Origin: Mycobacterium sp. DL592
Lineage (GTDB): Bacteria > Actinomycetota > Actinomycetes > Mycobacteriales > Mycobacteriaceae
Length of the DNA stretch: 64,000 nucleotides
Assembly: GCF_011694515.1 (NCBI RefSeq)
Contig: NZ_CP050192.1
Coordinates: forward strand, 1,449,534-1,513,533
Direction of reading: 5' to 3'
A model generated the notes under the pieces. It worked only from the letters and a program-made list of their open reading frames with translations. It did no database searches and was not told the origin of the DNA. Shown here in pieces: positions 1 through 64,000 of the stretch (position 1 is the first letter of the stretch; each line of letters starts with the position of its first letter). Position numbers and translations under genes: made by a program.

Positions 1-100
1 CAACGCGGTGCGGACCTCACTGATCGTCGTCGTCTCGGTGACGCTGCTGGTCTCGCTGGCCATCTACGGCTCCAACGGCAACTTCAACCTGTCCGGATAG
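1..100 (+). CDS. yrbEB: YrbE-type ABC permease, C-terminal end (partial)
   Basis: Only the last 32 codons and a TAG stop are in the window; the 5' part lies to the left. The visible tail is a hydrophobic segment followed by an ending of the type NGNFNLSG, which I recognise as the C-terminus of the second YrbE (MlaE-like) permease that precedes mceA in mycobacterial mce operons. YrbE proteins form the inner-membrane channel of the Mce lipid importer. The stop is 9 bases before the mceA GTG start, consistent with one transcript. The permease assignment is firm from ending plus context; which mce paralogue this is cannot be told. Confidence 0.85.
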   Translation, partial: NAVRTSLIVVVSVTLLVSLAIYGSNGNFNLSG

Positions 101-109
101 GGAGAAGAC

Positions 110-1396
110 GTGACGAGAAATCTGGGTCCCGGACCGGTCGACCGATCCGAAACCGAAACCTCGGCAGCGCCTATCGCGGCGCGGCCGGGGCAGAGCTTCG
201 GCTCGCGCAGCTCGGCGCGTCCGCTCGCAGGTCTGGCCACCGTGCTGGCCATCGTCGCAATCTTCGCGGTTTCGGTTGGTCTGTTCCGTGGCTCCTTCAC
301 CAAAACCGTTCCGGTGACGGTGATTTCCGATCGCGCCGGCCTGGTGATGAATCCCGACGCCCGCGTCAAGATGCGCGGCGTCCAGGTCGGCAAGGTCGCC
401 TCGATCGAAGCGCGCCCGGACGGGACGGCAGCGCTGCACCTGGCCATGGATCCCGACCAGCTGCGCCACATTCCCGAGAATGTGTTCGTCGACATCGCGT
501 CGACCACGGTGTTCGGCTCGAAGTTCGTCGAACTCGTTCCGCCGGCCGACCCGACGTCGCAGCGGATGCAGCCCGGGCAGGTGGTCAATGCCGGTCATGT
601 GACCGTCGAGATCAATACCGTCTTCCAGCAACTGGTTTCGGTACTCAACAAACTCGACCCCGCCAAGCTCAACGAGACACTCGGTGCGCTGTCCACCGCG
701 TTCAGCGGCCGCGGTGAGAAGATCGGCCAGACCCTGACCGACTTCGACCGGCTGTTGGCGAAACTCGACCCCAGCCTGCCCAACCTCAAGCACGACATCG
801 AGGTGTTCCCCGCGGTGGCTGACGCCTACGCAGATGCCTCCGACGATCTGGTGCGCACCGCCAACAACGCCGCACAGCTGAGCCGGTCGATCGTCGACGA
901 GCAGCACAATCTCGACGCAGTACTGATGAGCGCCGCCGGATTCGCCGATCTGGGCAGCGAAGTGCTGGGCGACAACCGCCAAGGGCTCAGCGACGCGATC
1001 CATGTGCTGCTGCCGACAACCGACCTGCTGGCCCGCTACCACGACAACATCTCGTGTGGCCTGGGCGGCATCGTCCCGTTCGCGACCTCGCCGCCGCTGC
1101 CGGTGCCCGGCGTGCTGGTATCGGTGAGCTTCCTGCTCGGCATCGAGCGCTACCGCTGGCCGCAGGACCTCCCGAAGGTCAACGCCAAGCTCGACCGGCC
1201 GATCTGCAAAGAGATGGGATTGCCCAACGTGCCGTATGAGTACGTGCCGCCGATGCTCGTCGCCGACGTGGGCGCCAACCCCTGGCGCTACGGCAACCAG
1301 GGCATCCTGCTGAACTCCGACGGGCTCAAGCAGGCCCTGTTCGGGCCCATCGACGGCCCGCCCCGCAACAGCACCCAGATGGGGATGTCGGGATGA
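110..1396 (+). CDS. mceA: MceA-family substrate-binding protein
   Basis: 428 aa, GTG start with GGGAGAAG just upstream. An N-terminal cytosolic tail of about 40 residues is followed by one membrane anchor (about residues 42-62), then the MCE domain (from about residue 70, with the typical VKMRGVQVGKV segment) and a helical tail. MceA is the first of six subunits that assemble into a periplasmic lipid-conducting hexamer or needle fed by YrbE and the MceG ATPase. It ends inside the start of mceB with an ATGA-type 4-base overlap, so translation is probably coupled. Substrate unknown; in other mce loci it is fatty acids or cholesterol. Confidence 0.93.
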   Translation: MTRNLGPGPVDRSETETSAAPIAARPGQSFGSRSSARPLAGLATVLAIVAIFAVSVGLFRGSFTKTVPVTVISDRAGLVMNPDARVKMRGVQVGKVASIEARPDGTAALHLAMDPDQLRHIPENVFVDIASTTVFGSKFVELVPPADPTSQRMQPGQVVNAGHVTVEINTVFQQLVSVLNKLDPAKLNETLGALSTAFSGRGEKIGQTLTDFDRLLAKLDPSLPNLKHDIEVFPAVADAYADASDDLVRTANNAAQLSRSIVDEQHNLDAVLMSAAGFADLGSEVLGDNRQGLSDAIHVLLPTTDLLARYHDNISCGLGGIVPFATSPPLPVPGVLVSVSFLLGIERYRWPQDLPKVNAKLDRPICKEMGLPNVPYEYVPPMLVADVGANPWRYGNQGILLNSDGLKQALFGPIDGPPRNSTQMGMSG

Positions 1397-2424
1397 CGCG
1401 CGACCGCCGGACACTCATCAAGTTCGTCATCTTCGGCATCATCATGTCGATCCTGACCGCCTCGCTGTTCTTCATCTTCGGTCAGTACCGAACCGGTTCC
1501 ACCAACGGCTATTCGGCGGTGTTCGCCGACGCGTCGCGGTTGAAGGCCGGCGACACGGTCCGCATTGCCGGCATCCGGGTCGGCACCGTCAACGACCTCG
1601 AGTTGCGGCCCGACAAGTCGGTGCTGGTCAGCTTCGACACCGACCACGACGTGGTGCTGACGACCGGAACCAAGGCTGCGGTGCGGTATCTGAACCTCGT
1701 CGGCGATCGCTATCTGGAACTCGTGGACGGTCCCGGGTCGACCAAGGTGATGCCCGCGGGCTCGCTGATCCCGGCCGACCGCACGGCCGGTGCGCTGGAT
1801 CTCGACCTGCTGCTCGGCGGGCTCAAACCCGTTATCCAGGGCCTCAATCCACAAGATGTCAATGCCCTGACGACATCTCTGATCCAGGCGTTCCAGGGTC
1901 AGGGCGGCACATTGCAGTCGCTGTTCTCCAAGACCTCGTCGTTCTCCAATGCGCTGGCCGACAACGACCAGACCATCCAGCAGTTGATCGACAACCTCAA
2001 CACGGTCGTCGGGGTGCTGGCCAAGGACGGCGGACAGTTCGACGCGTCGATCGACAAGCTGGAGCAGCTGATCTCGGGGCTGTCCGGCGACCGCGACCCG
2101 ATCGGCACCGCCATCACCTCGCTGGACAACGGCACCGCCTCACTGGCCGGCCTGCTCGGCCAGGCCCGCACACCGCTGGCCAACGCCGTCGAACAGATGA
2201 ATCGCCTTGCGCCGCTTCTCTACGACAGCAAGGACGGCCTGGAGGCCGGGATCAAGCGGATGCCCGGCAACTACCGCAAGCTCGTGCGACTGGGTGCCTA
2301 CGGCAGCTTCATCCAGTACTACATCTGCGGCCTGTCGGTGCGGGCCTCCGACCTGCAGGGCCGGACAGTGGTCTTCCCGTGGATCAAGCAAGAGACCGGA
2401 AGGTGCACGGAACCCGATGCTTAA
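1393..2424 (+). CDS. mceB: MceB-family protein
   Basis: 343 aa. An N-terminal membrane anchor (about residues 10-30) leads into an MCE domain with the VRIAGIRVGTV segment near residues 56-66, followed by a long helical region rich in Asn, Gln, Leu and Ser typical of Mce tails. The second subunit of the Mce complex. The start overlaps the mceA stop (ATGA) and the end overlaps mceC by 8 bases. Length is normal for MceB. Assignment to B rests on order in the operon. Confidence 0.92.
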   Translation: MTRDRRTLIKFVIFGIIMSILTASLFFIFGQYRTGSTNGYSAVFADASRLKAGDTVRIAGIRVGTVNDLELRPDKSVLVSFDTDHDVVLTTGTKAAVRYLNLVGDRYLELVDGPGSTKVMPAGSLIPADRTAGALDLDLLLGGLKPVIQGLNPQDVNALTTSLIQAFQGQGGTLQSLFSKTSSFSNALADNDQTIQQLIDNLNTVVGVLAKDGGQFDASIDKLEQLISGLSGDRDPIGTAITSLDNGTASLAGLLGQARTPLANAVEQMNRLAPLLYDSKDGLEAGIKRMPGNYRKLVRLGAYGSFIQYYICGLSVRASDLQGRTVVFPWIKQETGRCTEPDA

Positions 2425-3514
2425 GTACCGCGGAGCGAATCTGGCCAGGGCGGGCTTTCTGGGCGCGACCCTGATCATCCTGGTGATCCTGGTGGGCCTG
2501 CAGCCCGAGAAGCTGCTGTCCTCGGCGACCGACGTCCGCTACCAGGCTTTGTTCAGCGAAGCCGGCGGACTCATGCCCGGCAACGACGTCACGGTCTCCG
2601 GCATGAAAGTCGGTACCGTACAAGACGTTGCACTCGAAGACGGCGATGCGCTGGTCACCTTCCAGGTCAAAGGTGCGGTTCCGCTGGGCTCGGACACCAC
2701 CGCCCACATCCGCACCGGCACCCTTCTCGGCGAGCGGGTGCTGACCCTCGAGTCGGCAGGCAACGCCGCGATGCCGCCGCGCACCGTCATTCCGATCACC
2801 AGGACGTCCTCGCCCTACTCGCTGACCGAAGCGGTCAGCGACCTGACCGCCAACACCGCGGGCACCGACACCGCGGCGTTGAACCAATCGCTGGACACCT
2901 TGTCGGACACCCTCGACCAGCTGGCGCCCCAACTCGGCCCCACGTTCGACGGGGTGACCCGGCTGTCCAAGTCGCTCAACGCCCGCAACGACTCGCTGGC
3001 CGCCCTGCTCAAGAACGCCGCCGACGTCAGCGTGGTGCTCGGCAAGCGCAGCCAGAAACTGAACACGTTGCTGCTCAACGGCAATGACCTCCTCGGGGTA
3101 CTCAACGACCGTCGGCTGGCGATCTCCAGCCTGCTGTCCAACACCTCGGCCGTGGCCCAGCAGCTCACCGGTCTGGTCAACGACAACGAGAAGAAGCTCG
3201 CGCCGACACTGCAGCGGCTGAACTCCGTGCTCGCGATGCTGGAGAACCAGCGCGACAACCTGTCCAAGGCGCTGCCCGGTCTGGCGAAGTTCGAGCTGAC
3301 GCAGGGCGAGACGGTTTCCAGCGGCTTCTACTACAACGCCTTCGTGCCCAACGTGCAGCCGGCGCAGTTGCTGCAGCCGTTCTTCGACTACGCCTTCGGC
3401 TTCCGTCGTGGCACCGACGCCGGCCAGCCGCCGGACAATGCCGGACCGCGAGCCGAGATTCCGTTCCCGTACAACGGCATACCGCAGCCCAACGAACGGT
3501 GGGGACAGCCATGA
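2417..3514 (+). CDS. mceC: MceC-family protein
   Basis: 365 aa from the ATG at 2417. The reading frame is open further upstream to 2207, but that part is antisense-like shadow inside mceB, and MLKYRGANLARAGF is the normal MceC beginning. One membrane anchor at about residues 12-30 is followed by an MCE domain (VSGMKVGTV) and a helical tail ending in a Pro-rich segment. Third subunit of the importer. It overlaps mceB by 8 bases and mceD by 4. Confidence 0.92.
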   Translation: MLKYRGANLARAGFLGATLIILVILVGLQPEKLLSSATDVRYQALFSEAGGLMPGNDVTVSGMKVGTVQDVALEDGDALVTFQVKGAVPLGSDTTAHIRTGTLLGERVLTLESAGNAAMPPRTVIPITRTSSPYSLTEAVSDLTANTAGTDTAALNQSLDTLSDTLDQLAPQLGPTFDGVTRLSKSLNARNDSLAALLKNAADVSVVLGKRSQKLNTLLLNGNDLLGVLNDRRLAISSLLSNTSAVAQQLTGLVNDNEKKLAPTLQRLNSVLAMLENQRDNLSKALPGLAKFELTQGETVSSGFYYNAFVPNVQPAQLLQPFFDYAFGFRRGTDAGQPPDNAGPRAEIPFPYNGIPQPNERWGQP

Positions 3515-5004
3515 GGCGCAAACGATTCGTCGTAGCGGCAGCGGCACTGCTGGCCGTGCTCCTGCTCGCAGGAGCGACTTTCCTGGTGCGGCAGATGTAC
3601 TTCGCGCCCACCAAGATCACCGCCTACTTCCCGAGCGCCACCGGTATCTACGCCGGTGACGAGGTGCGGATCTCGGGTGTGAAGGTCGGCAAGATCACCT
3701 CGATCGAACCGGACGGCACCCAGGCCAAGATCATGATGAACGTCGACCACGGCGTGCCGATCCCCGCTGACGCCAAGGCTGTCATCGTGGCGCAGAACCT
3801 GGTGGCCGCGCGCTATCTCCAGCTCACCCCGGCCTACCGCAAGAACAGCGGCGCGAAGATGGCCAGCGGTGCGGTGATTCCGGTGGAACGCACCGCGGTC
3901 CCGGTGGAGTGGGATGAGGTCAAGAACCAGATCACCCGGCTGGCCACCGATCTGGGGCCCAAGGGCAATGTCTCGACGACCTCGGTCAGCAAGTTCATCG
4001 ACAGCGCCGCCAACGCACTGGACGGCAACGGCGAGAAGCTGCGCCAGACGATCGCCCAATTCTCCAGTGTCAGCCGTGTTCTCGCCGAAGGCAGCGGCAA
4101 CATCGTCGACGTGATCAAGAACCTGCAGGCGGTCGTGACCACCCTGCGGGATAGCAATGTCCAGATCGTCGCGTTCCAGAACCGGTTGGCGACGCTGACC
4201 AGTGTGATCAACGACAGCAGTTCAGACCTCGACGGGGCGATCAGCAACCTGTCGGTGGCTATCGGGGAGGTACAGCGTTTCATCGCCGAGACCCGTGACC
4301 CGACCTCCGAACAGATTCAGCGCCTGGGCAACGTCACCCAGATCCTGGTCGACAACAAGACCGCACTGGAGAACGTGCTGCATATCTCGCCGACGGCATT
4401 CGCCAACGGGTACAACATCTACAATCCTGACACTGGTGACTTCGGCGGCGGCTTCACGCTGCCGAACTTCTCCAGTCCGGTCGGGTTCATCTGTGGCTCG
4501 ATCGGTGCGCTGGAGAACACCACCGCGCCGGAGACGGCCAAGCTGTGCGCGCAGTACCTCGGCCCGGCGCTGCGACTGCTGAACTTCAACTACATTCCGA
4601 TCCCGACCAACCCGTACCTGATGAAGTCGGCCAATCCGGACAACATCGTCTACACCGACCCGTCGCTGGCCCCGGGTGGACCCGGCCCGGCGCGCGGTCC
4701 GGAGGATCCACCGGCCGTCTCGGCGTACACCGGGTTGAACAACGACGAGGGTGCGCCCCCGAATTACGGCCAGCCGCCGGCGATCGCACCGGGGCCGACC
4801 GCGCCTGACGTCCCGCACGCTCCGGTGTATCCGTCACCGGCGCTGTTGCCGGGCCAGTCGGTTCCGACGGTGTCGAACCTGCCGGGGATGTTGATGCCGG
4901 GAACGAGAGGACCGATTCCCGACCCGTCGTATGTGCCGCCGCCGGCGGCACCCGCGACGGCCGCACCGCCCGGCCCGCCGCTTCCGGCCGAAGGGACACC
5001 GTGA
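3511..5004 (+). CDS. mceD: MceD-family protein
   Basis: 497 aa from ATG 3511, which overlaps the mceC stop as ATGA; a GTG at 3499 is the alternative but is less likely. It has an N-terminal membrane segment (about residues 5-25), an MCE domain (RISGVKVGKI), a helical domain, and a long Pro/Ala/Gly-rich C-terminal tail over the last 100 or so residues. MceD members commonly carry such a tail, probably spanning or contacting the cell wall. Fourth subunit of the complex. Confidence 0.92.
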   Translation: MRRKRFVVAAAALLAVLLLAGATFLVRQMYFAPTKITAYFPSATGIYAGDEVRISGVKVGKITSIEPDGTQAKIMMNVDHGVPIPADAKAVIVAQNLVAARYLQLTPAYRKNSGAKMASGAVIPVERTAVPVEWDEVKNQITRLATDLGPKGNVSTTSVSKFIDSAANALDGNGEKLRQTIAQFSSVSRVLAEGSGNIVDVIKNLQAVVTTLRDSNVQIVAFQNRLATLTSVINDSSSDLDGAISNLSVAIGEVQRFIAETRDPTSEQIQRLGNVTQILVDNKTALENVLHISPTAFANGYNIYNPDTGDFGGGFTLPNFSSPVGFICGSIGALENTTAPETAKLCAQYLGPALRLLNFNYIPIPTNPYLMKSANPDNIVYTDPSLAPGGPGPARGPEDPPAVSAYTGLNNDEGAPPNYGQPPAIAPGPTAPDVPHAPVYPSPALLPGQSVPTVSNLPGMLMPGTRGPIPDPSYVPPPAAPATAAPPGPPLPAEGTP

Positions 5005-6278
5005 TGCGTAGAACGACGATCCGGGGAGCGCTCGTGGCGGTGGGCGCGGTGATGCTCACCTCCGGCTGCGCCTTCCAGGGCCTCAACTCGCTGCCACTGC
5101 CCGGCGCCGTCGGCCGCGGCCCCGGTGCGAACATCTATCACGTCGAGGTCGACAACGTCGGCACGCTGGAGTCCAATTCGCCGGTTCTGATGAACGACGT
5201 CGTGGTCGGCAGTGTCGGCAAGATGTCGCTGCGGGGCTGGCATGCCGACGTCGAGATCTCGGTCAAACCTGATATCGACATCCCCGCCAACGCCGTCGCG
5301 AGCGTGGGGCAGACCAGCCTGCTGGGCTCGATGCATGTCGCGCTGAGCGCACCGCTGGGTGAAAAGCCCAGTGGGCGGCTGGTTCCCGGCGCGACCATCC
5401 CGCTGAGCCAGACCTCGAAGTACCCGTCCACCGAACAGACCCTCTCGGCCGTGGCCGCCGTGGTCAACGGTGGTGGGCTGGGCCAGATCAGCGAGATCAT
5501 CCACAACTTCAGCGCCGCGCTGTCCGGCCGGGAGGGCGACGTCCGGGATCTGCTGACCCGGCTGGACAACTTCGTCGGCGTGCTCGACGAGCAGCGCGAC
5601 AGCATCGTCGCCTCTATCAAGTCGCTGAATCGGTTGTCCGGAACCTTCGCCGGCCAGAGCGACGCCATCGACCGGGTGCTCACCGAATTGCCGCCCGCCC
5701 TGGACGTTCTCATCAAGGAACGCCCCGCGCTGACCACGGCGCTGAGCAAGCTCGGAACCTTTAGCGACACCGCCAGCGGGGTGGTCAACGATGTACAGGC
5801 CGACCTGGTGCAGAACCTGAAGAATCTGGAACCGGCGCTCAAGGGACTGGCCGACATCGGACCCGACATCGGCAAGGCGCTCGCCTACGCGACGACGTTC
5901 CCGTACAGCCAGGGTTTGATCGACCGCGCCGTGCGCGGTGACTACATGAACCTGTACGCGGTGCTCGACTTCACCGTGCCGCGGCTCAAACGCGGCCTGT
6001 TCCTGGGTACCCGGTGGGGCGAAGAGCACGCGAAACTCGTTCCGGCGCCCGGTGATCCGTGGTACCTGAACTACACCTACGAGCCGCTGTCGACGGGTGT
6101 CTCGGCGCCGCCGCAGGGTGAGGACGGCGCACCGCTGAGTGCGGCGTCAGCGCCGATGCCACCGGTGGACGGGCCGGTCCTGCCGGTCGTACCACCGGCT
6201 TTCGGCGGGCTGTTCGCGGTGCCCAGCCAGGAGGCGGTCGATCAGATCTTCGCCGGCCCCTACAGCGGAGGTCACTGA
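5001..6278 (+). CDS. mceE: MceE-family lipoprotein
   Basis: 425 aa. The start is GTG 5001 (GTGA overlap with mceD) or the adjacent ATG 5004. A short signal peptide ends in the lipobox MLTSGC, so the mature protein should be lipid-anchored at Cys, as expected for the E subunit (Lpr family). An MCE domain follows (VLMNDVVVGSVG), then a helical region and a Pro-rich tail of about 60 residues. It overlaps mceF by one base (TGATG). Confidence 0.92.
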   Translation: MMRRTTIRGALVAVGAVMLTSGCAFQGLNSLPLPGAVGRGPGANIYHVEVDNVGTLESNSPVLMNDVVVGSVGKMSLRGWHADVEISVKPDIDIPANAVASVGQTSLLGSMHVALSAPLGEKPSGRLVPGATIPLSQTSKYPSTEQTLSAVAAVVNGGGLGQISEIIHNFSAALSGREGDVRDLLTRLDNFVGVLDEQRDSIVASIKSLNRLSGTFAGQSDAIDRVLTELPPALDVLIKERPALTTALSKLGTFSDTASGVVNDVQADLVQNLKNLEPALKGLADIGPDIGKALAYATTFPYSQGLIDRAVRGDYMNLYAVLDFTVPRLKRGLFLGTRWGEEHAKLVPAPGDPWYLNYTYEPLSTGVSAPPQGEDGAPLSAASAPMPPVDGPVLPVVPPAFGGLFAVPSQEAVDQIFAGPYSGGH

Positions 6279-7885
6279 TGCTGACGCGTTTCGTCCGGAA
6301 CCAGCTGATCATTTTCACGATCGCGTCGGTTGTCGGCATGGCGGTGATGCTCTTCGCCTACATGCAGGTACCCACCCTGCTCGGGGTCGGCAAGATCAAC
6401 GTCAAACTGGAGCTGCCTGCCAGCGGCGGGCTCTACCAGTTCTCCAACGTCACCTATCGCGGCGTCCAGATCGGCAAGGTGACGTCGGTGGAGCTGACCG
6501 ACACCGGAGCGCTGGCCACGATGTCGCTGGACACCGCGCCGAAGATTCCGGCCGATCTGGATGCCAACGTCCGCAGTATCTCGGCGGTGGGTGAGCAGTT
6601 CGTGGATCTGGTGCCGCGCACCAAGTCCGGGCCCTATCTCGAGGATGGCTCGGTGATCCCGGTGAAGGAAGCCTCGATCCCGCAACCGGTCGGGCCGATG
6701 CTCGACCAGGTCAGCAAGCTGCTCGACACCATCCCGCAGAACAAGATCGCCCAACTTCTCGACGAGTCGTTCAAGGCCTTCAACGGTGCCGGGTTCGACA
6801 TCCAGTCGCTGCTGGACTCGGCGTCGAAGCTCTCCGGCGACATCAACGGGATCTCCGACCAGACCCGCGCGCTGGTTGACGACACCGGACCGCTGCTGGA
6901 CGGCCAGGCGCAGACCACCGACTCGATCAAGATCTGGTCGCGCAGCTTCGCCGGCATCAGCGGCACCCTGCAGAAGAACGACCCCCAGATCCGCAACATC
7001 CTGCAGACCGCGCCGGGTGCGGTATCGGAGGCCTCGGCGCTGCTCAACCAGATCAAGCCGACGCTGCCGGTGCTGCTGGCCAACCTGAACACGGTGGGGC
7101 AGGTGCTGGTCACCTACAACCCGGGTATCGAACAGCTCCTGGTGATCCTGCCGGCCTACATCGCCGCGCAGCAGTCGTTCGGTCTGCCGAAGAACAACCC
7201 CACCGGTCTGCCGCTGGGCGAGTTCTCGGCGATGTTCGGCGACCCGCCGCCGTGCACCGTCGGGTTCCTGCCGCCGTCACAGTGGCGCTCACCGGCCGAC
7301 CTCTCCGATATCGACACCCCCGACGGGCTGTACTGCAAACTGCCTCAGGATTCCCCGATTTCGGTGCGCGGTGCCCGCAACTATCCCTGCATGGACAAGC
7401 CGGGCAAGCGCGCACCCACGGTGGAGATCTGCCAGAGCGACAAGCCCTACGAGCCGCTGGCGATGCGCCAGCACGTGACCGGCCCGTATCCCATCGACCC
7501 CAATCTGGTGTCCCAGGGCATCCCGCCGGATGACCGGGTGACGTTCAACGACAACATCTACGGTCCGTTGGAGGGCACGCCCCGGCCGCCCGGACCCGTC
7601 CCCGCAGGGGCTCCACCCGCTGCGGCGCCGGATGTTGTTGCGCCCCCGGCTGATCCGGCTGGGCCCTTGCCGGGGCCCGCGGCGGCCCCGGCACCCGACG
7701 GTGGTGCGGTGCCGGTAGCGCCGAGTTCCTACGGCGCCAACCGAACTGGGATACCGAAGGTGGCCGTCGCCTACTACGACCCGCAGAACGGCCGGTACCT
7801 GACCCCGGACGGTCAGTACCGGCAGCAGTCCAGCCTGGTTGCCGGCGGTGCGCCCAAGTCGTGGAAGGACCTGCTGCCGACGTAG
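6278..7885 (+). CDS. mceF: MceF-family protein
   Basis: 535 aa. An N-terminal membrane anchor (about residues 8-30), an MCE domain with VTYRGVQIGKV, then a helical region, a Cys-containing segment near residues 325-390 and a long Pro/Ala/Gly-rich tail before a conserved-looking end (AVAYYDPQNGRY). Last of the six Mce subunits. The secreted protein at 7911 follows after 25 bases and is probably in the same transcript. Confidence 0.92.
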   Translation: MLTRFVRNQLIIFTIASVVGMAVMLFAYMQVPTLLGVGKINVKLELPASGGLYQFSNVTYRGVQIGKVTSVELTDTGALATMSLDTAPKIPADLDANVRSISAVGEQFVDLVPRTKSGPYLEDGSVIPVKEASIPQPVGPMLDQVSKLLDTIPQNKIAQLLDESFKAFNGAGFDIQSLLDSASKLSGDINGISDQTRALVDDTGPLLDGQAQTTDSIKIWSRSFAGISGTLQKNDPQIRNILQTAPGAVSEASALLNQIKPTLPVLLANLNTVGQVLVTYNPGIEQLLVILPAYIAAQQSFGLPKNNPTGLPLGEFSAMFGDPPPCTVGFLPPSQWRSPADLSDIDTPDGLYCKLPQDSPISVRGARNYPCMDKPGKRAPTVEICQSDKPYEPLAMRQHVTGPYPIDPNLVSQGIPPDDRVTFNDNIYGPLEGTPRPPGPVPAGAPPAAAPDVVAPPADPAGPLPGPAAAPAPDGGAVPVAPSSYGANRTGIPKVAVAYYDPQNGRYLTPDGQYRQQSSLVAGGAPKSWKDLLPT

Positions 7886-7910
7886 GCGGCCGGCCCGGAA
7901 TGGAGAAACC

Positions 7911-8432
7911 ATGATGCGCGCAGTCAATGTAACCATCGGCGCCTGCGTGGCAACCCTGGTTGCCGCAACGGGTGTCGCGGCCCAGGCCCATGCCAGCGGC
8001 CCCTACGGCATCGAGCTCAACGGGCAGTACCTGGTCACCTCGGTCGGCAGCATGTCGAAGACCAACGAGGTGTTCCACGACGAGCAGACGGTGCAACAGG
8101 TGTGGACCACCACCTCGACATGCGAGAGCCCGACGTCGTGCACCGGCCACCTGACCAGCAGTCTGGGCTGGGAAGCCGACATGGTCTACACCGAGGATCG
8201 CTGGGTGATCCGGCGGACCATTCCCAACTGGGAGCCGTGTGCCGACGGTACGGCGTCACCGGGTAAGCAGGAGTTCCGATTCTGGGTGGTCGACGCCAAC
8301 GGTCAGCGCTATCCGTCCGACGGCTCTTTGTTCGGGGGCTACGACGAGACCTACGGTCTCAGTGGAGCCTGCGGGCGCAACCTCCCACTGGTGATCAAGA
8401 TGCCGGTGCGGGTGCAGCGCATCGTCCAGTAA
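7911..8432 (+). CDS. Secreted protein of the mce operon, function unknown
   Basis: 173 aa from ATG 7911, with GGAGAAACC ahead of it. The first 27 or so residues form a signal peptide ending near AQAHA-S. The mature part has four Cys residues (in TCESPTSC, EPC and GAC), suggesting two disulfides, and looks like a small beta-rich exported domain. The gene follows mceF by 25 bases in the same direction. Secreted proteins of this kind sit beside several mycobacterial mce operons, but I cannot name a function. It faces the Mce-associated gene at 8445 end to end. Confidence 0.8.
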   Translation: MMRAVNVTIGACVATLVAATGVAAQAHASGPYGIELNGQYLVTSVGSMSKTNEVFHDEQTVQQVWTTTSTCESPTSCTGHLTSSLGWEADMVYTEDRWVIRRTIPNWEPCADGTASPGKQEFRFWVVDANGQRYPSDGSLFGGYDETYGLSGACGRNLPLVIKMPVRVQRIVQ

Positions 8433-8444
8433 CAGCCTTGGCCG

Positions 8445-9188
8445 TCAAGAGAATTCGACGTCGGACATCTTGATCTGCCCGCCGTCGCGCTGCAGGCTCA
8501 CCACCACCCGCCAGACTCGGGGCTGCTGATCCTCCTTGGGCGCGTTGGGCCCTTCCCGATGCGAGGTCGCGGCGACCAGCACCACGGCCGTCTGGTCGTC
8601 CATCTGCTCGACCGCGGCGTCGTTGACGGTGACCTTGGTGACCATCTTGGAGTCCTGCAACGCCTTGATCAGATCGTCGGAGGTTTCCTGGAAGTTGTTC
8701 TGGAACTTGCCAACCGAGTCGTCGATGAGTCGCTGCACGCTCTCCTTGGCCTTGTTGTAGTCCATCGACATCAGGTTGACCACACCCTGACGGGCGGCGG
8801 CGGCGTACTCGGCAGTGCGGTGGCGTTCGTCGGCGGCTTTCTTGTGCTGCCACAGCATGAATCCGGTGCCGCCGAGCAGGCCTGCGATGAGCAGGATCAC
8901 CAGGCTGGCCGCGACGGTTCGCCAGGACGGCACCCCGGGCCGGCGCTTCTTGACCGCGAGCGTCTCGGGTTCGCCGGCGGCGCCCTCGTCCTCGGCGCCA
9001 TCGGCCTCGGCCACAGTGGGTTCGGCCGACTCACTGGCGGCTTCCAGCTTGCGGCGCAGCTCTTCTGCGCGGGCGCGGGCGGCCTCAGCGCGTGCCTCGG
9101 CCTCGGCAGCCGCAGCCTCGGCCTCATCGGCAGTCACGAGGGTGTCGTCGGCCTCGGGCGTCTCGGGTTCACGCTTGCCGGTCGGCAT
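8445..9188 (-). CDS. Mce-associated membrane protein (Mam type)
   Basis: 247 aa. A long charged N-terminal region (about 85 residues, an Ala/Glu/Arg-rich coiled-coil-like stretch) is followed by one membrane segment (about residues 96-116) and a C-terminal extracytoplasmic domain with a VWRVVVSLQRDGGQIKMS-type end. This is the architecture of Mam proteins found next to mce operons, which are thought to stabilise the Mce importer. It is transcribed towards the mce operon. It resembles the protein at 50416 closely in layout, including the coiled coil and the final IKMSDVEF / LKMSNVEF motif. Confidence 0.85.
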   Translation of the reverse strand: MPTGKREPETPEADDTLVTADEAEAAAAEAEARAEAARARAEELRRKLEAASESAEPTVAEADGAEDEGAAGEPETLAVKKRRPGVPSWRTVAASLVILLIAGLLGGTGFMLWQHKKAADERHRTAEYAAAARQGVVNLMSMDYNKAKESVQRLIDDSVGKFQNNFQETSDDLIKALQDSKMVTKVTVNDAAVEQMDDQTAVVLVAATSHREGPNAPKEDQQPRVWRVVVSLQRDGGQIKMSDVEFS

Positions 9189-9276
9189 CGGACCTCCTCG
9201 TCCATCGCGGTCGCGTGGACCACGACCTTAGTACTGCTGCCTAGCATTCCACAGACCGGGATTTCTTCTCCGAGCG

Positions 9277-9293
9277 GGAGAATTCGCTTACCG
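9277..9293. promoter_or_regulatory. Degenerate copy of the CGAGAAT palindrome
   Basis: GGAGAATTCGCTTACCG matches 12 of 17 positions of the site upstream of 17406. It lies between two divergent genes, the Mam protein at 8445 and the secreted protein at 9313. One half (GAGAAT) is good and the other poor, so this is a weak candidate. Confidence 0.25.
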
Positions 9294-9312
9294 AGTGTGC
9301 GAAAGTAATCGG

Positions 9313-9720
9313 GTGCGAAAGACCGTCGTAGCTCTGGCCGCGCCCCTGGTTGCCGGCTTGCTGATGCCGGCGCCTGCGTTGGCGGACCCGGCCCCGGCAC
9401 CCGTCAATGCCAACGAGTGCAATGACGCATTCTGCACTCCCGGCATCACCGCCGGGGTGGAGCTCGGTGCACCGTGCAGCGACACCGGCTACTACGTCTT
9501 CGGTGTCGACACCCGCAACAACTGGGGCCGCCTGGTGTTCTGCGGCTCACCGCGGCGCTACGAGCCGCGTTACTTCCGCTCCCCGCCGATGGTCGGGGTC
9601 AAGCAGTTCAACACCAACTGCAGCGGCTACGAGAACGATGTGGCGCAGGCGCCCGACGGAATGTTCCTCACCTGCGCGATCCAGAACAACGAGTCCATCT
9701 GGGTGCGCGGCGACGCCTGA
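9313..9720 (+). CDS. Small secreted Cys-rich protein, function unknown
   Basis: 135 aa from GTG 9313, chosen because VRKTVVALAAPL begins a normal signal peptide that ends near ALA-DP (residue 25). A start at 9295 would only add six residues. The mature protein has six Cys residues in roughly 110 residues (NECNDAFC, APC, VFC, TNC and LTC), implying disulfide bonds. No family is recognised. It stands alone and is followed by a strong hairpin at 9738. Confidence 0.7.
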   Translation: MRKTVVALAAPLVAGLLMPAPALADPAPAPVNANECNDAFCTPGITAGVELGAPCSDTGYYVFGVDTRNNWGRLVFCGSPRRYEPRYFRSPPMVGVKQFNTNCSGYENDVAQAPDGMFLTCAIQNNESIWVRGDA

Positions 9721-9737
9721 TCAGCCCGCCGGCGGCG

Positions 9738-9794
9738 CGAGATTGAACTCACGCAGGGAATGTGCGAGTAGCGGCCTGCGCAGGTTCAATCTCG
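9738..9794. terminator. Long inverted repeat, probable bidirectional terminator
   Basis: Arms 9738-9757 (CGAGATTGAACTCACGCAGG) and 9775-9794 pair at 17 of 20 positions around a 17-base loop. There is no U tract. It lies between the convergent ends of the secreted protein (9720) and the P450 (9805), where a terminator for both is expected. Confidence 0.65.
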
Positions 9795-9804
9795 GCGCGT
9801 GGTG

Positions 9805-11076
9805 CTATCCGGTGAACCGGACGTGGATGTCGGTGAGCCCCCGCAGGATGTAGGTCGGTTCGTAGCTGTAGCGGCGGTCGCCGGCCGGGCCGTGAACGTC
9901 GGAGTCGATGGTGATCTCACCCATCCGGTCCAGCATCCGTTCCAGTGACACCCTGCCCTCCACCCGGGCCAGAGGCGCACCGGGGCAGGAGTGCACACCG
10001 CGGCCGAAGGCGATGTGCTCACGAACGTTGGGGCGGCCCAGCTGGAATTCGTGGGGATCGCTGAACCGGCGGGGGTCGCGGTTGGCCGCCCCTGGCAACA
10101 CCATGACGACGGTGCCCGCCGGGACGTCCAGATCGCCGACCGTCGTCGACCGGCGCGCCAGCCGCGAGTCACTCTTGACCGGGCTTTCCAGGCGCAGCGA
10201 CTCCTCGATGAACGTCGGGATGAGGCTGCGATCCGACCGCAGCGCCTGCTGCACGTCGGGCCGTTCGGCGAGCACCTTGATGGCCCCCGACAGCAGCTTG
10301 GCGGTGGTCTCCTGGCCGGCGGCGAACAGGAACGTCGCGGTGCGCACCACGTCGATGATCTCCGGGGTGGAACCGTCCGGGTACTTCGCGGTGGCCAGCT
10401 CGGTCAGCACGTCGTCGCGGGGCCTGCTGCGCCGGTCCTCGAGGTAGCCGCTGAACTTGTCGTCGAGGAACTCCAGCGGGTTGGTGCCCACAGATTCGTG
10501 GTCGAGCGATCCGACCCGGGCGCCGGGCCGTTCGGCGCCGAGCACGACGCGGAACTCCTGGTGGTCCTCCTCGGGAACGCCGAGCAGGTCGGCGATCACC
10601 AGCAACGAGAACGGCTTGGCATACTCGGCGAGGAACTCCGCCTGGCCCTGGCTGAGGAACTCGTCGAGCTGGCGGTCGGCCAGTCGCCACATGAAGTCCT
10701 CGTTCTCCTTGAGCCGCTTGGGTGTCAGCAGCCTGCTCAGCAGCGAGCGTGCCCGGGTGTGGTCGGGCGGATCCATGGTGACCATGTGCTCGTACATCGG
10801 GAACTGGGTCCGGTGCGCATCGATCTGGGCGTTGAGATCGTCACCGTCGGGCGTGAAAGGCAGGGGAGGGAACGGCCCGCCGAGCGCGACGATCGACGAG
10901 AAGTCGTCGACGTTCTTGTAGACGGTCAGCGCCTCGTCGTAACCGGTCACCGCGACGAACCCGTGCGGCTGCAGCCGCAGCACCGGGTTCTGGCTGCGCA
11001 GGTAGTCGTAATACGGGTACGGGTCGGGCACCAGCGACTGGTCGGTGAGGAAATCGAGGTCAGCGAAAGCGGTCAT
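9805..11076 (-). CDS. Cytochrome P450
   Basis: 423 aa from ATG 11076, which has an excellent GAGGAGGAA Shine-Dalgarno; the frame continues upstream to 11109 without support. It carries all P450 hallmarks: the I-helix AAGQETT, the ExxR motif (EESLR) and the haem loop FGRGVHSCPGAPLAR with the Cys ligand. A soluble class I bacterial P450 that needs ferredoxin partners; the substrate is not deducible. It is divergent from the TetR at 11200 across an operator-like repeat, so that TetR probably controls it. Confidence 0.93.
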   Translation of the reverse strand: MTAFADLDFLTDQSLVPDPYPYYDYLRSQNPVLRLQPHGFVAVTGYDEALTVYKNVDDFSSIVALGGPFPPLPFTPDGDDLNAQIDAHRTQFPMYEHMVTMDPPDHTRARSLLSRLLTPKRLKENEDFMWRLADRQLDEFLSQGQAEFLAEYAKPFSLLVIADLLGVPEEDHQEFRVVLGAERPGARVGSLDHESVGTNPLEFLDDKFSGYLEDRRSRPRDDVLTELATAKYPDGSTPEIIDVVRTATFLFAAGQETTAKLLSGAIKVLAERPDVQQALRSDRSLIPTFIEESLRLESPVKSDSRLARRSTTVGDLDVPAGTVVMVLPGAANRDPRRFSDPHEFQLGRPNVREHIAFGRGVHSCPGAPLARVEGRVSLERMLDRMGEITIDSDVHGPAGDRRYSYEPTYILRGLTDIHVRFTG

Positions 11077-11099
11077 GAGTTCCTCCTCGAGCGGCAAAA

Positions 11100-11119
11100 T
11101 GCTGAGCACTTGCTTAGCA
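11100..11119. promoter_or_regulatory. Tandem palindromic operator between P450 and TetR
   Basis: TGCTGAGCA-CT-TGCTTAGCA: two near-identical 9-mers, each itself palindromic (TGCTNAGCA), lying 24 bases before the P450 start and 80 before the TetR start. The arrangement is typical of a TetR dimer-pair operator for a divergent promoter. Confidence 0.6.
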
Positions 11120-11199
11120 CGGCGTAAAGTGCGGGGTCAAGGCTGGCCGATAAGGCCCACGTAGGATCGGCGTGTTTGATTCTGGAAGTCGGAGGGGCG

Positions 11200-11889
11200 A
11201 TGGCATCGGCGCGGCGGATCGGGGCGCCCGACGCGAAGAACCGCATGGCATTGATCGACGCGGCCGAGCAGCTGCTGCTCGAAGAGGGCTATGCCGCGGT
11301 CACCTCGCGCCGGGTCGCCGAGAAAGCCGGCCTCAAGCCCCAGCTGGTGCACTACTACTTCCGCTCGATGGACGATCTGTTCCTCGAGGTGTTCCGCCGC
11401 TACGCGGACCTGGGCATGGCGGCCCACGAACGGGCGCTGGCCTCGCCGCAGCCGCTGTGGGCGCTGTGGCGGCACGGTTTGAATCCGGCGGCCAGTCGCC
11501 TGACGATGGAGATGGCGGCGCTGGCCAATCACCGCAAGGCGTTGCGCACTGAGATTTCGCAGTATGCCGAGCGGTACCGCGAGCAGCAGAGCACCGCGTT
11601 CGTCACCGCACTCGAGCGCCATGAAGTTCTGCCTGACGAGGTGCCCCCGGTCGTGTGGTCGATCCTGATGACCGGGGTGTCCACCGTGCTGGTGATGGGC
11701 GAAGCCCTGGGGGTGACCGCCGGGCATCGCGAGACCATCGAGATCGTCGAGCGCTATCTCACGCTGATGGAGGGTGCGCCGACGGCGCCCGAAGCCGACT
11801 CAGCTCACCAGTGGCGCAGCGAGCAGAGCGCGCCTTTGGCGCCGGAGTTCTCGGCGACGACGACCCCGTCGACCGCCAGAACACAATGA
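11200..11889 (+). CDS. TetR-family transcriptional regulator
   Basis: 229 aa from ATG 11200 (GGAGGGGCG upstream). The N-terminal helix-turn-helix covers about residues 17-62 (AAVTSRRVAEKAGLKPQLVHYYF). The ligand-binding domain runs to about residue 195. The last 35 or so residues (from GAPTAPEAD) are low-complexity and lie opposite the 3' end of the convergent gene at 11805, overlapping it by 85 bases. It probably represses the divergent P450 and itself through the 11100 operator. Confidence 0.88.
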   Translation: MASARRIGAPDAKNRMALIDAAEQLLLEEGYAAVTSRRVAEKAGLKPQLVHYYFRSMDDLFLEVFRRYADLGMAAHERALASPQPLWALWRHGLNPAASRLTMEMAALANHRKALRTEISQYAERYREQQSTAFVTALERHEVLPDEVPPVVWSILMTGVSTVLVMGEALGVTAGHRETIEIVERYLTLMEGAPTAPEADSAHQWRSEQSAPLAPEFSATTTPSTARTQ

Positions 11890-12221
11890 AAATTGGGCGG
11901 ATTCGGCGACCGGCCGCTAGTGGCCATCACCATCGCCCATTCGTCGGGGTTGGCCAGTGACACGTTCAGCACCCACTTCTGCGACGGCCCGAGGTCGGCT
12001 TCGACGTTGGGGCTGAACAGGTAAGGGTCGTGGCTGTAGTCGGCCCAGTTCGGCGGGTCGGTGTCGCGGTAGTAGATCTCGGCGCCCCGGAACGGTTGCT
12101 CGGTGAAGACGCTGTAGGTGACCTGATGCATCACCGGGTCTTCGGCGCTGGCGGTCGCCGCGGTCGCAGCGACTCCGGCAGTGGCCACGACGAGCGCTGA
12201 GCCGACCCGGACGAACCTCAT
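11805..12221 (-). CDS. Secreted MmpS-like protein
   Basis: 138 aa from ATG 12221 (MRFVRVGSALVV); the frame extends upstream to 12263 but then lacks a good signal start. The signal peptide ends near ASA-ED (residue 27 or so). The mature domain, starting HQVTYSVFTE and including EWAMVMATS and the FHCVLAVDG segment, resembles the beta-sandwich of MmpS proteins, which assist MmpL lipid exporters. No mmpL is nearby, so this is fold similarity only. Two Cys residues could pair. Confidence 0.7.
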   Translation of the reverse strand: MRFVRVGSALVVATAGVAATAATASAEDPVMHQVTYSVFTEQPFRGAEIYYRDTDPPNWADYSHDPYLFSPNVEADLGPSQKWVLNVSLANPDEWAMVMATSGRSPNPPNFHCVLAVDGVVVAENSGAKGALCSLRHW

Positions 12222-12320
12222 CGCGCAGCCTCGCACGCCGCCTCCTTCACCGAAACCAGTCACCGGATTGTAGGGCCTGAAACGGTTCGCACACCGGCGA
12301 ACCCGGATATCGGGACATGC

Positions 12321-13037
12321 TCACTTGGCCCGGTTCATCACCCGGTCGGCGGCGTCCCAGTGTTCGTCGGACACCCACAGTCCGGCGAAGGCGTCGATGG
12401 CCTGTTGTGGTGTTGCGCCCGCGATCACCTTCTTGATCTCGCCGGCCGGCCGATTGGCCAAAGACTTTGCCAGCGAACGCCATTCGTCGGCGAACGATGC
12501 CCGCGGCACCACCCGGTCGATCAACCCGAGCTGGTGGGCCTCGGTGGCGCGCAGGATGGTCCCGGAGCCGGCCAGCATCAGTGCCCGCCCCCGGCCGACC
12601 AGTTGGGCCAGCCGTTCGGCGCCGCCCCAGGCCGGCATGATCCCCAGCGCCACCTGGTTGAAGCCGATATTGACGTCGTCGGCGGCCACCCGGATGTCAG
12701 CGGCGACGGCGACTTCGGCTCCGCCGCCGAGAGCGTGCCCGTTGAGCGCGGCGATGACCGGAGCGGGGAAATCGGCGATCCGGTCGCAGATCGTGCGCAT
12801 CCGGCGCGCCATCGCGGCGGCCTCGTCGTGGGTGCGTAACGCGCTGAGTTCCTTGAGGTCACCCCCCGAGACGAACGCGCGGTCACCGCCTCCGGTGATC
12901 ACCAGCGCTCTGGCCTGCGCCGCGGCGTCGAGCGCCTCCTCGAGTTCACCCATGGTGGACAAGGCGATGGCATTGCGGGCATGCGGGCGGTCGATCGTGA
13001 GAACGGCCAGGTCGTCGCTCCAGTCGAGATCAACCAT
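12321..13037 (-). CDS. Enoyl-CoA hydratase/isomerase family protein
   Basis: 238 aa from ATG 13037 (GGAGAACCC ahead). Crotonase fold: the oxyanion-hole segments VSGGDLKEL and ALNGHALGGGAEVAVAADIRVA are clear. At the place where classical hydratases have the catalytic Glu (FxxPE) this protein reads IGFNQVALG, so the usual acid is Gln; the activity may be an isomerase, hydrolase or atypical hydratase. It is divergent from the acyl-CoA synthetase at 13153, with a shared promoter holding the CGAGAAT palindrome. Confidence 0.88.
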   Translation of the reverse strand: MVDLDWSDDLAVLTIDRPHARNAIALSTMGELEEALDAAAQARALVITGGGDRAFVSGGDLKELSALRTHDEAAAMARRMRTICDRIADFPAPVIAALNGHALGGGAEVAVAADIRVAADDVNIGFNQVALGIMPAWGGAERLAQLVGRGRALMLAGSGTILRATEAHQLGLIDRVVPRASFADEWRSLAKSLANRPAGEIKKVIAGATPQQAIDAFAGLWVSDEHWDAADRVMNRAK

Positions 13038-13054
13038 TCTGGGTTCTCCGATTC

Positions 13055-13071
13055 CGGTATTGGCATTCTCG
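13055..13071 (-). promoter_or_regulatory. CGAGAAT palindrome, copy 1
   Basis: Read on the minus strand it is CGAGAATGCCAATACCG, identical at 15 of 17 positions to the copy before the meta-cleavage operon (17369). It sits in the 115-base divergent promoter of the hydratase and acyl-CoA synthetase. A further GAGAAT half-site is at 13078-13083. Confidence 0.55.
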
Positions 13072-13152
13072 GCTTCGGAGAATAGCATCGCCAGCGGCCC
13101 CGAGGCGCAGGCAGGGTTGGCGACCAGCCGCGTGCGCGAAGAGAAGAGTCAG

Positions 13153-14697
13153 ATGCGAAACATCCCGGTTGAGCTCAGGAAACACTACGAGGAACAGGGC
13201 TGGTGGACCCAGGAAACGCTCGGCGAAACGCTGGCGCGAGGGTTGGCGGCCAGTCCTGATACCGGATTCTGCGTGCATTCCGAGGTCCGCCCGTTCACCG
13301 GAACCTTCGGCGACGTCGAGGGGATGGCCCGGCGGCTGGCCGCGGGCCTGCGGGCGCGCGGGGTGGGCCCAGGCGATGTGATCGCCTTCCAACTGCCCAA
13401 CTGGGTCGAGGCCGCGGCGACGTTCTGGGCCTCGGCGTTCCTGGGGGCGGTGGTCGTGCCGATCGTGCACTTCTACGGCCGCAAGGAGCTGAGCTACATC
13501 CTCGAGACCGCCAAGCCGACGGTGTTCATCACCGCGGAGCGCTTCCGGCACATGGAGTTTGCGCCCGACCTGTGCGCCGACGTGCCGATCGTGGGACTCG
13601 TCGGCGCCGGGTTCGACGACCTGCTGGCCGAGCAACCGATGATCGGGGAACTGCACACCGATCCCGCCGCGCCGGCACTCATCGCGTTCACCTCCGGCAC
13701 CACCCGCGATCCCAAGGGGGTGATCCACAGCCATCAGACGCTGAGCTTCGAGACGCGCCAGCTGCTGGCCAACTACGCCTCCGGTCGCGGCCGCCAGATC
13801 ACCGCCACCCCGGTGGGCCACTTCATCGGAATGGTCGGTGCCTTCCTCATCCCGGTGATCGAGGGCGCGCCCGTCGACCTCTGCGACGTCTTCGATCCCG
13901 GCCGCGTTCTGGAACTGATGGAACGCGAGGGTATGTCGATGGGCGGCGGGCCACCGTACTTCGTCACCAGCCTGCTCGACCATCCGGACTTCACCGACGC
14001 GCATCTGAGCCGGATCACCAATGTCGGCCTCGGCGGGTCCACGGTGCCCGTCACCGTCACCCGCCGGCTCGCCGATCTGGGCATCCATGTGTTCCGGTCC
14101 TACGGCAGCACCGAGCATCCGTCCATCACCGGATCCGAACAGGACGCCCCCGAGGACAAGCGACTGCTCACCGACGGCAACGTCCGCCCCGGGGTGGAGA
14201 TCCGGTTGACCGAGGAGGGCGAGATCCTCTCTCGCGGGCCGGATCTGTGCTTGGGCTATACCGATGACGAGCTCACCGCGAAGGCGTTCGACGACGAGGG
14301 CTGGTATCACACCGGCGACATCGGCATCCTGGACTCCGACGGCTATCTGACGATCACCGACCGCAAGGCGGACTTCATCATTCGCGGCGGTGAGAACATC
14401 AGCGCCCTGGAGGTCGAAGAGGTGCTGCTGACCATGCCCGCGGTGGCCGAGGCGGTCGTGGTGGCCGCCCCAGAACCCCGGCTCGGCGAGCATGCCGCTG
14501 CCGTGGTGCGGATCCGGGAGGGCCACACCATGCCCACCCTGCAAGAGGTGCGCGCCCATTTCGAGAACGCCGGTGCCGCGCGCCAGAAATGGCCGGAGGA
14601 GCTCTACCAGGTCGACGACTACCCGCGCACTGCGAGCGGCAAGGTGCAGAAGTACTTGGTGCGCAAGGCTATTGCCGAGGGGTGCAAGTCAAGTTGA
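13153..14697 (+). CDS. Acyl-CoA synthetase (AMP-forming, FadD type)
   Basis: 514 aa from ATG 13153 (MRNIPVELRK); the long open frame upstream to 12325 is antisense to the hydratase and not used. ANL-superfamily motifs in order: FTSGTTRDPKGV (P-loop), YGSTEHPS, YHTGDIG, the hinge DRKADFIIRGGENIS and the catalytic Lys region PRTASGKVQK. It activates a carboxylic acid to its CoA thioester; the substrate is unknown, though the divergent hydratase and neighbouring flavoprotein suggest a steroid- or aryl-acid-type compound. It ends at a strong bidirectional hairpin. Confidence 0.92.
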   Translation: MRNIPVELRKHYEEQGWWTQETLGETLARGLAASPDTGFCVHSEVRPFTGTFGDVEGMARRLAAGLRARGVGPGDVIAFQLPNWVEAAATFWASAFLGAVVVPIVHFYGRKELSYILETAKPTVFITAERFRHMEFAPDLCADVPIVGLVGAGFDDLLAEQPMIGELHTDPAAPALIAFTSGTTRDPKGVIHSHQTLSFETRQLLANYASGRGRQITATPVGHFIGMVGAFLIPVIEGAPVDLCDVFDPGRVLELMEREGMSMGGGPPYFVTSLLDHPDFTDAHLSRITNVGLGGSTVPVTVTRRLADLGIHVFRSYGSTEHPSITGSEQDAPEDKRLLTDGNVRPGVEIRLTEEGEILSRGPDLCLGYTDDELTAKAFDDEGWYHTGDIGILDSDGYLTITDRKADFIIRGGENISALEVEEVLLTMPAVAEAVVVAAPEPRLGEHAAAVVRIREGHTMPTLQEVRAHFENAGAARQKWPEELYQVDDYPRTASGKVQKYLVRKAIAEGCKSS

Positions 14698-14747
14698 GAC
14701 CGCACTGAGGGCGAAGATCCGGACGTATAGCCGCTCTCAGTGCGGTG
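14698..14747. terminator. Bidirectional terminator hairpin
   Basis: ACCGCACTGAG (14699-14709) pairs perfectly with CTCAGTGCGGT (14736-14746), loop 26 bases. It separates the convergent acyl-CoA synthetase (stop 14697) and the flavoprotein (stop at 14748). Confidence 0.75.
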
Positions 14748-16385
14748 TCAACTCGGAAGTTCTACGGACTCGCCGGTCGCCGCGAAGTAACCCGCCCGGT
14801 AGCCGAACACCATGCCGGGTCCGATGGTGCCGCCGGCACCGCCGTAGGCCCGGCCGGTGACGCCTGCCATCGCGTTGCCCGCCGCATAGAGCCCGGCGAT
14901 CGGCTTACCGCTGACGTGCAGCACCCGGCCGTCGCGGTCGGTACGCGGGCCGCCCTTGGTGCCCATCGAGCCGACCGAGATCGGCACCGCGTAGTACGGA
15001 GCAGTGTCGATGGGGCCCAGGGTCTTTGCCGCTGTCGTGGTTGCCGAGGCATCGCCCCAGTACCCGTCGTAGGCACTCGAGCCGCGGCCGAAGTCAGGGT
15101 CGGTCTCCCGGGTGACGTTGTCGTTCCAGCGCGCCAGTGTCTGCTCAAGGCCGTCGGGATCGATGCCGGTCTTCTCGCCCAGTTCGGCGAGATCGGCGGA
15201 TTGGTTGAACCACTCGGGGGCGGGGCCGTCGGGCTCGACGCCGAGGAACCCGTAGTGCTTGAGGTGCAATGAGTCGAACACCATCCAGGCCGGATCGTTG
15301 ACGTAGCCGCCGCGCGGGTCCAGATAGTGGAACGCACCGGCCATCGAGTTGTAGTCGCAGGCCTCGTTGACGAAGCGCTTGCCGGCACGGTTGACGATGA
15401 TGCTGCGCGGCCGGGTGCGCTCCAGGCGGACACTGCGGCTGCGGGGCTTTCCCTCGATGGTGTCGCCGGGGATCCGCACGATCGGCACCCACCAGGCCTC
15501 GCCCATGTTGCCCAGGTCTGCGCCGTGGGCCATCGCCATCCGCAACCCGTCCCCGGTGTTGTTCGGTGGGGATACCGCGCCGCGCATCGGGCCGCGCAGG
15601 AACGCCCCGACAAGGCTCTCGTCCCACTCGAAGCCGCCGGTGGCCAGGACCACGCCCTTGCGCGCCCGCACGGTGATCTCCTTGCCGCCCAATGCGATCC
15701 GCACACCGATCACCGAACCGGCATTGGCGATCAGTTCGAGCGCTCTGGCGTCGGTCACCGGCACGACACCGCGGTCCAGCAGGCCCTTCAACAACCCGGC
15801 GATCAGCGCACCGCCGGCCACGACCACCTCGCCGCCGCGGTCGTCGACATCGGCGTTGAGCCGCGCCCGGGTTTCGGCGTCGAACCCGACGTTGCTCCAG
15901 TCGGCGGGAAAGGTGGTGATCCGCTCAGCCCACTCACCCAGGCGCGTCACCTCGTAGGGCAGTGGGCTCAGCGAGCGGCCGCCGACGGTCTTGCCGCCCG
16001 GCAGTTCGGGCTTGTAATCCATGTAACCCGGGGCGATTTCGAACCTGGCCTCGCTGTGGCTCTCGACGAAGTCGATCATGGGTTCGCCGGTGCGCACGAA
16101 GGTCTGCACCAGGTCCTCGTCCATCGCGCCCAGGGCCTGGGCGCGCAGGTAGGCCAGTGCGTCCTCGACGGGCAGGTCGACATCGGGGGAGCGGCGGTGG
16201 GCCGGGGTCCACACGATGCCCCCGGAGACGGCGGTGGTGCCGCCCACGGTGTGCGCCTTTTCGTATATCGCGACCGATGCGCCGTTTGCTGCGGCCGTCA
16301 ATGCGGCGGTCAGTCCGGCGCCGCCGGAGCCGAGCACGACGACGTCGGCCTCGTGGTCCCAGCCCGGCGAATCGGTGTCTGTCAT
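14748..16385 (-). CDS. FAD-dependent 3-ketosteroid dehydrogenase-like flavoprotein
   Basis: 545 aa from ATG 16385 (GGAG 6 bases ahead); ATG 16397 adds four residues. The N-terminal dinucleotide fold VVVLGSGGAGLTAALTAA binds FAD. The C-terminal GRAYGGAGGTIGPGMVFGY matches the KstD active-site Tyr-x-G-x-G loop and FAD-closing motif. Family members (FAD_binding_2: KstD, fumarate reductase, Urocanate reductase) take up electrons from C-C desaturation. A KstD-like dehydrogenation of a ketone ring is likely but not proven. It stands between an acyl-CoA synthetase and an IclR regulator; probably regulated by the latter. Confidence 0.85.
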   Translation of the reverse strand: MTDTDSPGWDHEADVVVLGSGGAGLTAALTAAANGASVAIYEKAHTVGGTTAVSGGIVWTPAHRRSPDVDLPVEDALAYLRAQALGAMDEDLVQTFVRTGEPMIDFVESHSEARFEIAPGYMDYKPELPGGKTVGGRSLSPLPYEVTRLGEWAERITTFPADWSNVGFDAETRARLNADVDDRGGEVVVAGGALIAGLLKGLLDRGVVPVTDARALELIANAGSVIGVRIALGGKEITVRARKGVVLATGGFEWDESLVGAFLRGPMRGAVSPPNNTGDGLRMAMAHGADLGNMGEAWWVPIVRIPGDTIEGKPRSRSVRLERTRPRSIIVNRAGKRFVNEACDYNSMAGAFHYLDPRGGYVNDPAWMVFDSLHLKHYGFLGVEPDGPAPEWFNQSADLAELGEKTGIDPDGLEQTLARWNDNVTRETDPDFGRGSSAYDGYWGDASATTTAAKTLGPIDTAPYYAVPISVGSMGTKGGPRTDRDGRVLHVSGKPIAGLYAAGNAMAGVTGRAYGGAGGTIGPGMVFGYRAGYFAATGESVELPS

Positions 16386-16431
16386 GGTCGGCTCCATTCT
16401 TCAGTGCGGCTGCCGCCCAACAACTTTCGTT

Positions 16432-16448
16432 GTGTGCATATAACGCAC
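16432..16448. promoter_or_regulatory. Possible IclR operator before the flavoprotein
   Basis: GTGTGCATATAACGCAC contains GTGC-N7-GCAC and lies 47 bases before the flavoprotein start. A similar GTGTGC-TATA string occurs (minus strand) at 17318-17337 beside the IclR gene, suggesting one regulator for both. Confidence 0.35.
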
Positions 16449-16533
16449 GACATCGTTCTTTCATTACACGCTAATGACGCGATTCTCGGGCTGTCAAGCG
16501 AAGTCACGGCATCTCCGCAGTTCAGCGGGGTGC

Positions 16534-17235
16534 TTAACTGAGAATCGCCGACAGCCGTTGCGCCGCGACGACGACGGCGTCCTTGCCGCGGCGCACGACA
16601 TCCTCACGGTGGGAGATGAGGTTGATGCAGGCGTGCGGCGAGGTCGGCGGCCGGTGCACAGGCACCGCGAGGCCGTAGGTGTTGGGTTCGATCTCGCCGT
16701 GGGTGATCACCCAGCCCTGTGCGCGGGTCTTTGTCACCAGTCCGCGTTCGCCGGGCTGGGGCGGCATGGCCGCGAGCAGTGCGATACCGGCCGCGCCGCG
16801 ATCGAGTGGGTAGCGGCTGCCCTCGTGAAAGGAGAGCTGGTAGGACACGTGGGTCGGCACGATCACCGCGATCGCGACCTGTTGGTCACCTTCGGCCACC
16901 AGCAGCGAGACGGTGCTGCCGAGCTCGTCGGCGAGCTGTCGCAGGATCGGCAGGCTCAGTTCACGGACGTTGTTGTCGAACGTCGCGCCGAGTGCGGCCA
17001 GGCCCGCGGCCACCCGGAACCGCCCGTCCTCGGACTTGGCGACCAGCCGATAGGAGGCCAGCGTGCTCAGCAGCCGGTAGGCGATGGTGCGGTGCACGCC
17101 GATGCTGTCGGCGACCTGCTGGATGGTCAAGCCGTCGCGTGAGCCCGCGACCAGCTGCAGAGCATTGAGCCCGCGGGCCAGTGTCTGTGACCCCGGTGCC
17201 GCGGCTGCGGGCCGGTCGATCTTCATCTGCGTCAT
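16534..17235 (-). CDS. IclR-family transcriptional regulator
   Basis: 233 aa from ATG 17235 (GGAG upstream); the frame stays open to 17355 without a good start. N-terminal winged HTH about residues 15-75 (LTIQQVADSIGVHRTIAYRLLSTL), C-terminal effector domain with the VTKTRAQGWVITHGEIEPN segment. IclR proteins control aromatic and steroid catabolism in actinobacteria. It lies between a KstD-like gene (same strand, downstream) and the divergent meta-cleavage operon, so it is a good candidate regulator of both. Confidence 0.9.
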   Translation of the reverse strand: MTQMKIDRPAAAAPGSQTLARGLNALQLVAGSRDGLTIQQVADSIGVHRTIAYRLLSTLASYRLVAKSEDGRFRVAAGLAALGATFDNNVRELSLPILRQLADELGSTVSLLVAEGDQQVAIAVIVPTHVSYQLSFHEGSRYPLDRGAAGIALLAAMPPQPGERGLVTKTRAQGWVITHGEIEPNTYGLAVPVHRPPTSPHACINLISHREDVVRRGKDAVVVAAQRLSAILS

Positions 17236-17317
17236 GCGGTCTCCGTGTCGGACGTGCCACGACGAGCCGAACACTGCCGCAGTTCCTTGACAGGAGGCAC
17301 TGCGAGAGTGATGCTCT

Positions 17318-17337
17318 CTATGTATAGCACACCATAG
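17318..17337. promoter_or_regulatory. Inverted repeat in the IclR / meta-cleavage divergent promoter
   Basis: CTATG-N10-CATAG, with a TATAGC string inside, lies 80-100 bases from the IclR start and about 70-90 from the operon start. On the minus strand it contains GGTGTGCTATAC, resembling the element at 16432. Candidate IclR operator overlapping a promoter. Confidence 0.35.
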
Positions 17338-17368
17338 TTCAGTATTTACACACACCGCTTACAAAAAG

Positions 17369-17385
17369 CGAGAATGCCATTATCG
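17369..17385 (+). promoter_or_regulatory. CGAGAAT palindrome, copy 2
   Basis: CGAGAATGCCATTATCG, extended to GCGAGAAT-GCC-ATTATCGC (one mismatch between arms). It ends 20 bases before the first gene of the eight-gene catabolic operon, a position where a repressor would block transcription. Confidence 0.6.
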
Positions 17386-17405
17386 CAGAAGACAGGGGCA
17401 AGTGA

Positions 17406-18269
17406 GTGTCGGAGTTCGAGAGCGTCTGGAGCGATCTGCAGGGCGTCGTGTTCTCGCAGGGCTATCTGGACGTCGGCGGGGTGCGCACCCGCTACTTGCA
17501 CGCCGGTGACCACGACAAACCTGTACTGGTGCTGCTGCACGGGTCCGGCGGGCACGCCGAGGCCTACGTGCGTAACCTCGAAGCCCACGCCGAGCACTTC
17601 TCCACCTGGTCGATCGACATGCTGGGGCACGGCTACACCGACAAGCCGGGTCATCCGCTGGAGATCCCGCACTACGTCGGTCACCTGGCCGACTTCCTCG
17701 ACGCCATCGGTGCGCCGCGCGCACACGTCTCGGGGGAATCGCTGGGCGGATGGGTGGCCTCCCGGTTCGCCGTCGACCATCCCGGCCGAGTGGACCGGCT
17801 GGTGCTCAACACCGCGGGCGGGTCGCAGGCCGACCCCGAGGTGATGAAACGAATCATCACCTTGTCGATGGCGGCCGCGGAGAACCCGAGCTGGGAGACG
17901 GTGCAGGCCCGGATCAAGTGGCTGATGGCCGACAAGTCCAAGGATTACGCCGACATCGTCGCCAGCCGCCAGCGCGTCTACCGCCAGCCCGGCTTCGTCG
18001 GCGCGATGCGCGACATCATGGCACTGCAGGATCCCGAGATCCGGCAGCGCAACCTGATCCGGCCGCAGGACTACGGTGCGATCACCGCGCCCACCCTGGT
18101 GCTGTGGACCAGTGACGACCCCACCGCCGACGTCACCGAGGGCAGGCGGATCTCGGAGATGATCCCGGGCGCGCGGTTCGAGGTGATGCAGGGCTGCGGC
18201 CACTGGCCGCAGTACGAGGATCCCAAGACCTTCGACCGTCTGCACATCGACTTCCTGCTGGGGCGGTGA
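17406..18269 (+). CDS. mhpC: Alpha/beta hydrolase, MhpC-like C-C bond hydrolase
   Basis: 287 aa, GTG start. Alpha/beta-hydrolase motifs: oxyanion [10 protein letters not shown], nucleophile elbow GESLGGW (Ser), acid in [10 protein letters not shown] and His in GCGHWPQYE. MhpC-type enzymes cleave the ring-fission dienone produced by an extradiol dioxygenase. First gene of the operon, followed with a 4-base GTGA overlap by an MhpA-like hydroxylase and then an MhpB-like dioxygenase, which makes the meta-cleavage role likely. Substrate side chain unknown. Confidence 0.85.
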
Positions 18270-19987
18270 CGGTGGCCGCATCTGTCAACGGCAGCGCAAC
18301 GGCGCGCGACGACGTCGATACCGACGTCGATGTAGCCATCGTCGGTGCCGGGCCGGTGGGCCTGACCCTGGCGAATTCGCTTGGATTGCAAGGGGTCCGG
18401 ACTCTGATCGTCGACGAGCGCGATGCCCTCATCGACTACCCGCGCGGAGTCGGTCTCGACGACGAGGCGCTGCGGACGTTCCAGGGGATCGGCCTGGTCG
18501 ATGCGGTGCTGCCGCACACCGTGCCCAACCAGATCCTGCGGTTCTTCGACGGCAAGCGGCGGCTGCTGGCCGAGATGGCTCCGCCCGATGCGCGGTTCGG
18601 CTGGCCCAAGCGCAACGGTTTCGTGCAGCCGCTTGTCGATGCCGAACTGCTCAAGGGTCTCAACCGGTTCGACAACGTCGAGGTGGCGTGGGCCCATCCG
18701 ATGACCTCCATCACCGAGTCGGCCGACGCCGTCACCGTCGAGCTGGCGCCGAACACCGGGGTGCGCCGGGTCCGGGCCCGCTACGTCGTGGGGTGCGACG
18801 GCGGGCGCAGCGCGACACGGCGTCTGATGGGTGTGTCGTTCGACGGCACGACATCCTCGACGCGGTGGCTGGTGGTCGACGTCGCCAACGACCCGCTGGG
18901 CCATCCCAACAGCGAGGTCGGCGCCGATCCGGCCCGGCCGTACGTGTCGATCTCGATCGCCCACGGTATCCGGCGTTTCGAATTCATGATCCACGCCGAC
19001 GAATCCGACGAACTGGCCGAGGACCCGGAGTTCGTCGCCCGGATGCTGGGCACGCTGATCCCGTATCCGGACCGCGCCGACATCATCCGCAGGCGGGTCT
19101 ACACCCATCACTCCCGCATCGCCGGCTCGTTCCGCAAGGGGCGGATGCTGATCGCCGGGGACGCCGCCCACCTGATGCCGGTCTGGCAGGGCCAGGGCTA
19201 CAACAGCGGCATCCGCGACGCCGGCAACCTCGGCTGGAAGCTTGCCGCGGTGGTCAAGGGCCAAGCGCGAGAAGAGCTGCTGGACTCCTACGACGTCGAG
19301 CGCCGCAAGCACGCCCGGGCGATGATCGATCTGTCCACCACGGTGGGCAAGGTGATCTCGCCGACCAATCGCCGGATCGCAGGACTTCGGGACGTCGTGA
19401 TCCGGGGTACCTCGCTGGTGCCGACCCTCAAACGGTACGTGCTCGAGATGCGGTTCAAGCCGATGCCGTACTACGCCCAAGGGGCGGTGGTCCACAACGA
19501 TCCGCCGTCCCCAGGTGTGGGCACGTTGTTCATCCAGCCCAGGGTGGACACCCGCGACCGACGCGACGTGCTGCTGGACGACGTGATCGGACCGTGGTTC
19601 GCCGTGCTGTGCTGGAACAACAATCCGCGAAAGATACTGGGCGACAGCGCCTTCGACGCCTGGAAGTCGCTCGGCGCGGTCTTCGTCGCGCTGCGCCCGC
19701 AGACCCAGCTGTCCTGGCCCGACCAGGACGATCCCGACATCGTCGTGGTCGGTGACCGCACCGGCGCGCTGAAGGCCTGGTTCGATGCCCGCCCGGAGTC
19801 GGTCATGTTCCTGCGGCCCGATCGCTGTATCGCCGGTGCCTGCATCGCCCAGCGCGCACCCGAGCTGAGCGCGGCCCTTCTCGACACACTCACCCTGACC
19901 CCGGGAGGCAACGATGGCACTGGCCCTCTGCTGCATGTCGCACAGCCCACTGCTGAACGTGCCCGGCCCGTCGGCGGAACTGCTTGA
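18266..19987 (+). CDS. mhpA: MhpA-like FAD-dependent aromatic hydroxylase
   Basis: 573 aa, GTG start overlapping the previous stop. Class A flavin monooxygenase: [14 protein letters not shown] (FAD/NADH fold), [10 protein letters not shown] (DG motif) and [18 protein letters not shown] (second FAD motif). It resembles 3-(3-hydroxyphenyl)propionate hydroxylase, which makes a 2,3-dihydroxyphenyl acid for extradiol cleavage. The last 24 codons overlap the start of the next gene by 74 bases; the tail there ([13 protein letters not shown]) looks like read-through rather than conserved sequence. Confidence 0.88.
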
Positions 19988-20864
19988 GGATGTGGAGAGC
20001 GCACTGAGCATCGCACGCGACTTCGCCCGCGAGTACGACCCCGAACTGGTCGTCATCTTCTCGCCGGACCACTACAACGGCTTCTTCTACAAGTTGATGC
20101 CGCCGTTCTGCATCGGCACCGCCGCAACCGGTGTCGGCGACTACGGTACCCAGAGCGGCCCGCTGGACGTCCCTGCAGCACTGGCCACCGAGCTGGCCGA
20201 GCACGTCTTGGATGCGGGTGTCGACGTGGCGATCTCGGCGGGTATGGAAGTCGATCACGGCACCGTGCAGCCGCTGGAGAAACTGTTCGGCGATGCCACC
20301 GCGGTGCCGGTCATCCCGATCTTCATCAACTCCGTCGCCACCCCGCTGGGCCCGCTGCACCGGGCCGCGGCCCTGGGTGCCGCGGTCGGAACGTTCCTGG
20401 CCGGACTGGACCAGCGGGTGCTCGTGGTGGGATCCGGTGGGCTGTCCCATGATCCGCCGGTACCGACGCTGAAGAGCGCGCCGCCGGCCGCGCTGGAACG
20501 CATCGTCCACGGAGCACCCATGACACCCGAACAGCGCCGGGCCCGCCAGGACGCGGTTGCCGCGGCAGCCCGGGAGTTCGCCGCCGGTGCGGGCGGGTGC
20601 CAGCCGCTCAACCCCGACTGGGACCGCTCGTTCCTGGACCTGATGGACACCGGCCGGTTCGCCGCACTCGAGGGATGGACCAACTCCTGGATCGCCGGTG
20701 AGGCAGGCAATTCCGCGCACGAGGTACGGACCTGGGTGGCCGCGTTCGCCGCGCTCGCCGCGCAGGGGCCCTATCGGACGGTCCACCACTACTACCGTGC
20801 CGCCCCCGAGCTGATCGCCGGGTTCGCCATGCGCACCGCGCTGCCGGCCGGGGCCTTCCGGTGA
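19914..20864 (+). CDS. mhpB: MhpB-like 2,3-dihydroxyphenylpropionate 1,2-dioxygenase
   Basis: 316 aa. Type II (LigB-fold) extradiol dioxygenase. The expected His residues are present at positions 10 (CCMSHSPLL), 53 (PDHYNG), 115 (EVDHGTV) and 179 (GLSHDPP); 115 and 179 coincide with the catalytic acid/base His numbers reported for E. coli MhpB. It opens the catechol ring next to a hydroxyl (meta-cleavage) and needs Fe(II). It overlaps the hydroxylase by 74 bases and the following flavoprotein by 4. Confidence 0.92.
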
Positions 20865-22618
20865 GCCCCGAGGTGTTCGACACCACGGTCGACGTGCTCG
20901 TGGTGGGTTCCGGCGGTGGCGGCATGACCGCCGCGCTGACCGCGCACGCCGCCGGACTGGACACGCTGGTCGTCGAAAAGGCCGGCCACTTCGGCGGTTC
21001 CACCGCCCTGTCCGGTGGCGGCATCTGGGTGCCGGGCGCCCCGTCGCAGAAACGTGAGGGCTACGCCCCAGACCCCGACGATGTCAAGCGCTACCTCGCC
21101 CAGATCACCGACGGCCTCGTCAGCGACGAGCGCATCGCCGCCTATGTCGACAATGCGCCGCTGATGATGGAGTTCCTGGAAAACATCAGCAGCTGGCTGG
21201 AATTCGTGTGGAAGCCCGGATACGCCGACTACTACCCGGAGGTGTCCGGCGGGTCGGAGCTCGGCAGCACCATCAACGTTCCGCCGATCGACCTGCGCTC
21301 CCTCGGCGAGGACGAGGAGAACCTGCTCAAGCCGCTGGCCCTGGCACCCAAGGGAATCTGGCTGGGCCCCAAGGATCTGCGGCTGTTCTACCAGGTGCGC
21401 CAGAACTGGCGTGGCAAGGTCGTCCTGCTCAAGCTGTTGTGGCGAAAGTTCCGCGCACATGCGTTCGGGGAGCGGATCGCCGCCATCGGGCAGTCACTGT
21501 CGGCCCGGCTGAGGCTGGCCATGAGGGAACAGGGCATCCCGCTGTGGCTGGACGCGCCGATGACCGAGCTGATCATCGACGTCGACGGCACCGTCGTGGG
21601 CGCGGTCATCGAACAGCACGGCAGCGCGCGGCGCATCGGCGCCCGACGCGGAGTCATCCTGGCCGCGGGCGGCTTCGACCACGACATGGCCTGGCGCCGT
21701 GAGTATCTTCCCGAACTGGAACACGACTGGAGCTTCGGCAACCCGGTGGCCACCGGTGACGGCATCCGTGCCGCGGAGAAGGTCGGTGCCTCCACCGATC
21801 TGCTCGACGAGGCGTGGTGGTTCCCGGCAATGTGCTGGCCCGGCGGGCGGCTGCAATTCATGCTCAACGAGCGGATGATGCCGTCGCAGTTCGTCGTCAA
21901 CGGCGCCGGGAAACGGTTCATCAACGAGGCCGCCCCCTACATGGACTTCGCGCACGCCATGATCGGCGGCCAGCGTTCGGGTGTCAGCCACATCCCGTGC
22001 TGGCTGATCACCGACACCCGGTCGTTCCATCGCTACGTCGTGGCGGGGCACCTGCCGCTGCCCAAGATCCCCGGCGCACCCGTGCCGACCGGTCGCAAGG
22101 TGCCGCAGGAATGGCTGGACTCCGGCGTCGTGCGATCGGCGGGAACACTGGACGAACTGGCCGTCGAGATCGGTGTGCCACCCGGTGAATTGCGGCGTAC
22201 CGCAGAGCGTTTCAACGAGCTGGCACGCAGCGGTCACGACGACGACTTCAACCGCGGCGACAGCGCCTACGACAACTACTACGGCGACCCGACGTTGCCC
22301 AACCCGAACCTGTACCCGTTGACGACGCCGCCGTATCTGGCCTTCCAGATCATCCTCGGCGATCTGGGCACCTCGGGAGGCCTGCGCACCGACGAACACG
22401 CCCGTGTGCTGCGAGCCGACGACACCGTCATCGACGGCCTCTACGCGGTGGGCAACAACTCGGCCGCGGTGATGGGCCGCAGCTACGCCGGTGCCGGCGC
22501 CACCATCGGGCCGGCAATGACATTCGGTTACATCGCGGCCAAGCACATCGCCGGCCGTCAGCACAGTTCCACTGACCAGCAACAGGATTCAACGCATCTC
22601 ATCGGAGGTAATTCATGA
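20861..22618 (+). CDS. KstD-like FAD-dependent dehydrogenase
   Basis: 585 aa, GTG start in a GTGA overlap. FAD fold [20 protein letters not shown] at the N-terminus; [15 protein letters not shown]-terminal [19 protein letters not shown] with the Tyr/Gly active-site loop of 3-ketosteroid delta-1-dehydrogenases. It may desaturate a cyclic ketone before ring opening, or reduce an enoic bond. This is the second such flavoprotein in the window (see 14748) but they are clearly diverged. Its last bases contain the strong GGAGGTAATTC Shine-Dalgarno of the next gene. Confidence 0.87.
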
Positions 22619-23931
22619 AGATCTCGCTGTTCTACGAGTTCCCGCTGCCGCGGCCGTGGGGGCAGGACGACGAGCACCAGCTGTTCCAGGACGGCCTGAC
22701 CGAGGTGGAGGCCGCCGACAAGGCCGGCTTCTCGACGGTGTGGCTCACCGAGCACCACTTCCTCGAGGAGTACTGCCACTCCAGTGCCCCCGAGATGTTC
22801 CTGGCCGCGGCCAGTCAGCGCACAAAGAATATCCGGCTGGGCTTCGGTGTGATGCACCTGCCGCCGCCGATCAACCACCCGGCGCGGATCGCCGAGCGGG
22901 TCTCGACCCTGGACCACCTGTCCAACGGGCGCGTGGAGTTCGGCACCGGCGAGGGTTCCTCGGTGGCCGAGCTGGGTGGGTTCAACATCGACCCCGCCGA
23001 CAAGCGCACGATGTGGGAGGAGGCCCTGGAGGTCTCGATCCGCTGTATGACCGAGGATCCGTTCACCGGGTTCAAGGGCCAGCACGTCGAGATGCCGGCC
23101 CGCAACGTCATCCCGCACCCGCTGCAGAAGCCGCACCCGCCGGTATGGGTGGCCTGCACCCGGCCGTCCTCGGTGAACATGGCGGCCGAAAAAGCCATCG
23201 GTGCACTGAGTTTCGCCTACACCGGCCCCGGCCCGCTCAAGGACCGGGTGGACACCTACTACAAGGACTTCGAGGAGAAGGGCTCGCCGGTCACCCCGGC
23301 GATCAACCCCAACATCCTGGCCATCGGTGGCGACCTGTCGATGATGGTGGCCCGCACCGACGACGAGGCCGTCAAGCGGCTCGGCGTGGGCGGCGGCTTC
23401 TTCTCGTTCGGCATCATGCACTACTACCTGACCGGTATGCACACCCCCGGCCGGACCAAGGTGTGGGAGCTCTACCAGGAGGCCGTCAAGGAGGATCCGA
23501 CCCTGGCCTACGGTCCCGGTCGCGGCGCGATCGGCTCACCGGAGACCGTGCGGCAGTTCCTGCGCGACTACGAGGCCAGCGGCGTCGACGAAATCATCCT
23601 GCTGCTCAATCCGCGGGCCCACGAGGGCATCATGGAGTCGATCGAGATCATGGGCAAAGAGATTCTGCCCGAGTTCATCGAACGTGACGAGAAGGCCGTG
23701 GCCGCCAAGGCCAAGCGCCTGGAACCGGTCATCGAGAAGGTGGAGGCCCGCCGCCGCCCGTCGGAGGCGCCGGCGTTCGACGACACCTATGCCTTCGGTG
23801 GTCTGCCCACCGGGCAGGGCGGCAAGTTCACCGCCAGCGAGATTCCTGAGGCGTGGGCCGAGATCAACGAGGGCCGGGTGCAGGCGGCCCAGGCCGAGAA
23901 GGACGCGCGTGAGCATCAGGCTTCCAGCTGA
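22615..23931 (+). CDS. LLM-class (luciferase-like) flavin-dependent monooxygenase
   Basis: 438 aa. ATG 22615 with a near-perfect GGAGGTAA Shine-Dalgarno 4 bases ahead, so this gene may be translated more strongly than its neighbours. Bacterial luciferase-like TIM barrel: WLTEHHFLEEY, RLGFGVMHLPPP, RVEFGTGEG and GTPSTV-like region PETVRQFLRDY. Such enzymes use reduced FMN or F420 to oxidise aldehydes, ketones or alkanes; in mycobacteria F420 use is common. A C-terminal extension of about 60 residues (RLEPVIEKVEARRR onward) is longer than usual. Confidence 0.87.
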   Translation: MKISLFYEFPLPRPWGQDDEHQLFQDGLTEVEAADKAGFSTVWLTEHHFLEEYCHSSAPEMFLAAASQRTKNIRLGFGVMHLPPPINHPARIAERVSTLDHLSNGRVEFGTGEGSSVAELGGFNIDPADKRTMWEEALEVSIRCMTEDPFTGFKGQHVEMPARNVIPHPLQKPHPPVWVACTRPSSVNMAAEKAIGALSFAYTGPGPLKDRVDTYYKDFEEKGSPVTPAINPNILAIGGDLSMMVARTDDEAVKRLGVGGGFFSFGIMHYYLTGMHTPGRTKVWELYQEAVKEDPTLAYGPGRGAIGSPETVRQFLRDYEASGVDEIILLLNPRAHEGIMESIEIMGKEILPEFIERDEKAVAAKAKRLEPVIEKVEARRRPSEAPAFDDTYAFGGLPTGQGGKFTASEIPEAWAEINEGRVQAAQAEKDAREHQASS

Positions 23932-23943
23932 GCGGTCCGGTCG

Positions 23944-24762
23944 TTGACCGGCCTGGCGCAGCTGCAGCGCTACGACGGCCGCAGGGTCGCCGTGACCGGG
24001 TGTGCCTCCGGCATCGGGGCGGCGCTGTGCGACCAGCTCGCTGAACTCGGCGCCCACGTCGTCGGCCTGGACCTGCGGAGTCCCGGGGATACCGGCGGGG
24101 TGCGGGATTTCGTCGAGCTGAACCTCGCCGAGCCGGACTCGATCGAGCGGGCCGCCGATGCGGTCGGCGGGCAGATCGATTCGGTGTTCAACGTCGCGGG
24201 GGTGTCGTCGGGGATCGGCGACCCGCTGCGGGTGGTCACCGTCAACTTCCTCGGCACCCGGATGTTCACCGAGGCGGTACTGCCCCGACTGGGTTCCGGC
24301 GGCTCGGTCGTTTGCGTGTCCTCGCTGGCCGCGTCCGGCTACCGTGAGCATCTGCCGCAGGCGGCAGGCCTCCTGGCGACGGCCTCGATGGCCGACGGCA
24401 TCGCGTGGTGTGCGGATCATCCCGAGGCGCTGGCCGACGGCGGCTACCGGCTGTCGAAGGAGGCGATCATCGGTTACGCAATTCGCAGCGCAGTACCGCT
24501 GGGAGCCAGAGGAATTCGGATCAACTGCAGCGCGCCGGGCGTCACCGAAACGCCCATCCTCGACCAGCTGCGGTCCGCCTACGGCCAGGACTACCTCGAC
24601 ACGTTCCCCAATCCGCTGGGGCGAGTGTCGAATCCGGCCGAGCAAGCCGCGGTCCTGGCATTCCTGGGCAGTCCCGCCGCGGGATACATCACCGGGCAGG
24701 TCCTCTGGGCCGACGGTGGCATTCTCGCGGCGCGTCATGCAGTCGATTACGAGAAGGGGTGA
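23944..24762 (+). CDS. Short-chain dehydrogenase/reductase (SDR)
   Basis: 272 aa, apparent TTG start at 23944, 12 bases after the previous stop; no ATG or GTG fits better. NAD-binding GCASGIGAAL (TGxxxGxG), FNVAG, and the active site Ser (VCVSSLAASG) with a YRLSKEA (YxxxK) motif. The segment between Ser and Tyr is about 40 residues, longer than the usual 12-14, as in some 3-alpha-hydroxysteroid dehydrogenases. It probably oxidises a secondary alcohol in the pathway. Overlaps the next gene region by GTGA if the upstream start is used. Confidence 0.87.
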   Translation: MTGLAQLQRYDGRRVAVTGCASGIGAALCDQLAELGAHVVGLDLRSPGDTGGVRDFVELNLAEPDSIERAADAVGGQIDSVFNVAGVSSGIGDPLRVVTVNFLGTRMFTEAVLPRLGSGGSVVCVSSLAASGYREHLPQAAGLLATASMADGIAWCADHPEALADGGYRLSKEAIIGYAIRSAVPLGARGIRINCSAPGVTETPILDQLRSAYGQDYLDTFPNPLGRVSNPAEQAAVLAFLGSPAAGYITGQVLWADGGILAARHAVDYEKG

Positions 24763-24767
24763 GCGCT

Positions 24768-25757
24768 GTGGCCGACATGAGCGATTTCCGGCGGGTCGCC
24801 GACGATGTGCGCAACTGGGGCCGATGGGGTGACGCCGACGAACTCGGCACTCTCAACTTCATTACCGCCGACAAGGTCGCGCAGGCCGCCGCATCGGTTC
24901 AGCACGGAAAGGTGTTCCCGCTTGGGGTCGACTTCGGCTCGTCGGGACCCCAGGGTGCGTTCCAATACCGCCAGAACCCCACTCACGTGATGACGATCGA
25001 CGGCGGCGACGCCGAGACCCTGCTGCGGTACGGTCCCGCCTGGCTGCAGAACCCGTCGGCGGTGCAGCTGAGCAGCTACTCGCAGGCCGGGCCGATGCGG
25101 TTCAACGACGACCTGATCATCATGCCGCTGCAGGCCGCCACGCAGTGGGACGCGCTGTCGCACGTCTACTACGAGGACAAGCTGTACAACGACTTTCCCG
25201 CCGACTCGGTGACCAGCCTGGGCGCCTACTACCTCGGTATCGACAAGGTGGTGAGCAAAGGCATCACCTCGCGCGGGGTGCTGCTAGACATCGTCAAGCT
25301 GCGCGGTGTGCAGACCTTCTGCGAACTCGGCGAGCCGATCACCCCGGCCGAACTCGACGCGGCGGCCCGAACACAAGGTTTGACGGTGGAGCCCGGTGAC
25401 GTCGTTCTGGTCCGAACTGGTTGGTGGGCAAGATTTTTGGAGACCGGTGACGGCGGGGAGCCGGGAGCCGGGCTGGATTGGACCTGCGCGTCGTGGCTGG
25501 CCGATCACCAGGTGGCCGCGGTCGCCGCCGACAATCTCATGGTGGAGAACCCGGTGTCGGGTGTCGACGGTGCCATCCTGCCGATGCACATGCTGTGCCT
25601 GCGGGATATGGGACTGATGCTCGGCGAGTACTGGAACCTCACCGCGCTGGCCGCCGACTGTGCCGCCGACGGGCGCTACGAGTTCCAGCTCGTGGCACCG
25701 CCGCTGTCGGTCACCGGGGCCGTCGGGTCGCCGGTCAACCCCATCGCGATCAAGTGA
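24768..25757 (+). CDS. Cyclase-family metal-dependent hydrolase
   Basis: 329 aa from GTG 24768, with GAGAAGGGG about 8 bases before; GTG 24759 (overlapping the SDR stop) and ATG 24777 are alternatives. The TQWDALSHVYYEDKLYN segment is the metal-binding motif of the long cyclase / kynurenine-formamidase-like family, and VVLVRTGWW is typical too. Members hydrolyse amides, lactones or cyclic C-C bonds. In this operon a ring-opening or lactone-hydrolysis role after oxidation by the LLM enzyme is plausible, but that is inference. Confidence 0.82.
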   Translation: MADMSDFRRVADDVRNWGRWGDADELGTLNFITADKVAQAAASVQHGKVFPLGVDFGSSGPQGAFQYRQNPTHVMTIDGGDAETLLRYGPAWLQNPSAVQLSSYSQAGPMRFNDDLIIMPLQAATQWDALSHVYYEDKLYNDFPADSVTSLGAYYLGIDKVVSKGITSRGVLLDIVKLRGVQTFCELGEPITPAELDAAARTQGLTVEPGDVVLVRTGWWARFLETGDGGEPGAGLDWTCASWLADHQVAAVAADNLMVENPVSGVDGAILPMHMLCLRDMGLMLGEYWNLTALAADCAADGRYEFQLVAPPLSVTGAVGSPVNPIAIK

Positions 25758-26569
25758 GTAGTGCACACCGGACCATCGTCGTCGACGGACTGGCCACGCA
25801 CTTCCTCGAGGCGGGTGAGGGTGATCCCGTGGTGCTGCTGCACGGCGGCGAGTTCGGCGCCAGCGCTGAGATCGGCTGGGAAAGAGTCATTCCGGCACTG
25901 GCCGAACGCTACCGGGTGATCGCCCCGGACATGCTGGGCTTCGGCGGCTCGGCCAAGGTGGTGGACTTCACCGACGGCCGCGGCATGCGGATCCGCCACA
26001 TCGCCCGGCTCTGCGCGCTGCTCGGGATCGACTCGGCCCACTTCGTTGGCAACTCGATGGGGGCGATCAACATGCTCGTCGACCTCACCTCGACCGCGCC
26101 CGTGCTGCCGATCCGCAGCGCCGTGACGATCTGCGGCGGGGGAGACATCCAGAAGAACGCGCACACCACTGCGCTCTACGACTACGACGCCACCCTCGAG
26201 GCCATGCGCGCCATCGTGGCGGCGTTGTTCCTCGATCCCGCCTACCCGGCCGACGACGAGTACGTGCGGCGGCGCTACGAATCCAGCATCGCCCCGGGCG
26301 CCTGGGAGTCGTTGGCGGCGGCCCGCTTTCGCCGGCCCGGGCTCGAGCCACCGTCAACCCCGTCGAGCAGCCGCGCCTACGATCGCATCACCGTGCCGGT
26401 GCTGTTGGTCGAGGGCGCGGGGGACAAGCTGCTCGCACCCGGGTGGGCGGCGCAGATCGCCGGTCGGATCGCCGAGGCCCGCTCGGCGGTTGTCGAGGCC
26501 GCCGGGCATTGCCCGCAGATCGAACAGCCGCAGGCCGTCGCCGAGCTGCTGCTGGAGTTCCTGGCCTGA
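25754..26569 (+). CDS. Alpha/beta hydrolase (second MhpC-like hydrolase)
   Basis: 271 aa from GTG 25754 in a GTGA overlap with the cyclase; the frame is open upstream but inside that gene. Motifs: HGGEFGASAEIGWE (oxyanion), nucleophile GNSMGAIN (Ser), acid in EGAGDKLLAP and AAGHCPQIEQP (His). Similar in type to meta-cleavage product hydrolases and distinct from the first gene of the operon. Last gene; ends 3 bases from the convergent acyltransferase stop. Confidence 0.85.
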   Translation: MSSAHRTIVVDGLATHFLEAGEGDPVVLLHGGEFGASAEIGWERVIPALAERYRVIAPDMLGFGGSAKVVDFTDGRGMRIRHIARLCALLGIDSAHFVGNSMGAINMLVDLTSTAPVLPIRSAVTICGGGDIQKNAHTTALYDYDATLEAMRAIVAALFLDPAYPADDEYVRRRYESSIAPGAWESLAAARFRRPGLEPPSTPSSSRAYDRITVPVLLVEGAGDKLLAPGWAAQIAGRIAEARSAVVEAAGHCPQIEQPQAVAELLLEFLA

Positions 26570-26572
26570 CGG

Positions 26573-27949
26573 CTAGGCCGCCTTAGCGGCGGCTTCGAGC
26601 TCGCGGTAGGCGAGCAGGGTGTGATCGGCCAGCGCAGAAACGTCCTCGATCCCAGCGGTGTTGGCGACGAACCCGAAGTCCATGTGGTCGTGATAGGAGC
26701 TGAGCGTGACATTGAGCCCGATCGAGGCGGCCAGCGCGGAGATCGGATAGATGCCGAGCAGCTGTGCACCGTTGAGGTAACGGGTTTCGCTGACGCCGGG
26801 CACATTGGAGATGACCAGGTTGCACGCCGGCGGCGTGACCTGGTCGACGTGGGTCGAGGCCCCCAGGATGGCCAGCCCGAGCAGCCCGGCCCCGTAGGTC
26901 ATGGCGGCATCCGAGGACCAGCCCGCCAGTTCCTGCTTGGCGTTGGCCGCCGATTCGACGATCTGCTGAATGCGTTGCGCCGGAGTCGCTTCAGGATCGC
27001 CGAGGCGCACGAACAACGCCGACACCCGCGTCCCCGCCGCCGTGTCACCCTCCGTGCGCAGTGAGACCGGGACCATCGCGATGAGCCGATGGGCGAAGGA
27101 ATCTCCCCGCTCGGCGAGGTAGGCGTGCACACCGGCGTCGACGATCGTGGCCGCCACGTCGTTGAGCGTGCCCCCGAACCGGTGCCCGATCTCGTGCATT
27201 TCGTCCAGCGGCAGCGACAGGGTCGCGAAACTGCGGCCCTGCTTGAGCGGCCGGTTCGTGGGCGCATGGTGGGCCAGGAACGGAAGACTGCCTTTCGGAT
27301 CGGCCCCGATCGCCGCCGTGAGAGCTTTGCGCACCATCCCGAGGGAGATCTGGTTGGCTGTCTCCACCTGAGCCACCAGACCGCGGATCGAGTCGGTGAT
27401 CCTGTGCAGCAACGGCGTTGGCTCCGCAGGTGTCCGGGGCGTCGAGGGCAGGGCGAAGGCGGGTTCGGGCACGGAATGCTCGCCCACGGTGGACAAGCCC
27501 TGATAGAGCATCTTGAGCCCGGAGACCCCGTCGACGATGCTGTGGTGGGTCTTGGTGTAGATCGCGAACCGGCCGCCGGGAATCCCGTCGATGAGCCAAC
27601 AGCGGAACAGCAATCGGTCGCGGTCGAGCATCGGCTCGTGCAGGTCGGCCACCAGCCGCAGCAGATCTTGATACGAACTGCCGACCGGCAGGGTCAGGTG
27701 CCCGACGTGGTAGTAGGGGTCCCAGGTGTCTGCCTCGCGGAAGTGCGGTGTGCCACGGCCCATCAGCTCAGGCACGAAGGTGAACGGCGGTGTCGGCCGG
27801 AACTGCCGGTAGGCGTCGACGATCTCGCGCACCACGCCCGGGTGCCCGCGTGGCTTCTTGAACAGCAGCATGGCACCGACGTGGGTGGTCCCGGCTGGTG
27901 TCTCGAAGAGCAGCCACGACAGGTCGAGCGGCGCGATCGGTTCGTTCAT
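26573..27949 (-). CDS. WS/DGAT-type wax ester/triacylglycerol acyltransferase
   Basis: 458 aa from ATG 27949 (GGAGGGCACC upstream). The acyl-CoA-binding active site HHSIVDG is present near residues 135-141, and a C-terminal NLVISNVPG motif typical of the family. It makes storage triacylglycerol or wax from acyl-CoA. In M. tuberculosis the paralogue tgs1 is induced by DosR under hypoxia; here a DosR-like box lies about 85 bases upstream, so the same regulation is likely. Monocistronic between convergent operon and SDR gene. Confidence 0.92.
   Translation of the reverse strand: MNEPIAPLDLSWLLFETPAGTTHVGAMLLFKKPRGHPGVVREIVDAYRQFRPTPPFTFVPELMGRGTPHFREADTWDPYYHVGHLTLPVGSSYQDLLRLVADLHEPMLDRDRLLFRCWLIDGIPGGRFAIYTKTHHSIVDGVSGLKMLYQGLSTVGEHSVPEPAFALPSTPRTPAEPTPLLHRITDSIRGLVAQVETANQISLGMVRKALTAAIGADPKGSLPFLAHHAPTNRPLKQGRSFATLSLPLDEMHEIGHRFGGTLNDVAATIVDAGVHAYLAERGDSFAHRLIAMVPVSLRTEGDTAAGTRVSALFVRLGDPEATPAQRIQQIVESAANAKQELAGWSSDAAMTYGAGLLGLAILGASTHVDQVTPPACNLVISNVPGVSETRYLNGAQLLGIYPISALAASIGLNVTLSSYHDHMDFGFVANTAGIEDVSALADHTLLAYRELEAAAKAA
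26577..26593. terminator. Short GC hairpin at a convergent gene junction
   Basis: GCCGCC (26577-26582) pairs with GGCGGC (26588-26593) over a 5-base loop. It lies within the last codons of the acyltransferase and just past the operon stop. No U tract; weak terminator candidate. Confidence 0.35.
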
Positions 27950-28032
27950 AGGTGCCCTCCCACGCGGCATTGCGTCATGCCGGGATGCTTCTCCCCAGCG
28001 CGCACGACCGCGAGGGCATTAGGGCCTTGTGG

Positions 28033-28052
28033 TGGCGGACGTAGGTCCCCTG
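28033..28052 (-). promoter_or_regulatory. DosR-like box upstream of the acyltransferase
   Basis: On the minus strand CAGGGGACCTACGTCCGCCA fits the DosR consensus (TTSGGGACTWWAGTCCCSAA) at 11 of the 14 core positions. Immediately beside it, 28020-28032 reads AGGGCCTTGTGG (plus strand), the same string found at 60216-60227 in the stress-protein divergent promoter; it may be a second, weaker box. Confidence 0.6.
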
Positions 28053-28071
28053 CCGCACGGCGGCAGCCGGC

Positions 28072-28911
28072 TCACTTCAAGCAGCTGCCACCGTCGACGG
28101 GCAGCTGGACACCGGTGATGTAGCGGGCCTCGTCGGAGGCCAGGAACAGCACCGCGTTGGCGACGTCCTCGGGTTCGACCCACCCGATCGGCAGCGTGTG
28201 CATGAACTCGCCGACGACCTTGATGTCGTCCGGGCCCGGGTTCTCCAGATCGGGCCGGAACAGCTTCATGGTGCCGTCGTTCATGAACAGGGGCGTGTTC
28301 ACGTTCGTCGGGTGTACCGAGTTGACCCGGATGTTCTTCGCGCCCAGCTCGACCGCGAACGTCTTCATCAGTCCGACGACCCCGTGCTTGGCGGCGACGT
28401 AGTGGCCGCAGTGCGGGTAGGCCTTGATGCCGCCGACCGAGCTGGTCAGGATGATCGATCCGCCGCGCTCACCGGCGAGGATGTGTGGCACACCGGCTTT
28501 GACCGTCTTCCACACGCCGGCGAGGTTGATGTCGATCATCGCCGTCCAGTCGGTCTCGCTGGTCTGGTCCAGCGTCTGGCCGCCGTTGCCGATGCCGGCG
28601 TTGGCGACGATGATGTCGAGGCGGCCCAGCTGCTCGACACCGCTGTCCACGGCCGCCTTCAGCGCGTCGTAGTCGCGGACGTCGACCTCGGCGGTGACGA
28701 TGCGGCGGTTGTGGCCCTTGACGAGGTCGGCGGTCTCGGCCAGATCCTCCGGTGTGGACGGGGCGATCAGGTCGACGGTGTCGATCTTCTTGCAGATGTC
28801 GACGGCGATGATGTCGGCACCCTCCTGGGCCAGCCGCACCGCGTGAGCGCGGCCCTGCCCACGTGCCGCACCGGTGACGAATGCGACCTTGCCCTCTACC
28901 CGTCCTGCCAT
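28072..28911 (-). CDS. Mycofactocin-coupled SDR family oxidoreductase
   Basis: 279 aa from ATG 28911 (MAGRVEGKVAFVTGAARGQG). TGAARGQGRAHAVRLA nucleotide site, VANAGIG, Ser in LTSSVGG, and YVAAKHG (YxxxK). The beginning and the ADIIAVDIC segment match the carveol-dehydrogenase-like subfamily that keeps its NAD bound and passes electrons to mycofactocin. It follows the P450 gene by 28 bases on the same strand, suggesting that it oxidises the alcohol the P450 makes. Confidence 0.9.
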   Translation of the reverse strand: MAGRVEGKVAFVTGAARGQGRAHAVRLAQEGADIIAVDICKKIDTVDLIAPSTPEDLAETADLVKGHNRRIVTAEVDVRDYDALKAAVDSGVEQLGRLDIIVANAGIGNGGQTLDQTSETDWTAMIDINLAGVWKTVKAGVPHILAGERGGSIILTSSVGGIKAYPHCGHYVAAKHGVVGLMKTFAVELGAKNIRVNSVHPTNVNTPLFMNDGTMKLFRPDLENPGPDDIKVVGEFMHTLPIGWVEPEDVANAVLFLASDEARYITGVQLPVDGGSCLK

Positions 28912-28939
28912 GTTGTCGATCCTCGTGTCGTAGTGGAAA

Positions 28940-30121
28940 TCAGGAAGTGAATGTCGGCATGGCTTCCCAGCCGCGTACGGCGGTGGTCGGCGACTTGACC
29001 GCGTTCGGCCAGTCGACCTCCCAGGAGGGGAAGCGCTTGAGGATTTCCTCCAGGGCGATGCGCCCTTCCATCCGCGCCAGCGCGTTACCCATGCAGAAGT
29101 GAGTTCCGGCGCCAAAGGTCATGTGCGACTTCTGTTCCCGGTGAATGTCGAAGACATCGCCGTCGGGGGCGAAGCGGCGGTGATCGCGGTTGGCGGCACC
29201 GACGAGCATCAGCATCGCCGAGCCGGCAGGCACCGTCTGTCCGTAGTACTCGACGTCGCGGGTGACGTAGCGGGCGATCTGCAGCGCGGGTGGCTCCCAG
29301 CGCAGGATCTCCTCGATCGCCTGCGGGATCAGCGCCGGGTTCTGCGCGAGTTCGCGACGCTGCTCGGGATGCTCGGCCAGCGTCTTTCCGGCCCAGCCGA
29401 TCAGCCGGGTGGTGGTCTCGGCGCCGGCGGTGGCGATCACCGTCAGGTACAGCAGCAGCTCTTCGCGGTGCAGCCGGCGCACCGTGCCCGTCTCGTCTTC
29501 GAACTCGGCGTTGAGCAGATCGGTCATGATGTCGTCCGACGGATGCTCGACCCGGTAGTCGACGAATTCTGCGAACACCTCGCCGGTGGCCAGCAGGTCG
29601 ATCTTCTCCGACTGCAGGGTCGCCTCGCCGTGGTCGGTGATCTGGCGCTGCCGGTCCTCCGGAATGCCCAGCAGCATGCCGATCACCCGCATCGGCATCT
29701 GCTCGCCGAGATCGTTGACGAAGTCGAACCGCCCGGTGCCCACCAGCGGGTCCAGGCACCTGCGGGTGAACCCGCGGATCTGTGGTTCCAGGGCCGCGAC
29801 CTTGCGGGGGGTGAACACCCGGGAGAGCAGGTTGCGGTGGATGTTGTGGATCGGCGGATCCTCGAAAATCAAGGTGCCGGGCGGGATTTCCATACCCGAT
29901 TTGATGATCTCCAGCAGCGCGCCGCGCCCGGAGATGAACGTCTCGTGGTCGATGAGTGCCTTGTTGACGTCGTCGTGGCGGCTGACGGCGTAGAAGTCGT
30001 GCTCCGGGTTGTAGTACAGCGGCGCTTCCTCGCGCAGCCGGGCGAACATCGGATAGGGATCGATGTTGAGCTCGACGTCGTAGGGGTCGTAGTGGAGATC
30101 GCTCTCCGCGCTGACGGTCAC
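28940..30121 (-). CDS. Cytochrome P450
   Basis: 393 aa, GTG start at 30121. I helix TAGAETTTRLIGW, ExxR in EEILRWEPP, haem loop FGAGTHFCMGNALAR. First gene of a two-gene unit with the SDR at 28072. A copy of the CGAGAAT palindrome lies about 55 bases upstream, so it probably belongs to the same regulon as the meta-cleavage operon. Substrate unknown; no ferredoxin is adjacent (the nearest is at 38047). Confidence 0.93.
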   Translation of the reverse strand: MTVSAESDLHYDPYDVELNIDPYPMFARLREEAPLYYNPEHDFYAVSRHDDVNKALIDHETFISGRGALLEIIKSGMEIPPGTLIFEDPPIHNIHRNLLSRVFTPRKVAALEPQIRGFTRRCLDPLVGTGRFDFVNDLGEQMPMRVIGMLLGIPEDRQRQITDHGEATLQSEKIDLLATGEVFAEFVDYRVEHPSDDIMTDLLNAEFEDETGTVRRLHREELLLYLTVIATAGAETTTRLIGWAGKTLAEHPEQRRELAQNPALIPQAIEEILRWEPPALQIARYVTRDVEYYGQTVPAGSAMLMLVGAANRDHRRFAPDGDVFDIHREQKSHMTFGAGTHFCMGNALARMEGRIALEEILKRFPSWEVDWPNAVKSPTTAVRGWEAMPTFTS

Positions 30122-30174
30122 GCGGGCAACTCTGACAGTTGGTTCTCAACGGTGTCAATGACGTGCGCAAAGTG

Positions 30175-30191
30175 AGAGAATTAGGTTCTCT
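30175..30191 (+). promoter_or_regulatory. CGAGAAT palindrome, copy 3
   Basis: AGAGAATTAGGTTCTCT: arms GAGAAT/GTTCTC with a 3-base spacer, extended by one more pair. It lies in the 150-base divergent region between the P450 (30121, minus) and the sugar kinase (30272, plus). Confidence 0.6.
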
Positions 30192-30271
30192 TCCTGCTCG
30201 GTTAGCACCGTATGTCGATTGATCCCGCCGACGGCGGGAGGGTTGAATGGTCCAGTGGCGGTAACCGGGAT

Positions 30272-31669
30272 ATGACACTCGTTGCAGGCGTGGACTCGTC
30301 CACCCAGTCGTGCAAAGTGGTGATCTGCGACGCGGCGACCGGCGCGGTGGTGCGCTCGGCGGCCACCCCGCACCCGCCCGGCACCGAGATCGATCCCGAG
30401 CACTGGTGGCGGGCTCTGCAGCGCAGCATCGACCAGGCTGGCGGCCTCGGTGACGTCGAGGCGGTGTCGGTCGGGGGCCAACAGCACGGGATGGTGTGTC
30501 TGGACTCCGGCGGAGCGGTGGTGCGCCCGGCGCTGCTGTGGAACGACACCCGATCCGGCTCGGCCGCCGCAGACCTGGTCGACGAACTCGGCGCGGCCCG
30601 TTGGGCGGCCGAGATCGGGGTCGTGCCCGTCGCGTCGATCACGGTGTCCAAGCTTCGCTGGCTGTCCGACCAAGAACCGGGCCATGCCGACGCGACAGCC
30701 GCGGTGTGCCTGCCCCATGACTGGTTGACGTGGCGGCTGCGCGGCAGCTCCGACATCACGCAGTTGACCACCGACCGGAGCGACGCGAGCGGCACCGGGT
30801 ATTTCTCGGCGGCAACCGGCGACTACCGCGACGACGTGCTGACCGCGGCGATGAGGGGCCGTCGTCCCATTCTGCCCTGTGTGCTCGGGCCGCATGAGAC
30901 GGCCGGTACCGCGGGCGGGATGGTCTTCGGGCCCGGTGCCGGTGACAATGCCGCTGCCGCACTGGGTTTGGGTGCGGGCGTCGGAGACTGTGTGATCTCG
31001 CTGGGGACGTCCGGGGTGGTGAGCGCCGTCGGTGAGTTGGCCCCGCAGGACGCCGACGGCCTGGTGGCCGGATTCGCCGACGCCACGGGCCGGTATCTTC
31101 CGCTGGTGTGCACGCTCAACGGCGCGCCCGTGCTGGCCGCCGTGGCCGCCATGCTGGGAGTGGACCTCGAGGAGTTCTCCCGTCTGGCATTGAGTGCCCC
31201 GGCCGGAGCGCAGGGTCTGGTCTGGGTGCCCTACTTCGACGGTGAGCGCTCGCCGAACCTGCCCGATGCCGCCGGGGCGCTGCACGGGGTCAGCGGTCGT
31301 AACCTGCTGCCGGCCAACGTGGCCCGCGCAGCTGTGGAAGGCTTGCTCGCGTCGATGCAATTCTGTCTGGGCAAGATCGCCGACCAAGGCGTCGAGGCCG
31401 ACCGGGTGGTGATGGTCGGCGGCGGGGTGCGCTCGGAGGCGGTGCGCCGGATCGCCCCGGCGGTGCTCGGCCGTCCGGTGGTGGTGCCCGAGCCGGGCGA
31501 GTACGTCGCCCTAGGCGCCGCCCGTCAGGCCGCCTGGGTGTTGTCCGGGGCCGAGGCGCCACCCGTGTGGTCGACCGGTGCCGCGATCACCTATGAGGCC
31601 GAGCCCACACCGTCGGTGCTCGAGCGCTACGGTGCCGCCCGGCTCCGCACATTGGGTCAGGACACGTAG
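30272..31669 (+). CDS. xylB: FGGY-family carbohydrate kinase (xylulokinase type)
   Basis: 465 aa from ATG 30272, chosen because [17 protein letters not shown] is the family's N-terminus; the frame opens at 30212. Motifs: phosphate-binding [30 protein letters not shown] (ATP site), and [12 protein letters not shown] near the C-terminus. It phosphorylates a ketopentose such as D-xylulose. No other pentose gene is nearby. It overlaps the convergent alanine racemase by 13 bases. Confidence 0.9.
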
Positions 31670-32769
31670 CGGCGCACGGTCCGTCCACGGACGCCCGAGA
31701 GGATCTCGTAGTCGATGGTCTCGGCGTGACGCGCCCAGTCCTGCGCGGTCGGCTCACCGGCCGCACCGGTGCCGAACAGCACCGCTCGGTCGCCCTCGGT
31801 GACCCCGGCACCGTCCGGGCCTAGGTCGATGACGAACTGGTCCATGCAGATTCGTCCGACATTGCGGAACCGGCGCCTGCCGATCGCAACGCTCACGGTG
31901 TTAGACAGTGCCCGCGGCACCCCGTCGGCGTACCCGCACGCGATCACGGCGATCGTGGTGTCGTGTGGGGCGACCCAGGTGTGGTTGTACGAAACGCCCT
32001 GCCCGGCAGTGATTTTCTTGACCATCGCGATCTCGGCGGTCAGGGTCATGGCCGGGATCAAGCCGAAGTTCCCCGGTGTCGGCGCCCCTCCGTAAATGGC
32101 GATACCGGCGCGCACCAGATCGCGCGACAGATCGGGACGGGTCAGTGCGGCCGCAGAGTTCGACATGTGCACGACCTGCGGCGGTACTCCGACTCGGCGC
32201 AGGTCGGACACACACGCGTCAAGTCCGGCCGCCTGGTGATCGTTGAGCCGGTGGTGTGGCTCGTCGCCGCGGGCCAGATGGGTCATCGCCGTCCGCAGGA
32301 TGATCACGCCGCGCGCCGCGTACTTGGCCACCGCATCGCGAAGCTCCGGCCAGGCTGCAGGCGGCGCGCCGCTGCGCCCCAGACCGGTGTCGACCTTGAC
32401 CCCGACCGTTGCGGTAGTGCCGAGCCGCTCTGCGGCAGCGACCAAGTCGCTGAGCTGCCGCACCGAGGAGACCACCACCTCGACATCTGCCGCGATGGCT
32501 CCGGTGAAATCGGTTGTCGCCGTATGCAACCAGGCGATCACGGGAGCGCCGATACCCGCGCGGCGTAAGGACAGCGCCTCCTCGACCGTGGCCACGCCCA
32601 ATTCGACGGCACCGGCGCGTAACGCGGCCCGGGCGACCTGGTTCGCGCCGTGCCCGTAGCCGTCGGCCTTGACTACGGCCAGGACCCCGGCCCCGGCGCA
32701 GCGGCGCACGGCGGCTACGTTGTGCTCGATCGCGCCCAGGTCCACCACGGCCTCGACCGCGGCGGCCAC
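31657..32769 (-). CDS. alr: Alanine racemase
   Basis: 370 aa, GTG start one base after the transaminase stop. PLP Lys34 in [11 protein letters not shown]; the second catalytic residue Tyr in GVSYNHTW; C-terminal [12 protein letters not shown]. It interconverts L- and D-alanine. Here it is the last gene of the permease - (R)-transaminase operon rather than next to tsaE/groEL-type housekeeping genes, so it may be a catabolic copy that converts D-alanine, formed by the transaminase, to L-alanine. Whether the genome has another alr cannot be seen here. Confidence 0.93.
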
Positions 32770-32770
32770 C

Positions 32771-33790
32771 TCAGTAGTCGATGGCCTCGATGAGCGGCGA
32801 CGGCTCGTCCATCAACGCCCAGAAGCGATCCCGGATCGCCACCGTCACCGGCCCGGGGCGTCCGCCGCCGAGTTCCTCGCCGTCGAGGGCCACGATCGGG
32901 GTCACGCCGCCCGCCGTCGTCACCGCCATCAACTCGTCGGCGTCGTAGAGATCGCGGCTGGTCACGTCACCCAGGGTGGCTTCGATACCCATTGCGCCAG
33001 CGATCTCGAAGACCGTCTTGCGGGTGATGCCGGGCAGCGCATTGCGCGAGGGCGAGAACAACTTTCCGCCTTTGACGATCACCACGTTGAAACCGGGCCC
33101 CTCGGCCACGCAGTTGTCGGCGTCGAGCAGGATCGCGGTGCGCGCGCCGCGGTCCTTGGCTTCGAAGCTGGCTGCGGTGAGGTCTCCCCACTGGTAGTTC
33201 TTGATGGTGGGATCGACGGTGTTGCGCCCCGCTCGGCGAACGTGGCGCGGCACGACGGCGGTGGTACCGAAGATCTGCTCCTCCGGCGGGAAGGCCCACA
33301 GGTAGGGGATGGCGTAGATGTACACCTGGTGGTTGAGCTTGGACAGGTCCTTCTCGCCCTTGCGTTTTCCGTAGCCGCGGGTGACCGTCAGGTTGACGAA
33401 CGATTCCCGCAGCTGTGACAGCGCTACGCAGCGTTTGGTGATCTCGGCCAGCTGGTCCTTGGTCATTCCGGCGTCCAAGCGCAGCTTCGCGGCTCCGTCG
33501 AGCAGGCGGTCAAGGTGATCGCCGAGCCGGAAAATGTTGCCATGCCAGACGTGGGCGACGGTGTAGGTCAGGTCCGAGTGGCCGAAGCCGGTGTCGAAGA
33601 TGGAGATTCGCGCTTCGGACGCGGGCAGGTATTCGCCCTCGATCCACGCCGCGCCGCCGGCGAACTGGCTGGAGTTGTCCAGTTCGTAGTCGCTGTACTG
33701 GATCACCGAGCCTTCCGGGGTGGCCTCGCGGATGGCGCCGGGCTCGACGCTGACCAGATTGCTGGCGGAGAAATCGGTGTTGATTGCCAT
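32771..33790 (-). CDS. (R)-selective amine transaminase (PLP fold type IV)
   Basis: 339 aa, ATG start. Class IV aminotransferase: PLP Lys197 in TIKNYQWGDL, the segment AGGAAWIEGEYLPASEARIS, EGPGFNV and MAVTTAGGVTPI. From memory the sequence is very close to the (R)-amine transaminase described from Mycobacterium vanbaalenii, including GYGKRKGEKDL and RHVRRAGRNTVDPTIKN, rather than to branched-chain or D-amino-acid enzymes. Such enzymes move the amine of an (R)-amine to pyruvate, giving a ketone and D-alanine. The alanine racemase follows directly, and an APC permease precedes it by 24 bases. Confidence 0.88.
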   Translation of the reverse strand: MAINTDFSASNLVSVEPGAIREATPEGSVIQYSDYELDNSSQFAGGAAWIEGEYLPASEARISIFDTGFGHSDLTYTVAHVWHGNIFRLGDHLDRLLDGAAKLRLDAGMTKDQLAEITKRCVALSQLRESFVNLTVTRGYGKRKGEKDLSKLNHQVYIYAIPYLWAFPPEEQIFGTTAVVPRHVRRAGRNTVDPTIKNYQWGDLTAASFEAKDRGARTAILLDADNCVAEGPGFNVVIVKGGKLFSPSRNALPGITRKTVFEIAGAMGIEATLGDVTSRDLYDADELMAVTTAGGVTPIVALDGEELGGGRPGPVTVAIRDRFWALMDEPSPLIEAIDY

Positions 33791-33814
33791 GGGGGAGTGT
33801 CCCTTTCGAGGTGA

Positions 33815-35341
33815 CTAGTTGTTGTTCAGGTGGGTGCGGGCGAAGTCCGATCCGGCTTCGCCGCGATTCAGTCGGTTGCGCAGGCCGGTGCCCCACCACA
33901 GCGCCGCGACCGCGACGATGCCGAGGAACACCCAGCCGTTGCCGGCGAACTGGGGCAGGAAGACCAGGGCGACGGCGACCGCGAGGAAGACCACCAGCGC
34001 GGTGATGTAGACCGGGAGCCGGAAGCGGCCCAGGTCGAACGTGCGGGGCTCACCCTGGGGGATGGTGCCCTTGCGCACGCCGATCAGCAGGCCGACGGTC
34101 TGCAGGATGTAGACGGAGAAGAACAGCAGCGAGGCGATGCCGAGGATGTAGTTGAACGCCTTCTCGTTGACCAGAGCCGACAGCAGCAGGACCGTCGACA
34201 GGCAGCCGAGCCCGATCACCGCGTAGGTGGGCGCCTTGGTCTTGGGTGATACGTGGCGCCAGAGCCGCGAGCCAGGCAGCATATTGTCCCGTGCCATCGA
34301 GTAGGTCAGCCGGGTGGCGACCAGGATGTTCGACAGCAGGCAGGCCAGGATATTCGTCAGGGCCACGGCGACAACGATTTTCGTGACCACGGGGCCGGCC
34401 TGCTGGTTGATGATCTCCTCGATCGGCGCTGCCGAGTTGGCCGCGACGGCGGCTTCGTCCCGGATGGCGAGAACGTAGACGATGTACATCAATAGCTCGA
34501 TCACCACCGACGTCACCAGGGCGTAGAACATCGTGCGGGGCACCACGTAGCGGGCGTTCTTGGTCTCCTCGGCGACGTCGGCACCGGATTCCACCCCGAT
34601 CAGGCCGAAGAACGGCCCCAGCGCCGCGGCCAGCCAGGCAAGCACGTAGGAATCCTTGTCGCCTGCCGTCCCGCCGGTGAACAGCGCCGAGATCGGCTGA
34701 TGGTGGTCCGGGGCGGAGAACGCGATGACGGCCACCAGCAGCGTCGCACCGACGGTGACCACCAGTTCCAGGCTGACCCCGATGTTGTTGACCAGGGTCG
34801 CGAACCGGACGCCGTAGATATTGATCAGCACGCACAGAAACACCACGGCGATCGCGACGAGGATCTGTTCGCTCTGAGTCATGTTCCAGCCGAAGAGCCC
34901 GCCCAGATAGCCCGACAGGATGAACCCGACACCCGTCATGCCGCTGATCCAGCCGAGCAACGCGACGAATCCGGTGAACCAGCCAAGGCTGGGGCCGTTG
35001 ATGCGGCTGGTCCATTGGTAGGCGTAGCCGGCCAGCGGGATCTTCGCCGTCAGGTCGGCGGCGATGAACGCCCACAGCGAGAACACCACGGCGGCGAGCA
35101 GCAACGTCCACACGAACGGCCCGCCCGCGGTGAAGTAGCCGGCGCCGAACCCGGTGAATACCGCCGTGGTCGCGCTGATCGTGGCGAAGCCGATGGCGAA
35201 CGACCCCACGCTCCCCACCGACCGGTCGAGCCGCTGCTGGTAGCCGAACTCGGCCAGCCGGGCGTCCTCGCTCTCTCCCGGTATCGAAGCGGGAGGCAGG
35301 GGAGATGGTGAATGAGTCGAGGGTGTCAGCGCATCGGTCAT
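33815..35341 (-). CDS. APC-family amino acid/amine permease
   Basis: 508 aa from ATG 35341 (GGAG 5 bases ahead); GTG 35347 adds two residues. About 12 membrane helices; the N-terminal SFAIGFATISATTAVFTGFG segment and GWISGMTGVGF are typical of the amino acid-polyamine-organocation family. It probably imports the amine or amino acid consumed by the transaminase downstream. First structural gene of the three-gene unit, behind the LysR gene and an LTTR-like box at 35430. Confidence 0.9.
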   Translation of the reverse strand: MTDALTPSTHSPSPLPPASIPGESEDARLAEFGYQQRLDRSVGSVGSFAIGFATISATTAVFTGFGAGYFTAGGPFVWTLLLAAVVFSLWAFIAADLTAKIPLAGYAYQWTSRINGPSLGWFTGFVALLGWISGMTGVGFILSGYLGGLFGWNMTQSEQILVAIAVVFLCVLINIYGVRFATLVNNIGVSLELVVTVGATLLVAVIAFSAPDHHQPISALFTGGTAGDKDSYVLAWLAAALGPFFGLIGVESGADVAEETKNARYVVPRTMFYALVTSVVIELLMYIVYVLAIRDEAAVAANSAAPIEEIINQQAGPVVTKIVVAVALTNILACLLSNILVATRLTYSMARDNMLPGSRLWRHVSPKTKAPTYAVIGLGCLSTVLLLSALVNEKAFNYILGIASLLFFSVYILQTVGLLIGVRKGTIPQGEPRTFDLGRFRLPVYITALVVFLAVAVALVFLPQFAGNGWVFLGIVAVAALWWGTGLRNRLNRGEAGSDFARTHLNNN

Positions 35342-35429
35342 GGTCACTCCAGGTCAGGCCGGATCGAGAGATCAACTGCAGCTAGGAAAACCCGCCGTGA
35401 ACCCTTTCGGAAGTTCCAGCTTTCAATGG

Positions 35430-35452
35430 ACTGATAATCAATGGTTATCAGT
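35430..35452. promoter_or_regulatory. Perfect 8-bp inverted repeat, LysR-type operator or hairpin
   Basis: ACTGATAA-TCAATGG-TTATCAGT. The inner ATAA-N7-TTAT has the T-N11-A form bound by LysR-type regulators. It overlaps the LysR stop (35448) and lies about 90 bases before the permease start, so it could be the operator for the permease operon, a terminator of lysR, or both. Confidence 0.5.
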
Positions 35453-36329
35453 GCGGTTCGTCGCCGAAATTCCAGTGCGCTCCGACATGCGCCACCAGGG
35501 CCTCGGCCTGCGGTGACAGCCGTTCGGGATGCCACGCCAGCGCGGTATAGCTGGGCGGCCTGCCGGTGATCGGGACATAGGCGATGCCAGGGCGGTCGTA
35601 GAAGTGCGCCACCGAGGATGTGGTGAAACTGATGCCGAGGCCGCGGGCGATCATGGTCGTCTCGGCTTCGTAGGTCGCGGCGACCCCGGCGATCGAGGGT
35701 GGACGGTTGCCGCGGACGTCCATCGCCAGCCAGTAGTCGCGCCAGCTGCCCGCGGTCAGGGGAGCGCAGACGATCGGCTCGTCGAGCAATTCGGTGATGT
35801 CGACGTCGGCTCGCTGGGCCAGCGGGTGATCGCGCGGCAGGCAGGCGACCCAGGACTCGGCGTCAAGGATCAGCATGCGGTGGTCGGGCAGGTCGACCGG
35901 GGGCCGGATCAGCGCCACCTCGGTGATTCCGTCGCGCAGGCCGGCGGTTGGGTCGGCGAAGTCGTATTCGGTCGGCTCCACGATGACGCCGGGGTGCGCG
36001 GCTTCGAAGTGCCGCACTATCCGGAACAGCAGGTCCGCTCCGGTGCCGATCAGGTAGCCCAGTCGCAGGACTCCCTGCTGGGTACCCGACAGCGTCACCA
36101 GGTTGGCCACTACGGCGTCGATACCGGCCAACGCCTGCTGAACCTGCGGCAACCAGGCTGCGCCGAGGTCGGTCAGGGCGACCTCGCGGGTGTTGCGGGT
36201 GAACAGGACGACACCGAATCGATGCTCGAGTTGCTTGATGGCGGTCGACAGCGCGGGCTGGGTGATGAAGAGGCTCTCGGCGGCCCGCCGATAATTCAGC
36301 TCGGTGCCCAGCGCGGCGAAGTACCGCAA
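35448..36329 (-). CDS. LysR-family transcriptional regulator
   Basis: At least 293 aa. Winged HTH at the N-terminus (RRAAESLFITQPALSTAIKQLEHRFG), followed by the effector-binding domain. The only standard start in frame is TTG 36329 (…RYFAAL), which would remove the few residues (LRQL) that normally open the first helix. The frame continues upstream through DVTLRQ and a GGGAGG sequence precedes an ATC codon at 36359, so a non-standard start or a sequence error is possible. It probably controls the permease - transaminase - racemase genes downstream on the same strand. Confidence 0.85.
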   Translation of the reverse strand: MRYFAALGTELNYRRAAESLFITQPALSTAIKQLEHRFGVVLFTRNTREVALTDLGAAWLPQVQQALAGIDAVVANLVTLSGTQQGVLRLGYLIGTGADLLFRIVRHFEAAHPGVIVEPTEYDFADPTAGLRDGITEVALIRPPVDLPDHRMLILDAESWVACLPRDHPLAQRADVDITELLDEPIVCAPLTAGSWRDYWLAMDVRGNRPPSIAGVAATYEAETTMIARGLGISFTTSSVAHFYDRPGIAYVPITGRPPSYTALAWHPERLSPQAEALVAHVGAHWNFGDEPH

Positions 36330-36454
36330 CTGGCGCAGTGTGACATCGGGGTTCGTGATGCCTCCCGGGTCGACGGGGTGGTGACGGGCTCCAGTGTGCG
36401 TCGAGTGTGAGCCGCATGGTGCGCGGCGGTGAGCGATCCGTCATCCCATCATTT

Positions 36455-36472
36455 AAGTCAGCCGCTTGACTT
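36455..36472 (+). promoter_or_regulatory. AAGTCA palindrome before the SDR gene
   Basis: AAGTCAGCCGCTTGACTT: arms AAGTCA/TGACTT. It lies 29 bases before the SDR ATG. The right half and its flank (CGCTTGACTTGATTCG) recur at 37327 as CGCTTGACTTAATCCG, just ahead of the TetR gene. Likely operator of that TetR. Confidence 0.65.
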
Positions 36473-36501
36473 GATTCGCGGCCACCGAGTTGACTGCCGG
36501 G

Positions 36502-37320
36502 ATGGGAAACGAATTGGCAGGCAGGGTCGCGGTCGTCACCGGCGGTGCGTCAGGGCTCGGCGCGGCGGTCGTCGAACGCTTCGTGGCCGAGGGTGCGGCC
36601 GTGGTCTTCGGTGACGTCGACGCCGAGCGCGGCGCCGCACTGGCCGGCCGGCTCGGTGAGCGGGCGGCGTTCGTCGCGACCGACGTCGCGCAACCCGAGC
36701 AGATCACCCGCCTGGTCGACACCGCCGTCGACCGCTTCGGCGGTCTGGACGTGATGGTCAACAATGCCGGCATCTCGGGCACGATGCACCGCAGCTTCCT
36801 CGTCGACGACCTCGCCGACTTCGATCGCGTGATGGCGATCAACCTCCGGGCGGTGATGGCCGGAACGCGAGATGCCGCCCGGCACATGGCCGAAACCGGT
36901 GGCGGCTCGATCATCAACGTCACCTCGATCGGCGGTATGCAGGCCGGCGGCGGGGTGATGACCTACCGGGCCTCCAAGGCCGCGGTCATCCACTTCACCA
37001 AGTGCGCGGCGATCGAACTGGCCGACCACGAGATCCGGGTGAACTGCCTGGCACCGGGCCACATCCGCACGGCGATCGTCGCGTCCTCGGCGGCCGGGAT
37101 GGATCCGGAGAAGGTCGCGAAGTTCGAGGCCGGTATCCGGGCGCAGATGCGCGCCGACCGCCCATTGGAGCGTGAGGGCACCGCCGCCGACGTCGCCGAG
37201 GCGGCGCTGTTCCTGGCCGGTGACCGCTCGCCCTACATCACCGGAACGGTGCTTCCGGTCGACGGGGGGACGGCAGCCGGCAAGCCGAACCCGAAGCGGA
37301 AAACCAACCCGAGCTCTTAA
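36502..37320 (+). CDS. Short-chain dehydrogenase/reductase (SDR)
   Basis: 272 aa from ATG 36502; TTG 36490 would add four residues. VVTGGASGLGAAVVERF cofactor site with Asp in FGDVDAE (NAD preference), NNAGISG, Ser in NVTSIGG, YRASKAA (YxxxK). An NAD-dependent alcohol dehydrogenase of unknown substrate. It is bracketed by two AAGTCA operators and followed by TetR, ferredoxin, P450 and amidohydrolase on the same strand, so it probably opens that catabolic operon. Confidence 0.9.
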   Translation: MGNELAGRVAVVTGGASGLGAAVVERFVAEGAAVVFGDVDAERGAALAGRLGERAAFVATDVAQPEQITRLVDTAVDRFGGLDVMVNNAGISGTMHRSFLVDDLADFDRVMAINLRAVMAGTRDAARHMAETGGGSIINVTSIGGMQAGGGVMTYRASKAAVIHFTKCAAIELADHEIRVNCLAPGHIRTAIVASSAAGMDPEKVAKFEAGIRAQMRADRPLEREGTAADVAEAALFLAGDRSPYITGTVLPVDGGTAAGKPNPKRKTNPSS

Positions 37321-37336
37321 ATCAATCGCTTGACTT
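37319..37336 (+). promoter_or_regulatory. AAGTCA-type palindrome before the TetR gene
   Basis: AAATCAATCGCTTGACTT overlaps the SDR stop codon and ends 21 bases before the TetR start. It matches the copy at 36455 in the right half exactly. Candidate autoregulatory site. Confidence 0.6.
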
Positions 37337-37357
37337 AATCCGTAGAGCGGAGTTGAC

Positions 37358-38041
37358 TTGCCGACGATGACCACCGTGACCACCTCCTCTACCTCGTCCC
37401 GGAGCTCCCGCACCGATCGGGCCAGCCTCACCCGGGAAGCGATCCTGACTGCCGCCGAGCGGCTGTTCGCCGAGCATGGTGTCTTCGCGGTCTCCAACCG
37501 CCAGGTCAGCGAGGCCGCCGGGCAGGGCAACAACGCCGCCGTCGGATACCACTTCGGCACCAAGACCGACCTGGTCCGGGCGATCGAGCACAAGCACGCC
37601 GTCCCGGTGGAACGACTGCGCGAACAGCGGGTCGCCCAGGTGGGGGAGTCCGCCGAGTTGCGCGACTGGGTCGAGTGCCTGGTGTTGCCGCTGACCGATC
37701 ACCTGACCGCACTGGGCAACCCCACCTGGTACGCCCGCTTCGCCGCACAGGTGATGGCGGACCCGGCCTACCACAAGACGGTCACCCGCGATGCGTTGGC
37801 GCTGCCGGCCCTCGTCACCGTCCTGGAGGGCATCAACCGCTGCCTGCCCGAGGTGCCCGCCCCGGTGCGCATCGAGCGCAACATGATGGCGCGCAACCTG
37901 TTGATGCATACCTGCGCCGAATACGAGCGGGCCCTCGCCGAAGGCTCACCGCTGCCGATAAACAGTTGGCGCGCAGCGGCTTCCGGTCTCATCGACGCCA
38001 TCGTCGGGCTGTGGCTGGCCCCCGTGACACGACAGGTTTAG
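37358..38041 (+). CDS. TetR-family transcriptional regulator
   Basis: 227 aa from TTG 37358, which has GGAG 5 bases before; ATG 37367 is an alternative that shortens it by three residues. HTH about residues 25-70 (FAVSNRQVSEAAGQGNNAAVGYHFG), TetR_C ligand domain after. The paired AAGTCA palindromes around the SDR gene point to it as repressor of SDR and of itself plus the ferredoxin-P450 genes, which follow 5 bases downstream. Confidence 0.88.
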   Translation: MPTMTTVTTSSTSSRSSRTDRASLTREAILTAAERLFAEHGVFAVSNRQVSEAAGQGNNAAVGYHFGTKTDLVRAIEHKHAVPVERLREQRVAQVGESAELRDWVECLVLPLTDHLTALGNPTWYARFAAQVMADPAYHKTVTRDALALPALVTVLEGINRCLPEVPAPVRIERNMMARNLLMHTCAEYERALAEGSPLPINSWRAAASGLIDAIVGLWLAPVTRQV

Positions 38042-38046
38042 CAGCG

Positions 38047-38241
38047 ATGAAGGTCACCGTAGACCAGAACAAGTGTGTGTCCTCGGGTCAGTGCGTGCTC
38101 AACGCCGCCGAGGTGTTCGACCAGCGCGACGAGGACGGCGTCGTGATCCTGCTGACCGACAACCCCGCTGAAGACCTGGCCGACAGCGTGCGGCGCGCCG
38201 CCGTGGCATGTCCGGCGCAGGCCATCGACGTCGAGGAGTGA
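38047..38241 (+). CDS. [3Fe-4S] ferredoxin
   Basis: 64 aa, ATG 5 bases after the TetR stop; much shorter than the open frame that contains it. Cys10, Cys16 (CVSSGQC) and Cys55 (ACPAQAI) are the three ligands of a 3Fe-4S cluster; the fourth position of a 4Fe cluster is absent. These ferredoxins feed electrons to P450s, and the P450 gene starts 3 bases later, so it is its dedicated partner. Confidence 0.92.
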   Translation: MKVTVDQNKCVSSGQCVLNAAEVFDQRDEDGVVILLTDNPAEDLADSVRRAAVACPAQAIDVEE

Positions 38242-38244
38242 GCC

Positions 38245-39486
38245 ATGTCCGACACATTGACGACTGACCCGACCGAGGCGGCCGGCGCCGTACCGGACTA
38301 TCCGATGGCCCGCGCCGCGAGCTGCCCGTTCGCCCCGCCGCCGAAGCTCCTCGAGATGACCGAGACCAGACCGCTGTCGCGGGTGCGGATCTGGGACGGC
38401 AGCACTCCGTGGCTGGTGACCGGCTATGAAGCGGCCCGTTCGCTTTTCGCCGATCCGCGGATCAGCGTCGATGACCGAAAGTCGGGATTCCCGCACTGGA
38501 ACGAGCACATGCTCGTCACCGTCAACAAGCGGCCGCGCTCAGTGTTCACCTCCGACGCCGAGGAGCACACCCGCTTCCGGCGGATGCTGTCCAAGCCGTT
38601 CACCTTCCGCCGGGTGGAAACACTGCGCGGCGTCATCCAACAGGTCACCGACGAGTGCATCGACGAGATCCTGGCCGGACCGCAGCCCGCCGATATGGTC
38701 GCGAAGATCGCCCTGCCGGTGCCCACGCGCGTCATCAGTGACATGCTCGGCGTGCCGTACGAGGATCACGAGTTCTTCCAAGAACACGCCAACGCCGGGC
38801 TGGCCCGCTACGCCGCGGCCGACGCCATGCAAAAGGGCGCGATGTCGTTGCACCAGTACCTGATCGACCTGGTCGAGAAGAAGCGCAAAGAGCCCGCCGA
38901 GGACGCGATCTCCGATCTCGCCGAACGCGTCAACGCCGGCGAGATCGACGTCAAGGAAGCCGCGCAGCTGGGCACCGGCCTGCTGATCGCGGGGCACGAG
39001 ACCACCGCCAACATGATCGGACTCGGTCTGCTGGCGTTGTTGCAGAACCCTGAACAGGCTGCGCTGCTGCGTGATTCCGATGACCCCAAGTTCATCGCGA
39101 ATGCGGTCGAGGAGTTGATGCGTTACCTGTCGATCATCCAGACCGGTCAGCGCCGAGTGGCCCTCGAAGACATCGAGATCGCCGGCGAGACCATCAAGGC
39201 CGGCGAGGGCGTGATCCTGGATCTCGCCCCGGCCAACTGGGATCCCGCCATGTACGCCAACCCTGAGCAACTGGATCTGACCCGGGACGCCAGCCAGCAG
39301 CTGGGATTCGGCTACGGCCGGCACCAATGCGTCGGCCAGCAACTGGCCCGTGCCGAGATGCAGATCGTGTTCCCCACTGTGCTGCGCCGCATGCCCAACA
39401 TGACGTTGGCGATCCCCTTCGACGAGGTGCCGTTCGCGGAGGATCACCTCGCGTACGGCGTCTACGAAGTCCCCGTTACGTGGTGA
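38245..39486 (+). CDS. Cytochrome P450 (CYP105-like)
   Basis: 413 aa. I helix LLIAGHETTANMI, ExxR in EELMRYLS, haem loop FGYGRHQCVGQQLAR. The FPxxDPxxL-type start (YPMARAASCPFAPPP) and FGYGxHQCxGQxLAR loop are those of CYP105-like actinobacterial enzymes, which hydroxylate diverse xenobiotics. Coupled to the ferredoxin ahead of it. The following amidohydrolase begins 36 bases later. Confidence 0.93.
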   Translation: MSDTLTTDPTEAAGAVPDYPMARAASCPFAPPPKLLEMTETRPLSRVRIWDGSTPWLVTGYEAARSLFADPRISVDDRKSGFPHWNEHMLVTVNKRPRSVFTSDAEEHTRFRRMLSKPFTFRRVETLRGVIQQVTDECIDEILAGPQPADMVAKIALPVPTRVISDMLGVPYEDHEFFQEHANAGLARYAAADAMQKGAMSLHQYLIDLVEKKRKEPAEDAISDLAERVNAGEIDVKEAAQLGTGLLIAGHETTANMIGLGLLALLQNPEQAALLRDSDDPKFIANAVEELMRYLSIIQTGQRRVALEDIEIAGETIKAGEGVILDLAPANWDPAMYANPEQLDLTRDASQQLGFGYGRHQCVGQQLARAEMQIVFPTVLRRMPNMTLAIPFDEVPFAEDHLAYGVYEVPVTW

Positions 39487-39522
39487 AAAACCGCTATCCA
39501 CAGCCCGATTGGAGCATCACCG

Positions 39523-40692
39523 ATGTCAGCACCCACTAGCACGCTCTATCCCAGCGGTGGTCTCGGCGCACCCAAGGACCGACACACCCACGCCGACGAC
39601 GACAACGGGCTGCCCGCAGGCACCGAGGTGTTCTCCGCGGACAACCACATCTCGTTGTCCGAGGACATCTTCTACGAGAAGTTCCCGCCGGAACTCAAGG
39701 AGAAGGCGCCCCGCATCTGGTACGAGGACGGCGCCTACATGGTCGGCAAGGCCAAGGGCCAGACCTTCCTGCCGCTGGACTTCAGCCGCGTCCTGATGCA
39801 GTACGACGACCTGGCCGGCGCCGCGACGGTCAACATCGACGCCCGCATCGCCGAGTTGCACGACGACGGCGTCGACAAGGAGCTCGCGTTCCCCAACGCC
39901 GTTCTGGCGCTGTTCCACTACCCGAACATGGAGTTGCGCGAGCGGGTGTTCCGCATCTACAACGAGCACATCGCCGACGTCCAGGAGCGCAGCAACGGCC
40001 ATTTCCACGGTGTCGGATTGATCAACTGGTGGGATCCCGATGGTGCCCGCCGGACCCTGGCCGAGGTGAAGTCGTTGGGGCTCAAGACGTTCCTGCTGCC
40101 GCTGAACCCGGGCAAGGGCGTCGACGGCGAGATCATCGACTACGGCAGCACCGCGTTCAGCCCGGTGTGGGACGAGATCGAGTCGGCCGGACTGCCGGTC
40201 TCCCACCACATCGGCGAGACACCGCCCAAGACGCCGTGCGAGGTCAACAGCGTCGTCGTCGGCATGATGATCAACGTCGACGGCTTCCGCGAGACCTTCT
40301 CCAAGTACTTGTTCTCGGGCATCCTCGACCGGCACCCGTCGCTGCGGGTCGGCTGGTTCGAGGGCGGCATCGCCTGGGTCGCCACCGCGCTGCAGGACGC
40401 CGAGCATCTGCTGGCCTCTTATCAGCACATGTTCAATCGCCGAGTCGAGCACGACATCCGGTACTACTGGAACAAGCACATGAGTGCCTCGTTCATGGTG
40501 GATCCGCTGGGCCTGCGACTGCTCGACGAGATCGGTGTGGACAACGTCATGTGGTCGTCGGACTACCCGCACAACGAGAGCACGTTCGGGTATTCGCAGA
40601 AGTCGATCAAATCGGTGGTCGACGCCGTCGGCCAGGACGCGGCAGTCAAGATTTGCAGCACCAACATCAAGAAGTTCCTGGGCGTCTCATGA
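39523..40692 (+). CDS. Amidohydrolase-family (ACMSD-like) metal-dependent hydrolase/decarboxylase
   Basis: 389 aa. The N-terminal FSADNHISL replaces the usual DxHxH with a D-N-H-type metal site seen in amidohydrolase_2 proteins; His in SHHIGE and the late metal/active-site WSSDYPHNES are present. Members decarboxylate or hydrolyse ring-derived acids. Resembles the protein at 47528 (FDADNHLYEPP, YGSDWPHPEG), giving two such enzymes in the region. The stop overlaps the next start by ATGA. Confidence 0.87.
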   Translation: MSAPTSTLYPSGGLGAPKDRHTHADDDNGLPAGTEVFSADNHISLSEDIFYEKFPPELKEKAPRIWYEDGAYMVGKAKGQTFLPLDFSRVLMQYDDLAGAATVNIDARIAELHDDGVDKELAFPNAVLALFHYPNMELRERVFRIYNEHIADVQERSNGHFHGVGLINWWDPDGARRTLAEVKSLGLKTFLLPLNPGKGVDGEIIDYGSTAFSPVWDEIESAGLPVSHHIGETPPKTPCEVNSVVVGMMINVDGFRETFSKYLFSGILDRHPSLRVGWFEGGIAWVATALQDAEHLLASYQHMFNRRVEHDIRYYWNKHMSASFMVDPLGLRLLDEIGVDNVMWSSDYPHNESTFGYSQKSIKSVVDAVGQDAAVKICSTNIKKFLGVS

Positions 40693-41927
40693 CCACGTCA
40701 CTGACGGGACCGGTGCGGTCCCTCGCCGATATCCCGACACACCCCGATCGCACCCGGATGCGTGCCGAGACCGGAGCGCGGCTGCGTGCGGCGATGGCCG
40801 AGCGCGATGTCGGAGCGCTGATTCTGTTGGGCAACAACGCCGTCACCTATGCCACCGGCACCAGCTGGCCGCTCGGTGACGCCGGCCTGTCCCATGTCGA
40901 GCGCCCGGTGGCGCTGGTGCTCGCCGACGATCCGGCACCGCACCTGTTCCTGCCGTTCCGTGAGGGCGCGGCCGAGGAGACCGAGCTGCCCGCCGACCAT
41001 CTGCACGGGCCGGTCTATCTCGAATTCGACGAGGGCGTTGAGCATTTCGCCAAGACGCTCGGCGATCTGGTGCCGCGGGGGACCAGCATCGCCGTCGACG
41101 AGCTCACCGGTGCGATGCGCCGCGCACAGAGCCGGTTGTTCCCCGACGGCAACCCCGGTGATGCCGCCGTGGTCGTCGGTGCCGCCAAGACCGTCAAGAC
41201 AGCCGACGAGATCGGCTGCATCCACAAGGCGGTCCGCATCACCGACACGGCGATGGTCGACGTGCAGCGAGCGCTCGCTCCGGGAGTCCGGCAGATCGAC
41301 CTGTCGGCTGAATTCCTGCGCCGCGCCTTCGAACTCGGCGCGGTGGCCAGCATGCTCGAGCCGATCTGGCAGGTCATGCCCAACACCAAGGCCGACGGGG
41401 TGTGGACCACCCACGGCGACCTGGCGCTGCCGCTGCTGTCCACCGAACGCGCACTGCAGGCCGGCGAGGTGTTGTGGACCGACGTGTCGATCACCTACGG
41501 CGGGTACTGCTCGGACTTCGGCCGGACCTGGACCGTCGGGGTGGACCCGACCGCGCGCCAGCAGGCTCAGTACCGCCGGTGGAAGGACATCATGACGGCG
41601 GTCCTGGATGTCACCCGCGCCGGTGCGACGGCCGCTGATCTGGGCCGGGCCGCGATCGCGGCCAACGACGGAACCAAACCTTGGCTGCCGCACTTCTATC
41701 TGGGCCACGGTATCGGTGTCAATGCCGCTGAAATGCCGATGATCGGAACCGATCTCGGTGACGAGTTCGACGAGAACTACGTCCTGCAGGCAGGCATGGT
41801 GCTGGTGCTGGAGCCCGTGGTGTGGGAGGACGGCACCGGCGGTTACCGCAGCGAGGAGATCATCGTCATCACCGAGGAAGGCTGGATCAAGTTGACCGAC
41901 TACCCGTACTCGCCCTATGGCGACTGA
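40689..41927 (+). CDS. M24-family peptidase-like protein (Xaa-Pro aminopeptidase type)
   Basis: 412 aa from ATG 40689 (ATGA overlap). Creatinase-like N-terminal domain, then the pita-bread M24 domain. All five metal ligands can be placed: Asp in WTDVSITYGG, Asp in YCSDFGRTW, His in YLGHGIG, Glu in VLEPVV and Glu in YRSEEIIVIT. In this catabolic operon it probably hydrolyses an amide or C-N bond rather than a peptide. Overlaps the next, related gene by 11 bases. Confidence 0.88.
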   Translation: MTTSLTGPVRSLADIPTHPDRTRMRAETGARLRAAMAERDVGALILLGNNAVTYATGTSWPLGDAGLSHVERPVALVLADDPAPHLFLPFREGAAEETELPADHLHGPVYLEFDEGVEHFAKTLGDLVPRGTSIAVDELTGAMRRAQSRLFPDGNPGDAAVVVGAAKTVKTADEIGCIHKAVRITDTAMVDVQRALAPGVRQIDLSAEFLRRAFELGAVASMLEPIWQVMPNTKADGVWTTHGDLALPLLSTERALQAGEVLWTDVSITYGGYCSDFGRTWTVGVDPTARQQAQYRRWKDIMTAVLDVTRAGATAADLGRAAIAANDGTKPWLPHFYLGHGIGVNAAEMPMIGTDLGDEFDENYVLQAGMVLVLEPVVWEDGTGGYRSEEIIVITEEGWIKLTDYPYSPYGD

Positions 41928-43044
41928 AGTCCTGGGCGACGAGCGCGTTCTCCGCACCGGGCGGCGGGCTCGCGCACTGGCCCAGATGGAAGCCCACGAC
42001 CTGGACGTCCTTGTCCTGGGCCGGCAGTCCAACATTCGCTATGTCAGTGGCGCCCAACAACTCTGGGTGGCCGGCACCCGGCCGTTCGCGCCGTCGTGTG
42101 TGTTGCTGCGCAACGGTGCGGTGCACCTGCTGAGCACGTGGGACGAGGGTGTGCCGGAGGACATTCCGCACGAGAACCTCTACGGCATCGCGTGGAACCC
42201 GGTGAACACCATCGAGAACCTGAAGAAGATCCCGGGCGCGGCCAGTGCCCGGCGGGTGGGCTCGGACGCGCTGTCGCCGGGCTTCGCCCAGCTGTTGCCG
42301 CTGGCGTTTCCCAACGCCGAGCTGGTCGACGGCGAGGCGGCCATGCAGGCGGCCAGGAAGGTCAAGACCGCCGAGGAGATCGAGGCGCTGCGCGAAGCCG
42401 TCCGGGTCGCCGAGGTCGGACTGGCTGCGGCACTGACCAGCGTTCGCGACGGCGCCTCGGTGCAGGACCTGACCGCGGTGCTATTGGAGGCGATGACCGC
42501 CGGAGGTGTCAGCAGCCCGGCTCACCAGGACGCGGTGTGGGTGACCGCCACCGACCATCCGTGGCGCAGAGTGACCGGCGAGGGCCTGGTGCACGACGGT
42601 GACCTGGTCGCCTTCGCCTCCGGAGTGCTCGATCGCGGCTACATCGGGGAAGTCGGCCGCACGGTTCCGATCGGAGAGCCCACCGCGGCCACCCGCGACC
42701 TGTTCGAACGATCGCAGCGACTGAACACCGCGTTGCTCCGAGCGTGTCGCCCGGGAGCGCCCAACGCCGGTCTACTGGCCGCGTACGAGGCTGTGGGCGA
42801 ACCACTTCCGGTGGTTCCGGTGGCCCACGGGCTCGGGGTCGGCTTCGACTCGCCGGTGGTCTCACCGCAGCTGGCCGCGACCGCGGCTGCCGAACACCTC
42901 GAGCCCGGCATGGTCCTGGCCGTCACCGGATACGTGTTCGAGCCGGGTGTCGGTGCGGTGTTCCGTCGCGATTCGATACTGATCACCGACGACGGGGCCG
43001 AGGTTCTGACGTCGAGCCCGGCCTGGGGCGACCCGAATGGCTGA
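41917..43044 (+). CDS. M24-family protein with degenerate metal site
   Basis: 375 aa. Same fold as the preceding gene: creatinase N domain (LGRQSNIRYVSGAQQLW) and pita-bread C domain. Aligned by eye, the metal ligands are altered: Asp of WTDVS is Ala/Phe (VAFASG), Asp of CSDFGRT is Glu (IGEVGRT), the first Glu is Thr (AVTGYVF) and the last is Asp (RRDSILIT); only the His (VAHGLG) stays. It may be a metal-free creatinase-like hydrolase or a partner subunit of the active enzyme encoded just before. Confidence 0.83.
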   Translation: MATEVLGDERVLRTGRRARALAQMEAHDLDVLVLGRQSNIRYVSGAQQLWVAGTRPFAPSCVLLRNGAVHLLSTWDEGVPEDIPHENLYGIAWNPVNTIENLKKIPGAASARRVGSDALSPGFAQLLPLAFPNAELVDGEAAMQAARKVKTAEEIEALREAVRVAEVGLAAALTSVRDGASVQDLTAVLLEAMTAGGVSSPAHQDAVWVTATDHPWRRVTGEGLVHDGDLVAFASGVLDRGYIGEVGRTVPIGEPTAATRDLFERSQRLNTALLRACRPGAPNAGLLAAYEAVGEPLPVVPVAHGLGVGFDSPVVSPQLAATAAAEHLEPGMVLAVTGYVFEPGVGAVFRRDSILITDDGAEVLTSSPAWGDPNG

Positions 43045-44011
43045 GGCCACACGGCCGCCGGCCGAGGAGATCATCCGCTACGAGAAGAACCCGAAGACCA
43101 GGATCGCCACGATCACCTTCGACCGGCCGGAGTATCTCAACGCGCCGACCGCCGCCGCGCGGCTGCGGTATTCGGATCTGCTGTACCAGGCCGGCGTCGA
43201 CGACGAGGTGAAGGTTCTGGTGATCCGCGGCGTCGGCGACGACCTGGGCAGCGGCGCTGATCTGCCCGAGTTCATGGAGATGCAGGAGGCCGAGGACGAA
43301 GGTCCGCGGCTGTCGGAGTTCCGGATCGCCGCCGGTGAGGTCAAGTACCCGCCCAAGGGTTCCTTCCGGCGGGGCGCCACGATCAGTTCCTGGTATGCCA
43401 GCCCGCATTCGGGAATCAGGACGTTGCAGGACTTCAAGAAGATCTCGATCCTCGAGGTCAAGGGGTACTGCTACGGCTGGCACTTCTACCAGGCGGCCGA
43501 CGCCGACCTGGTGATCTCCTCCGACGACGCCTTGTTCGGCCATCCGTCGTTCCGCTACTACGGGTGGGGACCCCGCATGTGGTGGTGGGCGCAGATGATG
43601 GGCATCCGCAAGTTCCAGGAGATGGTTTACACGGGCCGGCCGTTCACCGCCGCCGAGATGGCGGAATGCAACTTCCTCAACAGCGTGGTGCCTCGCGAGG
43701 ACCTCGAGGCCGAGGTCGACAAGTACGCGCAGGCCTGCGCTCGCAACCGCCCGACCGACACGGTGTTCCAGCAGAAGATCTTCTTCGAAGTGATGAAGCA
43801 GTTCCAGGGCGAGTACATGGGCAGCCTGCTGGGCGGCTACTTCGAGTCGATGGGGGCGAGCATCGCCCACGACGAAGGCGATCTGGACATGCACGAGGCC
43901 CTCGACGAAGGCCTCTCGGGTGCGGTCAAGGACAACGACAGCAAGTTCCCGCCGGAATGGCGACTGTCGAAGGCGGGCCGCAAGAACGGCAAGCCGAAGA
44001 AGAAGAAGTAG
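43037..44011 (+). CDS. Enoyl-CoA hydratase/isomerase-family protein, atypical
   Basis: 324 aa, overlapping the previous gene by 8 bases. Crotonase core: GVGDDLGSGADLPEF and ILEVKGYCYGWHFYQAADADLVIS oxyanion segments. The classical Glu region reads FGHPSFRYYGWGP, so the hydratase Glu is absent. Insertions rich in aromatic residues and a basic C-terminal tail (KAGRKNGKPKKKK) make it longer than usual (260). Acts on a CoA ester, probably made by the CoA transferase that follows. Confidence 0.83.
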   Translation: MAEATRPPAEEIIRYEKNPKTRIATITFDRPEYLNAPTAAARLRYSDLLYQAGVDDEVKVLVIRGVGDDLGSGADLPEFMEMQEAEDEGPRLSEFRIAAGEVKYPPKGSFRRGATISSWYASPHSGIRTLQDFKKISILEVKGYCYGWHFYQAADADLVISSDDALFGHPSFRYYGWGPRMWWWAQMMGIRKFQEMVYTGRPFTAAEMAECNFLNSVVPREDLEAEVDKYAQACARNRPTDTVFQQKIFFEVMKQFQGEYMGSLLGGYFESMGASIAHDEGDLDMHEALDEGLSGAVKDNDSKFPPEWRLSKAGRKNGKPKKKK

Positions 44012-44015
44012 CGCT

Positions 44016-46427
44016 GTGGCAGGCCCGCCCCTGAGCGGATTCGTGGTCGTCGACCTCTCGACCGGGATCGCCGGCGGCTACTGCACCAAGCTGCTCGCCG
44101 ACGGCGGCGCCGACGTGGTCAAAGTCGAAGCGCCCGAGGGTGATCCACTACGACGGTGGTCGGCCTCCGGCGCCTCGATTCCACCGGGGCGCGACGGTGC
44201 CCTGTTCAGCTTCCTGGCCGGCGGAAAGCACAGCGTGGTCGCCGACCCCGCGGCTGCGGCCGACCTGGACCTCGTCGAGCGACTACTCGCCTCCGCTGAC
44301 GCCGTGGTGTGGTCGCCGGGGTCGCCGGTGGTCGAGCTGTCCCGGTTGGCGCCGGAGTCGATTTTGGCGCGCCACCCGCACCTGATTGTCGCGTCGATCA
44401 CCCCGTTCGGCCTGCACGGGCCCTGGAGTGGTCGTGCGGCAACGGAATTCACGCTGCAGGCGTGGTCCGGCGGCATCGTCGGGCTGGGCCGCGGCGCACC
44501 GGATCGCGCACCGGTCTACGTCGGGGGACAGGTCGGCGACTACCTGTCCGGGGCCTACGCCAGCGCCGCCATTCTGACCGCTGTTCACGGTGGTGTCGCC
44601 GGTGAACTGATCGACCTGTCGATGCTGGAGAGCCACGTGATGGGGCTGACCTACTACCCGGTGACCTACTACGAGATGCTGGGCCGACCGTGGCGGGATT
44701 CCAGAAAGCTCACCGTGCCCGGAATCGCTCGCGCCAGCGATGGTTTGGTGGACATCGGCTGCGGCACCGCTCAGCAGTGGTTCGACCTGTGCGCGATGAC
44801 CGGGCACGAGGACTGGATCGACGAGGACTCGCCGCTGTCGATCACCGAACAGGCCAACGAGAAGGCCGGCGAACTGTACGCCTGGGTGGCCGAGCACACC
44901 GGTGAGGAGGTGCGTGAGCTGGCGACGGCGTTTCGAATCCCGAATGCCCCGGTTGCCAACGGCGCCAGCATCGAGTCCCTCGACCACTTCCGCGAGCGCG
45001 GCTCGTTCGTCGACAACCCGGCCGGTTTCCGTCAACCGGCATACCCCTACCGGATCTCCGGCGTCGACCTGCGCCCGCCGGCGCCCGCGCCACGCCTCGG
45101 TGAACACACCGAGGCGCACCGCGCCGCGGCCCGACCGCCACGCACCGCCGGCGCGCAGGCGAAGACGCTGCCGCTGCACGGCATTCGCGTCCTCGATCTG
45201 ACCACCTTCTGGGCGGGGCCGTCGTGCACCCACCCGATGGCGCTGCTGGGTGCCGACGTGATCCACGTCGAGTCCGCGCGCCGCCCGGACGGCACCCGGA
45301 TGATCGCCGGTGTGCCGGTGACCGAGGACCACTGGTGGGAAAAGCAGCCGATCTTCGCCGCGCTGAACACCAACAAGAAGGACATCACCGTCGACCTGGC
45401 CACCGAACGCGGCCGCGAGCTGCTGAACCGGCTGATCGCGACCGCCGACGTCATCGCCGAGAACTACACCCCGCGGGTGCTCGACCAGCTGGGCCTGGAT
45501 TACGCCGCCGTCCGACGGATCAAGCCTGACATCGTCATGCTGCGGATGCCCGGGTTCGGCCTCGACGGGCCCTGGCGGGACAGCCCGGCGTTCGCCTATG
45601 TCATCGAAGCGGCAGCGGGGATCAGCTGGCTCACCGGCTACCCCGATCGCAACCCGTACGAGCCGTACTCGCTGGGCGATCCCAACGCGGGGTTGCACGC
45701 CCTCAACGCTGTGCTGCTGGCACTCGAGCACCGGCGTCGCACGGGGGAGGGCTCACTGGTCGAGGCGGCGATGATCGACGCGGCCCTCAACATTGCCGCC
45801 GAACAGGTCGTCGAATACACCGCCTACGGGGCGGTGCTGCAACGTGCCGGAAACCGCGGGCCAGCGGCCGCACCCCAGAACCTGTACCGCACCAACGACA
45901 TCGACGAGTTCGGCCGCGACGACTCCTGGGTGGCGATCGCCATTGCCACCGACGAGCAGTGGCGGGCTCTGCGAGCCGCACTCGGTGACCCCGCCTGGGC
46001 GGCCGACCCGGTGCTCTCGACGGTGGCCGGGCGGCGCGCACAGCAGGACGCCATCGACGAACACCTGGGCGCCTGGTGCCGCCAGCGCAGCGGCGACGAG
46101 ATCGTCGCCGCCCTATGGGACAACGGTGTTCCGGTCGCCCCGGTGATGCAGCCACACCGCCAGACCGAACTCGCCCAGCTCACCGCCCGCGGGTTCTTCG
46201 AAGAACTGGACCACCCCGTCAACGGACCCGCCCACTACACCACGCTGCCGTTCCGGCTCTCGGCCGGCCCCCAACGCTTCCACGTTGCCCCCGCGCCGCT
46301 GCTGGGACAGCACAATCACGAGGTCTTTGGTGAGCTCGGATTGTCCGACGGTGAGATCGCCGCGCTGGAAGCCGACGGGGTGATCGGCACCGCGCCGGCG
46401 CGCGGGGACTCTACGGCCGCCCGCTGA
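44016..46427 (+). CDS. Tandem-fused CaiB/BaiF (family III) CoA transferase
   Basis: 803 aa from GTG 44016. Two complete CaiB/BaiF units: residues about 5-370 (VVDLSTGIAGGYCTKLLADGGADVVKVE) and about 395-795 (VLDLTTFWAGPSCTHPMALLGADVIHVE). Ordinary members are about 400 aa and work as interlocked dimers, so this is a natural covalent dimer. The helix near the active site differs between halves: GELIDLSMLESHV against GSLVEAAMIDAALN, so one half may be non-catalytic. It transfers CoA to a carboxylate. Last gene of the operon; overlaps the convergent TetR by 17 bases. Confidence 0.88.
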   Translation: MAGPPLSGFVVVDLSTGIAGGYCTKLLADGGADVVKVEAPEGDPLRRWSASGASIPPGRDGALFSFLAGGKHSVVADPAAAADLDLVERLLASADAVVWSPGSPVVELSRLAPESILARHPHLIVASITPFGLHGPWSGRAATEFTLQAWSGGIVGLGRGAPDRAPVYVGGQVGDYLSGAYASAAILTAVHGGVAGELIDLSMLESHVMGLTYYPVTYYEMLGRPWRDSRKLTVPGIARASDGLVDIGCGTAQQWFDLCAMTGHEDWIDEDSPLSITEQANEKAGELYAWVAEHTGEEVRELATAFRIPNAPVANGASIESLDHFRERGSFVDNPAGFRQPAYPYRISGVDLRPPAPAPRLGEHTEAHRAAARPPRTAGAQAKTLPLHGIRVLDLTTFWAGPSCTHPMALLGADVIHVESARRPDGTRMIAGVPVTEDHWWEKQPIFAALNTNKKDITVDLATERGRELLNRLIATADVIAENYTPRVLDQLGLDYAAVRRIKPDIVMLRMPGFGLDGPWRDSPAFAYVIEAAAGISWLTGYPDRNPYEPYSLGDPNAGLHALNAVLLALEHRRRTGEGSLVEAAMIDAALNIAAEQVVEYTAYGAVLQRAGNRGPAAAPQNLYRTNDIDEFGRDDSWVAIAIATDEQWRALRAALGDPAWAADPVLSTVAGRRAQQDAIDEHLGAWCRQRSGDEIVAALWDNGVPVAPVMQPHRQTELAQLTARGFFEELDHPVNGPAHYTTLPFRLSAGPQRFHVAPAPLLGQHNHEVFGELGLSDGEIAALEADGVIGTAPARGDSTAAR

Positions 46428-46980
46428 CGGCCGGGGTGACGAGCTCCAGCAGCCAGCCGCCCCACTGTGCGTCGGTGCGTTTGCCCGGCAGCGCCAGCGC
46501 GGTCGAGACCGTCACCAGCAGCCCGGTCGCGAAGAACGTCCGTACGCCCATTGCATCAGTGCCGGTGAGCTCGGTGACCTTGTGCTGCAACGCCATATAC
46601 CGTGCGGCCACATCGTCGCGCACAATCGGGTCACCGGCCGCAGCATACGCGTGCAGCATCACCAGTGCAACGGTTCTGTCGCGCTGCAGCAGGCGACGGT
46701 AGGCATCGCCGAGCGCCACCAGCGTGGGTTCGGGGGTGGCGACGAAGGCCTCGGTCACGCTGTCGAAGACCCACGCCACGACGTCGAGAAACAGCGAGCG
46801 TTTGGAGCCGAACATCTGCACGACGCGGGGATGGGAGACCTCTGCCCGGGCAGCGATCGCTTCTAATCGTGTTCCTGCCAAGCCATTTTCGGCGAACTCC
46901 GCGGCAGCGGCGCCGATGATTTCCTGGCGGCGGATGGCCGCGGGTTTGTGCACCCGGGGTGTCGGCGGTCGCTGGGTCAC
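46411..46980 (-). CDS. TetR-family transcriptional regulator
   Basis: 189 aa from GTG 46980, which overlaps the stop of the NTF2-like gene (GTGA). HTH about residues 20-62 (GTRLEAIAARAEVSHPRVVQMFG). Translationally coupled to the NTF2-like protein; an inverted repeat CTTAC-N6-GTAAG just upstream of that gene is a possible autoregulatory operator. It could also be the regulator of the CGAGAAT sites, one of which is 85 bases away at 47489. Confidence 0.87.
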   Translation of the reverse strand: MTQRPPTPRVHKPAAIRRQEIIGAAAAEFAENGLAGTRLEAIAARAEVSHPRVVQMFGSKRSLFLDVVAWVFDSVTEAFVATPEPTLVALGDAYRRLLQRDRTVALVMLHAYAAAGDPIVRDDVAARYMALQHKVTELTGTDAMGVRTFFATGLLVTVSTALALPGKRTDAQWGGWLLELVTPAVSGRP

Positions 46981-47408
46981 CGATCGGTGTTGCGGATCTG
47001 GCGGTTGACGAGGTCGTTGTCGTAGAGGCACCGGTAGGCGGTGATCAGTCCGTCCTCGCCGAACTCGAGGCGGTCGTCGCCGTGGAATTCGACCACCCGC
47101 CCCGTTCGGGCGAAGGTGCCGGTGAACTTCCACGCCACCAGCACTGCCCGGCGGCGGACGTCGGCGAACAGGCCCTCGAGGCGAAATGTGTTGTCCGGGA
47201 ACGACCGTGCCATCTCGTTGACGAAGGCCCTGATCGGCTCCCGGCCGTGCACGGTCTCACCCAGCGCGGGTTCGTCGTAGACGAGGTCTTCGGCGCACAG
47301 CGCGGCGACCGCGTCACCGTCGTGGTTGTTCCATGCGGTTGCCCAGTGCAGGCAGAACTCCTCGACGGCTTTGGGGTCTGTGATCGCGGCGGGGCTGATG
47401 ACTGTCAT
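46977..47408 (-). CDS. NTF2/SnoaL-like protein
   Basis: 143 aa from ATG 47408. The pattern FCLHWATAWNNHDGDAVAALCAEDLVYDEPALGE is the start of a SnoaL/NTF2-like cone-shaped fold used by ketosteroid isomerase-like and polyketide cyclase-like enzymes; FTGTFARTGRVVEFHGDDRLEF is its beta sheet. Either a small enzyme acting on a polycyclic ketone or a ligand-binding protein. First gene of a two-gene unit with TetR. Confidence 0.82.
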   Translation of the reverse strand: MTVISPAAITDPKAVEEFCLHWATAWNNHDGDAVAALCAEDLVYDEPALGETVHGREPIRAFVNEMARSFPDNTFRLEGLFADVRRRAVLVAWKFTGTFARTGRVVEFHGDDRLEFGEDGLITAYRCLYDNDLVNRQIRNTDR

Positions 47409-47417
47409 GGCGGCCAA

Positions 47418-47433
47418 CTTACTGGTTTGTAAG
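47418..47433. promoter_or_regulatory. Inverted repeat upstream of the NTF2-TetR unit
   Basis: CTTAC-TGGTTT-GTAAG, perfect 5-base arms, 10 bases before the NTF2-like start. Probable operator for the coupled TetR. Confidence 0.45.
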
Positions 47434-47488
47434 AAAATGCGCAACGGTGCGAGAGCGGAAGAGGGAACGTATTGCCTTGGCGCGGTTG

Positions 47489-47505
47489 TGAGAATATGAT
47501 TCTCG
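47489..47505 (+). promoter_or_regulatory. CGAGAAT palindrome, copy 4 (best palindrome)
   Basis: TGAGAATATGATTCTCG: perfect GAGAAT/ATTCTC arms with a 3-base spacer, 22 bases before the amidohydrolase ATG and shared with the divergent NTF2-TetR unit. Confidence 0.65.
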
Positions 47506-47527
47506 CTAACTGCATAAGGAGGATTTC

Positions 47528-48718
47528 ATGGGTCAGCTGTCGCACCGGGTCGACGTCCCGTTTCCGATTTTCGACGCGGACAATCACCTGTACGAGCCGC
47601 CGGAGGCGCTGACGAAGTACCTGCCCAAGGAGTACAAGGACTTCGTCCAGTACGTACAGGTGAACGGCCGCACCAAGATCGCGCTGCGCGGCCAGATCAG
47701 CAACTACATCCCCAACCCGACCTTCGAGGTCGTCGCCCGCCCGGGCGCCTGGGAGGAGTACTTCAAGTACGGCAACCCCGACGGCAAGACCAAGCGGGAG
47801 CTCTTCGGTGAGCCGATGCGTGCGATCCCGGCGTTCTTCGAGCCCGGCCCGCGCCTGGAGGTGATGAACGAGCTGGGGCTGGACCGCACGCTGATGTTCC
47901 CGACCCTGGCCAGCCTGATCGAGGAGCGGCTGCGCGACGATCCGGTCGCCATCCACGTCCTGGTCCACTCGCTCAACCAGTGGCTCGACGAGGTGTGGGG
48001 CTTCAACTACCAGAACCGCATCTTCACCACTCCGGTGATCACCCTGCCCATCGTGGAGAAGGCGATCGAGGAGCTGGAGTGGGCGGTCAAACGTGGCGCC
48101 CGCTGCATCCTGGTGCGCCCGGCGCCGGTGCCCGGCTTCCGCGGCCCGCGGTCCTTCGCGCTGCCGGAGTTTGATCCGTTCTGGGAGCGGGTCGTGGAGT
48201 ACGACCTGCTGGTCGGCATGCACTCCAGTGACAGCGGCTACTCGCGCTACACCTCCGAATGGGACGGTGCCAGCGCCGAGATGCTGCCGTTCCAGACCAA
48301 CGCGATGGGCATCCTCAACGAGTGGCGCCCGATCCAGGACTCGGTGGGCTCCTGGGTAATCCACGGTGCGCTGTACCGCCACCCGAAGCTGAAGGTCGCG
48401 ATTGTCGAGGCCGGCTCGAAGTGGATGACCCCGCTGCTCGACGGCCTGGCCGAGGTCTTCCGCAAGGCCCCCGAAGCCTTCCCGAGCGACCCGGTCGAGA
48501 TGGTCAAGAGCCGCATCCACGTCAGCCCGTTCTTCGAGGACGGCATCGACGATCTGGTGAACCTGGTCGGTGTCGAGCAGGTGCTCTACGGTTCGGACTG
48601 GCCGCACCCCGAAGGCCTGGCCGAGCCCACCTACTACGTCGAGGCGCTCTCGCACCTCAAGGCCGAGGACCAGGCCAAGATCATGGGCGGCAACCTGAGC
48701 CGCCTCATCACGGTGTGA
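47528..48718 (+). CDS. Amidohydrolase-family (ACMSD-like) hydrolase
   Basis: 396 aa, ATG 47528 with AAGGAGGA 6 bases ahead, one of the strongest Shine-Dalgarno sites in the window. Metal site FDADNHLYEPP; late active-site LYGSDWPHPEG. Same family as 39523. Probably decarboxylates or hydrolyses a ring-cleavage acid in a steroid-like pathway. Overlaps the acyl-CoA synthetase by 4 bases (GTGA), so the two work together. Confidence 0.88.
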   Translation: MGQLSHRVDVPFPIFDADNHLYEPPEALTKYLPKEYKDFVQYVQVNGRTKIALRGQISNYIPNPTFEVVARPGAWEEYFKYGNPDGKTKRELFGEPMRAIPAFFEPGPRLEVMNELGLDRTLMFPTLASLIEERLRDDPVAIHVLVHSLNQWLDEVWGFNYQNRIFTTPVITLPIVEKAIEELEWAVKRGARCILVRPAPVPGFRGPRSFALPEFDPFWERVVEYDLLVGMHSSDSGYSRYTSEWDGASAEMLPFQTNAMGILNEWRPIQDSVGSWVIHGALYRHPKLKVAIVEAGSKWMTPLLDGLAEVFRKAPEAFPSDPVEMVKSRIHVSPFFEDGIDDLVNLVGVEQVLYGSDWPHPEGLAEPTYYVEALSHLKAEDQAKIMGGNLSRLITV

Positions 48719-50163
48719 CCTTCTCGGATCAGCATCCGCGGACCATCCCCGAGATGGTCGCCAGCGCAGCGGACCGGTTCGGCGACAGTGAAGCTGTCGT
48801 CGACGGTCCGCTGCGTCTTACGTTCGCCGAGGTCGCCCACCGGGTCCGGTGCGCGGCAGGCGCATTCGCCAACGCCGGTGTCGACAAGGGCGACCGCGTC
48901 GCGATCTGGGCACCCAACTCGGCGCACTGGATGATCGCCGCGTTCGGCGCCCTCACCGCGGGGGCCGTCGTGGTTCCGGTGAGCACCCGGTACAAGACCG
49001 CCGAGGCCGCCGACATCATCACCCGCAGCGGCGCCAAGGTCGTCCTCGTCGAGAAGGGTTTCCTGGAGCAGGAATTCACCGCGCCGCCGGGTGTACCCAC
49101 CTTTGATCTGACCTCGGGATTCCTCGAGGACGGCGCGCCGGTGCAGCGGGCCGTCCGCGGCACTGACATCGCCGACATCATCTACACCTCCGGGACCACG
49201 GGGCGGCCCAAGGGCGTGATGATGAACCACCAGCAGAACCTGCGGATGTACTCCGAATGGTGCGACCTGGCCGACCTGCGCCGCGGCGACCGCTACCTGA
49301 TCGTCAACCCGTTCTTCCACACCTTCGGCTACAAGGCGGGCTGCCTGGCGTCGTTCATCCGGGGCGCGACCATGCTCCCGGTTGCGGTCTTCGACATCGA
49401 CCGGGTGGTCGAACTCATTGCCGCCGAACGCATCACGATGCTGCCCGGCCCGCCGACGCTGTACCACTCCCTGCTCGCGGTCGAGGACAAGAGCAAGCTG
49501 GCCACCCTGCGCGCCGGCGTCACCGGTGCGGCCGACATCCCAGTCGAACTCATCCGCCGAGTCCACGAGGAGCTTCCGTTCCAGACGCTGGCCACCGGCT
49601 ACGGTCTGACCGAGGCCGGAACGGCGACGATGTCGCGGCCCGGTGACTCGTTCGACGACATCGCCACCACCGCGGGCCTGCCCGTCGCCGACGTCGAGGT
49701 GCGGCTGGCGCACGACGCCGAGGTGCTGGTGCGCGGATACAGCGTGATGCAGGGCTACTTCGACGACCCGGCGGCCACCGCCGAGGCTATCGACAGCGAG
49801 GGCTGGCTGCACACCGGCGATCTGGGGTGCTTCACCGACAGCGGGCGGCTGCGCATCGTCGGCCGCAAGAAGGACATGTTCATCGTCGGCGGCTTCAACG
49901 CTTACCCCGCCGAGATCGAGGGCTTCCTGATGGAACACCCGGCGGTCGCGCAGGCGGCGGTCATCGGTGTGCCCGACGAGCGTCTGGGGCAGGTCGGCAA
50001 GGCGTTCGTCGTGCCCAAACGCGGTGCGGACGTGTCGGCGGACGGCCTCATCTCCTGGAGCCGCGACCGGATGGCCGGGTTCAAGGTGCCCAGGACGGTT
50101 GAGTTTCTGGAGGCTCTTCCGCTCAATGCGACCGGCAAGGTTATGAAAGACCACCTGCGCTGA
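48715..50163 (+). CDS. FadD3-like acyl-CoA synthetase
   Basis: 482 aa from GTG 48715. ANL motifs: IIYTSGTTGRPKGV, NPFFHTFGYKAG, ATGYGLTEAGT, LHTGDLG, GRKKDMFIVGGFNAYPAEIEG and LNATGKVMK (catalytic Lys). The overall sequence recalls FadD3, the mycobacterial ligase that adds CoA to the steroid C/D-ring propionate (HIP); the NPFFHxFGYKAG segment is shared. Co-translated with the amidohydrolase. Substrate assignment is inference. Confidence 0.88.
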   Translation: MTFSDQHPRTIPEMVASAADRFGDSEAVVDGPLRLTFAEVAHRVRCAAGAFANAGVDKGDRVAIWAPNSAHWMIAAFGALTAGAVVVPVSTRYKTAEAADIITRSGAKVVLVEKGFLEQEFTAPPGVPTFDLTSGFLEDGAPVQRAVRGTDIADIIYTSGTTGRPKGVMMNHQQNLRMYSEWCDLADLRRGDRYLIVNPFFHTFGYKAGCLASFIRGATMLPVAVFDIDRVVELIAAERITMLPGPPTLYHSLLAVEDKSKLATLRAGVTGAADIPVELIRRVHEELPFQTLATGYGLTEAGTATMSRPGDSFDDIATTAGLPVADVEVRLAHDAEVLVRGYSVMQGYFDDPAATAEAIDSEGWLHTGDLGCFTDSGRLRIVGRKKDMFIVGGFNAYPAEIEGFLMEHPAVAQAAVIGVPDERLGQVGKAFVVPKRGADVSADGLISWSRDRMAGFKVPRTVEFLEALPLNATGKVMKDHLR

Positions 50164-50415
50164 GGCCATGAAAGCCCTGTTCTCCCACGTCGCGGTGCTT
50201 GTGGCTGACCACCCTGGTATAGCATGATTTCCGCCCAGTGATAATGTCATTCTCGCACTTGGTGCGGTACTCGCGCCAGCGCCGGTCTCGGCCGCCTCGT
50301 CGCTCTCGCGGCGGATCGCCGACAATGAGCGGCGGTCGGCGGCCAGCGCTCAGCGAGCGCCCGTACGCTGGCTGGATGCTTGGTCCAGGGAGGAGTTCGG
50401 ACATGTGTAGGTGGT
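50164..50415. other. 252-base intergenic region with a CGAGAAT site
   Basis: No gene is seen. It contains the palindrome copy at 50239-50255 and otherwise GC-rich sequence (CGCCTCGTCGCTCTCGCGGC and similar) with no recognisable RNA. It should hold the promoter of the two Mce-associated genes. Confidence 0.5.
50239..50255 (-). promoter_or_regulatory. CGAGAAT palindrome, copy 5
   Basis: On the minus strand CGAGAATGACATTATCA, identical at 15 of 17 positions to copy 2 (17369). The nearest downstream gene is the Mce-associated membrane gene at 50416, 160 bases away. Confidence 0.55.
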
Positions 50416-51144
50416 ATGGCGTCTGACGTGAACAGCAAAGGTGCTGCGGTAGACGGAGACGATGCCGTCTCCGAGGTCATGGCGCAGCTGGCTGAGGCTG
50501 AAGCGGCCGAGGCGCAGGCGCGCGCCGAGGCGGCCCGGGCGAAGGCGACGGCCGCGCGGCTGCGTGGCGCATCCGACACCGCCGAGGCCGATACCGACGG
50601 GGCCGAGACCCACGACGTCGAGCCTGACGATGCCGAGCCTGGCCGGCCCTGGTGGTCGCGGCTGCCGTGGTCCAAGATCGTGGCGGGCCTGGTCGTGCTG
50701 GGTATCTGTGCCCTGCTGGCGCTGACCGGGCTGATGATCTGGCAACACCAGCGGGTCGAGGCCCAGCGAGCCCACCGCGCCGCGATCGTCACCGCGGCCA
50801 AAGACGGTGTGACCGCGTTGCTGTCGATCGACTACACCCACGCCAAGGCCGACGTGCAGCGGGTGATCGACTTGTCGACGGGCTCGTTCAAGGACGACTT
50901 CACCAAGGGCGCAGACGATTTCGTCAAGACCGCCGAGCAGTCCAAGGCGGTGACGGTCGGCTCGATCAACGCCGCCGCGCTGGAGGGCGACACCGGTGAT
51001 TCGTGGGTGGTCCTGCTTGCGGCGTCGTCGCAGGTGACCAATGCCAATGGGGCTAAACAGGATCCGCGGGCGTGGCGGATGAGTGTGACGGTGACACGTG
51101 ACGGGGACAAACTGAAGATGTCGAATGTGGAGTTCGTGCCATGA
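50416..51144 (+). CDS. Mce-associated membrane protein (Mam type)
   Basis: 242 aa from ATG 50416 (GTAGGTGGT before); the frame opens at 50380. Charged Ala/Glu-rich coiled coil (about residues 25-60), acidic linker, one membrane helix (about residues 85-107) and an extracytoplasmic domain ending KLKMSNVEFVP. Near-identical design to the protein at 8445. Its presence here, 40 kb from the mce operon and beside catabolic genes with the same operator, links transport and catabolism. Confidence 0.85.
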   Translation: MASDVNSKGAAVDGDDAVSEVMAQLAEAEAAEAQARAEAARAKATAARLRGASDTAEADTDGAETHDVEPDDAEPGRPWWSRLPWSKIVAGLVVLGICALLALTGLMIWQHQRVEAQRAHRAAIVTAAKDGVTALLSIDYTHAKADVQRVIDLSTGSFKDDFTKGADDFVKTAEQSKAVTVGSINAAALEGDTGDSWVVLLAASSQVTNANGAKQDPRAWRMSVTVTRDGDKLKMSNVEFVP

Positions 51145-51788
51145 GCAGTGCCGACGAAGAGACCAAGACCGAGTCAGTGGAGGACTCCGACAAGACAGAG
51201 TCTGTCGAGGAGACTGATACCACGGGCACCGAGGCTGAAGCCACCCAAGCCGACACCGCCGAGGAGCCCACTCCCGGTGCGTTGGGCCGCGCGGCCGGTG
51301 GGCTTCGGCGGCGGTGGGTAGCAGCGTTGCTCGCCGTGCTGCTGGTCGCCTCGGCCGGTGCGGCCGGAGGGGTCTATTGGTGGATGTACCGCCCGGATCA
51401 GCAGACCGGTGCCAAGGCCCAGCAGCAGGTCACCGACGCCGCCCGCGAGGGCACGGTCGCCCTGCTGTCCTACGCGCCGGACACGTTGGACAAGGACCTG
51501 TCCAACGCCAAGTCGCACCTGACCGGTGAGTTCCTGAAGTACTACAGCCAGTTCACCGACCAGATCGTGGCGCCGGCCGCCAAACAGAAGGGCGTCAAGA
51601 CCGAGGCGACCGTCGCGCGTGCCGCTGTCTCGCAGATGGAGCCGAGCCGGGCGGTGGTGCTGGTGTTCGTCAACCAGGTGACCACCAGCAAGGACCGGCC
51701 CGACCCCGCGCTGGCCACCAGCAGCGTGCTGGTGACCCTGGTCAAGGACCAGGACCGCTGGAAGATCTCGGAGTTCAACCCTGTCTAG
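51141..51788 (+). CDS. Mce-associated membrane protein (second of pair)
   Basis: 215 aa, ATG overlapping the previous stop (ATGA). Acidic Thr/Glu/Asp-rich N-terminal region of about 50 residues, membrane segment about residues 60-82 (WVAALLAVLLVASAGAAGGV), then a domain with SYAPDTLDKDL and a WKISEFNPV end typical of Mam proteins. Probably forms a complex with its neighbour. Confidence 0.85.
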   Translation: MSSADEETKTESVEDSDKTESVEETDTTGTEAEATQADTAEEPTPGALGRAAGGLRRRWVAALLAVLLVASAGAAGGVYWWMYRPDQQTGAKAQQQVTDAAREGTVALLSYAPDTLDKDLSNAKSHLTGEFLKYYSQFTDQIVAPAAKQKGVKTEATVARAAVSQMEPSRAVVLVFVNQVTTSKDRPDPALATSSVLVTLVKDQDRWKISEFNPV

Positions 51789-51815
51789 GCATCTGGCGCC
51801 ACGAGGAGTGAATCG

Positions 51816-53306
51816 ATGAGCGTTGCACTGCTGTTGGAGATGGCGGCCTCGGACGCCGACCGCATCGGTGTGGTCTCCGACGACCAGCGGCTGACCGTCG
51901 GCGAGCTGAACGCGCTAGCCGACGGCGGTGCCGGGGTCATCGCGGCATCCGGTGCGGACAGCATCGTCTACGTGGGCACCGGCGGGGTGATGCTGCCGTT
52001 GCTCATTTTCGCCTCGGCGCGCGCCGCACGTCCGTTCACCCCGCTCAACTATCGCCTCTCCGGTGAGGCGCTGGCCGAGCTGATCGACCGGCTCCCGCAG
52101 CCGCTGGTGGTGTTCGACGCCGAATACGCCGACGTGGTAGCCGGTTTGGGGGCCAGCCGGATCGAGTCCCAGGAGTTCGTCGCCGCCGCTGCGCAAGCCG
52201 AGCCGGTCGCCGAGTTCCCTGACCCCGACGATGTCGCCGTCGTGCTCTTCACGTCGGGCACCACATCGCGGCCCAAAGCCGTTGAGCTGTCCCACAACAA
52301 CCTCACCAGCTACGTGACGGGTACCGTCGAGTTCGCCTCGGCGGAGCCCGGCGACGCCGCCCTGATCTGCGTGCCGCCCTACCACATCGCCGGGGTCGGA
52401 GCCGCGCTGTCCAATCTCTACGCCGGCCGAAAGATGGTGTATCTGCGCAAGTTCGACGCCACGGAGTGGATCCGGCTGGCCTCGTCCGAAGCGGTCACCA
52501 GCGCGACCGTCGTCCCCACCATGCTGGACCGGATCATCAGTCAGCTGGAATCAGATCCCACCCCGCTGCCCGCGTTGCGGACGCTGGCCTACGGTGGATC
52601 CAAGGTGGGCCTTCCGCTGGTGCGCAAAGCCCTCGAACTGCTGCCCGAAGTCGGCTTCGTCAATGCCTACGGCCTGACCGAAACCAGTTCCACCATCGCG
52701 GTTCTCACACCCGATGACCACCGCGCGGCGCACACGGCCGCCGACGAATCCGCCCGGAAGCGGCTGGGCTCGGTCGGACAACCGGTGCCGGGCATCGAAG
52801 TGCAGATTCGCGCCGAGGACGGCACCGTGCTGGGCCCCGAGGAAGTCGGGGAGCTGTTCGTGCGCGGTGAGCAGGTGTCGGGCAAGTACGCCGAAATCGG
52901 GTCCGTCCTCGACGAACACGGCTGGTTTCCCACCAAGGACGTCGCCTACCTCGACGCCGAGGGATACCTCTTCATCGGTGGGCGCTCCGATGACACCATC
53001 ATCCGCGGCGGGGAGAACATCGCCCCCGCCGAGATCGAGGACGTCCTCGTCGAGCATCCCCATGTCCACGACGTCGCCGTCGTCGGCGTCGAGGACGCCG
53101 AATGGGGCCAGATCATGGTCGCCGTCGTGGTGCCCGTCACCGACATCGCGCCGGATCCCGAGGAATTGCGCGCCCACGTGCGTGCGCATCTGCGGGGCTC
53201 GCGCACGCCGGACCGGGTGGTGTTCCGCCACGAACTGCCCACCACGCCGACCGGCAAGGTGCTGCGCCGGCAGCTGGCCGACGAACTCAAGACGCCCACC
53301 ACCTAG
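51816..53306 (+). CDS. Acyl-CoA synthetase (AMP-forming, FadD type)
   Basis: 496 aa, ATG 51816 with GAGGAG-type sequence ahead. Motifs: VVLFTSGTTSRPKAV, NAYGLTETSS, WFPTKDVAYL (the usual GD is KD here), GRSDDTIIRGGENIAPAEIE and TPTGKVLRRQL. CoA ligase of unknown acid. Followed by two small conserved proteins that probably belong to the same unit. Confidence 0.9.
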   Translation: MSVALLLEMAASDADRIGVVSDDQRLTVGELNALADGGAGVIAASGADSIVYVGTGGVMLPLLIFASARAARPFTPLNYRLSGEALAELIDRLPQPLVVFDAEYADVVAGLGASRIESQEFVAAAAQAEPVAEFPDPDDVAVVLFTSGTTSRPKAVELSHNNLTSYVTGTVEFASAEPGDAALICVPPYHIAGVGAALSNLYAGRKMVYLRKFDATEWIRLASSEAVTSATVVPTMLDRIISQLESDPTPLPALRTLAYGGSKVGLPLVRKALELLPEVGFVNAYGLTETSSTIAVLTPDDHRAAHTAADESARKRLGSVGQPVPGIEVQIRAEDGTVLGPEEVGELFVRGEQVSGKYAEIGSVLDEHGWFPTKDVAYLDAEGYLFIGGRSDDTIIRGGENIAPAEIEDVLVEHPHVHDVAVVGVEDAEWGQIMVAVVVPVTDIAPDPEELRAHVRAHLRGSRTPDRVVFRHELPTTPTGKVLRRQLADELKTPTT

Positions 53307-53324
53307 ATCTCAGGGAGGACAACC

Positions 53325-53627
53325 ATGATCAAGACCGGTACCCGGCTGCAAAGCCAGGTCTGTGACACCCAGGTGATCGTCGTGCGCTCGTCGGAGAGCC
53401 TCGACGACCTGCGGGCCGGCGGGGTGGCGATGATCCCGCTCGACGCCGAGAAGGCCGCCGACGCCAGCCTGGACCCGGACTTCGCCGGCGGCGCGGTGAT
53501 GGGAAAGCGCTACGTCGACGACAGCGGCGCCGAAGTGCTGGTCACCAAGGCCGGCGCGGGCACCCTGTCGGTGGGCACCACGCCGCTGGAGCAGAAGACC
53601 GCCAAACCCCTGCCGGCCAGCGACTAG
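53325..53627 (+). CDS. Conserved small protein of unknown function
   Basis: 100 aa, ATG preceded by GGGAGGACAACC. Begins MIKTGTRLQSQVCDTQVIVVR and contains DFAGGAVMGKRYVDDSG and LVTKAGAGTLSVGTTPL. No signal peptide or membrane segment; a single Cys. I recall similar proteins beside mycobacterial acyl-CoA synthetases but know no function. Its position between FadD and the next protein suggests a shared role. Confidence 0.75.
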   Translation: MIKTGTRLQSQVCDTQVIVVRSSESLDDLRAGGVAMIPLDAEKAADASLDPDFAGGAVMGKRYVDDSGAEVLVTKAGAGTLSVGTTPLEQKTAKPLPASD

Positions 53628-53638
53628 CCCAGGGCGCC

Positions 53639-54277
53639 ATGACTGCCGCGGCGGATGACCAGCAGCACACGCTGGTACTCGCCATGGACTACCGGGTGCC
53701 CGACCCGGACAAGGTGTGGCCGGTGCTGCAGCGCAGCCAGGCCGCGCTCGCCGACCTCGGTGCGCACTACGTACTCGTCTACACCTCCACCCGTGACCCC
53801 GGCCGTGTCATGGTCACCATCTCGCTGCGCAGCAGGGAACCCATCCTCGAGGTCCTGCGGTCCGGACTGTTCCTGAGCTGGTTCGACTCCGTCGGTCTGC
53901 AGGACATCCCGGCCATCTTCGCCGGTGACACCGTCGAGAAGATCGCCGTCAGCGCGACCGACCCGGACACCACCCCCGGGGTCATCATGTCGACGATCGC
54001 CCGCGTCGAGGATGTATCGCAGCTGATCTCACGCATTCGACGTGCGCTTCCCCGATTCGCCGACGCGGGTATCCGCAATCTGCGGGTGTTCGGGGCGTTC
54101 GACGACGAGCACGAGGTGATGATCCTGCAGGAGATCGACTCCGAGCAGGACGCGAGCCGCTGGATCGACCACCCGGATTCGGTCGCGGAATGGATGGCCG
54201 GTGCCGGTGTCGGCGCCTACCCGCCGATCTTCGTCGGTCGCCTCAAGCACATGCTGCGTATCGACGAGAACGCCTGA
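53639..54277 (+). CDS. Two-domain alpha/beta-barrel protein of unknown function
   Basis: 212 aa, ATG 11 bases after the previous stop. Two similar halves, each about 100 residues (TLVLAMDYRVPDPDKVWPVL… and ARVEDVSQLISRIRRALPRF…), with the look of dimeric ferredoxin-like barrels. Such proteins are often mislabelled fatty-acid--CoA ligase in mycobacterial annotation because of their neighbourhood. No catalytic motif is seen. Probably works with the FadD at 51816. Confidence 0.72.
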   Translation: MTAAADDQQHTLVLAMDYRVPDPDKVWPVLQRSQAALADLGAHYVLVYTSTRDPGRVMVTISLRSREPILEVLRSGLFLSWFDSVGLQDIPAIFAGDTVEKIAVSATDPDTTPGVIMSTIARVEDVSQLISRIRRALPRFADAGIRNLRVFGAFDDEHEVMILQEIDSEQDASRWIDHPDSVAEWMAGAGVGAYPPIFVGRLKHMLRIDENA

Positions 54278-54286
54278 GCGGCAGCC

Positions 54287-54490
54287 ATGTTCGTTTGTCT
54301 GTGCAAAGGTGTCACCAGCCAGACAGTCGCTGACATCGTCGCTGCGGGGGCGACCACCACCAAACAGGTGGCCAAAGCGTGCGGCGCCGGAACCGAATGC
54401 GGGCGCTGCAAACACACCATTCGCGCCATCATCGAGGCCGCCGGGCCGCCGGAGCCCAAGCGCCGCAGGGGCTTCCTGCACAGGGGATGA
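54287..54490 (+). CDS. bfd: Bfd-type [2Fe-2S] bacterioferritin-associated ferredoxin
   Basis: 67 aa. Cys4, Cys6, Cys38 and Cys41 (CLC…TECGRC) form the Bfd_2Fe-2S site. Bfd normally donates electrons to release iron from bacterioferritin, but no bfr gene is present in the window. A basic C-terminal tail (KRRRGFLHRG). Placed between the FadD group and the dormancy island, 10 bases after the preceding gene. Confidence 0.9.
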   Translation: MFVCLCKGVTSQTVADIVAAGATTTKQVAKACGAGTECGRCKHTIRAIIEAAGPPEPKRRRGFLHRG

Positions 54491-54535
54491 CGATGGGCCC
54501 GCTCGGCCGAAGAACGGCTGCACAAGTCCCCGCAG

Positions 54536-54555
54536 CAAGGGACTAACGTCTCTGG
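54536..54555 (+). promoter_or_regulatory. DosR box upstream of the nitroreductase
   Basis: CAAGGGACTAACGTCTCTGG matches the DosR core GGGACTWWAGTCCC at 12 of 14 positions. It ends 63 bases before the ATG at 54619. An AGTCCC at 54525-54530 forms an additional inverted half-site with its GGGACT. Confidence 0.75.
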
Positions 54556-54618
54556 TCTCGTCGGCGCGGTCTGGGCGACTCTGGGAGGAGAGATCGACCA
54601 GAGAAGGCGGCGAGAACC

Positions 54619-55641
54619 ATGAGCGCGCATTTTCCTGACCCGCAAACGGTGCGCGCCGCACTCAGCCTGGCGGCGCGCGCACCCTCGGTGCACAACTCCC
54701 AGCCCTGGCACTGGCGAGTGGGGCCACACAGCATCCAGCTCGACGCCGACCCCAGCCGGCATCTGCCCAGAACCGACCCGGACCGCCGCGACATGCTGAT
54801 CAGCTGCGGTGCCACCTTGCATCACTGCACGGTGGCCCTGGCGGCGATGGGCTGGCAGGCCAAGGTCCACCGGTTCCCGAACCCAGCCGATCGCGACCAC
54901 GTCGCCTCGCTCGAGCTCCACCCGCAAGCACCGGGCGAGCTCGACGTCACCCTGGCCGCGGCCATCACCCGTCGGCGCACCGACCGACGCACCTACGGTT
55001 CCTGGCCGGTGCCCGTCGGCGATATCGCCCTGATGGGTGCACGCGCTGCCCGCGCCGGGGTGATGCTGCGCCAGATCGAGCTGCTGCCGCAGCTCAACGC
55101 GATCGTGGCCGAGTCGGTCGCCAGGCACAACACCGACACCGACTACCTCACCGAGCTCAACGCGTGGAGCGGGCGGCACGGATCGGTGGCCGGGGTACCC
55201 GCCCGAAACGCCCCGCCGGTCGATTCTCGCGCCCCCATCCCCGCGCGGGCCTTCGCCGGACCCGCGCTTAAACAACCCGCGCTGGCGTCTCCGGTCGAGG
55301 ACAACGGCGTGATGCTGGCGCTGGGCACCGAGACCGACGACGACCTGGCCCGGGTCCGGGCCGGGGAGGCCACCAGTCTGGTGCTGCTGTCGGCAACCGC
55401 GATGGGCCTGGCCACCTGCCCGGTGACCGAACCGCTCGAGATCCCCGAGACCCGTGAAGCCGTGCGGGCCGACGTATTCGGCACCAGCGGGCACCCGCAG
55501 ATGCTGCTGCGGCTCGGCTGGGCGGCTATCAACGCCGACCCGCTGCCGGCCACCCCGCGGCGCCCGCTTCCCGACATCGCGGACTGGCTCAACGACGGCG
55601 CCTTCATCGTCGGTGCCGACGCAGTGAGCAAAGCGGGGTAG
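54619..55641 (+). CDS. Acg-family FMN-binding nitroreductase-like protein
   Basis: 340 aa, ATG 54619. The beginning LAARAPSVHNSQPWHWRV and RRDMLISCGATLHH, with two nitroreductase-like halves, match the Acg family (Rv2032, Rv3127, Rv3131 in M. tuberculosis), which sequesters FMN and belongs to the DosR regulon. A good DosR box precedes it. Probably a flavin store or reductase used in hypoxia. Followed after 10 bases by the Rv1733c-like gene. Confidence 0.9.
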   Translation: MSAHFPDPQTVRAALSLAARAPSVHNSQPWHWRVGPHSIQLDADPSRHLPRTDPDRRDMLISCGATLHHCTVALAAMGWQAKVHRFPNPADRDHVASLELHPQAPGELDVTLAAAITRRRTDRRTYGSWPVPVGDIALMGARAARAGVMLRQIELLPQLNAIVAESVARHNTDTDYLTELNAWSGRHGSVAGVPARNAPPVDSRAPIPARAFAGPALKQPALASPVEDNGVMLALGTETDDDLARVRAGEATSLVLLSATAMGLATCPVTEPLEIPETREAVRADVFGTSGHPQMLLRLGWAAINADPLPATPRRPLPDIADWLNDGAFIVGADAVSKAG

Positions 55642-55651
55642 TGCCGCCGGT

Positions 55652-56245
55652 ATGGACACCATCGTGACCGGTCCGCACGGGTGGCTCTGGCGGCTGTTCA
55701 CGCGAAATGCCCTGGTGCGCACCAGCGACCGAGTCGAATCGTTGGTGTCGATCCTGGCCGTCGCCCTGGTGCTGCTGGCCCTGCCGCTCGCGGGAGCGAT
55801 CGGTACCGAGGTGCACGCCAGTCGCAGCGCGGCCTACCAGGAGCAGGTGCGGACCCGCCACACCGTGGCGGCGACGGTACTCGACGACAGCACCTCGACG
55901 GTTCGGCCCTATGAGGTGTCCTTCGACGTCCACGCCCGCTGGTACGACCACGGCGTTGCGCACGAAGATGTGTTCGGCTGGGATCGACCCGCCGGTGTCG
56001 GTGAGAAGCTCACGATCTGGGTCGACGAGGCGGGCGCCTATACCGGTCCGCCGATGCCCCCGCGGCGGGCAGCCAGCGATGGCATCGTAGCCGGTGTCGT
56101 GCTGTGGCTGTCGGTGCTGACCGTGGTCGCCTCGGTGACCGGGCTGGTGCGCTTCCGCCTCGAGCGGCGCAGGCACGCCCAGTGGGACCGGGGGTTACGC
56201 GCCCTGGTCGGTGACGACGGCGGGCGCACCAGTACCGAGCACTGA
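55652..56245 (+). CDS. Rv1733c-like dormancy membrane protein
   Basis: 197 aa. Two membrane segments (about residues 30-52 and 145-167) enclosing an extracytoplasmic loop. The start LWRLFTRNALVRTSDRVES and the middle IWVDEAGAYTGPPMPPRRA match Rv1733c, a DosR-regulon membrane protein of unknown role. Probably co-transcribed with the nitroreductase. Ends 2 bases from the convergent 56248 gene. Confidence 0.88.
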   Translation: MDTIVTGPHGWLWRLFTRNALVRTSDRVESLVSILAVALVLLALPLAGAIGTEVHASRSAAYQEQVRTRHTVAATVLDDSTSTVRPYEVSFDVHARWYDHGVAHEDVFGWDRPAGVGEKLTIWVDEAGAYTGPPMPPRRAASDGIVAGVVLWLSVLTVVASVTGLVRFRLERRRHAQWDRGLRALVGDDGGRTSTEH

Positions 56246-56247
56246 CC

Positions 56248-59200
56248 TCACGGGAAGCGCAGCGTCGTTCCCGGCGTAAGAGTTTGCACCTGCCCGCGGC
56301 ATTCGATCTCGATCGCGGGATGGTCGGCCGGATCGACACTGACCTCGGCGCTGCGGCCGTGGATCGTCAGGTGCAACCGGTAGCCGCGGTAGAAGATCGG
56401 CAGGCGAAGCGCCCCAAGACTTTCCGGCCACATCGGGCTCAGGATCAACCGGTCGGCGCGGGTCTCCAGCCCGGTGAAGCATCGCTGCAGCAGGTCGATG
56501 CTTCCGGCCATGGCGGCGACGTGGATTCCTTCGGCCGTGGTGCCGCCCTGGATGTCGGCCACATCGGACATCAGGACCTGCTGGAAGTAGCGCATCGCCC
56601 GTTCGCGGTCACCGCGGGCCAGCACCCAGGCGTGCACCACACCGCTCAGCGTCGAACCGTGCGAGGTGCGGTGCAGGTAGTAGTCGACGGTCTTGGGGAT
56701 CTGCTCCGGGGTGAGCCGGTAGCCCATGCGGGCGAACAGTTCCCGAAGTTCGTCGGACGACAGCAGGTAGAACAGCATGAGTACGTCGGCCTGCTTGGAG
56801 GCGCGGTAGCGGTTGACGCTGTCGTTCTCGGCCTCCAGGATGCGGTCGAGTCGCTGGATGTTCCCGTAGCGCTCGCGGTAGCCGTGCCAATCGAGTTCGG
56901 CCAGTTGGTCATAGCCCTGGAACTGGCTGATGACACCCTCATGGAAGGGGACATACATCCGCCGGCTCACCTCGTCCCACCGGTCGAGTTCGCGGCCATG
57001 GATGCCCATGGTCTCCATCAGGTCCAGGCGGTCGCGCAGCGGCAACGCATCTAGGGCGTCGAGGGCGCGCACGATCACCCACACCGCCATCACGTTGGTG
57101 TAGGCGTTGTTGTCGATACCGTCGTAGGGCCGGTCAGGGTAGCCGGAATGGAACTCGTCGGGCCCGATCACCCCCCGAATCACATAGCGGCCCAACGCTT
57201 CGTCGTACTCGGCGCGACTCACCCAGAAACGGGCGATCTCGGCCAGCATCTCTGCGCCGTTCTCGATCAGATACTCCAGGTCACCGGTGACCTGGTAGTA
57301 CTGCCAGACGTTGAAGGCCACGGCGATACCGATGTGGTGGGCGCGGGCGCTGGCATCGGGATTCCAGTGCCCCGAATTCGGGTTGAGGTGCAGCTTCTGG
57401 CTCTCCTCGCGCCCGTCGCTGCCGGACTGCCAGGGGAACATGGCCCCGGCGTAGCCCGCCTCCGCGGCGGCGCGGCGCGCCTCGGGAAGCCGGCGGTAGC
57501 GGTAGCGCAGCAGCGAGCGGGTGATCGCCGGGAAGCGCAGGTTGAGCACCGGGAACACGAACAGCTCGTCCCAGAAGATGTGGCCGCGATAGGCCTCGCC
57601 GTGCAGGCCACGTGCCGGCAGCCCGGCATCGAGGTCCACGGCACGGTTGGGCACCGTCTGCAACAGCTGCAGCAGGTGCAGACGCACCACCCGCATGGCA
57701 TCGGGATTGTCGTCGAAGGCGATGTCGAAACGCTCCCACAGGTGCGCCCATTCGCGGACGTGCCCGTCGCGCAGATCGCTGTAGCGGCCGAGCTGGCTCA
57801 GCAGCCGGTGCGCGGCTTCACCCGGTTCGGAGATGGCGTGGTCGCGGCCGGTGAAGATGGTCGCCATCTTCTCCACGGTCACCGACTCACCCGGTGACAC
57901 CGACACCACGAAGTCGTGACCGGTGCGGCGTTCCTCGTCGACGAAGCGGCTGTCGATCTCGAGTGCGTCCTCGCCGCGCCACACGGTGGTGCGGGCGGCC
58001 ACCGCGATCGGGATCCGCGACTGCACCGTCTGGCACACCAGCAGCACCGAGTCGGGGGACAGCTCGCGGGTGGTGGTGGCCACGAGGTGGTCATCGGAGA
58101 GGTCCCGGTAGCGGTCCACCCCCGAATTGCGCACATCGCCGTCGATCAGCGACAGGAATTCGATTGTGCCCGACCAGTCTTCGGCCCAGACGGTGGTCTC
58201 CAGGGCGCAGGCGTGCGGCAGGTGCATGGCCGCGATACGCCGCTGCGCGACCCGGCAGGTGCGCCCGCCGGGGTCGCGGAACCGGAACTCCCGGTACAGC
58301 TCGGCCTGGCGCAGGTCCATGTTCTGCCGATAGGACAGCAGGTTGGCCGAGTCGATGTCGAACCAGTCACCGCCGTCGATGCGGAATTTCAGCGACAGCC
58401 AGTTCGGCAGATTGACCAGGCTCTCGTTCTCGATGCGAACGCCGGACACCTCGTCGGTGAGGCGGTTGTAGAGCCCGGCCGAGTACGTGCCGGGGTAGTG
58501 GAACGTGCCGGCGTCGGCCTCCGGCGCGCAGCCCCGGGTGGCCCGGTATCCGTTGCCGACGGTGCACAGCGCCTCACGCAGCCGCTCCTGCTCGGGGATA
58601 TAGCCGCCGAAGGTGAACGACCAAGGGCTGGAGAGAATCTGACGGTCGACGTCACACTGCTCGACCAGTCGTTCGACGAACTCGCGGACGTGCGTCGGGT
58701 CGTCGAGGGAGTATCGGGCGGCGGTGCAGCGGTTGCCGTCCTCGGAGTGGCGCACCACGATGCCGATGCCGTCGTGCAGCACCGAGTCGAACCCGTCCTC
58801 GTCGGTCAGGTCGTCGCCGAGGTAGATCGGCAGCAGGGGTTCCTGGCCGGCCACCTGGTCGACGATCCACTCCAGCGTCTTGCCCTTGTCCCAGTCCATG
58901 TTCGGCCGCAACTCGACGACCTTGCGGCCCGAGGTCACCTTCAGGCCGTGCCGCACACCGGCGCGGTGTACCGCGGCGGTGGCCACCGCTTCGGCATCGG
59001 TGCCGCCGTTGCGGTAGTGCACCGCGACGGCGAACCGCTTGTGCTCCACGAAGATTCCGGTGATGTCGGCGAGTTCTGCCCGCAGTTCGTCGGCGGCCTG
59101 CGCCAGCAGCGGTGCGGCCGCCGCGGCGGTCTCGTTCTCGCGGTGGACCCCGTCGGGGCCCACCATCTCGAACCCGTGACTGCCCGCATACCACAGGCCC

Positions 59201-60180
59201 GGGATCCCGATCCGGTCGCGGATGTCGTCGAGCCCGCGACCGGAGAGCACTGCGACGGGGTACAGCGCGGCCAGCGACTGCAGTGCCTTGTCGGCGCCGG
59301 GAACCAGCGTGGCCGCGCCCGGATCGTCGACGATGTCCGACAGGGTGCCGTCGAAGTCGAAGAACAGTGCCGGGCGGCGGGCGGCCACCACACCGGCGAT
59401 CTGGCCGAAGGACAGCAGCGCATCGGGCAGTGCCGACATCCGCCGGTCGATGGCGCGCACGGTGACGTCGGCGAGATCACCGATCACCGTGTCGGCGCCG
59501 TATCTCAGCAGACTCTCGGCAGCCTGGCCGCTGCGGTCGACGCCGATCACGAGCCCGAACCCGCCGGCCCGCCCCGCCGCCACCCCGGCCTCGGCGTCCT
59601 CGACCACCACGCACCGTCCGGGCCTGGCGCCCAGCCGGCGGGCGGTCTCCAGCAGCATGGCCGGGTCGGGCTTGCCCGGCAGTCCCAACCGCTCGGCGGT
59701 GATGCCGTCGACCCGGACCGCGAAATAGCTACCGATGCCCGCGGATTCCAGCACGCGTTCGCAGTTGCGGCTCGCCGAGTACACCGCCGTACCCACCCCG
59801 AGCTCGTCGAGGCGGCGCACCAGCGCCACCGTGGACTCGAAGGTCGGCACCCCGTCGGCGATGCGCGCGAGGTAGAGCTGCTGCTTTCGGTTGCCCAGCC
59901 CGCAGATGGTGTCGGAGCCCTCGTCGGCCGGTGAGCCCCACGGCAGTGTGATCGAGCGAGAAGCCAGAAAGTCCCGCACCCCGTCGTAGCGCGGTTTACC
60001 GTCGATGTAATGCCGGTAATCGGTGGGGGTGAAGTCGTAGTCGCAGAAGAGTTCGGCCCACGCTTGCTCGTGTATCGCCGCCGTGTCGGTGATCACACCG
60101 TCGAGGTCGAACAACACCGCGTCGTGGTAGCGCGGGTCGATTGCCACCGGCAGGCCGATGTCCGCACTGTCGATGCCCAT
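56248..60180 (-). CDS. otsB1: Trifunctional HAD / trehalose-phosphatase / GH65 protein (OtsB1-like)
   Basis: 1310 aa. Three domains: a beta-phosphoglucomutase-like HAD (about 1-245, FDLDGVITDT), an OtsB trehalose-6-phosphatase-like HAD (about 265-500, FFDFDGTLSDI, YLGDDLTDEDGF) and a GH65 phosphorylase or hydrolase (about 520-1310, catalytic acid in GVIGPDEFHSG). It matches Rv2006 of the M. tuberculosis dormancy regulon in size and order. Together the parts could split a trehalose- or maltose-type disaccharide with phosphate and convert the beta-glucose-1-phosphate. Divergent from the USP gene; likely DosR-controlled. Confidence 0.93.
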   Translation of the reverse strand: MGIDSADIGLPVAIDPRYHDAVLFDLDGVITDTAAIHEQAWAELFCDYDFTPTDYRHYIDGKPRYDGVRDFLASRSITLPWGSPADEGSDTICGLGNRKQQLYLARIADGVPTFESTVALVRRLDELGVGTAVYSASRNCERVLESAGIGSYFAVRVDGITAERLGLPGKPDPAMLLETARRLGARPGRCVVVEDAEAGVAAGRAGGFGLVIGVDRSGQAAESLLRYGADTVIGDLADVTVRAIDRRMSALPDALLSFGQIAGVVAARRPALFFDFDGTLSDIVDDPGAATLVPGADKALQSLAALYPVAVLSGRGLDDIRDRIGIPGLWYAGSHGFEMVGPDGVHRENETAAAAAPLLAQAADELRAELADITGIFVEHKRFAVAVHYRNGGTDAEAVATAAVHRAGVRHGLKVTSGRKVVELRPNMDWDKGKTLEWIVDQVAGQEPLLPIYLGDDLTDEDGFDSVLHDGIGIVVRHSEDGNRCTAARYSLDDPTHVREFVERLVEQCDVDRQILSSPWSFTFGGYIPEQERLREALCTVGNGYRATRGCAPEADAGTFHYPGTYSAGLYNRLTDEVSGVRIENESLVNLPNWLSLKFRIDGGDWFDIDSANLLSYRQNMDLRQAELYREFRFRDPGGRTCRVAQRRIAAMHLPHACALETTVWAEDWSGTIEFLSLIDGDVRNSGVDRYRDLSDDHLVATTTRELSPDSVLLVCQTVQSRIPIAVAARTTVWRGEDALEIDSRFVDEERRTGHDFVVSVSPGESVTVEKMATIFTGRDHAISEPGEAAHRLLSQLGRYSDLRDGHVREWAHLWERFDIAFDDNPDAMRVVRLHLLQLLQTVPNRAVDLDAGLPARGLHGEAYRGHIFWDELFVFPVLNLRFPAITRSLLRYRYRRLPEARRAAAEAGYAGAMFPWQSGSDGREESQKLHLNPNSGHWNPDASARAHHIGIAVAFNVWQYYQVTGDLEYLIENGAEMLAEIARFWVSRAEYDEALGRYVIRGVIGPDEFHSGYPDRPYDGIDNNAYTNVMAVWVIVRALDALDALPLRDRLDLMETMGIHGRELDRWDEVSRRMYVPFHEGVISQFQGYDQLAELDWHGYRERYGNIQRLDRILEAENDSVNRYRASKQADVLMLFYLLSSDELRELFARMGYRLTPEQIPKTVDYYLHRTSHGSTLSGVVHAWVLARGDRERAMRYFQQVLMSDVADIQGGTTAEGIHVAAMAGSIDLLQRCFTGLETRADRLILSPMWPESLGALRLPIFYRGYRLHLTIHGRSAEVSVDPADHPAIEIECRGQVQTLTPGTTLRFP

Positions 60181-60216
60181 AGCTGCGACCCTGCCACAAG
60201 CGCACCCGCGCGATCA

Positions 60217-60252
60217 GGGCCTTGTGGCCATCCGGTAGGTGACCAAGGCCTC
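60217..60252. promoter_or_regulatory. Two DosR-like half-conserved boxes in the divergent promoter
   Basis: GGGCCTTGTGGCCA (60217-60230) and GTGACCAAGGCCTC (60239-60252) each match 9 of 14 positions of the DosR core and are roughly inverted copies of each other. They lie 37-72 bases from the otsB1-like start and 59-94 from the USP start. AGGGCCTTGTGG also occurs upstream of the WS/DGAT gene. Confidence 0.45.
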
Positions 60253-60310
60253 ATGATCACGGGGACCGTTAGACCTAGCGTTGGAGACAGCGCAGAAGAA
60301 GGAGAATGAA

Positions 60311-61198
60311 ATGTCAACTCCGACAACTCATCGCGGAATTCTGGTCGGCGTCGACGGATCGCCGGAGTCCAAGGTCGCCGTGGACTGGGCCGCACGCGAC
60401 GCGGCGATGTACGGCGCGCCACTGAAATTGGTCCACATTCTCAACCCACCGGTGGTGATGACCTTCCCCGAGGTTCCGTTGCCGCCGGGATATCTGCAGT
60501 GGCAGGAGGAATCGGGACAGGAGATCCTCGACGCCGCGGTCCGGACGGCCGCCGAGGCCACCCGGGACCATCCGATCGAGATCACCAGCGAGATGGTGGC
60601 AGGCCCCACCGTGCCGACCCTGGTCGAGCAGACCAAGGACGTCGGGCTCGTGGTCGTCGGCTGCCGCGGCCGCGGCGCGCTGGCCCGCAGCCTGCTCGGA
60701 TCGGTCAGCACCGGACTGGCCCACCATGCCCACTGCCCGGTGGCGGTCATCCACGACGAGGACCCACTGATGGCCCACCCGTCGAAAGCACCCGTGGTGG
60801 TGGGAATCGACGGATCGCCCGCCTCCGAGCTGGCCACCTCAATTGCGTTCGAGGAGGCCAGTTTCCGCGGAGTCGATGTACTGGCCGTGCACGCCTGGAG
60901 TGACACCGGGGTCTTCGAGTTCCCCGGGGTGGACTGGTCGACCATGCAGGCACTCGGCGAGGAGACCCTCAGCGAGCGGCTGGCCGGCTGGCAGGAGCGT
61001 TATCCCGACGTGCCGGTGCGCCGGGTCGTCGTCGCCGACCGGCCCGCGCGTCAGCTCATCGAGCAATCCGAGTCCGCGCAACTCGTCGTCGTCGGCAGCC
61101 ATGGCCGCGGCGGATTCGCGGGAATGCTGCTGGGTTCGGTCAGCACCGCGGTACTGCACGGGGTCCGGATGCCGGTGATCATCGCGCGCAGTTCCTAG
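60311..61198 (+). CDS. Tandem universal stress protein
   Basis: 295 aa from ATG 60311 (GGAG 7 bases ahead). Two UspA domains (about 8-145 and 158-293), each with an ATP-binding GxxG…GS motif: [20 protein letters not shown] and [20 protein letters not shown]. This is the Rv2005c/Rv2623 type, DosR-regulated in M. tuberculosis, binding ATP and promoting growth arrest. Divergent from the otsB1-like gene as Rv2005c lies next to Rv2006. Confidence 0.93.
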
Positions 61199-61203
61199 CG
61201 GGC

Positions 61204-62949
<1,746 letters not shown>

Positions 62950-62961
62950 TTACCGGCGGGT

Positions 62962-63609
62962 TCAGTCTTCGGCGTGATGGCCCTGGCCGAGCTTGGAGAC
63001 GAACACCGCGGCCTGCGTGCGACGCTCCATTCCCAGCTTGGCCAGCAGCCGCGACACGTAGTTCTTGACGGTCTTCTCGGCCAGGAACATCCGGGCGGCG
63101 ATCTGCTTGTTGGTCAGGCCCTCACCGAGCAGGCCGAGCAGCACCCGCTCCTGTTCGGTCAGCCCGGACAGTGGGTCGGAGCGCTCGGCCGCGCCGCGCA
63201 GTTTGGCCATCAGCGCCGCCGCCGCGCGGTTGTCCAGCAGCGACCGTCCGGCCCCGACGTCCTTGATCGCCTTGGCCAGCTCCATACCTTTGATGTCCTT
63301 GACCACGTATCCGCTGGCGCCGGCCAGGATGGCGTCGAGCATCGCCTCGTCGGAGGTGAAGGACGTCAGCATCAGGCAGCGCAGGTCGGGCATCTTGGAA
63401 AGCAGGTCGCGGCACAGTTCGATGCCGTTGCCGTCAGGCAGCCGCACGTCGAGCACCGCCACGTCGGGTCGCAGCGCCGGGATCTGGGCCAGCGCCTGCG
63501 CCACGGAACCGGCCTCGCCGATGACGTCCAGTTCAGGGTCGGCGCCGAGCAGGTCGATCAGACCACGGCGGACGACTTCGTGGTCGTCGACGAGAAACAC
63601 CTTGACCAT
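62962..63609 (-). CDS. dosR: Dormancy response regulator DosR (DevR)
   Basis: 215 aa from ATG 63609 ([16 protein letters not shown]). Receiver domain with phospho-acceptor Asp54 (VLDVRLPDG) and a LuxR/NarL HTH ([25 protein letters not shown]). Master activator of the hypoxia response that binds the GGGAC boxes noted here upstream of the nitroreductase, WS/DGAT and USP/otsB1-like genes. Forms an operon with the USP upstream (63693) and dosS downstream. Confidence 0.96.
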
Positions 63610-63692
63610 GGTGTGCCTTCCGGGTCGGCGCAGGGCGCGGCACGGATTCCGCACCCCTTACGGCAACGATATCCGCAGATAGGCCCGGATTG

Positions 63693-64000
63693 TCACAACA
63701 AGCGTTGCCGGTCGGCGACCAGTACTGAGCAATCGGTGTTGTGCAGGGCCGCCGAGCCCGTCGGTCCCAGCAGTTCCTCGATGCTCTCGGCGTTGCGGGC
63801 ACCGACCACCACGAGCTGGATGTCGGGCCCGTGCTTGGCCAGGTAGTTCAGCACGCTGCCGTGCACGGCGACCGGTTTGACGTCCAGGTCGGGGTAGCGG
63901 TGCTTCCACCGGGTGATCCGCCGGTCCAGCTGGGCGCGCACCATCCGGTTGCCGTCGGCCACCGCGTGGGTGTCGTGGACATCGGTGTAGCGCGACTGCC
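63693..64000 (-). CDS. Universal stress protein, C-terminal part (partial, Rv3134c-like)
   Basis: The frame runs off the right edge of the window; 101 codons are visible (…DVHDTHAVADGNRMV). It contains PDIQLVVVGARNAESIEELLGPTGSAAL, a Usp ATP-site with the usual G-rich loop less regular than in 60311. Position just upstream of dosR-dosS matches the Rv3134c-devR-devS operon. The true start and promoter with DosR boxes lie beyond 64000. Confidence 0.88.
   Translation of the reverse strand, partial: QSRYTDVHDTHAVADGNRMVRAQLDRRITRWKHRYPDLDVKPVAVHGSVLNYLAKHGPDIQLVVVGARNAESIEELLGPTGSAALHNTDCSVLVADRQRLL

Follow-up and report, generated by a model that had tools for sequence, protein, structure and literature searches.

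The described systems closest to the locus reported here are those of KstR and KstR2. KstR exerts TetR-family control over lipid and steroid catabolism by way of a 14-bp palindrome that is strongly conserved (PMC3068626, PMC3388012). For KstR2, one of these reports gives a 14-bp motif, AnCAAGnnCTTGnT, with a 2-base spacer at three promoter regions, and describes a TetR-family repressor, conserved across actinomycetes, that has the palindrome in its own promoter and acts at divergent promoters of a catabolic cluster (PMC3068626). The regulon proposed below for TetR-A, the product of an uncharacterised TetR-family gene of Mycobacterium sp. DL592, would share with that system a TetR-family repressor (putative for TetR-A), a palindrome in the regulator's own promoter and sites at divergent promoters of a catabolic cluster. 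It differs in its motif, GAGAAY-N3-RTTCTC, in its typically 8-10 exact sites and in the genes concerned. In its own genome the sites extend over roughly 100 kb with one further distant site, as against the three promoter regions given for KstR2.

A preliminary description of the window (the whole 64,000-nucleotide stretch analysed) proposed that five copies of a 17-bp palindrome place an acyl-CoA synthetase, a meta-cleavage operon, a P450-SDR pair, an amidohydrolase-FadD pair and Mce-associated (Mam) genes under one regulator, either IclR 16534 or TetR 46411. The five sites are real: each lies between genes and 5' of a start codon (gene starts being those of a simple gene caller), copies 1 and 5 each agree with copy 2 in 15 of the 17 bases, and around a 3-base spacer the palindrome is near-perfect in copies 3 and 4. 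The IUPAC pattern first derived from them, allowing up to three mismatches, matches the two strands of the window 19 times, against 4.67 expected, and none of 100 shuffles reached 19. The core motif of the shared sites is GAGAAY-N3-RTTCTC (type A), which differs in sequence and spacing from the KstR motif, AGAAC-N2-GTTCT. The KstR or KstR2 regulon proper is ruled out by the 3-base spacer and the different half-sites, a distinction from KstR that had been drawn at the outset. The notion of a single motif holds for 30175 and 47489, which are exact, and for 17369 and 50239, with one mismatch each; it fails at 13055, which has three (Table 1).

Table 1. Sites and genes of the window, with the two TetR paralogues encoded elsewhere in the genome
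Feature	Position	Strand	Context
Enoyl-CoA hydratase-like gene	12321..13037	-	Divergent from acyl-CoA synthetase
Element U (copy 1 of the preliminary description), GGTATTGGCATTCTC	13055..13071 (U at 13056-13070)	+
Acyl-CoA synthetase-like gene (putative)	13273..14697	+	Downstream of U; true start may be further upstream
IclR-family regulator, candidate of the preliminary description	16534..17235	-
Type-A operator, one-letter variant (GATAAT half)	17369..17385	+	Between IclR gene and meta-cleavage operon
Meta-cleavage operon	17406..26569	+	HsaD-like hydrolase, MhpA-like hydroxylase, LigB-type dioxygenase, KSTD-like dehydrogenase, LLM oxidoreductase, SDR, cyclase-family, alpha/beta-hydrolase
LigB-type dioxygenase	19914-20864	+	Overlapping gene, dropped by the simple gene caller
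P450-SDR pair	28072..30121	-	P450 28940-30121, SDR 28072-28911
Type-A operator, exact core	30175..30191	+	Between P450-SDR pair (minus) and FGGY-family kinase gene (plus)
TetR 46411, candidate of the preliminary description	46411-46953	-	Downstream of small gene 46977-47408
Type-A operator, exact core	47489..47505	+	5' of amidohydrolase-FadD pair
Amidohydrolase-family gene and AMP-binding enzyme (FadD-like)	47528..50163	+
Type-A-like operator, one-letter variant (GATAAT half)	50239..50255	+	5' of two Mce-associated (Mam-like) genes
Two Mce-associated-like membrane proteins and AMP-binding enzyme	50416..53306	+
TetR-A, uncharacterised TetR-family gene	genome 1415315-1415971	-	About 34 kb left of the window
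TetR-B, paralogue of TetR-A	genome 2816063-2816689

The exact core occurs at eight places in the whole 5.10-Mb genome. Seven of these fall within 1.402-1.497 Mb, five of them to the left of the window, and such packing of seven of the eight into 95 kb has a binomial P of about 6e-12. Allowing up to one mismatch gives 31 places genome-wide, the 8 exact ones among them, with a single match for a letter-reversed control. Such sites are concentrated outside coding DNA: across six cluster regions 45 of 46 exact sites are intergenic, the sole exception lying inside a gene in G132. A 143-kb region that surrounds the window, of which the simple gene caller makes 92% coding, holds 7 exact intergenic matches and 13 that are exact or one mismatch away, compared with means of 0.0 and 0.08 under a first-order Markov model of the same intergenic DNA (maximum 1 in 400 runs). 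Of the 148 genomes that make up our genus sample, 129 have one exact site or more, and the reversed control matches 19 times in all 148 together. Promoter-like pairs accompany 275 of 426 oriented type-A contexts and in 183 a -10-like hexamer begins within the operator or at its edge, both counts being biased by an AT-rich operator in GC-rich DNA; the pattern may hint at an overlap of type-A sites with promoters.

Genes for Rieske and P450 oxygenases, for paired acyl-CoA dehydrogenases and for a B12-dependent-mutase-like pair belong to the cluster, as do those for meta-cleavage enzymes and Mce-associated proteins. Target genes keep their sites in relatives, whether these are viewed in TetR-A loci, in orthologous promoters or in the cluster regions. 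Among 30 promoters orthologous to that of the meta-cleavage operon, the site corresponding to 17369 is exact in 19, has one mismatch in 9 and two mismatches in 2. In four of five other regions, the four in which the gene was found, the amidohydrolase start is preceded by an exact site whose centre is 28-30 bp away. Relatives of the P450 and SDR genes elsewhere also have adjoining sites, and many relatives have, next to TetR-A, a P450 or SDR gene of the kind found in the window pair with an exact site of its own. The proposal that the meta-cleavage operon, the P450-SDR pair and the amidohydrolase-FadD pair have an operator in common is borne out. It extends more weakly to the Mam genes, whose one-letter variant at 50239 is kept in close relatives: among the 10 closest orthologues (its own included) 9 have a site with no more than one mismatch to a consensus, and among 20 more distant ones 2 do. 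The Mam label of the first two of these genes is that of the preliminary description, and Pfam gave no family for their proteins. A grouping of 17369, 50239 and 13055 as one "type B" class was dropped because orthologous promoters show 17369 to be type A and 13055 to be a separate element.

The best candidate for the regulator lies outside the window, in TetR-A, at a distance that is nominal because a 100-N gap (1449434-1449533) stands between the two. Of the regulator types first suggested, a TetR protein fits best, given the site in TetR-A's own promoter and its co-occurrence with sites. An exact site precedes the beginning of the TetR-A match by 34-145 bp in 80 of 80 loci (the best 80 of 385 relatives, so leaning to close ones), and in these same loci all 229 exact sites are intergenic in DNA that is 91% coding. 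In G018, G004, G136, G099, G132 and G034 a single contig carries both TetR-A and the meta-cleavage hydrolase, separated by about 24-77 kb. The profile of TetR-A, sites, IclR and TetR-B across the genus was compiled by hand from search outputs, genomes absent from the TetR-A match list being counted as non-carriers. By this count 122 of the 148 genomes carry TetR-A, with a median of 9 exact sites and four or more in 118 of them; the 26 non-carriers have at most 2. Four carriers (G026, G056, G063 and G089) have 0-2 exact sites, and the regulon may have shrunk or the operator changed in some lineages. Since TetR-A and its targets are co-inherited, the profile alone could also fit another regulator of the cluster.

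Precomputed annotation places PF00440 (TetR_N) in TetR-A and the homologues listed, and the recognition-helix region, FTVQEVVDRS[RK]QSLRSFYLQF, is identical in 21 aligned TetR-A rows. A predicted model of middling quality (mean pLDDT 81.8) resembles TetR repressor structures, including KstR2 and acyl-CoA-bound FadR, with EthR2 and YvdT placed above these two. The likeness to FadR, the acyl-CoA-responsive regulator of Bacillus and Thermus, is one of fold at low identity (13-21% among the matches listed), and a sequence search of solved structures returned distant TetR proteins only. A report on isobutylene deals with genes borne on a plasmid (PMC13188929). A plasmid collection searched for TetR-A gave no match at E<=1e-30. 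As in a local regulon of the KstR2 kind, a TetR_N domain and fold, a conserved palindrome in the regulator's own promoter and sites at linked promoters are found together, and it is very probable that GAGAAY-N3-RTTCTC, a candidate operator from sequence evidence, is that of TetR-A as putative repressor of the catabolic cluster.

We infer binding, repression, ligand and substrate as follows, and a repressor rather than an activator is expected of TetR-A from its family. TetR-A most likely binds the palindromes at promoters as a dimer, and would repress, besides its own gene, about ten promoter regions of a roughly 100-kb catabolic cluster, the majority of them between divergent genes. It would release on binding an intermediate of the pathway, most likely a CoA thioester. 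Its targets in the window would be the P450-SDR pair (through 30175), the amidohydrolase-FadD pair (47489) and the meta-cleavage operon (17369); the Mce-associated genes (50239) may also belong, with less certainty.

The paralogue TetR-B is 33-35% identical to TetR-A with a similar recognition helix, and its gene is adjoined by related sites of type-A geometry, GGTAAYGNCRTTACC and hybrids. Read jointly, the two proteins would use the same operator geometry with half-sites GAGAAY and GGTAAY, possibly as heterodimers. The broadest version, in which most species of the genus have a further KstR-like regulon, that of TetR-A, for a ring-bearing substrate together with TetR-A/TetR-B cross-talk at hybrid sites, is speculative and rather unlikely. 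It is quite unlikely that TetR-B itself controls 17369, 50239 and element U through hybrid sites, the paralogues sharing half-sites. GGTAATGTCATTCTC, upstream of the TetR-B gene, does have the ATTCTC half in common, at least 18 genomes have relatives of the Mam gene 5-12 kb away from TetR-B, and U is one mismatch from the hybrid consensus. However, the 19 exact sites among the 30 relatives of 17369 are type-A palindromes, and the spacers of 17369 and 50239 depart from the hybrid consensus in most close relatives. The link between TetR-A and the sites is independent of TetR-B: where TetR-A is present and TetR-B absent, 13 of 16 genomes have 8-10 sites.

Element U, at 13055, is a 15-bp block common to this promoter and that of a B12-mutase-like gene, with TTGGCA as the -35 region and a TAGCAT hexamer 17 bp downstream. 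The 783 kb surveyed from six genomes contain 12 exact copies, seven at the mutase promoter, five at the acyl-CoA synthetase promoter and none elsewhere, with no match for the reversed control; one copy (G034) was called inside a gene, and flanking-gene matches place it between the two genes. TANNNT follows TTGGCA at exactly 17 bp in 11 of the 12. The layout reads as a putative promoter pointing to the plus-strand acyl-CoA synthetase gene, so named in the preliminary description and from our own reading of the sequence, which by BLASTP resembles the gene at genome 1402987. That all five window sites, 13055 included, form one regulon under one regulator is quite improbable: 13055 resembles 17369 at 15 of 17 positions and retains the ATTCTC half, but it has three mismatches to the core, and the U 15-mer is unchanged in its 12 copies, at two promoters only and as a -35 block, in contrast to the widely varying type-A spacers. 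Judged by its letters and their conservation, 13055 belongs to a separate promoter element, shared with the B12-dependent-mutase-like operon and outside the type-A class.

The regulators named in the preliminary description fare worse than TetR-A. IclR 16534 is conserved in 116 of the 148 genomes, is a neighbour of the meta-cleavage hydrolase in 30 of 30 loci and shares its intergenic region with 17369; it is also missing from the four TetR-A carriers that have few sites, and it occurs without TetR-A in no genome of the 148-genome profile. Yet it is absent from all 80 TetR-A loci (up to 10 kb on each side; the best 80 of 385 relatives) despite their 229 exact sites, G137 and G139 lack it at E<=1e-50 and still have 9 and 4 exact sites, and the only site of the IclR gene is the one shared with the meta-cleavage operon. 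Sites that occur without IclR led us to reject it, and its binding the shared palindrome and regulating the cluster is very unlikely. That TetR 46411 or a further window protein, TetR 37367, is the regulator is scarcely credible: the gene upstream of the former has exact site 47489 in its promoter region, the latter has a relative in six of six cluster regions, and an exact site is shared in G136 and G004 by the P450 gene and an SDR gene resembling the one that precedes TetR 37367 in the window, but TetR 46411, rejected on this count, is present in 4 of 148 genomes against the 129 with at least one exact site, the TetR 37367 gene has no exact or one-mismatch intergenic site within 3 kb (G000, G099, G132, G034), and it is TetR-A that has an exact site of its own in all loci read among the best 80 of 385 relatives.

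The open-access literature, searched by motif letters and gene sets, gave no description of the motif or the regulator; the TetR-A regulon would be KstR2-like in kind. An uncharacterised regulator, a defined operator and orphan catabolic operons would be linked across most of the species sampled from the genus, and work on TetR-A could reveal what the cluster degrades. Element U is set apart as a promoter element that resembles the operator motif yet is distinct from it, and the TetR-A/TetR-B pair is well suited to the study of how half-site specificity diverges among TetR proteins.

All five copies of the 17-bp palindrome that the preliminary description had joined into one regulon are present in the window (13055, 17369, 30175, 47489 and 50239), and all are intergenic, each upstream of a start codon. 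The core common to the strong copies is GAGAAY-N3-RTTCTC. In the whole genome, a single 5.10-Mb record with a gap of 100 N immediately left of the window, the search found eight exact matches, seven of them within 95 kb (binomial P ~6e-12), and the sites extend leftward beyond the window. The intergenic DNA of a 143-kb region, 11.6 kb in all, holds 7 exact and 13 exact-or-one-mismatch sites, against means of 0.0 and 0.08 under a Markov model of that same intergenic DNA. The motif observation is therefore real, given both this excess and the clustering of seven sites out of eight.

Coordinates of exact sites, genes and neighboring features (TetR-A, candidate regulator; TetR-B, its paralogue)
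Feature	Coordinates	Strand	Remarks
Exact site	genome 1402646		left of window
Exact site	genome 1409380		left of window
Exact site	genome 1414346		left of window
Exact site	genome 1416045		left of window; centred 80 bp upstream of TetR-A
Exact site	genome 1421937		left of window
Exact site	genome 1479709 (window 30176)		inside window
Exact site	genome 1497023 (window 47490)		inside window
Exact site	genome 166021		distant; between phosphotransferase-family and CoA-transferase III genes
TetR-A	genome 1415315-1415971	minus	
TetR-B (L113)	genome 2816063-2816689		33-35% identical to TetR-A; similar recognition-helix region
TetR gene	window 11200-11889		relatives in 5/6 cluster regions, own included
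TetR 37367	window 37367-38041		
LysR-family gene	window 35448-36329		
LigB-type dioxygenase gene	window 19914-20864		overlaps end of MhpA-like gene; missed by our gene caller
1310-aa protein	window 56248-60180		HAD, trehalose-phosphatase and GH65 domains
Two adjacent MspA-family porin genes (L019)	genome 1396655-1398096		left of cluster
Scaffold gap (100-N run)	genome 1449434-1449533		between window and left part of cluster

The candidate regulator is the TetR-family protein TetR-A. A scan of named genomes found 385 relatives. The best 80 of these come from mycobacteria, apart from one each from a Nocardia, an Aldersonia and a bin labelled Acidobacteria, and all (80/80) have an exact site 34-145 bp ahead of the TetR-A match. 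These loci (1.49 Mb, 91% coding) contain 229 exact sites, every one intergenic according to our own gene caller; the letter-reversed control pattern gave no exact match and one with a single mismatch. Across a genus profile of 148 genomes, TetR-A was found in 122 (E<=1e-40). Carriers have a median of 9 exact sites (range 0-13; at least 4 in 118 of the 122) and the 26 non-carriers a median of 0 and a maximum of 2, with 19 reversed-control matches in all 148 genomes together. Counting against TetR-A are four carriers with just 0-2 exact sites (G026, G056, G063 and G089). Two full-length TetR-A copies occur in G016, G022, G069, G073, G086, G101 and G130, at 9-10 exact sites per genome.

Our own cluster region was compared with those of five further genomes (783 kb altogether), where 45 of 46 exact sites are intergenic and the remaining one lies inside a gene (G132). 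Several neighbors of the sites recur. Besides TetR-A itself, these are a pair of ferredoxin-like and acyl-CoA synthetase-like genes, so labelled from reading of the sequences; an SDR gene that has a MeaB-type GTPase, or in some relatives a different gene, opposite it; a CMD-family/Rieske operon that has an amidohydrolase-family operon opposite it; the meta-cleavage operon; the pair of P450 and SDR genes; the amidohydrolase-FadD pair of the window; and a pair of acyl-CoA dehydrogenase genes, where the site is exact in G099, G132 and G034 and has one mismatch in G000, G136 and G004. Within the window, sites 30175 and 47489 have the exact core. The latter has an exact counterpart, centred 28-30 bp ahead of the start of the amidohydrolase gene, in each of G136, G004, G099 and G034; the stretch from G132 yielded no such gene. 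Site 17369 has one altered letter (a GATAAT half) that is the same in close relatives, and its 30 orthologous promoters include 19 exact sites, 9 with one mismatch and 2 with two. Site 50239 also has a GATAAT half. Among the 10 nearest Mam orthologues, our own counted, 9 have a site with one mismatch or none, as do 2 of 20 more distant ones.

The copy at 13055 proved to be a different element, the 15-mer GGTATTGGCATTCTC. Of its twelve exact copies in the six cluster regions, 5 are at the hydratase/acyl-CoA synthetase promoter, and the other 7 are at the promoter that precedes a methylmalonyl-CoA-mutase-like gene (TIGR00641). Its reversed control gave no match at two or fewer mismatches, and 1.87 Mb of other loci held no match to the 15-mer at one or fewer. 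A TANNNT hexamer follows TTGGCA by exactly 17 bp in 11 of the 12 copies, and the block is read as a putative core promoter with an extra constraint.

Among other regulators, TetR 37367 is still a minor rival for the shared palindrome because each of the six cluster regions, own included, has it; either this gene or the TetR gene at 11200 could serve the 13055 element or its neighbors. The LysR-family gene has no relative in any of the five other regions. Control by IclR 16534, as originally proposed, is very improbable: the gene occurs in 116 of 148 genomes, adjoins the meta-cleavage hydrolase at all 30 loci examined and is likewise missing from the four site-poor TetR-A carriers, yet not one of the 80 TetR-A loci contains it, and G137 and G139 lack it while keeping 9 and 4 exact sites, respectively. 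The other original proposal, TetR 46411, falls away with its presence in 4 of 148 genomes.

TetR-B was found in 108 of the 148 genomes. In 30 of 30 loci a related site, differing from the hybrid or the full palindrome by no more than one mismatch, lies close to one end of its gene, and the palindrome GGTAAYGNCRTTACC is present in 102 of 108 carriers versus 4 of 40 non-carriers. The same geometry and related half-sites thus support the pairing of this protein family with the motif, and make it conceivable that hybrid sites allow cross-talk. Type-A sites, those with the TetR-A core, do not need TetR-B: 13 of the 16 genomes with TetR-A and no TetR-B have 8-10 sites, the other three being site-poor carriers. 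In at least 18 genomes, TetR-B has a relative of the window's Mam gene 5-12 kb away.

Judged by general knowledge of TetR proteins, by the divergent layout and by the operator in the promoter of its gene, TetR-A would repress its own and divergent promoters and be released by ligand. The predicted TetR-A structure (mean pLDDT 81.8, pTM 0.75) resembles EthR2, YvdT, acyl-CoA-binding FadR proteins and KstR2, among others; from this likeness and the many acyl-CoA enzymes, our guess is that the ligand may be a CoA thioester. The gene set suggests a ring-bearing substrate for the cluster. KstR2 is reported to have three promoter regions, with AnCAAGnnCTTGnT as its motif (PMC3068626), and a comparative study focused on M. 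tuberculosis ranks KstR first in conservation among the motifs found there (PMC3388012). Among open papers, searches by the letters of GAGAAY-N3-RTTCTC yielded none, and the papers listed by further searches included none on TetR-A as a regulator. The system is filed as a probable TetR-controlled catabolic regulon, a new member of a kind already known.
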